In this document: positions 1 to 53,155 of the stretch, in pieces
How the letters are laid out: each line of letters starts with the position of its first letter
How positions within the stretch are numbered: the first letter of the stretch is position 1
Assembly (NCBI RefSeq): GCF_018780625.1
Contig: NZ_JADMJK010000046.1
Coordinates: 1 to 53,155 of the forward strand
Length of the DNA: 53,155 bases
Origin: Polaromonas sp.
GTDB lineage: Bacteria; Pseudomonadota; Gammaproteobacteria; Burkholderiales; Burkholderiaceae_C
Direction of reading: 5' to 3'
Made by a program: the position numbers and the translations under genes
Notes under the pieces: generated by a model
Database searches by the model: none
What the model was told of the DNA's origin: nothing
The model's input: the letters and a program-made list of their open reading frames with translations, nothing else

Positions 1-28
1 ACCATCGTCGGGCGGACAGGCTCCTTGT

Positions 29-190
29 TCAAGATGACTTTGCCACCCGCTTACGCTGCACGGGCCGGTCAATAGTGCGGCGGGCAAAGTGTATGGGGGC
101 TTGTGGGTGGAGTCTGGTTTTCAGCCAGGCCAGCAGGCTGTCTTTTCCTGCACCTGAGGGCCCCATTGTGTAGATCAGCTTTTGGCTCAT
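29..190 (-). pseudogene. phnN: Truncated ribose 1,5-bisphosphate phosphokinase
   Basis: PhnN converts ribose 1,5-bisphosphate to PRPP, the last step of the C-P lyase pathway. The 53-codon frame starts with ATG at 190 and carries a good P-loop (GPSGAGKDSLL, residues 10-20) and the family-like FARRTIDRP segment at 35-43. It then runs into unrelated sequence and a TGA at 31-29. Intact members are about 185 residues long, so roughly 70% of the protein is missing. The start overlaps the stop of the upstream DUF1045 gene by ATGA, so this was the third gene of the phnF operon. A 24-codon plus-strand open frame enters from the left edge and ends at position 75. It may belong to whatever interrupted phnN, but too little is visible to name it. 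Confidence 0.7.
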
Positions 191-897
191 GACTTTAGCC
201 GCATCTGTTCCACCAGAACCATGTCAGCACCTGGCGTGGGTTCTGCAAACAATGCCAATGAGTCGAACCGGCAGCGGGGCAGGGTGCCAAACCATGCCTG
301 CGCTGCATCCTGCAAGGCTTGAACTTGCTGTGCTTTCACGCTTCGCAGCGAGCCTGTCAGCGAGCAGTGGAAGCGATAGTATTCCATTACATAGGGGTAG
401 CCCCAACGCACAAGCAGCGCATCCTGTTCAGGCGATAAATTGGCCTTGCGGCGCCGCTGCAACTCAGCCGGTGAGAGCGGCGCAGCCAGGGGGTGAAGCT
501 CCGTTACACAGGCTTGGGCCACGGCGTTAAGGGCATCGCAGTTACCCTGCGGGACCAGGGCCAGAAAATCATCCAGGCAGGTAGCTTGCAGTTGCGGCAT
601 GTCAAATCCAGCCAGCTCCTGGGCAAGGCTTTGCACGGCTTCACGCAGGGTCTGGAGATTGACTCCGTTTCTCAGCGTAAATGGGGCTTTGAGCGTGGCA
701 TGCCAGCCATAGCGGCGGGGAGCGGCCGTCAGCGCCAGCAATTCGGTCTCGGACACGCCTGCAATGACCGGTTGTGGCCGAACCGCCTGGCCGGCGGCGC
801 ACCGGCCCAGCCAGGCGCTCCCGGCCTGCCACCAGGGGGTATCTGGGAGCGGCGCGAAGTAAATGGCGTAGCGGTAGGTGGGCGTGTCAGTCATCAT
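187..897 (-). CDS. DUF1045 phosphonate-operon protein (2H phosphoesterase-like)
   Basis: This 236-residue protein belongs to the family seen almost only in phosphonate operons (putative phosphonate metabolism protein, DUF1045). It has the two short His motifs of 2H phosphoesterases, H66-A-T68 in YGWHATLKAPF and H177-C-S179 in YRFHCSLTG, which in that superfamily act on cyclic phosphodiesters or related substrates. It is translationally coupled at both ends: its start (895-897) overlaps the end of phnF and its stop overlaps the start of truncated phnN. No phnP is visible in the window, so a role in opening 5-phosphoribosyl 1,2-cyclic phosphate is an attractive inference. The family is certain; the reaction is not. 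Confidence 0.88.
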   Translation of the reverse strand: MMTDTPTYRYAIYFAPLPDTPWWQAGSAWLGRCAAGQAVRPQPVIAGVSETELLALTAAPRRYGWHATLKAPFTLRNGVNLQTLREAVQSLAQELAGFDMPQLQATCLDDFLALVPQGNCDALNAVAQACVTELHPLAAPLSPAELQRRRKANLSPEQDALLVRWGYPYVMEYYRFHCSLTGSLRSVKAQQVQALQDAAQAWFGTLPRCRFDSLALFAEPTPGADMVLVEQMRLKS

Positions 898-1639
898 GGG
901 TCACCGTCAGCTTGACCCGGTCGCCGGCGAACCACGTGGTGGCAAATTCAATCGGAAGGCCGGCAGTGTCCACGTTCACGCTTTTGACTTGAAGTATGGG
1001 TCGGCTTACTGGTTGTCGCAGGTGAGCGGCGATGGTCGCGTCCGGCATCTGCGCAGTGATCCGACTTTCCTGCCGCGTGTAGTCGGCGACGCCGAGGGTT
1101 GCAAATGCGGCGGTTATCGACCCTGTTTCACCCACGATCGCATCCAGCCCTGCAAACCGAGGCAGCGGGAAATAACGCTCGCTTACATGCAGCGGCTGCC
1201 CTTGCGCTTCTCCCAGCACCTGCAGACAGAGAAGTTTGCTGCGCAGTGCAACCTTGAGTGCTGACGCCTGCGCTACCGCCGCGCGTTGTGTGCGGGTAGT
1301 AAGCACTTGCAGGCCGCCTCGCAAACCAGCTTGACTCAAGCTCTGATGGTGCCGGGTACGTTTTGCCAGCATCAGGTCCACCGCAAATTCTTCCACGTAA
1401 GTTCCGCTGCCCTGCGCAACCCGCACCAGGCCTTGGCTGGACAGGCTGGCCAGCGATTTTCGGATGGTGTGGCGGTTGACGCCAAACAGCTCCGCCAGCG
1501 CGTGTTCAGAGGGCAGGCGTTCGCCAGGTGGGTAAGTACCGCGGCTGATGGATTCGGCAATGTCAGAGGCAATGCGCGTCCAGAAACTCTCTCTGGGAGC
1601 GCGCTCAAGGGGGTGGGCAGAAGAAGTGAGTGATGTCAT
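887..1639 (-). CDS. phnF: GntR-family phosphonate regulator PhnF
   Basis: A 250-residue transcription factor of the GntR/HutC class. Residues about 18-84 form the winged helix-turn-helix, with the PGERLPSEHALAELFGV and NRHTIRKSL signatures. Residues about 105-245 match the UTRA effector-binding fold. PhnF proteins repress phosphonate genes in response to phosphate or phosphonate status. The gene is divergent from phnG with only 75 bp between starts, and that gap contains a near-palindrome that recurs before phnC, so autoregulation and control of both plus-strand units is likely. The start codon itself overlaps a Pho-box-like repeat. The DUF1045 gene begins inside its last codons. Confidence 0.9.
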   Translation of the reverse strand: MTSLTSSAHPLERAPRESFWTRIASDIAESISRGTYPPGERLPSEHALAELFGVNRHTIRKSLASLSSQGLVRVAQGSGTYVEEFAVDLMLAKRTRHHQSLSQAGLRGGLQVLTTRTQRAAVAQASALKVALRSKLLCLQVLGEAQGQPLHVSERYFPLPRFAGLDAIVGETGSITAAFATLGVADYTRQESRITAQMPDATIAAHLRQPVSRPILQVKSVNVDTAGLPIEFATTWFAGDRVKLTVTHDD

Positions 1640-1650
1640 AAAACTTACAT
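1633..1650 (+). promoter_or_regulatory. Pho-box-like direct repeat before phnG
   Basis: The sequence ATGTCAT-AAAA-CTTACAT has the 7-4-7 layout of a PhoB box and matches the 7-mer CTGTCAT at 6/7 and 5/7 positions. It lies 65 bp before the phnG start and overlaps the phnF start codon on the other strand. PhoB control of phn genes is established in other proteobacteria; here it is inferred from the motif alone. Confidence 0.5.
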
Positions 1651-1683
1651 ACCTGTTCGATAAGCTTGGCGTAGATTATTAAT

Positions 1684-1695
1684 TTGTCTATACAA
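1684..1695. promoter_or_regulatory. Candidate PhnF operator in the phnF/phnG gap
   Basis: TTGTCTATACAA is a near-perfect inverted repeat (10 of 12 positions symmetric) of the kind bound by HutC/PhnF-type GntR regulators. It lies 20 bp before the phnG start. A sequence matching its reverse complement at 10 of 12 positions occurs before phnC at 8048-8059, which supports a shared operator. Confidence 0.5.
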
Positions 1696-1714
1696 CTTTC
1701 AGGGTAACACTGCA

Positions 1715-2227
1715 ATGTTTCATGCATTTGACAATCTGGCGCCAAACAAGGCTTTGGGCCGCGCCGACTGGATGGCGTTGTTGTCCCGCGCGCCACCGGA
1801 CCTATTGGAGTGCGCCCTTGTCACTCATCTGGTCGCCGCCCCCCATTGGCTCCGGGCACCAGAGACGGGGTTGATGATGGTTCAGGGTCGTGCGGGTGCT
1901 ACGGGGGAGCGTTTCAATCTGGGGGAGGTCACCGTGACACGCTGTGCCTTGCGACTGTCCGGTGCCGAACGCGATGCCACCCTGGTGGGCGTGGCGTATG
2001 TGCTGGGTCGCTCGCACCGCCTGGCGCGGCTGGCCGCTGTGGCCGATGCCCTGCTGCAAGACGGGGCGCAGCATGCCCTGCTGGAAACCACCTTGCTCAA
2101 TCCAATACGCAAGCATCTGGCGCTGCAGAGTGGTCAGCGGCATGCTCGTGCCCAAAGTACCAAGGTCGAATTTTTTACTGTGGCCCGTGAAGCCGGCGAC
2201 ACAGGCGATGACGAGGAAAGCCAATGA
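1715..2227 (+). CDS. phnG: C-P lyase subunit PhnG
   Basis: PhnG (170 residues) is a small subunit of the PhnGHIJ core complex. Together with PhnI, PhnH and PhnL it takes part in transferring the phosphonate onto the ribose C1 of ATP. The sequence has the usual N-terminal helix (ADWMALLSRAP), the central GERFNLGEVTVTRC strand region and the GRSHRLARLAAVADAL helix typical of the family. It is the first gene of the plus-strand operon, starts with ATG at 1715, and its stop overlaps the phnH start. A Pho-box-like repeat and a PhnF-like operator precede it. Confidence 0.93.
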   Translation: MFHAFDNLAPNKALGRADWMALLSRAPPDLLECALVTHLVAAPHWLRAPETGLMMVQGRAGATGERFNLGEVTVTRCALRLSGAERDATLVGVAYVLGRSHRLARLAAVADALLQDGAQHALLETTLLNPIRKHLALQSGQRHARAQSTKVEFFTVAREAGDTGDDEESQ

Positions 2228-2850
2228 ATCCCCATGACTTGTCCGCCCTCGGCGCGGGTTTCTCCAATGAAGCGCTGGGCAGCCAGGCCGTGTTTCGCAC
2301 GGCGCTGCAGTCTATGTCACATCCGGGTCGCTGCATTCATTTGAACCACGACGCACAGGCACCCAAGAGCGGTCACCCAGCGTCAGCGGCGCTGATGCTG
2401 GCACTGCTGGATGCCGATTGCACGCTCTGGCTGTCCCCCAAACTCGCGCATTCCGACGCTGCGGTATGGCTGCACTTTCACACCGGCTGTCGCCTGGTGG
2501 ACGATTTCACGCAAGCCCAGTTCGCTTGGGTGGCAGCTGGCGATGCCAGCCCGGCTCTTGACACTTTTGCGCAAGGCACCGATGCCTTTCCGGATCAATC
2601 GGCGACCTGTGTGCTTGATGTCCTGGCCCTCCAGTCCGGTGGCCATGACGCCACAGGCTGGACGCTCACGGGGCCTGGCATCAGCGGCAGCATCGAGCTG
2701 AAAGCCGAAGGCCTGGCACCTGATTTCTTGACGCAATGGGCCGCAAACCATGCGCGCTTTCCGCGCGGTGTAGACGTCTTTTTGACCACGCACCAGCAGA
2801 TGGCAAGCCTGCCGCGCACCACCAACATTGAACTTACCAAGGGAAGCTGA
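2224..2850 (+). CDS. phnH: C-P lyase subunit PhnH
   Basis: A 208-residue PhnH protein, normal length for the family. PhnH is a structural subunit of the C-P lyase core with a PLP-transferase-like fold but no cofactor of its own. Family-typical stretches are QAVFRTALQSMSHPGR near residues 20-37, LALLDADCTLWL near 60 and the C-terminal FPRGVDVFLT. It overlaps phnG by four bases (ATGA) and ends two bases before phnI, so translation of phnG-H-I is likely coupled. Confidence 0.93.
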   Translation: MNPHDLSALGAGFSNEALGSQAVFRTALQSMSHPGRCIHLNHDAQAPKSGHPASAALMLALLDADCTLWLSPKLAHSDAAVWLHFHTGCRLVDDFTQAQFAWVAAGDASPALDTFAQGTDAFPDQSATCVLDVLALQSGGHDATGWTLTGPGISGSIELKAEGLAPDFLTQWAANHARFPRGVDVFLTTHQQMASLPRTTNIELTKGS

Positions 2851-2852
2851 GT

Positions 2853-3950
2853 ATGTATGTTGCCGTCAAGGGCGGTGAAACCGCCATTCTCAATAGCTAT
2901 GCGCTCCTCGCCGAGCAACGCCGGGGCGACAGCGCATTACCCGAGCTGACCGTGGCGCAAATCCAGGCGCAGCTCAAGCTGGCCGTGGACCGCGTGATGA
3001 ATGAGGGCTCCGTGTTTGATCCCGAACTGGCCGCGCTCGCGATCAAGCAGGCGTCCGGCGATCTGGTGGAGGCCATCTTTTTGCTGCGCGCCTACCGTGC
3101 CACTTTGCCGCGACTGGGCACGACGTTGCCGCTGCATACGGAACGCATGCAGTTGGACCGCCGGATCTCCGCCACCTTCAAGGATCTGCCCGGCGGGCAG
3201 GTGCTAGGCCCCACCTATGACTACACCCAGCGCCTGCTGGACTTCACCCTGCTGGCCCAAGCGGACGCTCAAGCCAAACCGTTTGCAGCGCCAGCCCCAA
3301 CAGTGCCGGCAGAACAGGCCAGCGCCGTGACGCCACGCGTGGTGGACCTCCTGAACCACGAGAGGCTGATCGAAACTCGCCCCATCCCGCCCGGCGATCC
3401 CGCGCCTGTGGACCTCACCCGCGAGCCGCTGCGTTTTCCGGCTGCACGGGCCACCCGTCTACAAAACCTGGCGCGTGGCGACGAAGGGTTTTTGTTGGCC
3501 ATGGCCTATTCCACCCAGCGTGGCTACTCCCACAGCCACCCGTTTGTCGGCGAGGTTCGCCTGGGTAGTGTGGCGCTGGAGGTTGAGCCCGAGGAACTGG
3601 GTTTTGCCATCTCGATTGGCGACATTGAAATTACCGAATGCGAGATGGTCAACCAGTTTGCCGGAAGCAAGACAGAGCCCCCGCAGTTCACGCGGGGTTA
3701 TGGGCTGGCCTTTGGCCACAGCGAACGCAAAGCCATGGCCATGAGCCTGGTGGATCGGGCGCTTCGTGCCGACGAACTGGGCGAGTCCATTGAGTCGCCC
3801 GCGCAGATGCAGGAGTTTGTGCTCTCGCACAGCGACAGCCTGGAGGCTTCCGGCTTTGTCCAGCACTTGAAGCTGCCGCACTACGTGGACTTCCAGGCTG
3901 AGCTGGACCTGATCCGAAAAATGCGCGCCACTGCCGAGGTGAATCCATGA
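2853..3950 (+). CDS. phnI: C-P lyase subunit PhnI
   Basis: PhnI (365 residues) is the nucleosidase-type catalytic subunit that, with PhnG, PhnH and PhnL, displaces adenine from ATP and installs the phosphonate to give alpha-D-ribose 1-alkylphosphonate 5-triphosphate. The N terminus MYVAVKGGETAI and the C-terminal segments GYGLAFGHSERKAMAM and LPHYVDFQAELDLIRKM are hallmarks of the family. Length is standard. The start is ATG two bases after the phnH stop, and its stop overlaps phnJ by ATGA. Confidence 0.95.
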   Translation: MYVAVKGGETAILNSYALLAEQRRGDSALPELTVAQIQAQLKLAVDRVMNEGSVFDPELAALAIKQASGDLVEAIFLLRAYRATLPRLGTTLPLHTERMQLDRRISATFKDLPGGQVLGPTYDYTQRLLDFTLLAQADAQAKPFAAPAPTVPAEQASAVTPRVVDLLNHERLIETRPIPPGDPAPVDLTREPLRFPAARATRLQNLARGDEGFLLAMAYSTQRGYSHSHPFVGEVRLGSVALEVEPEELGFAISIGDIEITECEMVNQFAGSKTEPPQFTRGYGLAFGHSERKAMAMSLVDRALRADELGESIESPAQMQEFVLSHSDSLEASGFVQHLKLPHYVDFQAELDLIRKMRATAEVNP

Positions 3951-4876
3951 ACGCCCCTCTTGAAATTTCAACGCCACCGACTGCTATCGCCGACCAGGCC
4001 TATCCTGGCGCCCCGGATGTGCAGGCACATTACAACTTTGCCTACCTGGACGAGCGCACCAAGCGCATGATCCGCCGCGCGATCCTCAAGGCAGTGGCCA
4101 TTCCCGGCTACCAGGTTCCGTTTGGCTCGCGTGAGATGCCATTGCCTTACGGGTGGGGCACGGGTGGCATTCAGGTCACAGCCTCGGTCATCGGCCCTGA
4201 TGATGTGCTGAAAATCATCGACCAGGGCTCGGACGACACTGTCAACGCCGTCAACATCCGGCGCTTTTTCCAGCGCACCACGGGTGTGCAAACCACAACC
4301 CATACGACGGATGCCACGCTGATCCAGACTCGCCACCGGATTCCTGAAATTGCGCTGGCTGAAGGGCAGGTCATCGTGTACCAGGTACCGGTGCCCGAGC
4401 CCATGCAGCGTCTGGAGCCACGCGAGACCGAAACTCGCACCCTTCATGGCCTGGCTGAATACGGCCTGATGCACGTGAAGCTGTATGAGGACATTGCCCG
4501 CTACGGCCACATTGCCACCACCTACGACTACCCCGTGCTGGTCAATGACCGCTACATCATGTCTCCTTCGCCCATTCCGAAGTTTGACAACCCCAAGATG
4601 CACATGAACCCGGCATTGCAGCTGTTTGGCGCAGGCCGGGAAAAGCGCATCTATGCCGTGCCGCCCTATACCTCGGTTGAGAGCCTTGGGTTTGAAGACC
4701 ATCCGTTTGAGGTGCAGCGCTGGGATGCTGTTTGTGCCTTATGTGGCGCCGACGACAGCTTCCTGGATGAGGTCATCACGGATGACAGCGGCACCCGCAT
4801 GCATGTGTGCTCGGACTCGGACTACTGTCAGTCCCGGCAGCCTGCTGACGAGGCAGCGCAGGGAAAGCGATCATGA
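3947..4876 (+). CDS. phnJ: Radical SAM C-P lyase PhnJ
   Basis: PhnJ cleaves the carbon-phosphorus bond of 5-phosphoribosyl 1-alkylphosphonate, releasing the alkane and 5-phosphoribosyl 1,2-cyclic phosphate. The 309-residue protein keeps all four key cysteines. C263, C266 and C288 match the [4Fe-4S] ligands (spacings 3 and 22), and C294, six residues further on, matches the cysteine that forms the thiyl radical. These spacings equal those of the E. coli enzyme (C241, C244, C266, C272), so the enzyme should be active. The gene overlaps phnI upstream and the acetyltransferase gene downstream by four bases each. Confidence 0.96.
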   Translation: MNAPLEISTPPTAIADQAYPGAPDVQAHYNFAYLDERTKRMIRRAILKAVAIPGYQVPFGSREMPLPYGWGTGGIQVTASVIGPDDVLKIIDQGSDDTVNAVNIRRFFQRTTGVQTTTHTTDATLIQTRHRIPEIALAEGQVIVYQVPVPEPMQRLEPRETETRTLHGLAEYGLMHVKLYEDIARYGHIATTYDYPVLVNDRYIMSPSPIPKFDNPKMHMNPALQLFGAGREKRIYAVPPYTSVESLGFEDHPFEVQRWDAVCALCGADDSFLDEVITDDSGTRMHVCSDSDYCQSRQPADEAAQGKRS

Positions 4877-5316
4877 CCATTGACATGCGCCGGGCCTTGC
4901 CTGCGGATATTCCAGCCGTGCTGGCCTTGTACGCCCAGCCCAGTCTTGACGACGGGAAGGTGCTCGATGACGATGCTGCCCAGCAGGTGTATGTGCAGTT
5001 TTCTCGCTACCCGAACTATCGTCTGTTTGTCGCCATCGAGGACGGCGCGGTGGTCGGTAGCTACGCGCTGCTCATCATGCATAACCTGGCCCACTGCGGC
5101 ACTCCGTCTGCGATTGCAGAAGATGTAGTGGTGGCACGCGCCAGCCAGGGTCAGGGTATTGGCCGCCGAATGATGGCCCACGCCTTGAGCGAGGCACGCA
5201 GTGCCGGTTGCTACAAGCTTGCCCTTTCCTCCAACCGCAAACGTACCCAGGCGCATGCGTTTTATGAATCCCTCGGCTTTGTCCAGCATGGCCTGAGTTT
5301 TGTGATTGAACCCTGA
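4873..5316 (+). CDS. GNAT acetyltransferase, PhnO-like
   Basis: A 147-residue single-domain GNAT acetyltransferase. The acetyl-CoA pyrophosphate-binding loop is ARASQGQGIGRRMM near residues 94-107, and the C-terminal NRKRTQAHAFYESLGF segment is typical of the fold. E. coli PhnO, an aminoalkylphosphonate N-acetyltransferase of similar length, has the same overall pattern, including a KR.AH.FY motif. Here the gene lies inside the operon between phnJ and phnK and overlaps phnJ by ATGA. A role in acetylating aminophosphonates, either to detoxify them or to make them C-P lyase substrates, is inferred from family and position. Confidence 0.82.
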   Translation: MTIDMRRALPADIPAVLALYAQPSLDDGKVLDDDAAQQVYVQFSRYPNYRLFVAIEDGAVVGSYALLIMHNLAHCGTPSAIAEDVVVARASQGQGIGRRMMAHALSEARSAGCYKLALSSNRKRTQAHAFYESLGFVQHGLSFVIEP

Positions 5317-5317
5317 C

Positions 5318-6106
5318 ATGACCTTTATTATTTCTCATCCTCCCTTGCTGCAGGTTCGTGGCGTGAGCAAACGCTACGGCGACCGCGTGGCACTGCAGGA
5401 CGTGTCGTTTGATTTGTGGCCGGGCGAAGTGCTTGCCGTGGTGGGCGAGTCCGGCTCCGGCAAGTCAACCTTGCTCAATGCCATTGCCGCCCGCAGCCAG
5501 CCAGATGCTGGCAGTGTGCAGTTCCTGACCCGCCATGCTGGCCTGCAAGAGGTGTTTGCCATGACCGAGGCGCAGCAGCGCCTGCTGGCCCGGACCGACT
5601 GGGGCTTCGTGCATCAGAACGCCGCTGACGGCCTGCGTATGGATGTGTCTGCCGGCGCTAATGTGGGAGAGCGCCTGATGGGCCTGGGTGAGCGCAACTA
5701 TGGCCGCTTGCGCGCCACGGCCGTCGAGTGGCTGGCACGGGTAGAGATCGAGCCCGCCCGCATCGATGATGCGCCCCGCACCTTCTCTGGAGGCATGCGC
5801 CAGCGCTTGCAGATTGCCCGAAACCTGGTCACCCAGCCCCGGTTGATCTTTATGGACGAACCAACCTCCGGGCTCGATGTTTCGGTGCAGGCAAGGTTGC
5901 TTGACCTGCTGCGCCAACTCACCCGCAAGATGCAACTCGCCGCTGTCATCGTGACCCATGACCTCGCGGTGGCGCGCCTGCTGGCCCATCGCATGATCGT
6001 CATGCAACGCGGGAAGGTAGTCGAGGTTGGCCTCACCGACCAGGTGCTGGACGACCCGCAGCACCCTTACACCCAACTCCTTGTTTCTTCGGTACTACAG
6101 CCATGA
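5318..6106 (+). CDS. phnK: C-P lyase ATP-binding subunit PhnK
   Basis: PhnK is an ABC-type ATPase that docks on the PhnGHIJ core rather than on a membrane permease. This copy is 262 residues from the ATG at 5318, which lies one base after the acetyltransferase stop. A TTG at 5306 would extend it by four codons but is less likely. Walker A is GESGSGKST at residues 43-51, the signature is FSGGMRQRLQIAR, and Walker B is LIFMDEPTSGLDV. It overlaps phnL by ATGA. Very similar ATPases serve oligopeptide importers, but the position settles the role. Confidence 0.94.
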   Translation: MTFIISHPPLLQVRGVSKRYGDRVALQDVSFDLWPGEVLAVVGESGSGKSTLLNAIAARSQPDAGSVQFLTRHAGLQEVFAMTEAQQRLLARTDWGFVHQNAADGLRMDVSAGANVGERLMGLGERNYGRLRATAVEWLARVEIEPARIDDAPRTFSGGMRQRLQIARNLVTQPRLIFMDEPTSGLDVSVQARLLDLLRQLTRKMQLAAVIVTHDLAVARLLAHRMIVMQRGKVVEVGLTDQVLDDPQHPYTQLLVSSVLQP

Positions 6107-6819
6107 CCACACCCTTGCTTCAATTAACCGGTGTGGCCAAGCGCTTCACCCTGCACAACCAGAACGGCATTGAGCTGTCTGTGCTGACCAACGCCAACCT
6201 GAGCGTGAGCGCCGGTGAATGCGTGGTGCTGGATGGCCCATCCGGCATGGGAAAAAGTACCTTGCTCAAGATGATTTACGCTAATTACTGCACCAGCGCG
6301 GGCAGCATTGCCGTGGCGCTGCCGGGGAGGGCGCCGCTGGAAGTGAGCCAAGCCACGCCGCGCGAACTGGTGCAGTTGCGCAAGGACACCATTGGCTATG
6401 TCAGCCAGTTCTTGCGCGTCATACCGCGTGTGTCCGCTCTGGACGTCGTGGCTGAGCCGTTGATGGAGGACGCGGGCGATTCCCCCGAGATCCTGGAATC
6501 TGCTCGCGAACAGGCCCGTGCCTTACTCACCCGTCTGCGCATTCCTGAGCGCTTATGGCACTTGCCGCCAGCCACCTTCTCGGGCGGTGAGCAGCAGCGT
6601 ATCAACATTGCACGCAACATGATCAAGGCACGTCCTTTGTTGCTGCTCGACGAGCCCACCGCTTCGCTGGATGCGGCTAACACCCAGACCGTGATCGACC
6701 TGATCTGCGAAGCCACCGCGCGCGGAGCCGCCATTGTGGGGATTTTTCATGACGCGCATGTAGGCGACGCCGTGGCGACCCGGCGCGTGAATGTCGCCAA
6801 CTTCAGGAACCCTGCATGA
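6103..6819 (+). CDS. phnL: C-P lyase ATP-binding subunit PhnL
   Basis: PhnL is the second ABC-like ATPase of the C-P lyase system and is needed with PhnG, PhnH and PhnI for the first, ribose-loading step. The protein is 238 residues long. Walker A is GPSGMGKST at 45-53, the signature is FSGGEQQRINIAR and Walker B is LLLLDEPTASLD. The HNQNGIELSVL region near residue 20 is typical of PhnL. It overlaps phnK and phnM by ATGA at both ends. Confidence 0.94.
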   Translation: MTTPLLQLTGVAKRFTLHNQNGIELSVLTNANLSVSAGECVVLDGPSGMGKSTLLKMIYANYCTSAGSIAVALPGRAPLEVSQATPRELVQLRKDTIGYVSQFLRVIPRVSALDVVAEPLMEDAGDSPEILESAREQARALLTRLRIPERLWHLPPATFSGGEQQRINIARNMIKARPLLLLDEPTASLDAANTQTVIDLICEATARGAAIVGIFHDAHVGDAVATRRVNVANFRNPA

Positions 6820-7973
6820 ACACCTCGATCACGTTCAAAAACGCACGCATGGTAATGCCGGATGAAGTGGTGCTGGGCAGCCTGACTTCTGCGGATGGCC
6901 GCATAGCCCACATCGACAGCGGCAACACCTCTGCCATGGGCGCGCTGGACCTGGAGGGCGACTATTTACTGCCAGGCCTCGTGGAAATGCACACCGATAA
7001 CCTTGAGCGCCACCTCATGCCCCGGCCCAAAGTGTACTGGGCCGAGTTGCCGGCACTGCTGGCGCATGACGCCGAGATTGCCGCTGCGGGTATTACCACC
7101 GTGTTCGATGCCCTGGGTGTGGGTGAGGCCGATGTCGAGAGCCTGCGCGGCAGCGCCTGGACAGGCGTGCTGAAGACACTCGATACCTGCACCAAGCAGG
7201 GCCTGCTGCGGGCGGACCATCATTTGCATGTGCGCTGCGAGCTGCCAGCCCCGAACACGATAGAGCTGTTTGCACCTTTTCATGAGCACCCGCGTCTGTC
7301 CCTGATCTCACTCATGGACCATACGCCCGGGCAGCGGCAATGGGAAAACATTGAGCATGCCCGCGTGTACTACACCGGAAAAAAGGGCTGGAGCCAGGAA
7401 AAGTTTGAGCGCCAGGTGGCCCACGCCCACGTCCTGCAGGCCGAATATGCCCACCCCCATCGTCACTACTTTGTGGATTATTGCCGCACCCACGGCATCG
7501 CGCTGGCCAGCCATGACGACACCACCGTGGCCCATGTGCAGCAAGCCCACGAAGAGGGCGCGAGCATGTCGGAGTTCCCCACAACGGTGGCCGCCGCCCG
7601 TGAGGCCCATGCGCGCGGTCTGTGCACTGTCATGGGTGGGCCCAATGTGGTTCGCGGTGGCTCGCACTCGGGCAATGTGGCTGCCCAGGAGCTGGCACGC
7701 CTGGGCTTGCTGGACATTCTCTCTTCGGATTATGTGCCTGGCAGCATGCTCAGTGCAGCGGTTCGGCTGGTGAACGACGAAGTACTGACCTTGCCTCAGG
7801 CCATTGCCACTGTGACCCGCACGCCAGCACTGGCAACCGGTTTGGCGGACAGGGGGGCCCTGGCTGTGGGCTTGCGCGCCGATCTGATCCAGGTCCGCAT
7901 GGCTGTGTTGCCCGATGGGGCCCGCCATGCCGTGGTGCGCGCCGTGTGGCGTGAAGGCCGTCGTGTGCTGTGA
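6816..7973 (+). CDS. phnM: Ribose 1-methylphosphonate 5-triphosphate diphosphatase PhnM
   Basis: PhnM removes pyrophosphate from alpha-D-ribose 1-alkylphosphonate 5-triphosphate before PhnJ acts. It is an amidohydrolase-fold metalloenzyme. The 385-residue sequence has the metal-binding HTD in GLVEMHTDNLERHLMPRP, the LMDHTPGQRQ segment, the LASHDDTT motif and the SDYVPGSML segment expected of the family. Length is normal. It is the last gene of the phnG-M unit. About 100 bp of regulatory DNA follow before phnC. Confidence 0.95.
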   Translation: MNTSITFKNARMVMPDEVVLGSLTSADGRIAHIDSGNTSAMGALDLEGDYLLPGLVEMHTDNLERHLMPRPKVYWAELPALLAHDAEIAAAGITTVFDALGVGEADVESLRGSAWTGVLKTLDTCTKQGLLRADHHLHVRCELPAPNTIELFAPFHEHPRLSLISLMDHTPGQRQWENIEHARVYYTGKKGWSQEKFERQVAHAHVLQAEYAHPHRHYFVDYCRTHGIALASHDDTTVAHVQQAHEEGASMSEFPTTVAAAREAHARGLCTVMGGPNVVRGGSHSGNVAAQELARLGLLDILSSDYVPGSMLSAAVRLVNDEVLTLPQAIATVTRTPALATGLADRGALAVGLRADLIQVRMAVLPDGARHAVVRAVWREGRRVL

Positions 7974-8009
7974 GTCTGATGCGCCAAGTGTCACGCAAAC
8001 TTCCCTGAA

Positions 8010-8036
8010 CCTTCATCAAAGCGTCATGCACGTCAT
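8010..8036 (+). promoter_or_regulatory. Pho-box-like repeats before phnC
   Basis: CCTTCAT-CAAA-GCGTCAT (8010-8027) has the 7-4-7 architecture of a PhoB box, with 5/7 matches in each half to CTGTCAT. A third CGTCAT follows at 8031-8036. A TATAGA hexamer at 8051-8056 could serve as the -10 element. This suggests that phnCDE and the HD oxygenase gene have their own phosphate-responsive promoter. Confidence 0.45.
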
Positions 8037-8047
8037 TGAAACTAAAC

Positions 8048-8059
8048 CTGTATAGATAA
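8048..8059. promoter_or_regulatory. Second candidate PhnF operator, before phnC
   Basis: CTGTATAGATAA matches the reverse complement of the phnF/phnG site (TTGTATAGACAA) at 10 of 12 positions. It overlaps the likely -10 hexamer TATAGA, a position well suited to repression. Confidence 0.45.
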
Positions 8060-8070
8060 CTTTAGAGGCC

Positions 8071-8934
8071 ATGATGGAAACAGCACTTCGAGTTCACAAG
8101 CTCAACAAGCACTTTGCCAATGGAAAACATGCCTTGTGTGACATCAATCTGTCAGTGGGAAAAGGCGAAATGGTGGCCTTGATTGGCGCCTCCGGTTCGG
8201 GCAAGTCCACCTTGATGCGACATATGGCCGGCCTGGTTGCTGCCGATGGCCACTCGGACTCGCTGATCGAGATTGATGGCTGCTGTGTGCAGCAAAGCGG
8301 GCGCATTCACCGCGATATTCGCCGTGTGCGTTCGCAGGTGGGCTTTGTGTTCCAGCAGTTCAACCTGGTGGACCGCCTGCCAGTGCTGGTTAACGTCCTG
8401 GTGGGGCAACTGCACCGCATGCCCTGGTGGCGCAGCCTGTTCCGATTTTTCAGTGCGCAGGAGAGATCCCATGCGCTGGATGCCTTGAGGCGTGTGGGTA
8501 TTGCGGACTGCCACGCACAGCGCGCATCTACCCTTTCTGGCGGGCAGCAGCAGCGCGCCGCCATTGCCCGCACATTGGTGCAGGGTGCCAAGGTGGTGCT
8601 GGCCGATGAGCCCATTGCCTCGCTGGACCCCGAGTCCTCGCGCAATGTCATGGAAATACTGGCCCGCATCAATCGTGAAGACCGCTGCACCGTCATTGTG
8701 TCGCTGCACCAGGTGGAGATGGCTCTTAAATATTGTCCTCGTGTAATTGCCTTGCATAAAGGCCGCGTGGTGTTTGATGGGTCTTCTTCCTTGCTGACAC
8801 CTGGGCTGCTGCGCGAGTTGTATGGCGTCGATGCCAATGAAATTTTGGCTGATTCCACCCCTGCGGTCGCTGCGCCAGCGCAAGTTCATCCGCACCCGCC
8901 TTCCTGGTCTGCACCGCTCGTGCAGGCTGCCTGA
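8071..8934 (+). CDS. phnC: Phosphonate ABC importer ATPase PhnC
   Basis: The ATP-binding subunit of the PhnCDE phosphonate importer, 287 residues. Walker A is GASGSGKST at 39-47, the Q-loop region is [18 protein letters not shown], the signature is [13 protein letters not shown] and Walker B is [13 protein letters not shown]. The stretch [22 protein letters not shown] is characteristic of PhnC. The C-terminal ~30 residues are a proline-rich tail of no known role. Start is the first of two adjacent ATGs (8071 or 8074). It opens the phnC-D-E-HD oxygenase unit. Confidence 0.94.
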
Positions 8935-8964
8935 ATTTTTTGTCCCTTTACAGGAGTTTTTCTT

Positions 8965-9921
8965 ATGCTTAAACAGCTGTTGGCCACCACGGCCGCAACC
9001 TTGGCTTTGGGCCTGGCAAGCGCCAGTTCGATCGCCCAGGACATCAACTTTGGGATCATCTCGACCGAAGCTACGCAAAACCTGAAGCAGGATTGGGTGC
9101 CATTGATCGAAGACATGAAGCGCCAGACCGGCTTTAATGTCACTGCATTCTTTGCGCCTGACTATGCTGGCATCATTGAAGGCATGCGCTTCAACAAGGT
9201 GCAGATTGCCTGGCTGGGCAACAAGTCGGCCATGGAGGCTGTTGACCGCGCCAATGGTGAAGTCTTCGCTCAGATGGTCAATGCTGATGGCACCCAAGGC
9301 TACTATTCGCACTTGATCGTCAACGCGGACAGCCCCTACAAAACGCTGGAAGACGTGCTCAAAAACGGCAAGAGCCTGAGTTTTGGCAATGGGGACCCCA
9401 ACTCCACGTCCGGTTACCTGGTGCCTGGCTTTTATGTGTTTGCCCAAAACAAGATTGACGCCAAGACCCATTTCAAGATCACTCGTGGTGCCAATCATGA
9501 AGCCAATGCGCTGGCAGTTGCCAACAAACAGGTCGATGTTGCCACCAACAACAGCGAAAACCTCGACAAGATCCAGCAGCGCTATCCGGACAAGTTCAAG
9601 AGCATCAAGATCGTCTGGACTTCGCCGTTGATACCGCTGGACCCACTGGTGATGCGCAAAGACTTGTCGGAGGCCAACAAGGCCAAACTGAAGGCTTTCT
9701 TCTACAACTACGGGAAGACCGATGCGCGCGAGAAGGAAGTGTTGATGAAGATTTCCAAGCTCTCGGGCTTCAAAGAGTCCACCAACCGCCAGTTGCTGCC
9801 CATCCGCCAGCTTGAGTTGTTCAGTCAGCGCAACAAGGCTCAAGCGGACACGTCCATGAGCGATGCGGACAAGAACACCCGCTTGGCCGACATCGACAAG
9901 CAACTCGCTGCGTTGAATTGA
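8965..9921 (+). CDS. phnD: Phosphonate-binding periplasmic protein PhnD
   Basis: The substrate-binding protein of the phosphonate importer, 318 residues. A Sec signal peptide covers about residues 1-24 (LLATTAATLALGLASASSIA). The mature part contains the family segments NFGIISTEATQNLKQDW, FFAPDYAGIIEGMRF and SFGNGDPNSTSGYLVP, the last being the ligand-binding loop. An AGGAG ribosome site precedes the ATG. PhnD proteins bind 2-aminoethylphosphonate and other alkylphosphonates; the exact specificity cannot be read here. Confidence 0.95.
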   Translation: MLKQLLATTAATLALGLASASSIAQDINFGIISTEATQNLKQDWVPLIEDMKRQTGFNVTAFFAPDYAGIIEGMRFNKVQIAWLGNKSAMEAVDRANGEVFAQMVNADGTQGYYSHLIVNADSPYKTLEDVLKNGKSLSFGNGDPNSTSGYLVPGFYVFAQNKIDAKTHFKITRGANHEANALAVANKQVDVATNNSENLDKIQQRYPDKFKSIKIVWTSPLIPLDPLVMRKDLSEANKAKLKAFFYNYGKTDAREKEVLMKISKLSGFKESTNRQLLPIRQLELFSQRNKAQADTSMSDADKNTRLADIDKQLAALN

Positions 9922-9957
9922 TTTGCCGATAACGCCTGAAAATTAAGCACCCTCGCC

Positions 9958-10764
9958 ATGCACCCAACTCTGTCCTCTACCACCCCTGCCATGCAATTGG
10001 CAGTCATTCCAAAGCGTAGCCTGGCCTGGCATGTCTCCTGGGGATTGCTTTTGCTGTTGTTGGGTGCATCGTGGGGAGGCGCCGACATGCGGCCGCTGGA
10101 CCTGCTGCGTGACTCCGGCAATATGGCTGCTTATATGGCCGAATTTTTTCCGCCCAACTTCGGCCAGTGGCGAATGTATGTGCAGGAAATGGTCGTCACG
10201 CTTCAAATTGCCTTATGGGGCACTGCGCTGGCCGTCATCACAGCCGTTCCCATGGCGTTGATGGCTTCTGCCAATCTGGTGCCATGGTGGGTGTACCAGC
10301 CCATGCGCCGCTTGATGGATGCCAGCCGAGCCATCAACGAGATGGTGTTTGCCATGCTGTTTGTAGTGGCGGTGGGCCTGGGGCCGTTTGCTGGTGTGCT
10401 GGCGCTCTGGATTCACACCACGGGCGTTCTTGCCAAACTGTTCTCTGAAGCGGTGGAAGCAATTGACCCCCAGCCAATCGAAGGCATCCGATCCACTGGC
10501 GCCAGCGCCCTGCATGAGATTGTGTACGGAGTGATTCCACAGGTCATGCCTCTGTGGATTTCGTTCACCCTGTACCGGTTTGAAAGCAATGTGCGCTCGG
10601 CGTCCGTGGTGGGTATGGTCGGTGCCGGCGGCATTGGCGTGGTGTTGTGGGACATCATTCGCGGCTTCCAGTACGCAGAAACCTGCGCTGTCATGATCAT
10701 CATTGTGGGGACAGTCAGCGTGATTGACGTGGTCTCTGCCCGCATCCGCAAAGTTCTGGTTTAA
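9958..10764 (+). CDS. phnE: Phosphonate ABC importer permease PhnE
   Basis: The inner-membrane permease of the importer, 268 residues with about five or six hydrophobic segments beginning at residues 24-38. The cytoplasmic coupling (EAA) loop is visible as [20 protein letters not shown], followed by the [13 protein letters not shown] segment. Only one permease is present, so it probably acts as a homodimer, as in other PhnCDE systems. It is 36 bp downstream of phnD and 6 bp upstream of the HD oxygenase gene, indicating one transcript. Confidence 0.94.
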
Positions 10765-10770
10765 GAAAGA

Positions 10771-11328
10771 ATGATCATGGCGCTCACATCCGCTGAAATC
10801 ATCCGTCTGTTTGAAACACGGGCCAGCAGTCAGTACGGCCGTGAAGCGGTCAGCCAGCTAGAGCACGCATTGCAGTGCGCCCAGCTTGCCGAGAATGCCG
10901 GTGAAACCGATGAGACCATCGTGGCGGCGCTGCTGCACGACGTGGGACATCTGATTGGCGCTGAAAAACGTGGTCAGCCGGATGATACGCAAGAGTGTGA
11001 CGACTTGCATCAGTACATCGCACTGCCATTTTTGCGCGGCTTGCTTCCTGTTGCCGTGCTCGAGCCCATACGTTTGCACGTAGATGCCAAGCGTTATCTG
11101 TGTGGCGCCGAGCAGAGTTACTGGGCGACTCTGTCGCCCGCCTCCCAGCGCAGCCTTGAGTTGCAGGGCGGTGCTTACTCAGAAGACGAGTTGGCCACAT
11201 TCATGGCTCAGCCTTTTGCGGAGGAGGCCGTGCGCCTTCGCCGGTATGACGACCTGGCTAAGGTTGCGAACAAGGCCACACCCGATCTGGCCTATTACGA
11301 GAAAAAGATGTTGGCTGTGCTGCTCTGA
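10771..11328 (+). CDS. PhnZ-type HD-domain phosphonate oxygenase
   Basis: A 185-residue HD-domain protein of the phosphonate-operon class. PhnZ is a mixed-valence diiron oxygenase that cleaves (R)-2-amino-1-hydroxyethylphosphonate to glycine and phosphate. The residues expected from PhnZ are visible: H32, H56-D57, H80 and H103 as metal ligands, K107 as a phosphonate contact, and Y22-x-x-E25 matching the lid pair Y24/E27. The RRYDDLAK segment supplies the last Asp ligand. Length fits. The gene follows phnE after 6 bp. Its usual partner, the 2-oxoglutarate hydroxylase PhnY, is absent from the window. Related enzymes act on other hydroxyphosphonates, so the substrate is not proved. Confidence 0.82.
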   Translation: MIMALTSAEIIRLFETRASSQYGREAVSQLEHALQCAQLAENAGETDETIVAALLHDVGHLIGAEKRGQPDDTQECDDLHQYIALPFLRGLLPVAVLEPIRLHVDAKRYLCGAEQSYWATLSPASQRSLELQGGAYSEDELATFMAQPFAEEAVRLRRYDDLAKVANKATPDLAYYEKKMLAVLL

Positions 11329-11901
11329 GTAAAGGCGAGGCTCGATCGACATGGCCCCAGCAAGTACCCCGCTCAACTCCGGGATTCGAAAGTTTCCTTT
11401 TTATCTTCCAGGCGTCGTCCTTGGTTTTCGCTACTGATCAAACGGTAAGTCAGTTGCTGGAGTCATCGCAAGACATCGCCAGGCAGACCATGCTGAATGC
11501 CGCGACTGCCAGCAGGCCAAGGGCCAGCAGCAGGGTGATGCTCTTTAAAAAAATTCCATCCGCCTGTCGCTGCGTTCTCACGGGTTGACGTTGGCGTAGC
11601 CTGGGCAGGTGATGCCAGTGCCGACACGATTGATTGATGCGTGGCGTACCGGGTATTGGGCAGGTCGGCGGTAATGGCGCCGATGAGGCTGTTGGCCAGC
11701 GGCGAGACCAGGCTTGTGTAGCCCGCTACGATCCTCGCCACCACGGAATCAGCAGTGATGGCGGGGGTCATTGCGCACCACAAGCTGATTGGTGGCCAAG
11801 GATTTGGTGATGTCGCCGGTCGTGGGCTCAATCGTCATAAATAAGACACGGAAAACTTCTACGATGCACGCTTCATTACAAGCAAAAAGTAGGCGCCGCG
11901 C
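11329..11901. other. 573-bp stretch without a confident intact gene
   Basis: Nothing on the plus strand looks coding, and no T-rich terminator hairpin is obvious after the HD oxygenase gene. The minus strand holds a possible frameshifted small gene, listed separately. Confidence 0.4.
11450..11771 (-). pseudogene. Possible frameshifted gene for a small membrane-anchored protein
   Basis: An alanine-rich frame starts at ATG 11771 and reads through AITADSVVARIVAGYTSLVSP-like sequence. At an A7 run (11547-11553 on the plus strand) it passes into a neighbouring frame that encodes a convincing transmembrane helix (KSITLLLALGLLAVAAF) and ends at the TGA at 11452-11450. Removing one base at the homopolymer would join both parts into about 107 residues with a C-terminal membrane anchor. 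No family is recognised. It could be a decayed gene, a sequencing slip or chance. Confidence 0.25.
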
Positions 11902-12438
11902 ATGCACCTCCACAAATCAGAAAAGGCCAGGCTCGAACTCAACTCCAGGCAGCGTGTTCTCAATCTTCGCGAGCGGGGTGCACTTTTCCTCGCAGATGGT
12001 TGTAAAACGCAGGATGAAATGCAGGTATTGCTGCGGGATGATGGCAGCATCTTGCAAAAACTGATTTCAGACGGGTATCTGGTCCGCCTTCAGGCAAGCG
12101 GCAACCGTGCATTGGCTCCTGACACTAAAGAGGTGGCTCCAGCGCTTCAGCTTCTCCCTGACACTGTCACGTCGCCCGGATCGTCCAGCGACAAATTCGA
12201 CGGCAAGCGCTCCTTGGCGACCACCCGAATGTTCCTGTTTGATATTTGCGAGCGAATGTTTTCCAAAAAGGCGCCCACATTGGCCCAACAATACCGGGAT
12301 CAACTGCGACAAGCGCGTGACCGCGAATCCATGGTGGCTATTGCTCGCGACATCATTGTGAAGGTGGAGGAAATTGCGGGATCGGAAAGAGCCGATGGCT
12401 TGAGCGAGCGCATCGCAATGATGTTGCCGCCGGGGTAA
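11902..12438 (+). CDS. Hypothetical protein, 178 residues
   Basis: No family is recognised with certainty. The sequence is soluble, without signal peptide or membrane segment. Residues about 1-65 are charged and helical and resemble a small winged-helix-like unit (RQRVLNLRERGALFLADG...LQKLISDGYLVRL). A low-complexity linker follows at about 70-105, then a helical C-terminal domain rich in Arg and Gln (RMFLFDICERMFSKKAPTLAQQYRDQLR). The codon usage and spacing look real. It stands alone: the next gene downstream is convergent. Similar unknown proteins seem to occur in Comamonadaceae, but this is from memory. Confidence 0.7.
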   Translation: MHLHKSEKARLELNSRQRVLNLRERGALFLADGCKTQDEMQVLLRDDGSILQKLISDGYLVRLQASGNRALAPDTKEVAPALQLLPDTVTSPGSSSDKFDGKRSLATTRMFLFDICERMFSKKAPTLAQQYRDQLRQARDRESMVAIARDIIVKVEEIAGSERADGLSERIAMMLPPG

Positions 12439-12581
12439 AATTGGTCGGTCGGCAGGTTGTGATTGTGAGTTGGTCGGGCAGAGGCGACCGATCAGCCGCC
12501 TGCATTCAAGGAACCCTGGCAGAGGGGGGAAGCTTACTTTTCGGCCGAATTGGAGCCCAGCTACGATGGAGCAAGACCGAT

Positions 12582-13655
12582 TCAGTCGGTCAGCGGAGCC
12601 GTATGGTGTGTCATCTCATGGCGCCCATCGTCGAATTGGACGATCCGCTCGGGCCAGCGCAGCGCCGCCAGCTTGAAGTCCTGCCCCACCACGGTTCCGG
12701 CCTTGCGCTCCGTCCAGCGGCCACCTGCAGAGAAATCCACGCAGAACACATTGCGGTGCTTGCCGTGCCACGCGAGCGGCGAGGTGTTGTCAAACAGGTT
12801 GGGCTCGCCTTGCTCCCCCGTGCTGTGGTCGATCTTGTTCAGGCGCCGCCAGTAGTGGCCAACGACCACGGGAATCGGGTCCTCGTACTCGTCCCACCAC
12901 TGCACCCTTTTAACGAACCGCCATTTGCCGCTCGCATAGAACGGGACCGTTCCCTTGCGTTCCACGCCTGAGGTCAGCACCTTGAGTGGATTTTTCATCT
13001 GTTTGCTTGACTCGAATTGCGCATGGGCGTGCAGGAACGGCGGCTCCCGGTGAATATTTTCCACGCCATGCTCCCAGCGTTCAAGCTCCGCAGTCATCTG
13101 CTGTTCCAGTTCGGTTTCGATCGCTTCCTGCCTCGCCGCCTGTTCCCATTTGTCATAATGCTGCCGAACGCTGCCCAGGGGCAGTGTCCTGGCGACTTCG
13201 ATCTGCTCGTCCTGCCATGCTGCATGGATGACCCGCAGATCCGCCCGTTCCAGCCCGATCGGGAGCATGGATAAGAAACGCACGATTCGTTCCCGTGCCG
13301 CGGGGTCCGGTCGCTGGTAGGGCGCGTACTTTTCATGGTCGCTGCCTACGCGCGCATCAAAAAACCAGCCTGAGCCGTCCTTGACGTCTTCGCGCAGCAA
13401 GTTGATTTCGTGATTGCCCAGCACCGCCACGGCCCGCCCGGATTCCACCAGCTCCTGCGCCAGGGCAAGCACCGCCGGGCTGTCCGGCCCCCGGTCGCAG
13501 AAGTCCCCCACAAAAACCAGGGTGCGGTCGTCGGGATGGTTGCCTTGCTGGTCATAGCCCAGGTGTCCCATCAGGCTGCGCAGGGCGTCATATTCGCCAT
13601 GGATGTCGCCCACGATGTCCAGTGGCCCGGCGGGAAGCGGTTGAATCAGGCTCAT
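12582..13655 (-). CDS. PPP-type metallophosphoesterase
   Basis: A 357-residue calcineurin-like phosphoesterase of the PPP class. The metal-binding motifs appear in order: GDIHG (16-20), GDFCDRG, GNHE and a C-terminal VVGHYWRR. Bacterial relatives dephosphorylate phosphoproteins or diadenosine polyphosphates; the substrate here cannot be told. An acidic helical insert (about residues 150-210, RQEAIETELEQQMTAELERWEHG) separates the third and fourth motifs and makes it longer than PrpA/PrpE enzymes. A small hairpin, GACCGA...TCGGTC, covers its stop codon. It is monocistronic and convergent with the upstream hypothetical gene. Confidence 0.85.
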   Translation of the reverse strand: MSLIQPLPAGPLDIVGDIHGEYDALRSLMGHLGYDQQGNHPDDRTLVFVGDFCDRGPDSPAVLALAQELVESGRAVAVLGNHEINLLREDVKDGSGWFFDARVGSDHEKYAPYQRPDPAARERIVRFLSMLPIGLERADLRVIHAAWQDEQIEVARTLPLGSVRQHYDKWEQAARQEAIETELEQQMTAELERWEHGVENIHREPPFLHAHAQFESSKQMKNPLKVLTSGVERKGTVPFYASGKWRFVKRVQWWDEYEDPIPVVVGHYWRRLNKIDHSTGEQGEPNLFDNTSPLAWHGKHRNVFCVDFSAGGRWTERKAGTVVGQDFKLAALRWPERIVQFDDGRHEMTHHTAPLTD

Positions 13656-13772
13656 GATTTCCTTGTTGTTGGTTTTTTGCCCGCACGATCAAGGTCGGGA
13701 CGGCAATAGAGCAGCCTGGATTTTCGCCTTGATGCTGACGGGCATCCACTACTAACCATCCACCATACGCCT

Positions 13773-13958
13773 TTGTGCAACGACTACCAGGCCATGAAGC
13801 ATAGGGAGCGCCTGCAACGCCACTTTGGCCCCTTCGACGCGTGGCGCAGGGTCGCGGCCAGTTTCATCCGGCGAGCGCGTGGCGGCACCGCTAGCTTCAC
13901 GTTACTGCGCAGCGTGGAGGATCAGTCCAGGCGCAGTTTCGCCGCCACGGCCGCGTGA
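13773..13958 (+). pseudogene. Possible remnant of an SRAP (YedK/HMCES) gene
   Basis: A TTG-initiated 61-codon frame begins M-C-N-D-Y, which resembles the start of SRAP proteins, where Cys2 is the catalytic residue that crosslinks abasic DNA. RLQRHFGPFDAW at about 15-26 also resembles their first helix. After about 25 residues the similarity disappears, and the other SRAP motifs are missing. Real members are over 200 residues long. It overlaps the end of the convergent downstream gene. A chance frame cannot be excluded. Confidence 0.25.
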
Positions 13959-15082
13959 TCCGAAGCCCACAGTCCGCCGTTGCCAGCCGGGTGGGTCTTG
14001 TCGCCCATCGTGTTGCCGAGCAGTTTCATGTCGAGCACAAGCGGTAACTGCGTGAGCGTGAAGATCATGTCGATGCGCTCGTACAACTCGGACTTGCGGT
14101 TGGTCAGGCTTTCCGACTGGCAGCAGCTCAGGCCATCGTCGGCTTGAGGCCGCATCATCCAGGCGTCGGTGAACCCGTTGCGCGTGAAGACCTGGTAGGG
14201 CGTGGGTGCGCCGGGGATCGTGTCCTGTGGTGCCGAGTTGATGTCGCCGACGACGAGCAGCTTGCGCTGGCCGTCCCAGGTGCCTAATGCGGTAGCCAGG
14301 ACCTCGGAGGCCTGGCCGACCTGCAGCAGGCGGGTCTCGGGCAGGTTGGGGGCCAGCAGGCGCTGCTCAAGGTGCGTGTTGAAGATGCGGTAAGACTGGC
14401 CCTTCACCGTCACGTCCACCGCGAGGAAGCCGCGCTCGATCGCGATGGGCCCCAGCGGTGTTGTGAATTGCGGCGGCCGGGTCGTGAAATTGCAGCCTTC
14501 GTGCGAGATGCGGCACAGTGCGATCGGCGCGAAGTTGACCCAGCTGGCCGTCAGCCCGCTGCGCACAAGGATCGCGTCCCGGTCGGCCACCTGCAGGATG
14601 GCTGGATAGCCGTTCACCACAAACGGGATCGCATCCACCTTCAGGTTCGTGACTTTGCCGGCGACGACATACCTGCCGCGCAGCGCCGCTTCGGTGTTTT
14701 GCAACTGGTCATTGAACGCCCCCTTGACGGCGGGATCGTCGCATCCCTTGCCTGGTACCTCGGGCACGCCGGGATGGGGCAGGCAGGCGAACCGGGTGGC
14801 CTCCTGAAGGCCGACCACGTCGGGACTGCGCTGTGCAATCTGCGCTGCCAGCGCCTTTGCCCGTTCCACCGGCCGTGCCGCAGCGATCTTCTGCAGGGTC
14901 ATGACGACGGCGGCGTTGAACACCTCCGGGTTGAACGGGTTGGCCGTTGCTGCACTGAGGACGGGCGTCAGATCCGCACCCAGATACTGGTTCTGGGTCA
15001 TGACATCGATCTCGGCCGCCATGCCCAGCGCGGCGCTGCCGAGCAGTGCGCAACCCAGAAGCTTCGATACGATCTTGTTCAC
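13922..15082 (-). CDS. Secreted endonuclease/exonuclease/phosphatase family protein
   Basis: Starting at the GTG at 15082, which is preceded by a strong AAGGAGG site five bases upstream, the protein has 386 residues and a clear Sec signal peptide (KLLGCALLGSAALGMAA). A longer frame to 15169 lacks a ribosome site. The mature part has the EEP-fold motifs: MTQNQYLG near the N terminus, the metal-ligand Glu in DVVGLQEATRF, VVGDINSAPQDT and the C-terminal SDHAAVAAKL. Such proteins cleave phosphodiesters in DNA, phospholipids or inositol phosphates. As an exported enzyme it may scavenge phosphate, but the substrate is unknown. Confidence 0.85.
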   Translation of the reverse strand: MNKIVSKLLGCALLGSAALGMAAEIDVMTQNQYLGADLTPVLSAATANPFNPEVFNAAVVMTLQKIAAARPVERAKALAAQIAQRSPDVVGLQEATRFACLPHPGVPEVPGKGCDDPAVKGAFNDQLQNTEAALRGRYVVAGKVTNLKVDAIPFVVNGYPAILQVADRDAILVRSGLTASWVNFAPIALCRISHEGCNFTTRPPQFTTPLGPIAIERGFLAVDVTVKGQSYRIFNTHLEQRLLAPNLPETRLLQVGQASEVLATALGTWDGQRKLLVVGDINSAPQDTIPGAPTPYQVFTRNGFTDAWMMRPQADDGLSCCQSESLTNRKSELYERIDMIFTLTQLPLVLDMKLLGNTMGDKTHPAGNGGLWASDHAAVAAKLRLD

Positions 15083-15308
15083 GGCATCCTCCTTGTTGAC
15101 GGCGACGACCATTGCTGGCGCAAACACAGGCCTGACTGTGCGCGCGCAGCCGGCGGACGTTTTTGACAAACATCAACTGCTTCGGCCATGACTCGATCAT
15201 GGCTCGCTGGCCCTGACGTGCCAATTTCCCTGATCTGGCTATGGCGTGTGTTTTTCGGGTGAGCCCGATCAGCGGCGGCGATAATCAAGCCCAATTTAAG
15301 GAGCCAGC

Positions 15309-16142
15309 GTGGATATTGCACTGTTGATCAAAGCCGCCATCATGGGCATTGTGGAGGGTTTGACCGAGTTTCTTCCCATTTCTTCCACCGGGCATTTGAT
15401 TTTGACGGGCGCGCTGCTGGGCTTTGACGATGACAAGGCCAAGGTGTTCGACATCGCCATCCAGACCGGTGCCATTTTTGCGGTGATTCTGGTGTATTGG
15501 CAAAAAATCCGTGCCACGCTGATCGCCTTGCCTAATGAAAAGCAGGCGCAGCAGTTTGCGCTGAATGTGTTGGTGGCGTTTATCCCCGCCGTGCTGCTGG
15601 GGCTGCTGTTTGGCAAGGCCATCAAGGCGCACCTGTTCACGCCAGTGGTGGTGGCCAGCACCTTCATCATTGGCGGCTTCATCATTTTGTGGGCTGAACG
15701 GCGGCAGCTGCGCAACCCGGCGGTCACACGCATTCACACGGTCGAGGCCATGACGACCATGGACGCGCTCAAGGTGGGGCTGGTGCAGTGCCTGGCCATG
15801 ATTCCGGGCACCAGCCGCAGTGGCGCCACCATCATTGGCGGCATGCTGCTGGGGCTGTCGCGTCAGGCGGCGATTGATTTTTCTTTCTACCTGGCAATTC
15901 CCACCCTGATGGGGGCCGGCGCCTACAGCCTGTACAAAGACCGCGCGCTGCTGTCCTTGGCCGACGCACCGATGTTCGGGGTCGGGCTGCTGTTTTCGTT
16001 TATCAGCGCCTGGCTGTGCATTCGCTGGCTGCTGCGCTATATCGCGACCCACAGCTTTGTGCCCTTTGCCTGGTACCGCATCGTGTTTGGCGTCGTGGTG
16101 CTGGCCACTGCCTGGAGCGGCCTGGTGGTCTGGGCCGACTGA
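15309..16142 (+). CDS. uppP: Undecaprenyl-diphosphatase UppP
   Basis: UppP (BacA) dephosphorylates undecaprenyl pyrophosphate to recycle the lipid carrier for cell-wall and polysaccharide synthesis, and gives bacitracin tolerance. The 277-residue membrane protein contains both signature motifs, [15 protein letters not shown] near residues 16-30 and [10 protein letters not shown] in the middle. About eight hydrophobic helices are visible. The start is GTG at 15309 with an AAGGAG ribosome site. It is divergent from the exported phosphodiesterase gene and convergent with the alpha/beta hydrolase gene. Confidence 0.96.
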
Positions 16143-16204
16143 AGCGTTTTAGCCGGGTTAGCCGGTTGCGCCGGCTGAATTGACCGGGGCCTTGCCGGCG
16201 TGGC

Positions 16205-17047
16205 TCAGCCCATCATGTTCAGCAGCGCGGCCTCCATGGCGGCGGCCGTGGCCAGCGGTTTTTCCATCGGAAACAGGTGGCTGCCGTCCAGCATCATGAT
16301 GCGCCCTTTGGTGACTTTTTCGGTCATGGCCATGCCCACTTGCTTCATCTCGGACGACTGGCGCCCGCCAATGAAGCTGACGGGGCATTTGAGTGGGTTG
16401 GCTTTGAGCAGGCGCTCCAGGTTGTCGGGCAGGGTGTTGTAAATGGCAGTTTCCACGTCGCGGTCAAAGCTCAGCAGGCGCTGGCCCTGGCCCGAGCTGG
16501 TTTCATCATGCGTGCCGTGCTCAATGTAGTCGCGCAGCACCTGCTCGTCCCAGCGGGCAAAGGCTTTTTTGCTGCGGAAATGCGCCAGTACTTCATCGCG
16601 GCCTAGCCACTGCTGCCGGCGCTTGCGGCTGATGGCGCCGGGCGAGATCGAGCCCACCAGCTGCGCGCGCTTGGCCACGCTCAGCGCAGTGGCGCGCCAG
16701 CCGCCCAGAATCGGCGAGTCAAGCATCAGCACGCCGCGCACCGGCTGGCCGCCCAGCACCGGGTGCTCTGCGGCACACATCAGGCTTAAAAACCCGCCCA
16801 GCGAGTGGCCGACCAGAAATGCCGGCTGGCCCGATTTCTCGACTTCCCTGGCGGTGAAGTCGGCCAGTTGCTGCACCAGATTCGGCCAGTTGCTGGTGAC
16901 CGGGTAGCGCGGGTCGTGGCCAAACTTTTCAATCGCCTTGACCTGAAAGCCCCTCGCCTTGAGGCTATGGAACAGCACGCCGTAGGTGCTGGCCGGAAAG
17001 CTGTTTCCGTGGGAAAAAATGATGAGGGGTTTGGAGCTGGAGGGCAC
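16205..17047 (-). CDS. Alpha/beta hydrolase
   Basis: A 280-residue alpha/beta hydrolase without signal peptide. The oxyanion region IIFSHGNSFPASTY is near residue 10. The nucleophile elbow is GHSLGG with Ser near position 81. The catalytic His is probably in GSHLFP near residue 257. A basic cap region (SRKRRQQWLG) lies in the middle. It could be an esterase or lipase of small substrates; the specificity is unknown. It lies 70 bp downstream of the Anbu gene on the same strand and may be cotranscribed. Confidence 0.85.
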   Translation of the reverse strand: MPSSSKPLIIFSHGNSFPASTYGVLFHSLKARGFQVKAIEKFGHDPRYPVTSNWPNLVQQLADFTAREVEKSGQPAFLVGHSLGGFLSLMCAAEHPVLGGQPVRGVLMLDSPILGGWRATALSVAKRAQLVGSISPGAISRKRRQQWLGRDEVLAHFRSKKAFARWDEQVLRDYIEHGTHDETSSGQGQRLLSFDRDVETAIYNTLPDNLERLLKANPLKCPVSFIGGRQSSEMKQVGMAMTEKVTKGRIMMLDGSHLFPMEKPLATAAAMEAALLNMMG

Positions 17048-17117
17048 AGGTATTGAAGGGCTCCGCAGCGCTGGCTGCGGGATGACCCCCGGGGTGAGGT
17101 GAATCGGAGGAACAGGG

Positions 17118-17945
17118 CTAAATCAGCTTTTCATGCGGCGTGCTGATTTTCTTGAGCATGTCGTGGCGGGCGGCCGGCATCTTGATGGGAATGTCGGTGT
17201 GCGCGTCGTCCCACACCGGGTCCTCGATGCTGTCGAACACCTCGCGCAGCTTTCGGCCCCAGTTGTTGTGCATCATCTGGTAGTAGGGGTTGTCGTGGTC
17301 AATGCAGACAATCTTGTCGGTCTTGAAGCTGTCCGCTTCATAGACCACCAGGTCCAGCGGCAGGCCAACCGACAGGTTGGACTTGATGGTCGAGTCCATC
17401 GACACCAGCACGCATTTGGCGGCTTCGGCCAGCGGTGTTTCGGGCGTCAGCACTCGATCCAGCACCGGCTTGCCGTACTTTGATTCGCCAAGCTGGAAGT
17501 AAGGCGTCTCGTCGGTCGCTTCGATGAAATTGCCGGCGGAATAGACCTGAAAAAGGCGCATCGCTTCGCCGCGAATTTGCCCGCCCAGCACCAGCGCTAC
17601 ATTGAAATCGAGGTCGGCCTTTCGCAGGGCGTCGCCGTCGCGCTCGTGGACACGGCGAATCGCCGAGCCCAGCACGCGGGCTGCGTCAAACATGCTTTTG
17701 GCGTTCCAGATCGTGATCGGCTCGCCGCCCTCAGGGTCCTTGAGCTGTTCAATCTGCAAGATCTCGCGCACCGATTGCGAAATGGACAGATTGCCCGCTG
17801 ACAGCAGCACCATGAAGCGGTCGCCGGCTTTTTCGTAGACGATCATCTTGCGAAAAGTGCTGATGTTGTCCAGGCCCGCGTTGGTGCGGGAGTCTGACAG
17901 AAACACCAGGCCGGCATTGAGTTTGGCGGCGACGCAATAGGTCAT
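17118..17945 (-). CDS. Anbu proteasome-like peptidase
   Basis: This 275-residue protein is an Anbu (ancestral beta subunit) peptidase, the HslV/proteasome-beta relative grouped as 'predicted proteasome-type protease'. The sequence begins M-T-Y-C-V-A-A-K-L, so removal of Met1 exposes the catalytic Thr. SDSRTNAGLDNISTFRKM supplies the conserved Asp and Lys region, and MVLLSAGNLSISQSV the Gly-rich strand. Length fits the family. Anbu genes often lie beside transglutaminase-like, alpha-E and ATP-grasp genes; none is here. Instead it follows mutS after 56 bp. Its substrates are not known. Confidence 0.88.
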   Translation of the reverse strand: MTYCVAAKLNAGLVFLSDSRTNAGLDNISTFRKMIVYEKAGDRFMVLLSAGNLSISQSVREILQIEQLKDPEGGEPITIWNAKSMFDAARVLGSAIRRVHERDGDALRKADLDFNVALVLGGQIRGEAMRLFQVYSAGNFIEATDETPYFQLGESKYGKPVLDRVLTPETPLAEAAKCVLVSMDSTIKSNLSVGLPLDLVVYEADSFKTDKIVCIDHDNPYYQMMHNNWGRKLREVFDSIEDPVWDDAHTDIPIKMPAARHDMLKKISTPHEKLI

Positions 17946-18001
17946 GAGAGGGCTCGAAAAGATTGACGAATGGGAATTCAGGGGCTCGGGGATTCGCCGC
18001 T

Positions 18002-20635
18002 TCAGGCGTTGGCTGCCAGCTTTTTCAGCCGGTAAAGCGCTTCCAGCGCTTCACGCGGTGTCAGTGCGTCGGGGTCTATCGTACCCAATGCCACCAAGGC
18101 GGCGCTTTCGTCAGGCTCGGGTGCCTGCGGCGGGGCCGCAAACAGGTCGATCTGCGAGCGCGATTCGTTCTGCTGGGCTTCCAGCGCGGTGAGCGCATGC
18201 CGGGCATGGTTGACCACGGCGGCCGGCACGCCGGCCAGCTTGGCCACCGCAATGCCGTAGCTCTTGCTCGCGGGGCCGGGCTCGATGTGGTGCAGGAAAA
18301 CGATGTCGGCGCCCGACTCGACCGCGCTGACATGCACATTGATCGCCCCGTAGTGCTGCGCCGGAAACTCGGTCAGTTCAAAGTAATGCGTGGCAAACAG
18401 CGTGAAGGCCTGCGACTTGTTGTGCAGGTGGGCCGCAATGCCGCCGGCCAGCGCCAGGCCGTCAAAGGTGGAGGTGCCGCGCCCGATCTCGTCCATCAGC
18501 ACCAGAGAATGCGGGGTGGCAGCATGCAAAATTTGCGCGGCCTCCAGCATTTCGAGCATGAAGGTCGACTGCGCGTTGGCCACGTCGTCGGCCGCGCCAA
18601 TGCGGGTGTGGATGGCGTCAATAGGCCCGAGCCGGCAGCGGCTGGCGGGCACGTAAGAGCCCACGCTGGCCAGCAGCACAATCAGCGCCACCTGGCGCAT
18701 ATAGGTGGACTTGCCGCCCATGTTGGGGCCGGTGATGACCTGCATGCGGCTTTTTCCGGTCAGGCTGCAGTCGTTGGCGATGAAGGCCGTGCCGCCGGTT
18801 TCGGCCAGGCGGGCTTCGACCACCGGATGCCGGCCTTCGGAGATGTCTATGCACGGCGCGACCACAAACTGGGGCGCGCACCAGTTCAGCGTCAGCGAGC
18901 GCTCGGCCAGCGCGCACAGCGCATCGAGCGAGGCCAGCGCGCGCGCCAGCCGGCTCAGGCTTGGCACAAAGCCCTGCAACTGGTCGAGCAGCTGCTCGTA
19001 AAGCCATTTCTCGCGCGCCAGCGCCCGTTCCTGCGCCGACAGGGCCTTGTCCTCAAAGGCCTTGAGTTCGGGCGTGATGTAGCGCTCGGCGTTTTTCAGG
19101 GTCTGGCGGCGCCGGTAGTTGTCGGGCACCTTGTCCAGCTGGCCTTGCGTGACTTCGATGTAAAAGCCATGCACCTTGTTGAACTGCACGCGCAGGTTGG
19201 CAATGCCGGTGCGGGCTTTTTCGCGGCCTTCGAGGTCCAGCAGAAAGCCGTCGCAGTTGGTCTGGATCGCGCGCAGCTCGTCCAGGTCGGCGTCGCAGCC
19301 GTGGTTGATGACGCCGCCGTCGCGAATCAGCGCGGCGGGCTCGTCCAGCACGTAGCGGCCCAGCAGTGCGGCGCAGCCGGCGGGCGGCTGCAAATCCTCG
19401 AAAATAGTGGTCAAAAGTGCTGAAATCTTAGTATCCACGGGTGTTAGTAGCTCTGCTTTTTGTAGCGTCAGCTGCAGCGCCACCAACTCGCGCGGCCGCA
19501 CCTGGCGCAGCGCAATGCGGGCCGTGATGCGCTCCACATCGCTGCAACCCTTGAGTTTGGCGCGCAGGGTTTGCTGCGCGCCCTGGCGCAGCTGCGCAAT
19601 CGCTTCGAGCCGGCTGGCGGCCTGCGCGCGGTCGCGGCGCGGGCTCAGCAGCCAGCTTTTCAGCGCCCGGCTGCCCATGCCGGTGGTGCAGGTATCTAAC
19701 AGTGAAAACAGCGTGGGCGAATCTTCGCCGCGCAGGGTTTGCGTCAGTTCGAGGTTGCGCCGTGTACTCAAGGGCAAGTCGATCAGTTCGCCCGATCGCA
19801 CCACCTGCAGCCCCTGCACATGCGGCAGGGCCCGGCCCTGCGTGTGTTCGGCGTAACCGAGCAGTGCCGATGCGGCGGCATGCGCTTCATTCAGGCCTTC
19901 GGCGTTCCAGGCGGCCAGCGAGGCGACCTGGAGTTGCTCCAGCAGGCGGCGCGCGCCCAGCGCAGCATCAAACTGCCAGGCCGGGCGGGCGCTGGCGGCG
20001 CAGCGCTGGGCTTTCAGGCGCTGCTCAAAGGCGGGCGCGGCATCGACGTTGTACAGCAACTCACTCGGGTTGATGCGGGCCAGCCAGGCGTCCAGCTCGT
20101 CAGCGGGGCATTGCGCCAGATGGATCTCGCCCTGGGTGACGCTGAGCCAGGCCAGGCCGCAGCTGTTTTTGCGGGCGCCCGTGCCCTGGTGCACGGCCAG
20201 CAGGATGGCTTCGGTCTTGTCATTCAGCAGTGCGGTGTCGGTCAGCGTGCCGGGTGTCACCACGCGCACCACCTTGCGCTCCACCGGCCCTTTGGCAGTG
20301 GCCACGTCGCCGACCTGCTCGCAAATCGCCACCGACTCACCGAGCTTGATGAGCTTGGCCAGGTAGTTTTCAAGCGAATGAAACGGCACGCCGGCCATCA
20401 CCACCGGCTCGCCCGCCGACTGGCCGCGCCGCGTCAGCGTGATGTCGAGCAGGCGCGCGGCTTTTTCGGCGTCGGCATAAAAGACCTCGTAGAAGTCGCC
20501 CATGCGGTAGAACACCAGCGTGTCGGGGTACTCTGCCTTGATGCCCCAGTACTGGGCCATCATCGGCGTGTGTTTTCCGTTCCCGGCGGCGGCGGGCAGA
20601 TCGGCGATATCGAGAAAGGAAGCAGGAGGGTTCAC
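18002..20635 (-). CDS. mutS: DNA mismatch repair ATPase MutS
   Basis: MutS recognises base mismatches and small loops and recruits MutL. The 877-residue protein has the N-terminal mismatch-binding FYE motif ([23 protein letters not shown]), the connector and lever domains, and a C-terminal ATPase with Walker [10 protein letters not shown] and Walker [18 protein letters not shown] helical tail ends [14 protein letters not shown]. Length is normal. A locally AT-rich patch at about 19402-19458 encodes part of the lever region without changing overall length. It is probably transcribed with the Anbu gene. Confidence 0.97.
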
Positions 20636-20976
20636 TGGGATTTCAGGCGGTGGCGGTAAAAGGCTGAATACACGGGTGAACTCAGGGTGACCGCATGGAG
20701 ATGCAGCATGACCAGGAAAATAATAGCACTTGCCGGGATGCCTGACGCGGCGAGAACCAGGAATTTCTGACGCTGGGCATCAACGCGTGGTGATGCTTGA
20801 GGCGCGCTATTTGCAGTAAAGACCACGGGGCGGATGGAACTGCAGCAATTCACCGAAACTTGTCGTACCCCGAAGTAAAATCATTGACCTGAGGCTCGAA
20901 ATGCTTAACAACAATGCCCAGACTGATGCCACAGGTTTGCTGCAGGCCCGAAAAACGCCCCGGCGAAGGACACTAA
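20636..20976. other. Divergent intergenic region between mutS and the halogenase-like gene
   Basis: The 341-bp gap should hold the promoters of mutS and of the plus-strand pigment arm. A TTGACC hexamer at 20884-20889 with an A/T-rich stretch 15-17 bp downstream is a possible promoter for the plus-strand genes. A 73-codon minus-strand frame (20632-20853) with a hydrophobic stretch is present but has no supporting evidence. Confidence 0.35.
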
Positions 20977-22329
20977 ATGACCGAGCAGCGCTCAACGACC
21001 CCCGCATCCCCTGCCGCCCCGACTGAGTGCGATGTATTGGTGATTGGCGGTGGCCCGGCGGGTTCCACGGTTGGGGCGCTGCTGGCGCAACGGGGGCACA
21101 AGGTCGTGGTCCTTGAAAAAGAACACCATCCGCGCTTTCACATTGGCGAGTCGCTGTTGCCGGCCAACTTGCCGCTGCTTGAAAAACTCGGGGTGGCAGA
21201 GGCCGTCAAGGCCATCGGCATGGAGAAATGGGGCGCCGAATTTGTCTCGCCCTGGCATGACAGCAAGACCCAGACTTTCAAGTTTGGCGACGCCTGGGAC
21301 AAATCCATGCCGTTTTCCTACCAGGTGCGGCGTTCCGAGTTCGACGAAATCCTGATCCGCAATGCCGCCAGATTGGGCGCTGAAGTGATTGAAGGCTGCC
21401 GGGTTCGCGATGTGGCTTTTGCGCCTGACCACAGCGGCGCCACGGTTCATGCCGAGCACGACGATGGACGCTCCGAGCGCTGGCGCGCGCGCTTTGTGGT
21501 GGACGCTTCGGGCCGCGACACGTTGCTGGGCAAGCAGTTCGACACCAAGCGCCGCAACCCCAGGCACAACAGCTCGGCGCTGTATGCCCACTTCACAGGT
21601 GCCACGCGTCATCCGGGCCAGGACGAAGGCAACATCACGATTTTCTGGTTCGAGCACGGCTGGTTCTGGCTGATCCCGCTGGCCGACGGCAGCACCAGCA
21701 TCGGTGCCGTGGTGTGGCCGCATTACCTGAAGAGTCGGAGCAAGCCGGTCAAGGATTTTTTCCTTGACACGATTGCCATGTGCCCTGCGCTGGCCGAGCG
21801 GCTGGTCCACGCCACGCTGTCGTCCGATGTGGCCGCGACCGGCAATTTCTCGTACGCCTGCGAGCAAACGCACGGACCCAACTACCTGCTGATTGGCGAT
21901 GCCTTCACCTTCATTGACCCGGTGTTTTCGTCAGGCGTCATGCTGGCCATGCAGGGCGGCTTTGTAGCGGCCGAGACGGTGGATGCCTGCCTGCGGGAAC
22001 CCGAAAAAGCCGTGTCGGCGCTGGCGCATTTTGACCGGCAGGTCCGGCTGGGGCCCAAGGAGTTTTCGTGGTTTATTTATCGGGTGACGAACCCGGCCAT
22101 GCGCGACATGTTCATGGCGCCGAGCAATGTCTGGCGCGTGAAGGAAGCGCTGCTGTCGATGCTGGCCGGCGATATTTTTGGAAAAACACCGATCTGGCGC
22201 TCGATCGCGGCGCTCAAGGGTATTTTTTACATTGCCTCCGCCTGGAACTTCAGGCGCTCGTGGCAGGCCATGCGCTTGCGCAAGGCCAACATTCGCGTCG
22301 TTGAGGGCTCAGAGCCGGCGGCACGTTAA
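20977..22329 (+). CDS. Flavin-dependent halogenase-like oxidoreductase
   Basis: A 450-residue FAD protein of the tryptophan-halogenase/geranylgeranyl-reductase superfamily. The FAD-binding GGGPAG is at residues 24-29 and the ribose-binding EKEHHPRFHIGESLLP follows. A GWFWLIPL segment (W229-x-W231-x-I-P234) matches the WxWxIP motif of flavin halogenases, and Lys84 lies where these enzymes carry a catalytic Lys. LLIGDAFTFIDPVFSSGV is the second FAD motif. Similar genes occur in xanthomonadin clusters, whose pigments are brominated. A GAAGGA ribosome site supports the ATG at 20977. Halogenation is plausible, but it could be a plain monooxygenase or reductase. Confidence 0.82.
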   Translation: MTEQRSTTPASPAAPTECDVLVIGGGPAGSTVGALLAQRGHKVVVLEKEHHPRFHIGESLLPANLPLLEKLGVAEAVKAIGMEKWGAEFVSPWHDSKTQTFKFGDAWDKSMPFSYQVRRSEFDEILIRNAARLGAEVIEGCRVRDVAFAPDHSGATVHAEHDDGRSERWRARFVVDASGRDTLLGKQFDTKRRNPRHNSSALYAHFTGATRHPGQDEGNITIFWFEHGWFWLIPLADGSTSIGAVVWPHYLKSRSKPVKDFFLDTIAMCPALAERLVHATLSSDVAATGNFSYACEQTHGPNYLLIGDAFTFIDPVFSSGVMLAMQGGFVAAETVDACLREPEKAVSALAHFDRQVRLGPKEFSWFIYRVTNPAMRDMFMAPSNVWRVKEALLSMLAGDIFGKTPIWRSIAALKGIFYIASAWNFRRSWQAMRLRKANIRVVEGSEPAAR

Positions 22330-22353
22330 AAGGCCGCCGCACGCACTGACTTT

Positions 22354-23169
22354 ATGGAAAACAAGCGAAATACCGTTCTGAACAAGCACGTGACGCTGAA
22401 CGCCGTTCGCCGGGCATTGCATGAAACCATCAGGCTGCACCTAGGCTTTGTGGCGTTGGGCGTGATCTGCCTCGCCGTCACGCTGTTGGCCTTCCCGCTG
22501 CGCGCGGCTTTGCCGCGCGTGCTGAGCAAGCGGATCGGCCGCAAGCTCGTCGCCGCCATGTTCCGGGGCTATCTGCGCCTGCTGGTTTTTATGGGCGCCT
22601 GTCGCTTCGAGCTGGCAGAGCTTGATGCGCTGCAGGACGGCCCGGCCATGGTCATCGCGCCCAACCATCCGTCGCTGCTCGATGCCGTGATGATTTTGTC
22701 GCGCCTGCCCAATGCGGCCTGCATCGTCAAAGCCGATATCGTCGACAGCGTCTTTTTCGGTGCGGGCGCCCGGCTGACGGGATACATTCCGAACACGCCG
22801 TTGCGCGCCATGGTGCAATTGGCGGTTGCCGACCTGCGCCAGGGTAGCCATTTGCTGTTGTTTCCCGAGGGCACTCGCACCACCCGGTTCCCTGTCGGCC
22901 CGGTGCAGGGGACCGCCGGACTGATCGCCAAACATGCGCGCGTGCCGGTGCAGACGGTTTTTATTGAAACCAATTCGGGCTTTCTGGGCAAAGGCTGGTC
23001 GGTGTTGTGGCGGCCGAAAATGCCCATCACTTACCGAATCCGCCTCGGCAAGCGCTTTGATCCGCCGCGGCACACCGCGCAATTTGCGAGCGAACTCGAG
23101 CAGTACTTCCAGTCCGAACTGGCGCATGCGCAGTTACCCGATTTTCCTGTCTCGGCGCCGCCGGCCTGA
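22354..23169 (+). CDS. Lysophospholipid acyltransferase (PlsC family)
   Basis: A 271-residue acyltransferase with the HX4D motif (H105-P-S-L-L-D110) and the acceptor motif LLFPEGTRTTRFP. One hydrophobic segment (LGFVALGVICLAVTLLAFPL, about residues 30-49) anchors it to the inner membrane. It is 24 bp after the halogenase-like gene. In aryl-polyene loci such enzymes are thought to pass the polyene acyl chain to a glycerol or sugar lipid head group. A general phosphatidic-acid role is less likely given the context. Confidence 0.85.
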   Translation: MENKRNTVLNKHVTLNAVRRALHETIRLHLGFVALGVICLAVTLLAFPLRAALPRVLSKRIGRKLVAAMFRGYLRLLVFMGACRFELAELDALQDGPAMVIAPNHPSLLDAVMILSRLPNAACIVKADIVDSVFFGAGARLTGYIPNTPLRAMVQLAVADLRQGSHLLLFPEGTRTTRFPVGPVQGTAGLIAKHARVPVQTVFIETNSGFLGKGWSVLWRPKMPITYRIRLGKRFDPPRHTAQFASELEQYFQSELAHAQLPDFPVSAPPA

Positions 23170-23202
23170 GCCGGGCCTGTTTTCTTTTTTTGCTCAGGTT
23201 TG

Positions 23203-23985
23203 ATGCCGATGAATGCTTTCCCATCTAACGCGTCCCGCACGCATCTTGTGCTGATTCCCAGCTACAACCCCGGCCCCAAGGTGTATGAAACGGTGCGCTC
23301 GGCACGCGCGCAATGGACGCCGGTCTGGGTCGTGGTGGATGGCAGCACCGACGCCAGCGCAGCAGGACTGCAGGCGATGGCGGCGCAGGATGAAGGTTTG
23401 CGGGTGCTCGTGCTGCCGCACAACGTCGGCAAGGGCGCTGCCGTGTTGCACGGGCTGGACCTGGCCGCAGCGCAAGGTTTCACGCATGTGCTGACCATGG
23501 ACTCCGATGGCCAGCACCCGGCCCACCTGATCCCCGACTTCATGGCCGCGTCAAGCGCGCAGCCCGCTGCCATGGTGCTGGGTGTGCCGGTGTTCGCGGC
23601 CGACGCGCCGCGCCTGCGTGTCAACGGCCGCAAGGTGTCGAACTGGTGGGCCAATCTGGAAACGCTGTGGGCCGGGATTGGCGATTCGCTGTTCGGTTTT
23701 CGCGTCTACCCGATCGAGCCGCTGCGCAGCGTCATGCGCGACCAGCGCTGGATGCGCCGCTTTGATTTTGACCCCGAAGCCGTGGTGCGCATGTGCTGGC
23801 GCGGCGTCAAACCCGTCAATCTGCCTGCGACGGTGCGCTACTTTCGTGCCGATGAAGGCGGCGTCTCGCATTTCAACTACCTGCGCGACAACCTGCTGCT
23901 CACCTGGATGCATTCGCGTCTCCTGGCCGGATTTGTGCTGCGCTTACCCGTGCTGCTCATGCGCCGCGCGCTCGGCCGCTTTTGA
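23203..23985 (+). CDS. Family 2 glycosyltransferase
   Basis: A 260-residue GT-A fold glycosyltransferase of family 2. The nucleotide-binding IPSYNPGPKVYETV region is near residue 18, VVVDGSTD near 43-50, and the metal-binding DSD at 100-102 in MDSDGQHPAH. A hydrophobic C-terminal segment (LLAGFVLRLPVLLM) suggests membrane association. The start could be 23203 or 23209; a TTG at 23200 is less likely. It probably glycosylates the aryl-polyene lipid made by this locus. Its last 42 bp overlap the convergent antiporter gene. Confidence 0.86.
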   Translation: MPMNAFPSNASRTHLVLIPSYNPGPKVYETVRSARAQWTPVWVVVDGSTDASAAGLQAMAAQDEGLRVLVLPHNVGKGAAVLHGLDLAAAQGFTHVLTMDSDGQHPAHLIPDFMAASSAQPAAMVLGVPVFAADAPRLRVNGRKVSNWWANLETLWAGIGDSLFGFRVYPIEPLRSVMRDQRWMRRFDFDPEAVVRMCWRGVKPVNLPATVRYFRADEGGVSHFNYLRDNLLLTWMHSRLLAGFVLRLPVLLMRRALGRF

Positions 23986-25266
23986 ACGCGGCGGCACCGG
24001 AATACCGATACGCGGCAGCCAGCGCCGCAACAGCGGGCTGGTGATGACGGTACTGAATATCGCCATGATCACCAGGATGGTAAACATCTGTTGCGAGATC
24101 ACGCCCAGGTCGTAGCCGACATTGATCACGATCAATTCCATCAGCGCGCGGGTGTTCATCATGATGCCCATGACCTTGCCCTCAAAGTGGTTCATCCCCG
24201 CCACACGTGCCGCCGCGTAGGCGCCGCCGTACTTTCCCACTGTCGCGAGAAAGACGATGAGCGCGCACCAGCCCCACGCCGCCGCACTGTCGAGGCTGCC
24301 GATATTGGTGCGCAGGCCGGTATAGGTAAAAAAGATGGGCAGGAAAAACACCATGACAAACGGGCTGATGCGCGCCTTCCAGGTGCGCACAAAAGCATGT
24401 TCGTCATACAGCAACACGCCCATCATGAAGCCGCCAAAGATGGCGAAAATGCCGAGCTGGTAAGTGCTCATGGCGGACAGGAAAATGGCCGCCAGCACGA
24501 TACCGAGCAGGTTGTGCGAGAGCGCCCCCGAGCCTGCATCGCAACGATGCAGGATGCGTTTCATGACAGGGCGCACGCCAAACCAGCTGAACAGGAAAAA
24601 CCCCAGCACCAGTACCACTTTGACCGCAAAGCTGGCAGCATCGAACGCCGACAGGGTGAGTGTGGTGATGAGCGCCAGCAGCAGCCAGCCGATGACGTCA
24701 TTAATCGCCGCCGCGCTGATGGCGATGACGCCAATCGGTGTGCGTGTCATGTTGAATTCCATCATGATGCGTCCGAGTATCGGCAATGCCGTAATCGAGA
24801 AGGCAGTCGCCACAAAGAGCGCAGACCCCAGCGGATGTGCGCCGGGAGAGAGCACGGGCGCGCTGACCTGGCCGACGGCAAAACCCAGTGCAAACGGCAC
24901 CACCAGGCTGGCACCTGCCACCCACATCACGACGCGGCGATTGCGGCGCTCGGCCAGGTGTGCGAAATCGAATTCCAGGCCAATCTGAAACATCAGCAGC
25001 ACCAGGCCGATTTGCGACAGCATCTGCATCGGCTCTGGTGCGCCGGAGTGAAACACATATTGAAATACATCGGGGGCCAGCAGCCCGAACAGTGAAGGCC
25101 CCAGCAGGATGCCGATCACGATTTCACCGACCACGGCCGATTGCCCCATACGCAACGCGATCCCGCCGCCGATACGCGCGGCGAGCACGATCACGGTGAG
25201 TTGCAGCAGGGTAAAAAAGAGCAGCGCTTCGGTTGCGTGGGTGGCGCTGTTAATGGCTGTGGTCAT
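23944..25266 (-). CDS. Kef/NapA-type cation:proton antiporter
   Basis: A 440-residue CPA2-family antiporter with about 12 hydrophobic helices and no cytoplasmic TrkA-N domain. Helix-typical motifs include GEIVIGILLGPSLFGLLAP, the LLMFQIGLEFD segment and the AINDVIGW region, where a conserved acidic residue binds ions. It ends with a short basic tail. The ATG at 25266 is preferred over an upstream TTG. It lies between the two arms of the pigment locus, downstream of the ketoreductase gene, with a strong hairpin in the 180-bp gap. Whether it belongs functionally to the pigment system is unclear. Confidence 0.87.
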   Translation of the reverse strand: MTTAINSATHATEALLFFTLLQLTVIVLAARIGGGIALRMGQSAVVGEIVIGILLGPSLFGLLAPDVFQYVFHSGAPEPMQMLSQIGLVLLMFQIGLEFDFAHLAERRNRRVVMWVAGASLVVPFALGFAVGQVSAPVLSPGAHPLGSALFVATAFSITALPILGRIMMEFNMTRTPIGVIAISAAAINDVIGWLLLALITTLTLSAFDAASFAVKVVLVLGFFLFSWFGVRPVMKRILHRCDAGSGALSHNLLGIVLAAIFLSAMSTYQLGIFAIFGGFMMGVLLYDEHAFVRTWKARISPFVMVFFLPIFFTYTGLRTNIGSLDSAAAWGWCALIVFLATVGKYGGAYAAARVAGMNHFEGKVMGIMMNTRALMELIVINVGYDLGVISQQMFTILVIMAIFSTVITSPLLRRWLPRIGIPVPPRSKAAERAAHEQHG

Positions 25267-25303
25267 GGATTTTTCGAGCAATCGGTCAGGCCGGACAGCG
25301 CCG

Positions 25304-25332
25304 CCCTGGCCCCAAACGGTTTGTCGCCAGGG
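25304..25332. repeat. Strong hairpin between ketoreductase and antiporter genes
   Basis: CCCTGGC (25304-25310) pairs with GCCAGGG (25326-25332), and the inner CAAAC-G-GTTTG continues the stem. On the minus strand it is not followed by a T-run, so it may be a regulator site, an mRNA-stabilising hairpin or a weak terminator of the long pigment operon. Confidence 0.4.
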
Positions 25333-25446
25333 TGATTTCGGGTTGAAATGGAAAGCTTGCCGTGAACGAGCGACTCACGCCGGGAATGCGGGCCATGAGG
25401 TGCATGCATCCCGGCAGTCGGTTCATCGGCTTTCATGCAGATTTTC

Positions 25447-26166
25447 TTAAATCATGCCGCCGTTGATTGAAATGATCTGGCCGCTGATGTACGCGGCGCG
25501 TTCCGAGGCCAGAAAACTGACGAGGTCCGCCACTTCTTCGGGCCGGCCAGCGCGCTTCATGGGAACCAGCTGGGCAATGGTGGGTGCATCAAAGGTGTCC
25601 TGGCTCATGGGCGTGGCGATGATGCCGGGTGCCACGGCATTGACGGTGATGCCGCGGCTGGCCACCTCGAGTGAGAGCGATTTGGTGGCGGAGTGCAGCG
25701 CGCCCTTGGCGGCCGAGTAGTTGACCTGACCGCGGTTGCCGGCCACAGCTGCGACCGATGTGACGTTGATGATGCGTCCCCAACGTGTGCGGATCATCGG
25801 CATCATCAGGGGCTGGGTAACGTTGAAAAAACCATGCAGTGACACGTCGATCACACGGTGCCATTGCTCGGCCCGCATTCCGGGGAATACCGCGTCGTCA
25901 TGGATGCCGGCATTGTTGACCAGGATCTGGATGGGGTTTTGCTCCAGCAGCGGCTTGAGTGCGTCCGCCGTCGCCGTTCTGTCCGTCACATCGAACATCA
26001 GCACCTGCGCGCTGCCACCCTGTGCGGTGATCTCGTCCGCCAGTGCATGCGCCGCGTCGGCGCCGCGGTGGGCGTGGATGAAAACATGGCAACCATCAGC
26101 TGCCAAGCGCCGACAGACGGCGGAGCCGATGCCGCCGCTGCCGCCTGTGACCAGCGCGTGTTTCAT
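25447..26166 (-). CDS. 3-oxoacyl-ACP reductase (FabG-like, aryl polyene)
   Basis: A 239-residue short-chain dehydrogenase/reductase that would reduce the beta-keto group after each elongation of the polyene chain (the ApeQ role). It has the NADP-binding TGGSGGIG, the NNAG motif, the catalytic Ser in INVTSVAAVAG and the YSAAK active-site pair, and a C terminus SGQIISINGGMI typical of FabG. The ATG at 26166 overlaps the stop of the dehydratase gene by ATGA; a longer frame to 26307 would begin inside that gene. It is the last gene of the minus-strand operon. Confidence 0.9.
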   Translation of the reverse strand: MKHALVTGGSGGIGSAVCRRLAADGCHVFIHAHRGADAAHALADEITAQGGSAQVLMFDVTDRTATADALKPLLEQNPIQILVNNAGIHDDAVFPGMRAEQWHRVIDVSLHGFFNVTQPLMMPMIRTRWGRIINVTSVAAVAGNRGQVNYSAAKGALHSATKSLSLEVASRGITVNAVAPGIIATPMSQDTFDAPTIAQLVPMKRAGRPEEVADLVSFLASERAAYISGQIISINGGMI

Positions 26167-26633
26167 GGTGTGTCTCCTGATTGTTGTGGCGCCTGGGCGA
26201 TACTTTCCGCGTTGACAACCACGGCTGCACGGCCATCTATCAGCAGGCGCCCGGCTGCGTGGAGGCTGAACTGGTAGAGGATATGGTCGCCGCTGCTGCT
26301 CATGCACACGGCTTCGATGTCGAGATCGGCATCGATGTCGTCCAGCCGCGGTACATGCATATTCGTGCCGCGCACACTGACCAGGAAGCCTGCAGCCGGG
26401 CGTTTGCTGCCGGCAGGGGCCTGAAGTGCACCGTGCACCGCCATGGCCTGCGCTGCATACTCAATGCCGCAGGCAGCGCTGAGCTGATCGCGTGAACGCA
26501 GCGGGTTGTCGGCGCTACGGTGGCTGCTGGCACGGCAATGGATCCGCTGGCTATCCCAATGCACCACGCGGTCGAGCAGACACATGGTCCCCTGATGCGG
26601 AATATGACCGGCAATCCAGGCGTGGTCTAGCAT
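26163..26633 (-). CDS. 3-hydroxyacyl-ACP dehydratase (ApeP-like hotdog)
   Basis: A 156-residue hotdog-fold protein resembling ApeP dehydratases of aryl-polyene clusters. The N-terminal IPHQGTMCLLDRVVHWD, with His13 as the likely catalytic residue, is the FabZ-like active-site strand. SAACGIEYAAQAMAVHGAL is the central helix. It should dehydrate the hydroxyacyl-ACP made by the FabG-like enzyme to leave a trans double bond. It overlaps both neighbours by a few bases. A second, shorter hotdog gene lies at 34112-34447. Confidence 0.85.
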   Translation of the reverse strand: MLDHAWIAGHIPHQGTMCLLDRVVHWDSQRIHCRASSHRSADNPLRSRDQLSAACGIEYAAQAMAVHGALQAPAGSKRPAAGFLVSVRGTNMHVPRLDDIDADLDIEAVCMSSSGDHILYQFSLHAAGRLLIDGRAAVVVNAESIAQAPQQSGDTP

Positions 26634-27424
26634 GGGCTTATGTCTACGGACAGACGCGCGGTATCGAGATAGTCCAGCACCACATGGGCCGTCTCGCGCT
26701 TCGCAACAAGGCGCAACAAGGGCAGGCTGCGTGCAGCAGGAATCGCCTTGCGCAAGGCTTCCAGTGCGCTGTCGTCAAGTTGCTCTGCGGCTGCATCGCC
26801 AAGGCTGACGCTGACTTTTGCCAATGAACGGTCGCTCTGCCGGGGCGCCAGCACCATGGCAACGCCAAATGCGTCTGGCAGGGGACGGATGCTATGCATG
26901 GGCTCAGGATAAGGCGTGTCGCAGGCCAGCAGCAGGCAAGCTTTGTTGTCAGCGACGACCTGGGCCAGCGTCTCCAGCAAACCAGCGCCGAAGCTCGCGT
27001 CAAACGCGCACAAGACCGACGATGCAGCCATGGCGCCAGTGGCGATGCCCCAGTAGCCGGCCGCTGCGTTGTGGACCGAATTGTGAAAGCGGGTGGGGGA
27101 TATCTGGCGATCGTCGGAGGCCAGCATCTGGCAGATTTCGTGGCAGTTGTAGCCATCGCTGCTGGATGCGGAAAACACCATCGGCAGTTGGCTCACGTCT
27201 AGCCCGGCTGCGGCAACTGCTTCCAGGCCGGTGGCCAGGGTCAGTTTGACGATGCTGCTGCTGCGCCGGCGTTCTGCCGCGGGCAGGCTTAGCGGCGGTG
27301 GCAACAGCGTCGGGCTGAACTGGTAAGGCTGCTGCCCGGTGAAAATGGCCAGGCTGCCTGGCCAGCCGTTCAGGCCCGGTCCTGACAGACCGATGCCCTC
27401 GATGTAGGCGGTGAGTGTCTGCAT
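26627..27424 (-). CDS. Beta-ketoacyl synthase chain-length factor
   Basis: A 265-residue ketosynthase-like protein that is much shorter than a true ketosynthase and has no Cys in the expected active-site context (VFSASSSDGYN, and later SPTRFHNSVHNAAAGYWGIATG). These are features of the chain-length-factor subunit (ApeC) that pairs with the elongating ketosynthase in aryl-polyene synthesis. The ATG at 27424 is preceded by a GGAGG site. A longer frame to 27562 would begin inside the ketosynthase gene. It probably forms a heterodimer with the product of 27426-28643. Confidence 0.87.
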   Translation of the reverse strand: MQTLTAYIEGIGLSGPGLNGWPGSLAIFTGQQPYQFSPTLLPPPLSLPAAERRRSSSIVKLTLATGLEAVAAAGLDVSQLPMVFSASSSDGYNCHEICQMLASDDRQISPTRFHNSVHNAAAGYWGIATGAMAASSVLCAFDASFGAGLLETLAQVVADNKACLLLACDTPYPEPMHSIRPLPDAFGVAMVLAPRQSDRSLAKVSVSLGDAAAEQLDDSALEALRKAIPAARSLPLLRLVAKRETAHVVLDYLDTARLSVDISPC

Positions 27425-27425
27425 G

Positions 27426-28643
27426 TTAGTGGATGCCTCCCTTGCCTCGTCCAAGCACCAGGCTGCAGTTGGTGCCGCCAAAGCCGAAGGAGTTGCTGAG
27501 CACATACGAAACCGCTTGCTCACGGTTGTCGAGCAGGTAATTGAGGGGCAGCGCGGGGTCAAGCTTCTGCGTATTCACGCCACCCGGCATCAGCCCGTGT
27601 TGCAGTGCCAGCGCGCAGATCACCGCCTCCAGGCCGCCGGCAGCGCCCAGGGTGTGGCCGGTTGCGCCTTTGGTCGAACTGCAGGGTGTGCTTGACCCGA
27701 ACAGCGCGGCCACGGCCTTGGCTTCGGACGCGTCGTTGCTTGGGGTGGCGGTGCCATGCAGGTTGATGTAGTCAATATCGGCTGCATGAAGATGCGCCAT
27801 TTCCAGCGCAGCCTGCATGGCCATGCGGGCGCCCAGGCCCTCAGGGTGGGGCGAGGACATGTGATATGCATCGCTGGATTCGCCCACCCCGAGCAGCAAC
27901 ACGGCATCCTCATCCAGCGAGCCCGGAACGCGTTCCAGCAGGGCAAATGCTGCCGCCTCGCCGATGGAAATGCCGTCCCGTGCGGCGTCGAACGGTCGGC
28001 AGGGCTGCGCAGACATCAGGCCAAGGGAATTGAAGCCATACAAGGTGGTCAGGCACAGCGAATCCACGCCGCCCACCACCGCCGCGTCTATCAGTCCTGC
28101 GGCTATCATGCGGCGGGCCGAGGCAAATACCTTGGCGCTGGATGAGCACGCCGATGACACCACGGCGGCCGGACCGGTCAAGCCAAAATAATGACGCGTG
28201 AAATCGGCGACCGAAAAAGTATTGTGCGTGGTGTTGTAAATGAAATCGGCAGGGAGGGCTCCGCTCGCCGGGTCGCGCCTGCGATAGGCCAGCTCCGTCT
28301 GCAGAATGCCGGAGGTGCTGGTGCCAATAAATACGCCAACGCGCTGCGCGCCATATTTTCGGGCGGCGGCCGCTACGGCTTCGGAAAAGCCGTCCTGCAT
28401 CAAGCCCAGCAAGGCCAGCCGGTTATTGCGGCAATCAAAGGCGGCCAGATGCGCGGGGAGTTGCACGGCATCCACCCCCGCAACCTCGCCCACAAAAGTG
28501 GGCAAATCCACGGTGTCAAACGCGCAAGGCACCAGGCCACTGTGGCGCTGGCGCAGTGCGGCAAGGGTCTGCTGAAGGCCGCGACCGATACTGCTGGTCG
28601 CGGTGAAATGGGAAAGCCAGAGCGGGTACAGAGAAAACACCAA
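27426..28643 (-). CDS. Beta-ketoacyl-ACP synthase (aryl polyene elongation)
   Basis: A 405-residue FabF-type ketosynthase with a full Cys-His-His triad: C166 in SSACSSSAKV, H296 in NLHGTATPSND and H330 in STKGATGHTLG. It should condense malonyl-ACP onto the growing polyene chain (ApeO/ApeR role), together with the chain-length factor encoded one base downstream. The start is uncertain: TTG at 28643 or GTG at 28640, with no strong ribosome site, so translation may be coupled to the PAP2 gene 45 bp upstream. Confidence 0.9.
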   Translation of the reverse strand: MVFSLYPLWLSHFTATSSIGRGLQQTLAALRQRHSGLVPCAFDTVDLPTFVGEVAGVDAVQLPAHLAAFDCRNNRLALLGLMQDGFSEAVAAAARKYGAQRVGVFIGTSTSGILQTELAYRRRDPASGALPADFIYNTTHNTFSVADFTRHYFGLTGPAAVVSSACSSSAKVFASARRMIAAGLIDAAVVGGVDSLCLTTLYGFNSLGLMSAQPCRPFDAARDGISIGEAAAFALLERVPGSLDEDAVLLLGVGESSDAYHMSSPHPEGLGARMAMQAALEMAHLHAADIDYINLHGTATPSNDASEAKAVAALFGSSTPCSSTKGATGHTLGAAGGLEAVICALALQHGLMPGGVNTQKLDPALPLNYLLDNREQAVSYVLSNSFGFGGTNCSLVLGRGKGGIH

Positions 28644-28688
28644 TCTAAGTAGGGCTGTAATTTAGCAAATTAAGGGAGTCGGCCTGCA

Positions 28689-29384
28689 TCAAATGAGCGG
28701 CTGGCTGACTTTAATGGCAACTGTCGTCTTCAGGTGATGTCGCAAGGACAGCCCGGCGGTTAGCCCGCCGAGCGCGACGCCGGCCCACATGTCCACGGCA
28801 ACATGCTGGCGTGTGGCCAAAGTGGAATAGACGATGCCGATACACCACAGGCCATTGATCGAGAGTATCCACCACGGCCCCCCCAGCCGACGCAGCAAGT
28901 GATGTAACCAGATGCCAGAAAAAACGGCTGTGGCCACATGTAGGGAAGGGAAGGCATTGCCCGAGGCGTCCATGTTCTTAAGAAACAGCATCTCCGGATA
29001 CCGGGCCCAGTCGATATCGGCCACTGGTGCCGTTGTGGGCCAGAAATAAAAAACAGTCAGCCCTGCGAGGCAGGTCAGGGCGGCTGCCATCCCGTAGCGA
29101 TAGAGTTCGCCTCGTGTGGCAAGAAATATGGGGGGTAGTGAGACATAGACCCACAGCGACAGGTACACCGGCAAGGCCAGCGGTTGAAAGTCGATCAGGC
29201 TGTCCAGCAAGGTGGTTGGCATCACCGTGATCGGGTAGGCCGGATTTTTGAGTACGTAGAAATAAGCGAAGAAAAACAGGCTGATGAAGAGTGTCGTGCC
29301 GATACTCTTCAGATAGATATGTTTGGGAATGAGCTTTGCAGCTTGCCGATACCATGGCTCGGCATCAACTCGCCTGGCGTTCAT
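28689..29384 (-). CDS. PAP2-family membrane phosphatase
   Basis: A 231-residue inner-membrane protein with about six helices and PAP2 active-site motifs facing the periplasm: NAFPSLHVA, which supplies the PSxxH element, and TRQHVAVDMWAG, with the H-x3-D element. Such enzymes remove phosphate from lipids, polyprenyl pyrophosphates or inositol lipids, or transfer phosphate-linked head groups. The ATG at 29384 overlaps the deacetylase stop by ATGA, so it is part of the pigment operon. Its substrate could be a phosphorylated polyene glycolipid intermediate; this is inference. Confidence 0.83.
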   Translation of the reverse strand: MNARRVDAEPWYRQAAKLIPKHIYLKSIGTTLFISLFFFAYFYVLKNPAYPITVMPTTLLDSLIDFQPLALPVYLSLWVYVSLPPIFLATRGELYRYGMAAALTCLAGLTVFYFWPTTAPVADIDWARYPEMLFLKNMDASGNAFPSLHVATAVFSGIWLHHLLRRLGGPWWILSINGLWCIGIVYSTLATRQHVAVDMWAGVALGGLTAGLSLRHHLKTTVAIKVSQPLI

Positions 29385-30184
29385 GAAAGCGCCTGCCGCA
29401 AGGTCACGGTGCGCAATTGTGCGGCCGCAGCGGACTCCAGTAAAGCCGGCAGCACTTCGAGAATGACCGGGATGCCTCCGGCTGTGCGCGCTGCATTGCC
29501 ATCGTGAAGCAGCAAAATGGCGCCCGCGTGCAGGCCCCGCAATAGCTTGTTTTTTACGCGTCCAGCGTCGCCGACCCGGGTATCGAAGCCACGAACCGAC
29601 CAACTTGCGAGGGTGAGCCCGAGTCGATGAAGCACCGGGTCGAGAAAAGGGTTGCGCAAGCCGGCGGGGGCGCGAAAGAACAGGGGGCGCTGACCGGAAA
29701 TGGACGTGAACGTGTCCTGGGCGGCCTGCAATTCACGCCTCATGGCGCGCGGCCCCATCAGCGAGAAATGGTGCCAATGATGCTGGCTATGGTTTTCGAC
29801 GGCATGGCCGCGGCGAACGATCTCCCGGCACAAATCGGGATACCGGGCAGCTTTCTCGCCGATACAAAAAAAGGTGGCCTGCGCCGCATACCGATCCAGG
29901 ATATCGAGCAGTTGCGGAGTGACAGCCGGGTCGGGGCCGTCATCAATGGTCAGGGCAATTTCATTTCTGGCGGTTGCGGCGGCGGGCAGCCGGGTCCAGT
30001 TCGGTCCCAGCCAGTGGCTGCGCGGCCACAGGCCCATGCCGGCTATCAGCAGGTGATTGATAAGGACCGCCGCGAGCACCCAGCGCCATTGCCCGGGTAG
30101 CGCGATGACGGTGAGGAATGCCAGCACATGCAGGGCCACAGAGGCGCGTATCAGCAGCGTGGGTTGCCAGCGTGACTCAGGCAT
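29381..30184 (-). CDS. NodB-type polysaccharide deacetylase
   Basis: A 267-residue membrane-anchored carbohydrate esterase family 4 protein. Two hydrophobic N-terminal helices (about residues 10-52) precede the NodB domain. The metal triad is visible as D82 in TIDDGPDP with H131 and H135 in NHSQHH. FFRAPAGLRNP and ILLLHDG are the third and fifth motifs. It would remove N-acetyl (or similar) groups from a sugar at the membrane. It overlaps the exporter gene and the PAP2 gene, so it belongs to the aryl-polyene operon, where it may trim the head-group sugar added by the glycosyltransferase. Confidence 0.85.
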   Translation of the reverse strand: MPESRWQPTLLIRASVALHVLAFLTVIALPGQWRWVLAAVLINHLLIAGMGLWPRSHWLGPNWTRLPAAATARNEIALTIDDGPDPAVTPQLLDILDRYAAQATFFCIGEKAARYPDLCREIVRRGHAVENHSQHHWHHFSLMGPRAMRRELQAAQDTFTSISGQRPLFFRAPAGLRNPFLDPVLHRLGLTLASWSVRGFDTRVGDAGRVKNKLLRGLHAGAILLLHDGNAARTAGGIPVILEVLPALLESAAAAQLRTVTLRQALS

Positions 30185-32525
30185 TGGCTTGCCTGGAAAA
30201 AATGGCTGAATACATCAGCGCCAGTATGACGCCCGGTGCCACGGTGGCGCCCATGGCCTGCAATATGGAGACATTGGAAAATGCCAGCAGACCAAAACCT
30301 GCAACGGTGGTGAGGTTGGCAAACAACATCGAGACCAGCGTACGGGGCGCGATCGGTGTGCGCGGATCAGGCCGGTCAAAGAACAGCGCGTAATTGGAGC
30401 CGATAGCGACCACCAGCAAAAAACCGACCAGGTGCAGAATAATCAATTGCTGTCCGAAAACAGCCAATCCCGCCATGACGGTAATGACTGCGGCGACGAT
30501 CGGAACGACGATCCGGAGCACACGCATGGGCGAGCGAAAAACCAGCAACAGCAGTGCAACGATGGCAATCACTCCGCCTAGCGACAGCAGGACGACTTCA
30601 TGCAGGTAGCCGGAGTACAGGCGATCTGATTCGGCTTTCATGTCGACAAACAGAACGTCGGGCAAACCGCTTGCATGCAATGCTGCGCGAATACGACCGG
30701 CATTGATGTCGATTCCTTCGGGTGCGGTCAGCGGTAACAAGGCGCGCCATTGCTTATCCTGCTGTATGAGCAGGGCGTCTATCGCCATGGCCATGGAGGT
30801 CTTCTCGACGTCGACTGCCTGCAGCAGAGGCTGGCTGCGGGCGGCGGCGACATCCGCCAGAAACGGCGTAAACAGGTTTGCCCGCACCGGCAGGCCCTGA
30901 ACCGCTTTTGCAAGCTGTGTTTCGAGCTGGGCGGGTGTTGGCAGACTGGCCTGGCGTGCGCGCTGCGTCTCGGCGCTTGGAAGGTAACGGCCAGGGCTCT
31001 CGAATCTGGCCAGTTCTCCCTGGTCGACATGCACTTGCAGCAGTGTTGAGACTTGCTCGGAAGAGCGCAATACAGCTTCCCGGCTGGTGCCGGATACCAC
31101 CACCAGATAGCGCACATCGGGTGCGCCCATATCGGCGCGCAGGCGCTCATCGAGCGCTACATCGGCTTGCGATACCGGGCTCAAGGACGATATCTTGTCA
31201 TTCAGCAAGCTGGCGCGGTTATTGACCAGGACGATGCACGCCGCCAGCAACAGCATGGCCGCCGGCCAGCGCAGCGACGCGGCGCGCCCTGCCAGTTGGG
31301 CCAGTACGCGTCCAATGGCCGATACATCATGGATTCGAAACTTCGCCGGCAGCAGATGCGGCAGCACGAAACGTGTGACGGTGGCGGCGCTGACCAACCC
31401 GGCAATCGAATACAGGCCGAGTTGTGCCAGCCCCGGAAAGCCGGACAACAGCAGTGAAGCAAAACCGAATATAGACGTCAGAACGCCGAGCCGGATCGTG
31501 GGCCAGAAGCGCTTGATCCAGTTTTGCTGGTCTGCGCCATCCTGTTCGGATTGCACGAACAGGTAGATGGAATAATCCACCGCCTCGCCGATCAACGCAG
31601 TGCCAAATCCGAGGGTGATGCCATGCACCGACCCAAAGCCCAGGCTGACGGCGGCGATGCCTGCCAGAACGCCGCTGATGACCGGCAAATAGCCCAGGGC
31701 AAGTGCAGTGAAGGAACGATAAACCAGCAGTAAAAGCGTCGCAATGAGGACGACGCTGATGATGGAGAGGCGGCTAACCTGACTTTTGATGGTGTCCCGC
31801 GAGGTCACCGAAAACACGCCGGGCCCTGTCATCACCAGTTTGGCGCCAGGGCTTGCGGCGGCTGCCGTGTCAAACGCTTGCTGGATGGACGCCATGGCGC
31901 GCTGCTGGGCGTCTGTATCGGAGCCTGCGGCGCGCGTTTGTATCAGCATCAAGGCACGCGCGCCGTCGCGTGAGGCCCATGCGCCATCCACCAGATGGGG
32001 GCGACTGCCGCTGTTGAACTGGTCAAGCAGTTGCATCATCTCGCCGGTCGGATCGCGTGGCAGCATGGATTTGACCAGCAGGCCGGCAGGCGAGGCGAGC
32101 AGATCGATACTGTCGCTCAGGGCGGCATGCAGGCCTTCTTCCGTGAAGCGCGCGGGTGTGACTGCAGGGCTCAACAGGTAGCGGTTGTTGAACAGGAAAG
32201 CGCGGTCGCGCTCGGTGTTGACGGGTTCGCCATTGTTGATGGTGACGAAAGCCGGATCGGCGCGCAGGCGCTGGGCGACCTGCCTGGAAATTCCGGCACG
32301 CGCGGGTGCATCTGCGCCTTCAATGCCCACCAGAATAAGGCGTGAAGTCAATCCCTCCTTCAACTGATCCATCAGCAATTGCTGTTCGGGTGTGGGATTG
32401 CTCGGCAAAAATGCCGACAGGTCCGTGGTGAAGTGGCTGCGGCTGATGATGACGCTGCACGCCAGCAGGAACGCCAGCCACAGCGCGATAGCGGTCATGC
32501 CCCGGCGGCGCATTGGCGTCATCAC
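30177..32525 (-). CDS. MMPL/RND-family lipid exporter
   Basis: A 782-residue transporter of the MMPL type with two repeats. Each has a large periplasmic loop (about residues 35-240 and 430-620) followed by five or six clustered helices. One first-half helix cluster includes GFGTALIGEAVDYSIYLF, and a second-half cluster includes VVAIGSNYALFF, which are MMPL-like. In aryl-polyene loci this protein moves the finished lipid towards the outer membrane with the LolA-like carrier encoded just upstream. The start is at the first of two adjacent Met codons (32525 or 32522). Confidence 0.9.
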   Translation of the reverse strand: MMTPMRRRGMTAIALWLAFLLACSVIISRSHFTTDLSAFLPSNPTPEQQLLMDQLKEGLTSRLILVGIEGADAPARAGISRQVAQRLRADPAFVTINNGEPVNTERDRAFLFNNRYLLSPAVTPARFTEEGLHAALSDSIDLLASPAGLLVKSMLPRDPTGEMMQLLDQFNSGSRPHLVDGAWASRDGARALMLIQTRAAGSDTDAQQRAMASIQQAFDTAAAASPGAKLVMTGPGVFSVTSRDTIKSQVSRLSIISVVLIATLLLLVYRSFTALALGYLPVISGVLAGIAAVSLGFGSVHGITLGFGTALIGEAVDYSIYLFVQSEQDGADQQNWIKRFWPTIRLGVLTSIFGFASLLLSGFPGLAQLGLYSIAGLVSAATVTRFVLPHLLPAKFRIHDVSAIGRVLAQLAGRAASLRWPAAMLLLAACIVLVNNRASLLNDKISSLSPVSQADVALDERLRADMGAPDVRYLVVVSGTSREAVLRSSEQVSTLLQVHVDQGELARFESPGRYLPSAETQRARQASLPTPAQLETQLAKAVQGLPVRANLFTPFLADVAAARSQPLLQAVDVEKTSMAMAIDALLIQQDKQWRALLPLTAPEGIDINAGRIRAALHASGLPDVLFVDMKAESDRLYSGYLHEVVLLSLGGVIAIVALLLLVFRSPMRVLRIVVPIVAAVITVMAGLAVFGQQLIILHLVGFLLVVAIGSNYALFFDRPDPRTPIAPRTLVSMLFANLTTVAGFGLLAFSNVSILQAMGATVAPGVILALMYSAIFSRQANA

Positions 32526-33139
32526 GGTGTTGCCGATTTTTCGATGGTCATCAGGGAGCTGTCACCGTCGGCCTGGGTAATTTCAATGCTGCGGACCTGG
32601 TCGCGCACACCGGTGATGCTGATGCGCTTGATGACGGCCAGCATTTTTTCATTCAGCGGCAGCAGTTGCAGCGTCCAGTGCTCGGCTGTGCCTTCCAGGC
32701 TCAGTCGGTAGCTGCGTTCCAGTGCCTTGCGGTCGCCAGCCAGGGTGCCGCGAATACTGTCGATGAAGGCGGCCAGTTCCGGGTAAGCCTGTAACTGCAG
32801 GCGGTGTTTTTGCTGCCCGCGTTCAATAAACAACTCCCCGCCGTTGATCACCATGGATTCGGGTTTGGGTTTGATTGTGCGTTTTTCGAGCCCGTCCGGC
32901 GCGGTGTAAACAAGCTCCCCCGATGACTCGACGGGTTTGTCGAGCATGGCTATATATTTTTTTTCGACGAAGGTGGTGTGGCCGGACTTGTTTTGTGCCA
33001 GCGTATCCATCAGCTGCTGGAGGTCCCAGGCGGCGAAGGCTGACTGTCCTATTGCGGCCAGCAACAAGCCAATCGCCAGGGATGCCGGGGAGCGCGCCCA
33101 GCGGATCGCAAATATCGGGTGGTGAAGGAAGGGCATCAT
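32522..33139 (-). CDS. LolA-like outer-membrane lipid carrier
   Basis: A 205-residue protein with an N-terminal signal segment (SPASLAIGLLLAAIGQSAFA) and a LolA-like beta-sheet domain (FVEKKYIAMLDKPVESSGELVYTAPDGLEKR; MVINGGELFIERGQQ). It likely escorts the hydrophobic polyene lipid across the periplasm. The ATG at 33139 follows the stop of the acyltransferase gene by four bases; a longer frame to 33202 would start inside that gene. It overlaps the MMPL exporter gene by ATGA, matching a transport pair. Confidence 0.85.
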   Translation of the reverse strand: MMPFLHHPIFAIRWARSPASLAIGLLLAAIGQSAFAAWDLQQLMDTLAQNKSGHTTFVEKKYIAMLDKPVESSGELVYTAPDGLEKRTIKPKPESMVINGGELFIERGQQKHRLQLQAYPELAAFIDSIRGTLAGDRKALERSYRLSLEGTAEHWTLQLLPLNEKMLAVIKRISITGVRDQVRSIEITQADGDSSLMTIEKSATP

Positions 33140-33143
33140 GGTG

Positions 33144-34115
33144 TCAGGTGATTTCTGCGGAGTGTCCTGCTTTTCGCGGCATGGGGGCGCGCCAAAAGTC
33201 AAAAAAATTGAACCAGTTGTAGGGGGCGACGTAACAGTATTGCGCCATCAGTGCAGCATAACGGCTCATGGCTGCCTCAACCGCCAGGGTACGACCGCGC
33301 GGCGGGAGTGCCGAAAAATCGGCCAGGGTCTCAAAGTGAATGTCGTAGCGGTTGCCGCTGCGGTACAAGCCTGTCATGAAGACGACGGGTCGCTTCAGGA
33401 TGGCGGCCATGCGAAAGGGACCTAGCGGCAGTTCGGCCGTATCGCCCAGAAACTCAACGGGACGCGTGTCGTCGCTGCCAAGCGAACGGTCGGCCAGCAT
33501 GCCGACTACGGTGCCTTGGGCCAGCAGTTCATGCACCTGGATCATCGAGTCAATGTGACCGAGGGCAATGATGTCCTGCTGCGCTTTCGGGTTGATGGCG
33601 CACAGTGCCGCATTGATCTTGCGCGCATTTTCTTCGTACATCACCATCGCCACGCGCAGCCCGGGTTGCCTGCGGCCAATGGCCCGCAGCACTTCGAAGC
33701 TGCCCATGTGGGCACCGATCAGGAACACGCCCTGGCCATCGGCCACGATCTTGTCGATAAGCGCCTGGTTGTGAACGCGAATATCGAACAGATCAAAGCG
33801 GTCGTTGAGCAGATAAACACGGTCGTGGATGGCCGACGCGAAACTCAGGAAATGCCGGAACAGATGTCGCCAGCCAACGGCTGCAGCCGATGGCAGCTTG
33901 AGCACACGGCGCAGATAATTGCGGGAGGTGCGGCGGGCCGCAGGTGCAAAGGCCAGAAAGTAGGCCGCAATCCCGTACAGGACAATGCGGCTCGCGCTTC
34001 GGCCCAGGCGCAACGAGATCCAGGTCATCACCCGCAGCATGAACAGGTTGCTGCGCTCAGGATTTTGTTGCCATTGAGCGCTTCCCATTGCCGCGGTATC
34101 GCCTTCCTTTTTCAT
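33144..34115 (-). CDS. LpxL/HtrB-like acyltransferase
   Basis: A 323-residue lipid A late-acyltransferase-family protein. The catalytic HX4E motif is H136-M-G-S-F-E141 in IGAHMGSFEVLR. One hydrophobic segment lies near residues 44-60. The GMLADRSLGSDD and FLGDTAELPLGPFRMA segments are typical of the family branch found in aryl-polyene clusters. It may attach the polyene or an ordinary fatty acyl chain to the lipid carrier. It overlaps the hotdog gene upstream by ATGA. Confidence 0.87.
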   Translation of the reverse strand: MKKEGDTAAMGSAQWQQNPERSNLFMLRVMTWISLRLGRSASRIVLYGIAAYFLAFAPAARRTSRNYLRRVLKLPSAAAVGWRHLFRHFLSFASAIHDRVYLLNDRFDLFDIRVHNQALIDKIVADGQGVFLIGAHMGSFEVLRAIGRRQPGLRVAMVMYEENARKINAALCAINPKAQQDIIALGHIDSMIQVHELLAQGTVVGMLADRSLGSDDTRPVEFLGDTAELPLGPFRMAAILKRPVVFMTGLYRSGNRYDIHFETLADFSALPPRGRTLAVEAAMSRYAALMAQYCYVAPYNWFNFFDFWRAPMPRKAGHSAEIT

Positions 34116-34447
34116 GGCGCCGGTGCCAACACCAGCGTGCCCGTGGCCACTTTTCGGCTTCCGCTTGAAATGTCAAAGCGCATGCTGCCCGAGGCCGAGG
34201 TGGTGCAGGAAATAGTCAAGGTCTCGCCCGGACTGACCGGACTGAGGAATTTGGCAGCGCTGATCTGGCAGATATCTTTTGCGCCGTCTTCGCCTCTGTC
34301 GCTGGATGAGGAAGCGTGCATGGCCTGCCGCGCGGTGTGAACAGCGGCGTCGAGCAACAGCACGCCGGGAAAAATCGGCCTTCCCGGAAAATGCCCGGCA
34401 AAAGCCGGATGGTCCGGCGCAATGAAGAGCGTTGCTTCACTTTGCAT
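34112..34447 (-). CDS. Short hotdog dehydratase (ApeI-like)
   Basis: A 111-residue hotdog protein with the FabA/FabZ-type motif HPAFAGHFPGRPIFPGVLLLD, in which His19 is the likely catalytic residue. Aryl-polyene loci usually encode two such dehydratase-type subunits (ApeI and ApeP); the second is at 26163-26633. They may act as a heteromer. The start overlaps the end of the acyl-ACP synthetase gene by 11 bp. Confidence 0.85.
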   Translation of the reverse strand: MQSEATLFIAPDHPAFAGHFPGRPIFPGVLLLDAAVHTARQAMHASSSSDRGEDGAKDICQISAAKFLSPVSPGETLTISCTTSASGSMRFDISSGSRKVATGTLVLAPAP

Positions 34448-35807
34448 GGGCTACCTTTTTACGGTGCTCGCGCGCCAGCGCCTGAAGCGTTTCCCGGGGT
34501 AGTTTGCCGGTGCTGTTGCGTGGCAGTGATTCCAGCAGCACCAATGGCCTCGGGATGAAAACGGCGTCAATACGCTCGCGCAGGGCCGCCAGCAGCGCGG
34601 GCGCCGTCATGTGGGGGGCTACTGCAAAGGCCGTCAGGCGCGTCACCGTGACATCCTCCTCCTCGTCTGGCATAAAAAACGCGCCATCGATCACGCCCGC
34701 TACGGCGTTGAGCTGATGGTTCAGGTAGCCGAGCGAGCTGCGTTTGCCCGCGATGTTGATCAGATCGGCGGTGCGGCCATGCAGAAGAAAGTGCTCGCCA
34801 TCCAGCAGTTCGAGTTCGTCTCCCAGGGGTGTGGCCTGCTCAAGGTGACCGCCCGAAGCCCAGACGCGGCCCTGCGTGGAACTGAGCATGATTTCCGGGA
34901 AAAGCGTCCACTCGGTGGCTTGCGTCGTGCGGCGGTAGGCTATCTGGCCCGTTTCGGTCGAACCGTAAATCTCAAAAACCGGTGCCTGCAAGCGCGCCTC
35001 GGCAGCCGTTGCCAACTGGGGCGACAAGGGCGCGGTCGCCGAAAGAACCAGATCGGGCAAGGGAATGTCCAGGCCCGATGCCAGCAACACCTTCAGGTGC
35101 ACCGGGGTGGTGACCAGCATACGGGGGCGGGGCGCCTCCGCCAGTGTTGAGCAGATGTCGGCCGGGTAAAACGGATGCGCCACGCACATGGCAGCACCGC
35201 TTTGCAGGGCAATCAGCACCGAGGATTCAAAGCCAAACATGTGCTGCGGCGGCACCGTGGCCACGATGCTGTGGCGCTGCCCGTCGAGCAGACCCAGGCG
35301 GCCCGCTTCAGCGCGCACACTATGAACCAGTCCGCCCCAGCTTTTGCGGTGCGCCACAGGTGCGCCGGTCGAGCCCGAAGTGAACACGATGGCGGCCGTG
35401 CGTGAGCCGGAAATCTCTGGAATGTCCAGGTTTTCAGTTTGCTTGCCAGCCCTGGCCGGGGAGGGCGCTGTCAAGGTGTCCACCCATGAAAATTGAGGCA
35501 GGGCGATGGCTTGCGGCTGGTCCGTCAGGCAAAACACATCGGGTGCAAAGTCCTTGACCTGACGCACCATCTCCGGCGTGAGCGTGGGTGGCAGCAGGCT
35601 GATCTTGTCGGCCAGCAGGGCCGCGGCCATGCCGACGGCAAACCTGTAACGGTCACTGCAGACATTGAGCACATGCTTGCCCGCTGGCAATGCGGCTGCA
35701 AGTTGCCGGACGTCCGCCAGAAAATGCGCCGCAGTAATGGGCTGGTCAGGGCCGTAGGCGATGACGTCCTGGGCATGCGCATGCGTGATGAGCGGAAAGG
35801 TGATCAT
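34437..35807 (-). CDS. AMP-binding acyl-ACP synthetase (ApeH-like)
   Basis: A 456-residue member of the adenylate-forming enzymes, with the P-loop AAIVFTSGSTGAP, an HRKSWGGLVHSV segment and VFEIYGSTETGQIAYR. It ends in the small lid domain, with the catalytic Lys in PRNSTGKLPRETL. It would activate the aromatic starter acid (for example 3- or 4-hydroxybenzoate or a cinnamate) and load it on the ACP encoded upstream. The ATG at 35807 overlaps the stop of the preceding membrane-protein gene. A longer frame to 35909 would begin inside that gene. Confidence 0.88.
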   Translation of the reverse strand: MITFPLITHAHAQDVIAYGPDQPITAAHFLADVRQLAAALPAGKHVLNVCSDRYRFAVGMAAALLADKISLLPPTLTPEMVRQVKDFAPDVFCLTDQPQAIALPQFSWVDTLTAPSPARAGKQTENLDIPEISGSRTAAIVFTSGSTGAPVAHRKSWGGLVHSVRAEAGRLGLLDGQRHSIVATVPPQHMFGFESSVLIALQSGAAMCVAHPFYPADICSTLAEAPRPRMLVTTPVHLKVLLASGLDIPLPDLVLSATAPLSPQLATAAEARLQAPVFEIYGSTETGQIAYRRTTQATEWTLFPEIMLSSTQGRVWASGGHLEQATPLGDELELLDGEHFLLHGRTADLINIAGKRSSLGYLNHQLNAVAGVIDGAFFMPDEEEDVTVTRLTAFAVAPHMTAPALLAALRERIDAVFIPRPLVLLESLPRNSTGKLPRETLQALAREHRKKVAHAK

Positions 35808-36484
35808 GGGTGGCTGCCAGGCTGCGCAGAGCCCTCTGTTGAAGCCTTTCGGTAGGCGCGAATGGACTCCAGCGGCCCGGCCCGTTCGGCCGCCGGCAGC
35901 AGGTAACAACGCGCAGCATATTCCCCCATGAACATCAGCACCAGCAAGGGAATGCCCAGGAGGTAGGCAAACGCCGACCAGACGTTAACGGGGGCCAGCC
36001 AGAACAGCAGCAGGGAGATGCCCGCAATACCGCCAAAATACAGGGTCCAGGCCCAAGTGGCAGATCGTGTGTAACGGATGAGCGCGGTCGACATGCCGCC
36101 ATGCACGATATGGGCAAAGCGCGAAATCATCGGGGTTTCGCCGTGGCGCAAGCTCAGGCCGAAAGTGGCGCAGAGCATTAAATAGGTGCCGGCATGCTCC
36201 AGCAGGAAAACCCAGTTGTAATGGGCAATCAGCCAGTTCTTGCTGCCATAGAGCAGGGCACAGACCACCAGCCAGAGGGTCAGCATGCGCGCGCGCCGGA
36301 CCGAGCGCCAGGCCAGCAGGAATGACAGCACCAGCATGGGCGTCACGGCGACCAGGGCACCCAGGAGCGCATGCGTTGTCGACGTGGCGGTGAAATGGGA
36401 AAGCACCGCGTAACCAACGGCCAGAAGGCCGATAAATCCCCAGCGACAGGCTTGGAGCAACCGCGTCGCCAGCTGGCTTGTCAC
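35804..36484 (-). CDS. Aryl-polyene cluster membrane protein (COG4648 type)
   Basis: A 226-residue integral membrane protein with about six helices, matching the COG4648 type found in aryl-polyene clusters (ApeG), which is sometimes misannotated as 'DNA gyrase subunit B'. FGLSLRHGETPMISRFA in the middle is a family-like stretch. Its job in the pathway is unknown. It overlaps the ACP gene upstream and the synthetase gene downstream by ATGA. Confidence 0.8.
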   Translation of the reverse strand: MTSQLATRLLQACRWGFIGLLAVGYAVLSHFTATSTTHALLGALVAVTPMLVLSFLLAWRSVRRARMLTLWLVVCALLYGSKNWLIAHYNWVFLLEHAGTYLMLCATFGLSLRHGETPMISRFAHIVHGGMSTALIRYTRSATWAWTLYFGGIAGISLLLFWLAPVNVWSAFAYLLGIPLLVLMFMGEYAARCYLLPAAERAGPLESIRAYRKASTEGSAQPGSHP

Positions 36485-36777
36485 TTGGTACGTTGCGCCG
36501 CGATATGGTCGCTCAGGCTGCGCAGCGAATGAAAAATGGCGTGGTTGTCGTCATGGTCTGCGCGGAGCTGAAGGCCATAGCGTTTGGAGACCACGAGCGC
36601 AATTTCAAGAATATCGATGGAGTCAAGGCCCAGTCCGTCGCCATACAGTGGCTCGTCCGCCTGCACGTTGGCGGCAGCAACTTCCAGGTTCAGGGCGCTC
36701 ACCACCAGTTCGGCGACTTCAAGCAGCAGGGCCGCGTCAGCCGGTGTGGACAAAGCTTGGAGGGGCAGTTCGGACAT
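36481..36777 (-). CDS. Acyl carrier protein
   Basis: A 98-residue acyl carrier protein. The phosphopantetheine attachment site is S53 in DGLGLDSIDILEIAL, and the following helix (ALVVSKRYGLQLR) is normal for carrier proteins. It is the first gene of the minus-strand operon and presumably carries the growing aryl-polyene chain. Characterised clusters generally have two ACPs; only this one is visible, so the other is lost or located elsewhere. Confidence 0.92.
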   Translation of the reverse strand: MSELPLQALSTPADAALLLEVAELVVSALNLEVAAANVQADEPLYGDGLGLDSIDILEIALVVSKRYGLQLRADHDDNHAIFHSLRSLSDHIAAQRTK

Positions 36778-36911
36778 AGAAGAGGATCGCTCAATAGTGG
36801 GTAAATGGCAGATTGCCCAACTTCAGCGCAGGTGCGCCAAAGCTTGTGATTTTAGCCGAGGCGTTTCCAAAACGGAGCTTGCAGGGAGGCGGTTGAACCG
36901 CCAACGCCGGC

Positions 36912-37904
36912 TTAGACAGGGGCGTCCGGGGTGCTGGTGTCGCGTGCAACCGCCGGCTGGATTCGTTTTGCCTTGAGCTTGGGTTTTTCGCTGGCTGCAG
37001 AGGCTGTTTTGGGGCCGCCGTCGGTGCTTTCGTCCGCGCTGGCTTGCGTTCGTGAATCCTGCAGGGCCTGGCGTACGGTGGCCTTGTCGCCCGCACCGGC
37101 GAACTTGCTGTATTTACCCAGCGTGGCTACCAACTGGCCGTAAATGCGCGGGTTGCCGGCCACGCATTCGCCCTGGTCCAGGAATTCGGACTCGCCGGTG
37201 AAGTTTCCGATCAGGCCGCCCGCCTCGGTGATCAGCAGCGAGCCCGCAGCCACGTCCCAGGGCTGGAGTCCGGTTTCAAAAAAGCCGTCGCTGTGGCCTG
37301 CCGCCACATAGGCCAGGTCAAGGGCTGCAGCACCCGGGCGGCGAACGCCCGCGCACTGGCTCATGACTTCGCCGAGCATGTTGAGGTAGGGTTTGAGCTT
37401 GTCACCGGGGCGGTAGGGAAAGCCGGTGGAAATCAGGCATTCCTGCAGGCGGGCGCGCTTGCCGACGCGGATGCGGCGGTCGTTGACGTAGGCGCCGCGG
37501 CCTTTGCTGGCGCTGTAGATGTCGTTGCGGGTGGGGTCGTAGACCACGGCCTGCTCGACCTTGCCGCGCACGGCCAGTGCAATGCTGACGCAGTAAAACG
37601 GAAAGCCGTGGATAAAGTTGGTGGTGCCGTCCAGCGGGTCGATGATCCACACGAATTCGGAGTCCTTGGCGCCGTGTTCGGAGCCCGACTCTTCGGCCAG
37701 AATACCGTGGCCGGGGTAGGCGGTCAGCAGCGTTTCGATGATCGCGGCCTCGGCGGCATGGTCCACTTCGGTGACGAAGTCGTTGGTCTGCTTGGCTGAA
37801 ACGCGGACCGCCTCAACATCAAGTGCAGCGCGGTTGATGAGGGCGCCGGCGGCGCGCGCAGCCTTGACGGCCACGTTGAGCATGGGGTGTAGATTGCTGG
37901 ACAT
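36912..37904 (-). CDS. suhB: Inositol-1-monophosphatase SuhB with a tail
   Basis: An inositol-monophosphatase-family enzyme of 330 residues from the ATG at 37904 ([20 protein letters not shown]). The metal motifs are [19 protein letters not shown] and [17 protein letters not shown]. SuhB also acts in rRNA transcription antitermination in E. coli. The catalytic domain ends near residue 265; a 60-residue low-complexity Lys/Ala/Ser tail follows ([15 protein letters not shown]), longer than in typical 270-residue SuhB. It is divergent from trmJ. Confidence 0.9.
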
Positions 37905-38049
37905 AGAGGGTATGAAAGAGCGGGCAGGGGCTGCAAACCGGTAACCGGGGGCAGGCGACAATAGATTCATTTTACCGGCTTCCCCTCCGAGTCAAGCGTA
38001 ATTGCCGCGAAACTTGGGGTGCGGGCAGCGCCTGAGGCCTTTTTTATCC

Positions 38050-38841
38050 ATGAAAACCCGCTTTATTCTGATCAACACCAGCCACGCCGGCAATGTGGGC
38101 GGCACGGCCCGCGCCATGAAAACCATGGGCTTTGACGACCTGGTGCTGGTCGCACCGCGTTGGGCCAATGTGCTCAGGCGCGAAGAAACCATTCAGCGGG
38201 CCAGCGGCGCGCTCGACGTATTGAACAATGCGCGGATTGTTGAAACACTGGATGAAGCGCTGGACGGCGTGGCGCATTTGTGCGCCACCGCCATGACGCC
38301 GCGCGACTTCGGCCCGCCCACCCGCTCGCCGCGTGCTCATTTTGCCGAATTGCTGGGTGTGCCTGATTTACTATTAAAAAAAGAGCATATTGAATCCGTA
38401 GAACAAGGGCTAAAGCCGGATTCAATTGCTTTTTTATTCGGTTCCGAGCGTTTTGGCATGCAAAACGAAGATGTGTACCGCTGCCATGTGGCCCTGAGCA
38501 TTCCGAGCGACCCGCAGTTTGGCTCGCTCAACCTGGCCGCTGCGGTGCAGCTGATTGCCTACGACTGGCGCGAGGCGCTGGGCGGCTTTGCGGTGCAGTC
38601 GGCCACGGCCGAGCCCCAGCTGGCGGATGCTGCCGCCGTGGCGGGCATGCTCCGGCACTGGGAAGAGGCGCTGACCGACATCGGTTTTCTGGACCCGGCA
38701 TCGCCCAAAAAACTCATGCCGCGCCTGAATCAGCTCTTTAACCGCGCACAACTTAGCCCAGAGGAAATCCACATCCTGCGCGGCGTGGCCAAGGCCATGT
38801 CGCAAAAAGCTTTGCGCGCGGCGGGCAAAACGTCCGCGTAA
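38050..38841 (+). CDS. trmJ: tRNA (Cm32/Um32) methyltransferase TrmJ
   Basis: A SPOUT-family methyltransferase of 263 residues that 2'-O-methylates position 32 of tRNAs. The N terminus TRFILINTSHAGNVGGTARAMKTMGFDDLVLVAP is diagnostic, and the knot motifs are IAFLFGSERFGMQNEDV and IPSDPQFGSLNLAAAVQLIAYDW. ATG at 38050 is chosen because the protein then begins like other members. Residues about 108-129 are encoded by an AT-rich palindrome that seems to add extra residues before the knot. Confidence 0.93.
   Translation: MKTRFILINTSHAGNVGGTARAMKTMGFDDLVLVAPRWANVLRREETIQRASGALDVLNNARIVETLDEALDGVAHLCATAMTPRDFGPPTRSPRAHFAELLGVPDLLLKKEHIESVEQGLKPDSIAFLFGSERFGMQNEDVYRCHVALSIPSDPQFGSLNLAAAVQLIAYDWREALGGFAVQSATAEPQLADAAAVAGMLRHWEEALTDIGFLDPASPKKLMPRLNQLFNRAQLSPEEIHILRGVAKAMSQKALRAAGKTSA
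38371..38436. repeat. AT-rich palindrome inside trmJ
   Basis: ATTGAATCCG (38389-38398) and CGGATTCAAT (38417-38426) form a perfect 10-bp inverted repeat with an 18-bp spacer. Flanking A-rich and T-rich runs (ending GAGCAT on the left, beginning TGCTTTTTT on the right) extend the symmetry. The composition is far below the local G+C. It appears to be a small mobile repeat inserted in frame. Confidence 0.55.
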
Positions 38842-38874
38842 GCGAACCCGCCAGCCGAACAGTAGACTCCTTCC

Positions 38875-39654
38875 ATGTTTTCCAGAATCCGCTCCGACAT
38901 TCATTGCATCCTTGAACGCGACCCCGCCGCGCGCACCGCCTGGGAGGTGCTGACCTGCTACCCCGGCCTGCATGCGCTGATCCTGTACCGCCGCGCGCAC
39001 TGGTGCTGGAACCACGGCTTCAAGTGGCTGGGTCGCTTTATCTCGCACCTGGCGCGCGGGCTGACGGGCATTGAAATCCACCCTGGCGCCAAAATTGGCC
39101 GGTGCGTGTTTTTTGACCACGCGATGGGCGTGGTGGTGGGCGAAACCGCCGAAATTGGCGATGGCTGCACGATTTACCAGGGCGTGACCCTGGGTGGCAC
39201 GTCTCTCTACAAGGGCACCAAGCGCCACCCGACGCTGGGCCGGGGTGTGGTGGTGGGCGCGGGCGCGCAGGTGCTGGGCGGCTTCACGGTGGGCGACGGC
39301 GCGCGGATTGGCTCTAACGCCGTGGTGGTCAAGCCGGTTCCTGCGGGCGCCACGGCGGTGGGCAACCCGGCCCGTGTGATTGAGGCCGGTGCCGACGTGA
39401 AGCGCGAGCAGACGGCCAGCCAGATGGGATTTTCAGCCTACGGCATCTCGCAAGGCGACGATCCGCTGTCGCTGGCGATGCGCGGCCTGATTGACAACGC
39501 CGCCGGGCAAGAGCACCAGATTGCCCTGCTCTGGCAGGCGATTGAAAAGCTGTCGTGCCTGCCCAACAGCACCACCCATGACTGCGTGCCCAAGGATGCG
39601 GCACTACAGGAAACCTTTGAAGCCGACAAGCTGAACCAGCTGGTGGGCAAGTAG
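38875..39654 (+). CDS. cysE: Serine O-acetyltransferase CysE
   Basis: CysE makes O-acetylserine, the carbon skeleton for cysteine. The 259-residue protein has the N-terminal SATase helical domain ([23 protein letters not shown]) and the left-handed beta-helix of hexapeptide repeats ([33 protein letters not shown], continuing to [11 protein letters not shown]). The catalytic His is in FDHAMG. A C-terminal extension of about 70 residues follows. It lies 33 bp after trmJ on the same strand. Confidence 0.94.
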
Positions 39655-39670
39655 GCGCTTCAGGCGCTGG

Positions 39671-39690
39671 GTGCTATTGAATATTTGGCC
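39671..39690. repeat. AT-rich repeat fragment after cysE
   Basis: GTGCTATTGAATATTTGGCC is a locally AT-rich island resembling half of the AGCTAT-type elements seen elsewhere in the window. It lies between the cysE stop and the convergent alanine-rich gene. Confidence 0.3.
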
Positions 39691-39717
39691 CCGGATGGCT
39701 TGCGGGCGGCGATGCCG

Positions 39718-40077
39718 TTACTTGGCGGGCGTCGCGGCGGGGGCGGCCGCTTTTTCTGCCGCGGCCTTCTTTGCCGCAGCCTTTTCTTTTTCTTCGGGGG
39801 TTGCAGGCGCGGCCATCGCGTTGCCAGCCATGGAACCAACAACCGCACCGACGGCAACCGCACCCATGGTGCCCATCATGCCGGACCCCGCTGCTGCAGG
39901 TGCTGCTGCAGCGGCAGGTGCCGGAGCCGCGGCTGCAGGTGCTTTGGCGGGGGCCGCCGTGGCCGGCTTGGCCTTAAAGCCGCCACCCATGCGTTTGGCG
40001 TGCGCCAGCGAAGGCAGGGTCAAAGAGGCCACAGCCAAGGCAATGATGGAAAGGCTGGTTCGGAAAGAAGCGTGCAT
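39718..40077 (-). CDS. Exported alanine-rich protein with a glycine-zipper-like segment
   Basis: A 119-residue protein from the ATG at 40077, with a clear Sec signal peptide (SLSIIALAVASLTLPSLAHA, cut near residue 27). The mature N terminus KRMGGG resembles that of Tim44-domain proteins of this group, but no Tim44 domain follows. Instead there are Ala/Pro repeats, a GMMGTMGAVAVGAVVGSMAGNAM segment like a glycine zipper that could insert in membrane, and a Lys/Ala/Glu-rich tail. No function is known. Longer upstream starts lack support. Confidence 0.6.
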   Translation of the reverse strand: MHASFRTSLSIIALAVASLTLPSLAHAKRMGGGFKAKPATAAPAKAPAAAAPAPAAAAAPAAAGSGMMGTMGAVAVGAVVGSMAGNAMAAPATPEEKEKAAAKKAAAEKAAAPAATPAK

Positions 40078-40136
40078 GTGTTGACTCAGGTAAAAAACCA
40101 AACAGAAGATGCCAGTGCCTTGCGGTCTGGCCTTTC

Positions 40137-40164
40137 CCCCTGTATTCATCGCTACGAATACGGG
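40137..40164. repeat. Hairpin downstream of mogA
   Basis: CCCC-T-GTATTC pairs with GAATAC-G-GGG around an 8-bp loop. It lies between the mogA stop and the alanine-rich gene on the minus strand. No T-run follows, so it may be a weak terminator or an mRNA-processing hairpin. Confidence 0.35.
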
Positions 40165-40174
40165 GCGTTGGCTT

Positions 40175-40765
40175 TTATACCGCGCGAATGGCGTGTTTGG
40201 GCCTAAAAGCCTTGCAAACCAACGGGTCGGTTTCAAGGTAAGGCCCGCCTATCAGGTCGATGCAGTAGGGCACAGCGGCAAAGATGCCGGGCATGACGGA
40301 CTCGCCCGCCTCGTTTCGCAGCCCTTCCAGCGTTTCGGCAATGGCCTTGGGCTGGCCGGGCAGGTTCAGGATCAGGCTCTGGTCGCGAATCACGGCAATC
40401 TGGCGCGACAGGATGGCGGTTGGCACAAATTTCAGGCTGATCTGCCGCATCTGCTCGCCAAAACCCGGCATTTCCTTGTGCGCCACGGCCCGCGTGGCCT
40501 CGGGCGTCACGTCGCGCAGCGCCGGGCCGGTGCCGCCCGTGGTCAGCACCAGGCAGCAGCCGGCATCGACCAGCTCGATCAGCGTGGCACTGATGCCCGC
40601 CTGCTCGTCCGGAATCAGCCGTTCTTCAAAGGTGACCGGGTTGCGCAGCGCGCGTGTCAGCCAGTCCTTCAGGGCGGGCAGGCCTTTGTCCTCGTAGATG
40701 CCTGCCGAGGCGCGGTCGCTGACCGACACGATGCCCACCTTGATGGCGTCGCACGGGGTGCTCAT
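40175..40765 (-). CDS. mogA: Molybdopterin adenylyltransferase MogA
   Basis: MogA activates molybdopterin by adenylylation before molybdenum insertion, a step needed for the NasA nitrate reductase in this window. The 196-residue protein begins MSTPCDAIKVGIVSVSDRASAGIYEDKG and has the LVLTTGGTGPALRDVTPEAT active-site loop and the NLPGQPKAIAETL segment. The ATG at 40765 overlaps the darP stop by ATGA. A longer frame to 40978 would start inside darP. Confidence 0.93.
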   Translation of the reverse strand: MSTPCDAIKVGIVSVSDRASAGIYEDKGLPALKDWLTRALRNPVTFEERLIPDEQAGISATLIELVDAGCCLVLTTGGTGPALRDVTPEATRAVAHKEMPGFGEQMRQISLKFVPTAILSRQIAVIRDQSLILNLPGQPKAIAETLEGLRNEAGESVMPGIFAAVPYCIDLIGGPYLETDPLVCKAFRPKHAIRAV

Positions 40766-41367
40766 GCCTCGGGCTCCTGCTTCATCGTCTGCTTGACCAG
40801 CTGGAAAATCTCGCGATAAGACTTGCCGTGGCGCGGTGCCTCGCCTGGTGTCTCGGGCTTGGCAATGTCCTTGCGGGCCTGGCGGATCAGGGCGCGCAGC
40901 TGCTGCGAATCGGTGCCGGGGTATTGCGTGATCCACTGGCCCAGCGCGTCGTCCGAGGCGATCAGCTTGTCGCGCCACTGCTCTGCCAGGTGCAGGGCCA
41001 GCGTCAGGTCGGCCGAGCCGTTGGCCTGCTCGTCAATGGCGGCGCGGATCGGTTCCGTGTCCAGCGGGCGCATCAGCTTTCCGATGAATTGCATTTGCCG
41101 GCGCCGGCCCTCGAAGTTGGTGATGCGTTTGGCTTGAGCCAGCGCGTCGAGCAGCTTGTCGGGCAGGTCCAGGCGCGCCATCAGGTCGGCGCGCAGGGTC
41201 AGCAGCGCCTCGCCGAGCGCCTGCTTCTCGTCGGCCTCGGCCTTGAGCTGGGTTTTGCTGGGCGGTCCCACTTCTTCGAGTGCGATTTCTTCGGGTTTCA
41301 CGAAGCGGCCGTTGGACCAGTAGCCTTTGATGGGGCTCTTGATAGCCTTGGTAGTCTTGATGTTCAT
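40762..41367 (-). CDS. darP: Ribosome biogenesis factor DarP (YjgA, DUF615)
   Basis: DarP associates with late 50S ribosome assembly intermediates. The 201-residue protein is highly charged and helical, with the family segments KTQLKAEADEKQALGEAL, KRITNFEGRRRQMQFIGKLMR and LRALIRQARKDI. The ATG at 41367 is preferred; an ATG at 41382 lies in a TATGAT sequence that could be its own -10 element. It is translationally coupled to mogA and divergent from pmbA with only 25 bp between starts. Confidence 0.9.
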   Translation of the reverse strand: MNIKTTKAIKSPIKGYWSNGRFVKPEEIALEEVGPPSKTQLKAEADEKQALGEALLTLRADLMARLDLPDKLLDALAQAKRITNFEGRRRQMQFIGKLMRPLDTEPIRAAIDEQANGSADLTLALHLAEQWRDKLIASDDALGQWITQYPGTDSQQLRALIRQARKDIAKPETPGEAPRHGKSYREIFQLVKQTMKQEPEA

Positions 41368-41392
41368 AGCAGTCAGTATCATAGCGACCCAT

Positions 41393-42802
41393 ATGACTCA
41401 AAAATCACCTGCTCGTTCAGTCAAGAATTCTTCTCGCGCAAAGACCCCCCAGCCCGAGGCGGGTTTCAGCTACCATCGCGACTTTTTTGAGGGCCTGGTC
41501 GACAAAGCCCTGGCCCACGCCAAAAAGCTGGGCGCCACCAACGCGGCAGCCGAAGCGTCCGAGGGCAGCGGCCTGTCGGTCAGCGTGCGCAAGGGTGAAC
41601 TGGAAACCGTGGAGCGCAACCGCGACAAGTCGCTGGGCGTGACGGTCTACATCGGCAAAAAGCGCGGCAACGCGGCCACCAGCGATTTTTCCAAAGCCGC
41701 GATTGAGCAAACCGTGAAGGCGGCCTACGACATTGCCCGCTTCACGGCAGAAGACGAGACCTCGGGCCTGCCCGACGAGCAGGACATTGCTCACGAGCAC
41801 CCGGAACTCGACCTGTTCCACCCCTGGGCCATCACGTCGGAAGAAGCGGCCCAGATGGCGCTGAAGTGCGAAGCCGCTGCCACCGCTACCTCCCGCCTGA
41901 TCACCAACAGCGAAGGGGCGGGCGTATCAGCCCAGCAAAGCCATTTTTTCAGCGCCCACACCCAGGGCTTTCGCGGCGGCTACTCGGCTTCGCGCCACAG
42001 CATTTCCGTGGCGCCCATTGCCGGCAAGGGGAGCCACATGCAGCGTGATGCCTGGTACAGCTCGATGCGCGATGCCGCTGACCTTGCCAGCCCTGAAGCG
42101 GTCGGCCGCTATGCCGCCGAGCGCGCGCTGGCCCGCCTGAAAGGCCGGAAAATCCCGACCACCGAGTGCCCGGTGCTGTTTGAGTCGCCGCTGGCGTCAG
42201 GCCTGCTGGGCGGCTTCGTGCAGGCCATCAGCGGCGGGGCGCTGTACCGCAAGAGCACGTTTTTGCTCAACAGTCTGGGCAAGCAGGCGTTTCGCAAGCA
42301 CATCGACATTTTTGAGGACCCGCACGTGCGCAAGGGCAAGGGCAGCGCGCCGTTTGATGAAGAAGGCGTGAAAACCAGTGCGCGCAAGGTGGTGGATGCG
42401 GGACGGGTCGAGGGCTATTTCCTGAGTACTTATTCAGCCCGCAAGCTGGGCATGCGAACCACCGGCAATGCCGGTGGTTCGCACAACCTGACACTCACCA
42501 GCCGGCACACCCGCGCGGGCGACGATCTGGACGCCATGCTGCGCAAGCTGGGCCGGGGGCTGTTTGTGACGGAATTGATGGGGCAGGGCGTGAACTACGT
42601 GACGGGTGATTACTCCCGCGGCGCCTCGGGCTTTTGGGTCGAAAACGGCCAGATCGCGTTTCCGGTCGAAGAGATCACCATTGCGGGCAACCTCAAGAAC
42701 ATGCTGATGGGCATAGAGGCCGTGGGCGCCGATGCCTACAACTACGGCGCCAAGACGGTGGGCTCGATTCTGGTGAACCGGATGAAAGTTGCCGGCACCT
42801 GA
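41393..42802 (+). CDS. pmbA: Metalloprotease subunit PmbA (TldE)
   Basis: TldD and TldE/PmbA form a heterodimeric metallopeptidase that trims unfolded peptides and matures some peptide antibiotics. This 469-residue protein lacks the HExxxH zinc motif that TldD carries, as expected for PmbA. Typical segments are SVSVRKGELETVERNRDKSLGVTVYIG, FFSAHTQGFRGGY and the C-terminal FPVEEITIAGNLKNML. The ATG at 41393 is used because a longer frame to 41327 begins inside the divergent darP gene. tldD is not in the window. Confidence 0.93.
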   Translation: MTQKSPARSVKNSSRAKTPQPEAGFSYHRDFFEGLVDKALAHAKKLGATNAAAEASEGSGLSVSVRKGELETVERNRDKSLGVTVYIGKKRGNAATSDFSKAAIEQTVKAAYDIARFTAEDETSGLPDEQDIAHEHPELDLFHPWAITSEEAAQMALKCEAAATATSRLITNSEGAGVSAQQSHFFSAHTQGFRGGYSASRHSISVAPIAGKGSHMQRDAWYSSMRDAADLASPEAVGRYAAERALARLKGRKIPTTECPVLFESPLASGLLGGFVQAISGGALYRKSTFLLNSLGKQAFRKHIDIFEDPHVRKGKGSAPFDEEGVKTSARKVVDAGRVEGYFLSTYSARKLGMRTTGNAGGSHNLTLTSRHTRAGDDLDAMLRKLGRGLFVTELMGQGVNYVTGDYSRGASGFWVENGQIAFPVEEITIAGNLKNMLMGIEAVGADAYNYGAKTVGSILVNRMKVAGT

Positions 42803-42979
42803 GATTTGAGATTGCCGGCTGTTTTCAGGCGCTATGGCACCAAAGCACATCTTCAGGAAATAATCCGGGGCGGTTGAAGTTTCCTGTTGAACTGTAAGTG
42901 CATGTTTTTATTGTCAACAGTTTTCAGGTAAAAAAATTAAGCTCTTTCTGCCCATATTGGCGAGCAGAGGGAGTTTTAA

Positions 42980-43777
42980 TTGGCGATAAAGCACATACTG
43001 GCCGCAAATCTTGCCGGCTTTTTTTCAATGATTTGCATGGCGCAGCCGGGCGATCAGGCGCTCGACGTCTGGCAGGCCGCGCCAGCCAAGTTGGCGGCTG
43101 AAGCTTATTTCACCAACTTGCAGGACAACGCGAAGATCGAAACCCCCTTTCGTGCCACTTTTGGCCTTACCAGTGGCTGGGGGCTGGCTCCTATCAGTGC
43201 ACCCATGGGGGGAAAGAGCGGCCACCATCATCTGCTGGTCAACCGCGATCTCCCGCTCGACTTCAAGAAGGCCTTGCCTTTTAACGACCAGTACATTCAC
43301 TTTGGCAAAGGCCAGATGGAAACGGTGCTGACGCTGGAGCCCGGCACCTATACCCTGCGTTTGCTGCTGGCTGACGACAAGCACCTGCCGCATTTCGTGT
43401 TCAGCAAGCCCATCAAGGTCACGGTCACGGGGAAAAACAAGAACCTTGATCCAAAGACCCTGGTCACCAAGGGAATCAGTCTTCCGAACCTGGCGCCCGA
43501 TGCCAGGCTCAAGCCACCGTTTACCGTGCAATTTCAGGCGTCAGGGCTCAACGTGGCCCATCTGAGCCAGAAGGAAAAGGACACGGGGCACTTCAGGCTG
43601 ACGGTGACGCCCAAAAGTGGCGGCAAGCCGGTCGAGATGGATTTCGCCAACGGCCAGACCGAGGCCCGGCTGGCGCCGCCATCGGGTGCTTATGTCCTGA
43701 AGCTCGATTTCATGGACAACCTCAATCCGGGGAAAACGATGGCTGAGGCGGTCTCCACGTCGGTGCGCGTGGAGTAA
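42980..43777 (+). CDS. DUF4399-domain exported protein
   Basis: A 265-residue protein starting with TTG at 42980, preceded by a strong AGAGGGAG site. A signal peptide covers about residues 1-21 (ANLAGFFSMICMAQ). The DUF4399 signature is clear: AYFTNLQDNAKIETPFRATFGL, then GKSGHHHLLVN and GTYTLRLLLADDKHLPH. The C-terminal half repeats a similar beta-sandwich pattern (LKPPFTVQFQASGLNVAH), suggesting a duplicated domain. The HHH cluster could bind a metal. The function is unknown. The upstream 177-bp gap carries a 7-bp inverted repeat, CTGTTGA/TCAACAG. Confidence 0.82.
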   Translation: MAIKHILAANLAGFFSMICMAQPGDQALDVWQAAPAKLAAEAYFTNLQDNAKIETPFRATFGLTSGWGLAPISAPMGGKSGHHHLLVNRDLPLDFKKALPFNDQYIHFGKGQMETVLTLEPGTYTLRLLLADDKHLPHFVFSKPIKVTVTGKNKNLDPKTLVTKGISLPNLAPDARLKPPFTVQFQASGLNVAHLSQKEKDTGHFRLTVTPKSGGKPVEMDFANGQTEARLAPPSGAYVLKLDFMDNLNPGKTMAEAVSTSVRVE

Positions 43778-43784
43778 ACCGGGA

Positions 43785-44246
43785 TTAACCCGCCAGGGCG
43801 GCTTTTACCGCTGCTGACACCTGGCCCATGTCGGCCTTACCCGCCAATTGGGCTTTCACCGCGCCCATCAGCTTGCCCATGTCGGCCGGGCCTACCGCGC
43901 GGCCCAGTTCAGCGGCCAGTGCCGCGGCGATGGTCTTGACTTCAGCCGTGACTTCCTCTGCGCTCAGGCGGGCAGGGAGGTAGGCCTGCAGCACCAGCAA
44001 CTCGGCGGCTTCCTTGTCGGCCAGGTCCTTGCGCTCGGCTTTTTCAAACGCCTCGATTGAATCCTTGCGCTGCTTGATCAGCTTGTCGACGATGGCGACC
44101 ACCGCCACATCGTCGAGCACCACGCGTTCATCGATTTCTTTTTGCTTGATGGCGGCCAGCAGCAGGCGGATGGTGCCCAGGCGCTCGCTGTCTTTGGCGC
44201 GCATGGCGTTCTTCATGTCTTCGGTGATTTGTTCTTTGAGTGACAT
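43785..44246 (-). CDS. GatB/YqeY-domain protein
   Basis: A 153-residue YqeY protein: an N-terminal helical part (SLKEQITEDMKNAMRAKDSERLGTIRLLLAAIKQKEID) followed by the GatB/YqeY domain that ends MGKLMGAVKAQLAGKADMGQVSAAVKAALAG. The domain is shared with the tail of the amidotransferase GatB and may bind tRNA, but the role of free YqeY is unclear. The ATG at 44246 begins the conserved region. It follows rpsU in the classic rpsU-yqeY order, with a terminator-like hairpin between them. Confidence 0.92.
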   Translation of the reverse strand: MSLKEQITEDMKNAMRAKDSERLGTIRLLLAAIKQKEIDERVVLDDVAVVAIVDKLIKQRKDSIEAFEKAERKDLADKEAAELLVLQAYLPARLSAEEVTAEVKTIAAALAAELGRAVGPADMGKLMGAVKAQLAGKADMGQVSAAVKAALAG

Positions 44247-44290
44247 TGCAGGCTCCTGAAAAAGCGGGGTGGATCGTGTGGATGGGCTGA

Positions 44291-44328
44291 AAAATGAAAA
44301 AGCCCGCAGAGCGTCCTCTTGCGGGCTT
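44291..44328 (-). terminator. Rho-independent terminator after rpsU
   Basis: On the minus strand AAGCCCGCA (44328-44320) pairs with TGCGGGCTT (44308-44300) around an 11-base loop and is followed by TTTTTCATTTTT. This is a textbook intrinsic terminator, or attenuator, between rpsU and yqeY. Confidence 0.85.
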
Positions 44329-44367
44329 GTGAGCTGCCTGCCAAAAGGCAAGGGAAGCTGGTACCGA

Positions 44368-44580
44368 TTAGTACAGTTTCTTGGGCAACTGCATGGCGCG
44401 AATGCGCTTGTAGTTGCGCTTGACGGCAGCAGCCTTCTTGCGCTTGCGCTCGGCGGTTGGCTTTTCGTAGAACTCGCGGGCACGCAGGTCGGTCAGCAGA
44501 CCGAGTTTTTCGATGGTGCGTTTGAAGCGGCGCAGCGCGACGTCGAAGGGTTCGTTATCTTTTACGCGAATGGTGGTCAT
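44368..44580 (-). CDS. rpsU: 30S ribosomal protein S21
   Basis: S21 is a small basic protein of the 30S subunit needed for initiation on natural mRNAs. The 70-residue sequence ([20 protein letters not shown]..., ending [12 protein letters not shown]) is standard for betaproteobacteria and full length. An extended -10 promoter lies upstream at 44661 and a terminator downstream. Confidence 0.97.
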
Positions 44581-44660
44581 TGATGAGTTGATCCGAAATA
44601 TGCACCGTGAGTGATCTGATCAGGATCAGGTCTGGTGCGGGTTTGCTAGCAAAGCCTAAG

Positions 44661-44669
44661 ATTATAGCA
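44661..44669 (-). promoter_or_regulatory. Extended -10 promoter of rpsU
   Basis: The minus strand reads TGCTATAAT, a perfect TATAAT preceded by the extended -10 TG. It lies about 80 bp before the rpsU start. The -35 region is poor, as expected for extended -10 promoters. Confidence 0.55.
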
Positions 44670-44695
44670 GTCCGTAAAACGGTGCTTGACATAGA

Positions 44696-45973
44696 TCATA
44701 CAGGCCGCGCAAAATGCCGCGCCGCCAGCGCTTGTGCGCACGCAAATCCTGACGCCCAGGCCCACTGAAAGTTGTAGCCGCCCAGCCAGCCGGTGACGTC
44801 AACGACTTCCCCGATGAAGTACAGGCCCGCTTGCCTGGACTCCATGGTTTGGGACGACAAGTCCCGGGTGTCGACGCCGCCCAAAGTGACTTCGGCCTTC
44901 TTGTAGCCTTCCGATCCGGTGGGCGTCAGTTCCCAGTCGGCCAGGCGCTGCGCCAGGTCTAGCAGGGCCTTGTCGGTGGCGTCGCTGATGGGGCGCTGCA
45001 GGGCCGGGTCCTGGCTGACCCAGGCGTCCGCCAGGCGGCTGGGCACCAGGCTGGCCAGTTCGTTGGCAATCAGTTTTTTGGAGGTGGCCTTGGCGCGCAG
45101 CAGCAGGGCGGGCAAATCCACGCCCGGCGTCAGGTTGACGCGAATCGGCTGGCCTTCGCGCCAGAAGCTGGAGATTTGCAGCACCGCCGGGCCGCTCAGG
45201 CCCCGGTGCGTGAACAGCAGGTCTTCCGAGAACACCGTAGCCTTTTTGCGCTGTTTGGCGCTGGCATCGGCCGGTGTGCTTTCAATTTGCACCGGCAGCG
45301 CCAGGCCGCTTAGTTGCGCATAAGGGGCCCAGGCTTCGCCGTCAAAAGTCAGCGGCACCAGCGCGGCGCGCGGCTCAATCAGGCGCAGGCCGAACTGCCT
45401 GGCGATGCGGTAGCCAAAGTCGGTGGCGCCGATTTTCGGGATCGACAGCCCGCCGGTGGCAATCACCACCTGCTGCGCTTCAATCTGCCCCCGGTCGCTT
45501 TCGATCTGGTAGCCGTCGGCGCCGTCAGGGCCGCCCGTGATGCGCTTGATGCTGCAAGGCTGCCAGCGCGTGACCTCACCCCTGGCGCACTCGGCCAGCA
45601 GCAGGTTGATGATGTCTTCGGCCGAACGGTCGCAAAAAAGCTGGCCCTTGTGCTTCTCGTGAAACGGCACGTCGTAGCGCTGCAGCAGGCCCATGAAGTC
45701 TTGCGGGGTGTAGCGCGACAGGGCTGAGCGGCAAAAGTGCGGGTTCTCGCTCAGGAAGTTGGCCGGACCCACGTCCCGGTTGGTGAAGTTGCAGCGGCCG
45801 CCGCCCGAGATGCGGATTTTTTCAGCCACCTTCTCGCTGTGGTCCAGCAGCAATACCTTCAGGCCCCGCTGGCCAGCCTGGCCGGCGCAAAACAGGCCGG
45901 CGGCACCGGCACCCACCACTACGACATCAAATTTATGCGTCAAATCAACCTCTGGTCCATACAAGACGAGCAT
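44696..45973 (-). CDS. BaiN/YhiN-family flavoprotein
   Basis: A 425-residue NAD(P)/FAD-dependent oxidoreductase of the HI0933/YhiN type. The FAD-binding motif VVVGAGAAGLFCAGQAGQRG is at residues 19-38, followed by SEKVAEKIRISGGGRCNFTN, which is diagnostic of the family. The C-terminal YFIGEVVDVTGWLGGYNFQWAWASG closes the FAD site. Relatives include BaiN of bile-acid metabolism, but most are uncharacterised. The start may be ATG 45973 or a TTG about 12 codons later. An AGCTAT-type repeat lies just upstream. Confidence 0.9.
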   Translation of the reverse strand: MLVLYGPEVDLTHKFDVVVVGAGAAGLFCAGQAGQRGLKVLLLDHSEKVAEKIRISGGGRCNFTNRDVGPANFLSENPHFCRSALSRYTPQDFMGLLQRYDVPFHEKHKGQLFCDRSAEDIINLLLAECARGEVTRWQPCSIKRITGGPDGADGYQIESDRGQIEAQQVVIATGGLSIPKIGATDFGYRIARQFGLRLIEPRAALVPLTFDGEAWAPYAQLSGLALPVQIESTPADASAKQRKKATVFSEDLLFTHRGLSGPAVLQISSFWREGQPIRVNLTPGVDLPALLLRAKATSKKLIANELASLVPSRLADAWVSQDPALQRPISDATDKALLDLAQRLADWELTPTGSEGYKKAEVTLGGVDTRDLSSQTMESRQAGLYFIGEVVDVTGWLGGYNFQWAWASGFACAQALAARHFARPV

Positions 45974-45975
45974 GA

Positions 45976-46000
45976 GCAGCTATAAAAAGCATAGTGCTTC
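45976..46000. repeat. AGCTAT-type dispersed repeat upstream of the flavoprotein gene
   Basis: AGCAGCTATAAAAAGCATAG followed by TGCTT is an AT-rich island in G+C-rich surroundings. It resembles the 47319-47345 element and sits between cobA and the flavoprotein gene, at the end of the nitrate operon. Confidence 0.45.
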
Positions 46001-46053
46001 AACCGGGGCCCGGGAGCCGCGTCTTTTTGAACGTGGAAGTGTAGCCGCGCCGC

Positions 46054-46845
46054 TCAGGCGGCGCGAACCGTTGCCGGGTGCGCGGCAGCCAGCGCCAGGC
46101 TGCCGATCACGTCGCCCACCACGATGATGGATGGGCTGGCCAGGCCACCCGCCTGAATCGCGTCGGCCAGCGCACCCAGCGTGGTGGTGATGTGGCGCTG
46201 CGTGGGCAGCGATGCGTTCTGGATCACGGCTACCGGCGTGGCTGCAGGCAGGCCGGTCAGCAGCTCGGTCTGGATGCGCCCGGCGCCGCTGACACCCATG
46301 TAGATCACCAGCGTCAGGCGGGCGCTGTGGGCGGTTGCCGCCAGCGCGGGCCAGTCCGTGCCCGCGTCGCCGGGCTTGGCGTGGCCGGTGACAAACACCA
46401 CGCCGTGCGCATGTTCGCGGTGCGTCAGCGGCACGCCCAGCGAGGTCACGGCGGCCAGCCCGGCCGTGATGCCGTTGACGACCTCGACGTCCACCCCGGC
46501 GGCGCGCAGGTGCTCGACTTCCTCGCCGCCCCGGCCAAAAATGAAGGGGTCACCGCCCTTGAGCCGCACGACGTTTTCGCCTTCGCGGGCGGCCATGAGC
46601 ATGAGCTTTTCAATGAAGGCCTGCGGCGTGGACTTGCAGCCGCCGCGTTTGCCGACATGCACGATGCGGGCGTCCGGCGCGGCAAACGCCACGATCTCGT
46701 CGCTGACCAGGTCGTCGACGAACAGCACGGTGGCGCGCTGGATGGCCTTGAGCGCCTTGAGGGTGAGCAGTTCCGGGTCGCCGGGGCCTGCGCCCACCAG
46801 CGTGCATTTTCCGTTCGTGCCTGGGATGTCTTTGCCGTTGTTCAT
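46054..46845 (-). CDS. cobA: Uroporphyrinogen-III C-methyltransferase CobA
   Basis: CobA/SUMT methylates uroporphyrinogen III twice to make precorrin-2, the precursor of siroheme, the cofactor of NirB. The 263-residue protein has the SAM-binding motifs VGAGPGDPELLTLKAL, VVRLKGGDPFIFGRGGEE, VVNGITAGLAA and PLTHREHAHGVVFVTGH. It has no CysG-type dehydrogenase/ferrochelatase domain, so siroheme completion needs another enzyme. It overlaps ybiB by ATGA and is the last gene of the nitrate operon. Confidence 0.94.
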   Translation of the reverse strand: MNNGKDIPGTNGKCTLVGAGPGDPELLTLKALKAIQRATVLFVDDLVSDEIVAFAAPDARIVHVGKRGGCKSTPQAFIEKLMLMAAREGENVVRLKGGDPFIFGRGGEEVEHLRAAGVDVEVVNGITAGLAAVTSLGVPLTHREHAHGVVFVTGHAKPGDAGTDWPALAATAHSARLTLVIYMGVSGAGRIQTELLTGLPAATPVAVIQNASLPTQRHITTTLGALADAIQAGGLASPSIIVVGDVIGSLALAAAHPATVRAA

Positions 46846-47747
46846 AATTCCTGGACCAGATGCAAGATGTGTTCCACCTGCCGCGCAATCGACGCGGGCA
46901 CGGGCCGCTCACCCGCCATGACCGACCTAATATAGGCCGCCGTGCCGGCTGCGTCCACCGATTGCGGTAGATCCGGTAGCGAGGCCAGCGTTCCGCTCTG
47001 CGCCTCCTGCAGCAGCCGGCGCTGCCCGTTCACGAAGGCTTCCATTTTGGGCGTGCGGCGCGCGTCGGCCACCACTTCGCCTTCGGTGCCGCGCAGCAGC
47101 AGCGCGTTGGCGTGGGTCAGCTCAAAGGTTTGCGCCATGGAAAGCGCGTATTCCGGATGGGTGTAGCTGCTGAGCACCAGGCTTTTGCCTTGGCACGGGT
47201 TCATGATCTTGACCAGGCTGTGCGCCGGGTTGCGCAGCCCGACCACGCGCCGCACATCGAGCAGGCGCTTGAGCGCCGGGCACAGCAGCTCGGTCGGCAC
47301 AAACGCAAGCGCGCCGGGAGCTATGGCTTTAATAGCTGTCTGCGCAGGCATACCAAGCGCCAGCAGCACTTCTGATACAAAAAGCCGGGTCGATTCGGTG
47401 GGCGTTCCATGAATCACCACCGGCAGCCCTTCGCGGGCCAGCAGCAGCGCCAGCAGCGGCGTGAGCAGCGGCAGTTTGCGCGCGCCGTTGTAGCTCGGAA
47501 GCACCACGATGGGGCGGGCGCTGGCGGGCAGGCGGTTCATGCGCTGTTCCACGGCGTCCAGAAAGCCCGCCATCTCTTCGGGCGTTTCCCCCTTGATGCG
47601 CATGGCCAGGCAAAAAGCGCCCACTTCCAGGTCGGTCACGGTGCCGTCCAGCACCTGGCCCAGCAAGTCGGCGGCCTGCGCGCGGGGCAGGGGGCGCGCG
47701 CCGTCTTTGCCGCGCCCGATTTCCTTGATGTAGTGGCTGATGCTCAT
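46842..47747 (-). CDS. ybiB: YbiB-family DNA-binding, phosphoribosyltransferase-like protein
   Basis: A 301-residue protein with the fold of anthranilate phosphoribosyltransferase (TrpD2/YbiB group). E. coli YbiB binds nucleic acid without sequence preference and is SOS-regulated. Family-typical stretches are LGQVLDGTVTDLEVGAFCLAMRIKGETPEEMAGFLDA, NRLPASARPIVVLPSYNGARKLP and DVRRVVGLRNPAHSLVKIMNP. The gene is common in betaproteobacterial nitrate operons, but its role there is unknown. An AGCTAT...ATAGCT repeat lies inside its coding sequence at 47319-47345. Confidence 0.88.
   Translation of the reverse strand: MSISHYIKEIGRGKDGARPLPRAQAADLLGQVLDGTVTDLEVGAFCLAMRIKGETPEEMAGFLDAVEQRMNRLPASARPIVVLPSYNGARKLPLLTPLLALLLAREGLPVVIHGTPTESTRLFVSEVLLALGMPAQTAIKAIAPGALAFVPTELLCPALKRLLDVRRVVGLRNPAHSLVKIMNPCQGKSLVLSSYTHPEYALSMAQTFELTHANALLLRGTEGEVVADARRTPKMEAFVNGQRRLLQEAQSGTLASLPDLPQSVDAAGTAAYIRSVMAGERPVPASIARQVEHILHLVQEL
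47319..47345. repeat. AGCTAT...ATAGCT palindrome inside ybiB
   Basis: AGCTAT (47319-47324), a 7-bp AT-rich spacer and ATAGCT (47332-47337), followed by GTCTGCGC, match the short dispersed palindromes I associate with Comamonadaceae genomes. It is read through in frame and encodes the TAIKAIAPGA part of YbiB. Confidence 0.55.
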
Positions 47748-47790
47748 TTTGGCGATTGTCCGCGAATGCAGATAACTGCTTGTTATGAGC

Positions 47791-50739
47791 TTAAGCCCGC
47801 GGCTGGATGGGAATGACGCGGCGCGGCGGCAGCGTTTGCGCCGACTGGGCGCTGGGCGCAGAACGCACCCGGCGTTTGAGCTCGGGCACGCACGAACCGC
47901 ACTGGGTGCCGCATTTCAGGGTTTGCTGCAGCGACGCCAGCCGCTGCTCGTCCGTGCCGAGGTAGCCCATCGTGCTGCCGCCTTCGCGCACCAGCGACAG
48001 ATGCTGGTCAATCGCCAGGTCGGTCACGTTGAGGCAGCTGCACACCACCGTGCCGCGCGACTGCACGGCCACCGGCGGTTTGGCGCCCGGCAGCAGTAGC
48101 ATGCGGCCGTAGGCCTGCGCGGGAAGCTCGTCCTTCAACAAGGTGCTGATCCAGGCCTCTGCGCTGGTGTCGCCCGCGAGCAGGAAGCCGGCCAAGGTGG
48201 TCTGCTCGCCGGCCCGCACCAGCCGTGCCGTGCGGCGCTGGCCCTTTTTCCTGTCGGCGTAGCGCAGGGTGTCCGCGCCGCCCAGGCCCAGGGCGCGCTC
48301 CAGCGTGGCCAGCAGGTCGTCGGCCGGCGCTTCGTGGCCCGCCGCGCGAAACAGCACGCCCGTGCGCTCGCCGCTGCGGTCGGCCAGCGGGGTGTTGTTT
48401 GAAAACGGCACGCAGCTGGCAAAGGGAAACGCCGCCATCAACGGTTTGAGCTGTTCGCGGGCCGCCAGCGCCTCGCCTTCGGGCAGCCAGGCCATGGCCA
48501 GCAGCGACCACGGCAACTCGGCTTTCAGGATCTTGACTGCCGCATGCTTGAGTTCGGGTTGCTTCGAACTCGGGCAAAAGGCCGAGGTGGTGAGCGCGTT
48601 GACGCCCGCCAGCGGCGCGCCGCTGCTGGACTGGCCGCTTAAATATTCGCCGCCCCAGTGCATCGCCATGAAGGCCTGGCTCATGCCGACCTCGGGTGAG
48701 GCCTGCACCGGCACCACGATGGAGCCGCGTTTGGACGTGACATGCACCAGGTCGCCCTCCAAGAGCTGCCGCCTGGCCATGTCCTGCGCGTTCATCTGGA
48801 GCGCGGGCTCGGCCACATGGCCAAACAGCCGGCCCAGCGTGCCGGTGCGGCTCATGCCATGCCACTGGTCGCGCAGGCGGCCGGTGGTCAGCGAAAACGG
48901 AAAGCGCGATTCGCGCGGCTCGGCCACGGGCTTGTAGACGGTGTTGACGAAGCGGGCTTTGCCGTCCGGCGTGGGGAAAATGCCGTCTTCATAAAGCCTG
49001 ACCTTGCCGGTGGTCTCGCCTTCCTTGAGTGGCCATTGCTGCGGCGCCTCTTCCAGCAGGGCATAGCGCATGCCGGTAATGTCCAGGTCGCGGCCGCGTG
49101 TTGATTCACGGTGCTCGTTCCAGATGGCTTCGGCGCTTGCGTAATGGAACAGGGTGTTGCTCCTTCCCCCTTTGGGGGAAGGCTGGGATGGGGGCTGGCT
49201 GGCCGTGTTGGCGGTGCTGCCCCCACCCCGGCCCTCCCCCAGAGGGGGAGGGAGTAAAGCCTCCAGCCGCTGCGCAAACGCCGTGGCAATCGACCAGTCG
49301 TGGCGCGTTTCGCCGGGCGCGGCCACCGCCGGCCGCACCCGGCTGATGCGGCGTTCGCTGTTGGTCACGGTGCCGGTCTTTTCGCCCCAGGTAGTGGCGG
49401 GCAGCAGCAGGTCGGCAAAATCGCAGGTGGCGGTGGTGGCAAACGCTTCCTGCACGATCACCAGTTCGGCACGTTCGAGCGCGCGGCGCACCAAGGCCTG
49501 GTCGGGCATGGACTGTGCCGGGTTGGTGCAGGTAATCCAGAGCGCCTTGATCTCGCCGTCGGCGGCGGCCTGGAACATTTCAACGGCAGTCTTGCCCGGC
49601 GTTGAGGGCACGCTGGGCACGCCCCAGAGCGCGGCGACTTCGGCGCGGTGCGCCGGGTTGTCCAGGTCGCGGTGGCCGCTCATCAGGTTGGCCATGCCGC
49701 CGACTTCACGACCGCCCATGGCATTGGGCTGGCCGGTCAGTGAAAACGGCCCGGCGCCCGGTTTTCCGATCTGCGCGGTGGCCAGGTGCAGGTTGATCAG
49801 CGCGGCGTTTTTGGCGGTGCCGCTGCTGGACTGGTTCAGGCCCTGGCAGTACAGGCTCAGCGTGGCGCTCGACGTGGCAAACAGCCGGGCGGCGGTGAAC
49901 AGGTCTTCTTTTTTCAGGCCGCAGGTGTTGGCCACCAGGTCCGGCGTGTAGTCGCGCACGGTGGCTTTCAGGGCTTCAAAGCCGCTGGTGTGGGCGGCGA
50001 TGTAGGCGTTGTCGGTCCAGCCTTCCCACAGCATGATGTGCAGCAGGCCGTTAAACAGCGACACATCGGTGCCCGGCAAGATGGGCAGGTAGAGGTCGGC
50101 GATTTCGGCGGTGTCGGTGCGGCGCGGGTCGCAAAAAATGATTTTGAGCGCGGGGTTGGCGGCCTTGGCGTCTTCAATGCGCCTGAAAAGTATCGGGTGC
50201 GCGGTGGCCGTGTTGCTGCCAACAATGAAGATGCACTGCGCATGCTTCACGTCGTCGTAGCAGGTCGGCGGCGCGTCTGCTCCAAAAGTCTGCTTGTAGC
50301 CGGCCACGGCGCTGCTCATGCACAGGCGCGAGTTGCTGTCGATGTTGTTGGTGCCAATCAGGCCCTTGGCCAGCTTGTTGAAGACGTAATAGTCCTCGGT
50401 CAGCAGTTGGCCAGAAATGTAAAAACCCACGGCATCGGGGCCGTGCGCACCGATGATGCGGGCAAAGCTTGCGCTGGCAAAACCCAGTGCGCTGTCCCAG
50501 CTGATGCGCTGGGCCGCATCGCGGCGGCGCAGGCGCTGCATCGGGTGCAGCAGCCGGGTGTGCTGCGTGACGGCGCTGGACGCGGTCAGCGCCAGCGTCG
50601 AGCCCTTGGTGCACAGCCGACCGAAGTTGGCCGGGTGATCCGGGTCGCCCCTGACGCCGGTGATCTGGCCAGCCTGCGATTGAATCATCACGCCGCAGCC
50701 GACGCCGCAATAAGGGCAGGTGGATCGGGTTTCAGTCAT
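47791..50739 (-). CDS. nasA: Assimilatory nitrate reductase catalytic subunit NasA
   Basis: NasA reduces nitrate to nitrite in the cytoplasm using bis-MGD molybdenum and an Fe-S cluster. From the ATG at 50739, preceded by a GGAG site, the protein has 982 residues. The N-terminal [4Fe-4S] ligands are C8, C11 and C15 (CPYCGVGC) plus the Cys in GRLCTKG. The molybdopterin domains follow. The C terminus carries a BFD-like [2Fe-2S] domain (VVCSCLNVTDLAI...KCGTQCGSCVPEL), an internal electron-entry module common in this NasA type. Residues about 496-527 come from an in-frame palindromic repeat, giving a Pro/Gly-rich insert. mogA in this window supports its cofactor. Confidence 0.95.
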   Translation of the reverse strand: MTETRSTCPYCGVGCGVMIQSQAGQITGVRGDPDHPANFGRLCTKGSTLALTASSAVTQHTRLLHPMQRLRRRDAAQRISWDSALGFASASFARIIGAHGPDAVGFYISGQLLTEDYYVFNKLAKGLIGTNNIDSNSRLCMSSAVAGYKQTFGADAPPTCYDDVKHAQCIFIVGSNTATAHPILFRRIEDAKAANPALKIIFCDPRRTDTAEIADLYLPILPGTDVSLFNGLLHIMLWEGWTDNAYIAAHTSGFEALKATVRDYTPDLVANTCGLKKEDLFTAARLFATSSATLSLYCQGLNQSSSGTAKNAALINLHLATAQIGKPGAGPFSLTGQPNAMGGREVGGMANLMSGHRDLDNPAHRAEVAALWGVPSVPSTPGKTAVEMFQAAADGEIKALWITCTNPAQSMPDQALVRRALERAELVIVQEAFATTATCDFADLLLPATTWGEKTGTVTNSERRISRVRPAVAAPGETRHDWSIATAFAQRLEALLPPPLGEGRGGGSTANTASQPPSQPSPKGGRSNTLFHYASAEAIWNEHRESTRGRDLDITGMRYALLEEAPQQWPLKEGETTGKVRLYEDGIFPTPDGKARFVNTVYKPVAEPRESRFPFSLTTGRLRDQWHGMSRTGTLGRLFGHVAEPALQMNAQDMARRQLLEGDLVHVTSKRGSIVVPVQASPEVGMSQAFMAMHWGGEYLSGQSSSGAPLAGVNALTTSAFCPSSKQPELKHAAVKILKAELPWSLLAMAWLPEGEALAAREQLKPLMAAFPFASCVPFSNNTPLADRSGERTGVLFRAAGHEAPADDLLATLERALGLGGADTLRYADRKKGQRRTARLVRAGEQTTLAGFLLAGDTSAEAWISTLLKDELPAQAYGRMLLLPGAKPPVAVQSRGTVVCSCLNVTDLAIDQHLSLVREGGSTMGYLGTDEQRLASLQQTLKCGTQCGSCVPELKRRVRSAPSAQSAQTLPPRRVIPIQPRA
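49161..49253. repeat. 93-bp double-hairpin repeat inserted in nasA
   Basis: Two hairpins, CCTTCCCCC-TTT-GGGGGAAGG (49162-49182) and CCCTCCCCC-AGA-GGGGGAGGG (49232-49252), are arranged as an inverted pair. Their inner flanks, 49181-49195 and 49219-49233, are also complementary (13 of 15 positions). The unit spans 31 codons and keeps the nasA frame, encoding PPPLGEGRGGG...PSPKGG. It looks like a REP/MITE-type mobile element. Confidence 0.7.
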
Positions 50740-50765
50740 GGGGGCTCCAGTGGGCGAGGGTACTT

Positions 50766-51167
50766 TCACGCGCTCTGCGGCGCCTGCACGGCACAGTTCT
50801 GGCCGCCCGGCCCGGCCCGGGGCGCCTGCAGATCAAGCGCCAGCGTGGCCAGCTCGACGGCATCCAGAAACACCTCGCCGGCATCGACCTTGCAGGAAAA
50901 TTTGGGTGTGCAGCCTTCATCGGGCGCCTTGGCGCAGCCGTCGGCCAGGCCTATGGTCATGTTGTGCAGCGGACAGGCCACGGTTTCGCCAAACACCATG
51001 CCCTGGCTCAGCGGACCGCCCTTGTGCGGGCAGCGGTCGAGCAGGGCGAAGACCTTGTCTTCGCTGCTGCGAAACACAGCCACGGCGATGCCCTGCAATC
51101 GCGCGACCCGGCGCGCGCCCAGCACCGGAATGTCATTGACCAGGCAGATTTTTTTCCATTCGTTCAT
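50766..51167 (-). CDS. nirD: Nitrite reductase (NADH) small subunit NirD
   Basis: NirD is the Rieske-like subunit of the siroheme nitrite reductase that makes ammonium. The 133-residue protein shows the motif RCPHKGGPLSQGMVFGETVACPLHNM. In many NirD proteins the cluster ligands are lost, but here both C-x-H and C-x-x-H pairs are present, so a [2Fe-2S] cluster may bind. A GGAGA site precedes the ATG. It lies between the P-box protein gene and nasA. Confidence 0.93.
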   Translation of the reverse strand: MNEWKKICLVNDIPVLGARRVARLQGIAVAVFRSSEDKVFALLDRCPHKGGPLSQGMVFGETVACPLHNMTIGLADGCAKAPDEGCTPKFSCKVDAGEVFLDAVELATLALDLQAPRAGPGGQNCAVQAPQSA

Positions 51168-51188
51168 GTCGGTTCTCCACTTTTCCGG

Positions 51189-51989
51189 TTATCCAAGAAT
51201 GCGCGCGTACAGGCTGGTCACGCGGTCCATCACCTGCAGCAGGTTTTCGCTGGTCACAAACACATCGGAGGCGGCCTTGGCACTGCTGACCCGCGCCTTC
51301 AGGGCATTGTCAAAAAACAGCCACTGGGTATCGGCCAGCGCCAGCGCCTGCTTGACCTCGGCGGTGGCCTCCGGGGCGTTGCGCAGCAGTTCCAGTGCCG
51401 GAATGAATTCATCCCTGGCCTTGGTGATTTCCTGCTGGCTGGCCAGGCTGTCCACATTCCAGGCGCTGGCCAGGTAAAACTGGGCCATGCGCTGCGACAG
51501 CATGCGCTGCCGGCCGGCCACATTGACCAGCTTGGCGCCGGGCTTGCCCGATTGCTGCTCGTACAGCCCCGTGCCTTTGTGCGCCAGGGCCAGCACCTTG
51601 CCGGCCTGGTCCAGTAGCGGCTTGCCCTGGCCTTGCGACGGCGCGGCGCCCACCAGCAAGGCTTTGTAGCCTGACCAGGCCGACTCCAGCTGCACATAGG
51701 TGTCGCGGGTGTCGCCAGCTGGCGCAAAAGCCTTGAGTTCGGTCAGCTGGCGGTCAAACAGCGCCATCGACTGGTCCAGCACGCGGCGTGCCGATTCCAC
51801 CTCGACGCCCTGGCCCAGCCCCATCCAGGCCTTGCCCATGCGCTGGGACAGCATGCGCTGGCGGCCGGCCTTGTTGATGGCGTCGCCCAGGTTGCTCACT
51901 TGCGCCTGGCTGCCGGCGGCGGCCAGGGCCAGGGTGGCGGCGCAAAAGCGGCGGCGGGAAAAGGCTGGGGCAAAGGTCGTGGTCATCAT
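51189..51989 (-). CDS. Tat-exported protein with two NarX/PilJ-type P-box domains
   Basis: A 266-residue protein with a twin-arginine signal (SRRRFCAATLALAAAGSQA, residues 11-29) followed by two tandem PilJ/NIT-type sensor domains. Each starts with the P-box-like AGRQRMLSQRM (residues 41-51 and 158-168), the same motif that binds nitrate in NarX and NarQ. There is no histidine kinase, HAMP or methyl-accepting domain and no other membrane helix, so it is probably a soluble periplasmic protein. Its place between nirB and nirD suggests periplasmic nitrate/nitrite binding, sensing or delivery to an importer. A GAGGAG site precedes the start. Confidence 0.85.
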   Translation of the reverse strand: MMTTTFAPAFSRRRFCAATLALAAAGSQAQVSNLGDAINKAGRQRMLSQRMGKAWMGLGQGVEVESARRVLDQSMALFDRQLTELKAFAPAGDTRDTYVQLESAWSGYKALLVGAAPSQGQGKPLLDQAGKVLALAHKGTGLYEQQSGKPGAKLVNVAGRQRMLSQRMAQFYLASAWNVDSLASQQEITKARDEFIPALELLRNAPEATAEVKQALALADTQWLFFDNALKARVSSAKAASDVFVTSENLLQVMDRVTSLYARILG

Positions 51990-52007
51990 GGGCTCCTCAA
52001 GCGGAAA

Positions 52008-53155
52008 TCAGGCTGAAATGGCGGAGAACTGGCGGGTGTCGACGGCGGCTTCCTTGAAGTCAAACCACGGATCGGGCTCGCCGTCGAGCGCAAACTGCAG
52101 CCGCTCCCACAGTGCCTTGCGGCCGTCATGGTCCTCCAGGATTTTTTTCTTCACGTAGTCCAGGCCCACGCGGTTGACGAAGTGCACGGTGCGCTCCAGG
52201 TACCAGCCTTCCTGGCGGTACAGCTCGCAAAACGCGCCGGTATATTCCAGCACTTCGGCCGCCGTCTTGACCTTGACGAAAAAGTGCGCCACCTCGGTCT
52301 TGATGCCGCCGTTGCCGGCGATGTACATCTCCCAGCCGCTGTCCACGCCGATGATGCCGACGTCCTTGATGCCGGCTTCGGCGCAGTTGCGCGGGCAGCC
52401 GCTGACCGCGAACTTGACCTTGTGCGGCGCGTACATGCGCCACATCGCACGCTCCAGGTCCTTGCCCATTTGCGTGCTGTCCTGCGTGCCCATGCGGCAC
52501 CATTCGCTGCCGACGCAGGTCTTGACGGTGCGCAGCGCCTTGGCGTAGGCGTGGCCGCTGGGCATGCCGATGTCTTTCCAGACGTTCACCAAGTCTTCCT
52601 TTTTGACGCCCAGCAGGTCGATGCGCTGCCCGCCCGTGACCTTGACGGTCGGAATCTGGTACTTGTCCACCGCGTCGGCGATGCGGCGCAGTTCGCTGGC
52701 CGAGGTTTCGCCGCCCCACATGCGCGGAATCACGCTGTAGGTGCCGTCTTTCTGGATGTTGGCGTGGCTGCGCTCGTTGATGTACCTGCTTTGCGGGTCG
52801 TCTTTGGCCTCTTTGGGCCAGCTGCTGGTGACGTAGTAGTTGATGGCCGGGCGGCAGCTGGAGCAGCCGTTGGGCGTGCGCCATTCCATGAATTTGTAAA
52901 CGTCTGCAATGGTCAGCAGCTTGTTGTCGCGAATCGCGTCGCGCACCGCCTGGTGGCCGTGGTCGGTGCAGCTGCACAGGGCCTTGAGCTTGGGTGTGGC
53001 CGAGTAGTCGCCGCCGGCAGTGGCCATCAAGATCTGTTCCACCAGGCCGGTGCAGGAGCCGCAGCTGGCGCTGGCCTTGGTGTGCTTGCGCACCTCGTCG
53101 AGCGTGAACAGGCCTTTTTCCTTGATGGCCTTGCAGATCGTGCCTTTGTTGACGC
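52008..53155 (-). CDS. nirB: Nitrite reductase (NADH) large subunit NirB, C-terminal part
   Basis: The C-terminal ~380 residues of NirB; the N-terminal FAD/NADH domains lie beyond the right edge. Visible first is the BFD-like [2Fe-2S] region (SCGSCTGLVEQIL, CSCTDHGH, CSSCRPAIN), then the sulfite/nitrite reductase domains. The siroheme-[4Fe-4S] ligands appear as C-x5-C in CVGSEWC and C-x3-C in GCPRNC. NirB reduces nitrite to ammonium by six electrons with NirD. The frame is open to the window end. It is the first visible gene of the nitrate operon. Confidence 0.95.
   Translation of the reverse strand, partial: VNKGTICKAIKEKGLFTLDEVRKHTKASASCGSCTGLVEQILMATAGGDYSATPKLKALCSCTDHGHQAVRDAIRDNKLLTIADVYKFMEWRTPNGCSSCRPAINYYVTSSWPKEAKDDPQSRYINERSHANIQKDGTYSVIPRMWGGETSASELRRIADAVDKYQIPTVKVTGGQRIDLLGVKKEDLVNVWKDIGMPSGHAYAKALRTVKTCVGSEWCRMGTQDSTQMGKDLERAMWRMYAPHKVKFAVSGCPRNCAEAGIKDVGIIGVDSGWEMYIAGNGGIKTEVAHFFVKVKTAAEVLEYTGAFCELYRQEGWYLERTVHFVNRVGLDYVKKKILEDHDGRKALWERLQFALDGEPDPWFDFKEAAVDTRQFSAISA

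Follow-up and report, generated by a model that had tools for sequence, protein, structure and literature searches.

A split aryl-polyene locus of Polaromonas sp. with a flavin halogenase-like gene

A stretch of Polaromonas sp. DNA carries polyene-building genes together with a gene for a flavin halogenase-like protein, which raises the question of whether this combination points to a halogenated pigment. The first-pass annotation had proposed a halogenated, glycosylated aryl-polyene lipid, related to xanthomonadin yet distinct from it. The window, i.e. the whole stretch of 53,155 nucleotides that was analyzed, and the assembled genome (89% complete) were therefore compared with related loci and published clusters. 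As a whole, the locus is best explained, with a probability of about 0.88 as judged from its sequence, as an ordinary set of genes of the xanthomonadin/arcuflavin type that makes a yellow membrane pigment. Such loci commonly include a halogenase-like gene, which alone is no proof of a halogenated pigment.

Gene content and comparison with known clusters

Open reading frames and Pfam/NCBIfam profile matches revealed 17 aryl-polyene locus genes at 20977-36777, all of them open in this genome (Table 1). Three genes on the plus strand are followed by 14 on the minus strand, the two groups converging head-on at approximately 23.95 kb, and the earlier description of a split locus is thus borne out. 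Besides the halogenase-like gene there are 16 genes, two of which (arcI type and arcU position) showed no Pfam/NCBIfam family match and were given their roles by position. The ketosynthase (KS) lies adjacent to its chain-length-factor-like (CLF) partner, the acyl carrier protein (ACP) is accompanied by an AMP-ligase of presumed aryl specificity, and the MMPL exporter by a LolA-like carrier. The ketoreductase (KR), an SDR gene that scored best as FabG, and the dehydratases, one of them placed by position, occur without an enoyl reductase in the locus. The claim of a full polyene-building set hence holds for chain assembly, but neither a starter-supply gene nor an arcM-type methyltransferase was found in the locus.

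Table 1. Features of the aryl-polyene locus and its flanks.
Feature	Position	Strand	Evidence
mutS, housekeeping left flank, outside the locus	18002..20635	-	NCBIfam NF003810 1005.6 bits, above cut-off
Flavin halogenase-like protein, 450 aa (arcA/xanB1 position and type)	20977..22329	+	Trp_halogenase PF04820 1.9e-30; PDB halogenases; motifs
PlsC-type acyltransferase (arcD type)	22354..23169	+	PF01553 1.4e-13
Family 2 glycosyltransferase, GT2 (arcE type)	23206..23985	+	PF00535 1e-20
Na+/H+ antiporter (arcG type)	23944..25266	-	PF00999 7.3e-50
3-oxoacyl-ACP reductase, KR (arcH type)	25447..26166	-	NF004200 376.5 bits, cut-off 273
Dehydratase candidate (arcI type)	26163..26633	-	Position and conservation in related loci
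KS-like chain-length-factor partner (arcJ type)	26627..27424	-	PF13723 4.8e-25
Ketosynthase (arcK type)	27426..28643	-	NF006618 579.7 bits, cut-off 407
PAP2-superfamily membrane phosphatase	28689..29384	-	PF01569/PF14378 ~1e-9
Polysaccharide deacetylase (arcN type)	29381..30184	-	PF01522 2.8e-29
MMPL/RND exporter (arcP type)	30177..32525	-	PF03176 2e-15
LolA-like carrier (arcQ type)	32522..33139	-	PF19574 1e-25; LolA2_flexi 2.1e-19, under its cut-off
Lipid A-type acyltransferase (arcR type)	33144..34115	-	PF03279 5.2e-11
FabA/FabZ/ApeI-like dehydratase (arcS type)	34112..34447	-	PF07977 5.3e-12
AMP-forming acid ligase (arcT type)	34437..35807	-	PF00501 1.6e-25; 4_coum_CoA_lig 4.7e-32, under its cut-off
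Membrane protein (arcU position)	35804..36484	-	Position
Acyl carrier protein (arcV type)	36481..36777	-	NF006617 132.5 bits, cut-off 70
suhB-type inositol monophosphatase, housekeeping right flank	36912..37970	-	PF00459 5.6e-70

From this gene content we infer the chemical steps and the product. The ArcT-type ligase would load hydroxybenzoate onto the ACP, and the KS/CLF pair would elongate the ACP-bound starter with malonyl units, the KR and dehydratases leaving the double bonds of the chain in place. The acyltransferases and the GT2 enzyme may join the polyene acid to a membrane anchor, and the MMPL exporter and LolA-like carrier may deliver the pigment to the outer membrane, where it could act as a shield against light and oxidants. 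The first gene would encode the flavoprotein of ArcA/XanB1 type that such loci commonly contain. To our knowledge, no pigment chemistry has been described for any Polaromonas locus.

The arcuflavin polyene genes of Azoarcus sp. BH72 form two clusters, azo3910-3921 and azo0253-0264 (PMC3949708), in contrast to the one joined locus of Polaromonas. Equivalents of arcA, D, E, G, H, I, J and K and of arcN, P, Q, R, S, T, U and V are present here, in each half in the order given by Table 1 of that publication (PMC3949708). No equivalent of the arcB chorismatase, arcC, arcF, arcL, the arcM methyltransferase, arcO or arcW/X was seen in the Polaromonas locus, whereas its PAP2 gene is absent from the Azoarcus list. 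Since the polyene genes correspond to the arcuflavin set, an arcuflavin-like polyene-dialkylresorcinol ester was considered. However, the one KAS III (PF08541) match in the assembled genome is a housekeeping-type fabH next to plsX, and no candidate for DarB, a DarB-type KAS III, was found in this 89%-complete assembly, a negative which is hence not final. Because of the missing DarB candidate, such an ester was rejected as very improbable.

The Xanthomonas xanthomonadin cluster shares with Polaromonas a halogenase-type flavoprotein, ACP, dehydratase, AMP-ligase, exporter and acyltransferases, as far as the published gene list goes (PMC3838355), and the KS and CLF-like protein according to PMC3949708. 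Its xanB1, a "putative reductase/halogenase", adjoins the chorismatase gene xanB2, which the Polaromonas locus does not have; for Polaromonas, bromination is only a possibility. With the APE cluster of E. coli CFT073 (apeA-R), the listed genes in common are KS, CLF, KR, dehydratases, acyl-ACP synthetase, RND transporter and LolA-like chaperone, and there, as here, a gene for a membrane protein separates ACP from synthetase (PMC8253772). Table 1 of that publication lists a thioesterase, two ACPs and a methyltransferase, but no halogenase-type gene (PMC8253772).

The halogenase-like protein and the nature of the pigment

Flavin halogenases form HOX at the flavin and hand it to an active-site lysine. 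The intact halogenase-like protein has the FAD motif GGGPAG at residue 24, KWGAEF at 84, WFWLIP at 229 and FIDPVFSSG (FxxPxxSxG) at 312; going by the motif names and meanings in use for this family, we take Lys84 to be the active-site lysine. The WxWxIP motif reported earlier is thus indeed retained. The predicted structure model reached a pLDDT of 82.8. In single-sequence searches the best PDB matches were flavin halogenases (8zop, 6.5e-65; 3e1t, 7e-57; ChlB4, 2.1e-54; PltA, 2.5e-52), and the profile-based best match was 3nix, which the PDB names only "Flavoprotein/dehydrogenase" and which has the same motifs including WxWxIP. The best NCBIfam matches were CmlS (195.2 bits) and QhpG (177.2 bits, 5.1e-52), both under their cut-offs, as was the geranylgeranyl reductase family (1.5e-39). 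The gene is under purifying selection (dN/dS 0.118-0.154 in four comparisons).

Because WxWxIP is kept in all 83 orthologues examined, its retention is nothing special and, being found in 3nix as well, it does not serve as a sign of a halogenated product. Assignment of the protein to the ArcA/XanB1 type follows from family, gene order and Thauera and Dechloromonas relatives in the tree, not from direct alignment, as Azoarcus BH72 and Xanthomonas lie outside the 80 named loci compared.

Since this flavoprotein has halogenase motifs, ring halogenation is possible, and the enzyme may be active, brominating or chlorinating the phenol ring as in xanthomonadins; we regard this as less likely than not. 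In its favor are the complete motif set with Lys84, the halogenases among the best single-sequence matches, and the lack of a methyltransferase in the locus, by which the ring hydroxyl is probably free and the phenol reactive. Xanthomonas xanthomonadins with 0-2 Br likewise come from clusters with a halogenase gene, and Lysobacter, which lacks the gene, gave no brominated ions (PMC3691225). However, the Azoarcus cluster contains the halogenase gene arcA, yet arcuflavin, C41H52O4, is a nonbrominated polyene without halogen (PMC3949708), and both the motifs of 3nix and the sub-threshold scores of CmlS and QhpG weaken the argument. The same Azoarcus precedent and the matches to the non-halogenating QhpG and geranylgeranyl reductase families suggest, at somewhat under even odds, that the protein is a flavin monooxygenase or serves the pathway in some other redox role, leaving the final pigment unhalogenated, although the halogenase CmlS outscored QhpG and the halogenase motif set is kept.

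A halogenated product, as proposed initially, is hence not supported. The same applies to glycosylation; the glycosyltransferase is, like the acyltransferase, listed among the highly conserved genes of such clusters (PMC3949708); GT2 was seen in 71 of the 80 named loci. The proposed kinship to xanthomonadin stands, the locus being related and holding an intact halogenase-family protein and a glycosyltransferase gene, but its being a distinct kind is not supported: such clusters are published for Azoarcus, Dechloromonas, Variovorax and Sideroxydans (PMC3949708; see also PMC3691225).

Starter supply

We treated starter supply as an accessory rather than a core assembly feature. Neither a XanB2/ArcB chorismatase, UbiC or Rv2949c-type lyase nor an aromatic ammonia-lyase was found in the locus or elsewhere in the 89%-complete genome, and the hydroxybenzoate starter must therefore come from another source. 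An ammonia-lyase was dismissed as that source for the same genome; PF00221 matches occur in 4 of 14 genomes, histidine and tyrosine lyases not being told apart. Lacking a known starter enzyme, it might be that the locus is silent or relies on outside hydroxybenzoate.

Among the 37 genomes of the Polaromonas set, UbiA scored above cut-off in 32, whereas no genome yielded UbiC or an Rv2949c-type lyase, and a chorismatase was found in three, once as a 46-residue remnant. The presence of UbiA implies that 4-hydroxybenzoate is probably obtained somehow. Comparison of nine ubiA regions for a missing chorismate lyase showed several conserved neighbors, none of which stood out as a candidate. It is conceivable, if rather unlikely, that an enzyme outside the known families makes hydroxybenzoate for ubiquinone and pigment, the XanB2-free locus then yielding an unmethylated aryl polyene. 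That the locus is decaying or conditional, having lost starter synthesis and depending entirely on imported hydroxybenzoate, would fit the missing enzymes but appears unlikely to a greater degree: all 17 genes are open, purifying selection acts on those compared (dN/dS 0.073-0.414 in at most four comparisons per gene, the antiporter in one only), and UbiA is present.

Related loci and Polaromonas relatives

Three or more further members of the set were present in the DNA covered for 60 of the 80 named loci. The split layout is common: of the 52 loci in which a KR was seen, 47 have it downstream and on the other strand. PAP2 was seen in 19 of the 80. With the L021 chorismatase as query, the halogenase gene is followed at a distance of 90-372 bp by a chorismatase gene in 47/80 loci, and a recheck with that of L045 again gave 47/80. 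Eight loci end too near the halogenase for chorismatase absence to be judged; these and two rows of at most 380 residues were excluded from the tree, which holds 73 of 83 rows. Chorismatase is absent in all ten tree rows of the window's clade. Alignment A1 comprised 11 sequences, L015 being excluded for a stop inside the frame.

Both mutS and suhB-type flanks were seen in 5 of the 10 other Polaromonas sampled (G014, G020, G026, G029, G035). In G016 and G028 suhB was seen without mutS in the stretches examined, so the site is not uniform. A 500-base identity profile placed ~20900..25400 nearest to G016, the remainder of the locus and of the compared flanks mostly nearest to G020, with approximate boundaries, and the antiporter is 99.8% identical to that of G016. 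The region at ~20.9-25.4 kb thus resembles another Polaromonas lineage than the remaining sequence.

These results suggest that the halogenase motif, when encountered in an aryl-polyene locus, is a trait conserved throughout the family and no evidence of a halogenated pigment, which guards against over-reading. The tight pairing of halogenase and chorismatase genes does not hold in the Polaromonas group, and the hydroxybenzoate source in Polaromonas thereby becomes a testable question.

The aryl-polyene locus and its relatives

The first-pass annotation had placed and described the aryl-polyene locus correctly: it holds seventeen genes, three on the forward and fourteen on the reverse strand, between mutS and a suhB-type gene (Table). 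The assembly holding the window (as contig C178) comprises 3.62 Mb and is 89% complete. Both neighbours flank the locus in five of the ten other Polaromonas genomes whose stretches were compared, G004, G033 and G008 being covered only in part; G016 and G028 carry suhB, mutS not being seen within the stretches examined. A strong halogenase match was obtained in 12 of 37 genus genomes, our own included, that of G017 being cut by a contig end.

Table. Features of the window and of one other Polaromonas genome
Feature	Position	Strand	Remark
Aryl-polyene locus	20977-36777		17 genes
Flavin halogenase-like protein, PlsC-type acyltransferase, GT2	from 20977	+	three genes; halogenase-like gene 20977-22329
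Remaining locus genes	far end, ACP gene 36481-36777	-	fourteen genes; antiporter 23944-25266
G016-like stretch	20900-25400		inside an otherwise mostly G020-like locus
Phosphonate-use genes	2853-9921		PhnI, PhnJ, two ABC ATPases, amidohydrolase-type protein, phosphonate-binding protein
Molybdopterin oxidoreductase and nitrite/sulfite reductase-type genes	47791-53093		right end; perhaps a nitrate/nitrite assimilation locus
Chorismatase remnant	G008:C96:5729-5863		another Polaromonas; 46 residues, internal stop

The proposal that the locus is of a distinct kind was not supported: Azoarcus-type clusters with a halogenase gene are already published. In the available text of PMC3949708, Azoarcus cluster 1 encodes a halogenase (arcA), chorismatase, acyltransferase, GT, Na/H antiporter, KR, dehydratase, KS-like protein and KS (its Table 1), and cluster 2 a polysaccharide deacetylase, exporter, LolA, acyltransferase, dehydratase, AMP-ligase, hypothetical protein and ACP. 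The window locus corresponds to these two arcuflavin clusters joined into one, minus some genes; Dechloromonas, Variovorax and Sideroxydans also carry such clusters, according to the same text. Halogenase genes are named among the conserved neighbours of KS/CLF pairs, Lysobacter and Xylella excepted (Fig. 5 legend, PMC3691225), and a Xanthomonas survey, in the part available, terms XanB1, beside XanB2, a 'putative reductase/halogenase' (PMC3838355).

A scan of named genomes gave at least 597 matched stretches, of which at least 584 encode a relative; analysis went on with the best 80, and counts out of 80 are therefore biased to close kin. The closest of these best 80 were from Polaromonas sp. 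Within the sequence compared, at least three further genes of the set stood alongside the halogenase gene in 60 of these 80, and none in five, all with less than 1 kb compared downstream.

Of the 11 Polaromonas loci compared, seven include a UbiE-like methyltransferase gene; those of the window, G020, G029 and G035 do not, and the G016 locus has both this gene and the antiporter. The best match to the locus methyltransferase in our own genome reached 28% identity. The only KAS III found in this 89% complete genome was the plsX-linked fabH, and hence no candidate DarB for a resorcinol ester came to light.

The halogenase-like protein and the pigment

The halogenase-like gene encodes a full-length protein with matches to Trp_halogenase (1.9e-30) and to flavin halogenases in the PDB (8zop, 6.5e-65; 3e1t, 7e-57; ChlB4, 2.1e-54; PltA, 2.5e-52). 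The protein retains GGGPAG, KWGAEF (K84), WFWLIP and FIDPVFSSG. A census of 83 orthologues (80 named loci, the best of at least 584, two others and the window) found WxWxIP and FxxPxxSxG in all 83 and GxGxxG in 80; lysine fills the K84 column in 99% or more of the aligned rows, and the stricter string K-x-G-A/G-x-F occurs in 69. Together with a dN/dS of 0.118-0.154 in four Polaromonas comparisons, this motif conservation shows that the enzyme has been kept, and it is probably functional.

WxWxIP, which had been singled out earlier, is thus indeed retained, but it is no special mark, being universal in the census and present in 3nix. This top PDB chain by profile is titled only 'Flavoprotein/dehydrogenase' and has the same elements (WIWVIP, QKFGAKF, FLDPIFSSG). 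With NCBIfam the protein fell under both cut-offs (CmlS halogenase, 195.2 of 900 bits; monooxygenase QhpG, 177.2 of 240). The WxWxIP motif is not discriminating.

Whether the enzyme halogenates the pigment is doubtful, and we put the chance at roughly one in three. In Xanthomonas the halogenase gene is present and the pigments are brominated, and in Lysobacter, without the gene, brominated ions were not detected (available text of PMC3691225). Azoarcus has arcA, yet its arcuflavin is given as C41H52O4 and called nonbrominated (PMC3949708, in part). The halogenated product proposed earlier was not supported. Nor was a glycosylated one: the GT gene is described there as highly conserved in arcuflavin-type clusters. 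In the open-licence literature on aryl-polyene, xanthomonadin and flexirubin halogenases, we found no report testing this gene in an aryl-polyene locus.

Chorismatase and the source of hydroxybenzoate

In 47 of the best 80 named loci (of at least 584), a chorismatase match begins 90-372 bp past the halogenase match; 25 lack it, each with at least 3.5 kb of downstream sequence, and eight are too short downstream to judge. The window has 24 bases from the halogenase stop to the next start. On the halogenase tree the label 'no chorismatase' requires 12 changes (shuffled mean, 21.0), and the gene has thus been gained and lost repeatedly. It is absent in all ten tree rows of the window's Polaromonas/Ramlibacter/Rhodoferax group.

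Among 11 locus-bearing Polaromonas genomes examined, one has a full chorismatase, on a different contig (242.7 bits); every match in these genomes falls below the TIGR04444 cut-off of 325 bits. Matches occur in three of 37 genus genomes, one being the G008 remnant, which is consistent with chorismatase loss in that lineage. UbiC was found in none of the 37, versus 14 of the 24 genomes taken from elsewhere in the order, and Rv2949c-type lyases likewise in none, five matches among the order's other genomes falling at UbiC places. UbiA exceeds its cut-off in 32 of the 37, our own included; the 4-hydroxybenzoate source for ubiquinone is unaccounted for in this set. In the near-complete, locus-bearing G026 and G029, chorismatase, UbiC, Rv2949c-type and PF00221 lyases were all not found. 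Either a divergent enzyme escaped these searches, which begin with a loose first look, or Polaromonas may draw hydroxybenzoate from another source.

Mosaic pattern of identity

Identity was profiled in 500-base steps against two other Polaromonas genomes. G020 matches the window at 91-97% identity across 15.5-20.5 kb and 25.5-36.5 kb, but the figure drops to 77-88% between 21 and 25.5 kb. Over this last interval six of nine bins are 92-99.6% identical to G016, two (22.5-23.5 kb) 87-88% and the last, partly aligned, 94.7%; over 25.5-36.5 kb G016 reaches 67-87%. At 37-38 kb both are close to the window. The switch from G020 to G016 suggests a recent history of the halogenase, acyltransferase, GT and antiporter genes unlike that of the polyene core. 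Either recent recombination between Polaromonas lineages or an assembly mixed from two populations would produce the G016-like stretch. The aryl-polyene locus is real and intact but of a kind already known, and it is worth a pigment biochemist's interest.
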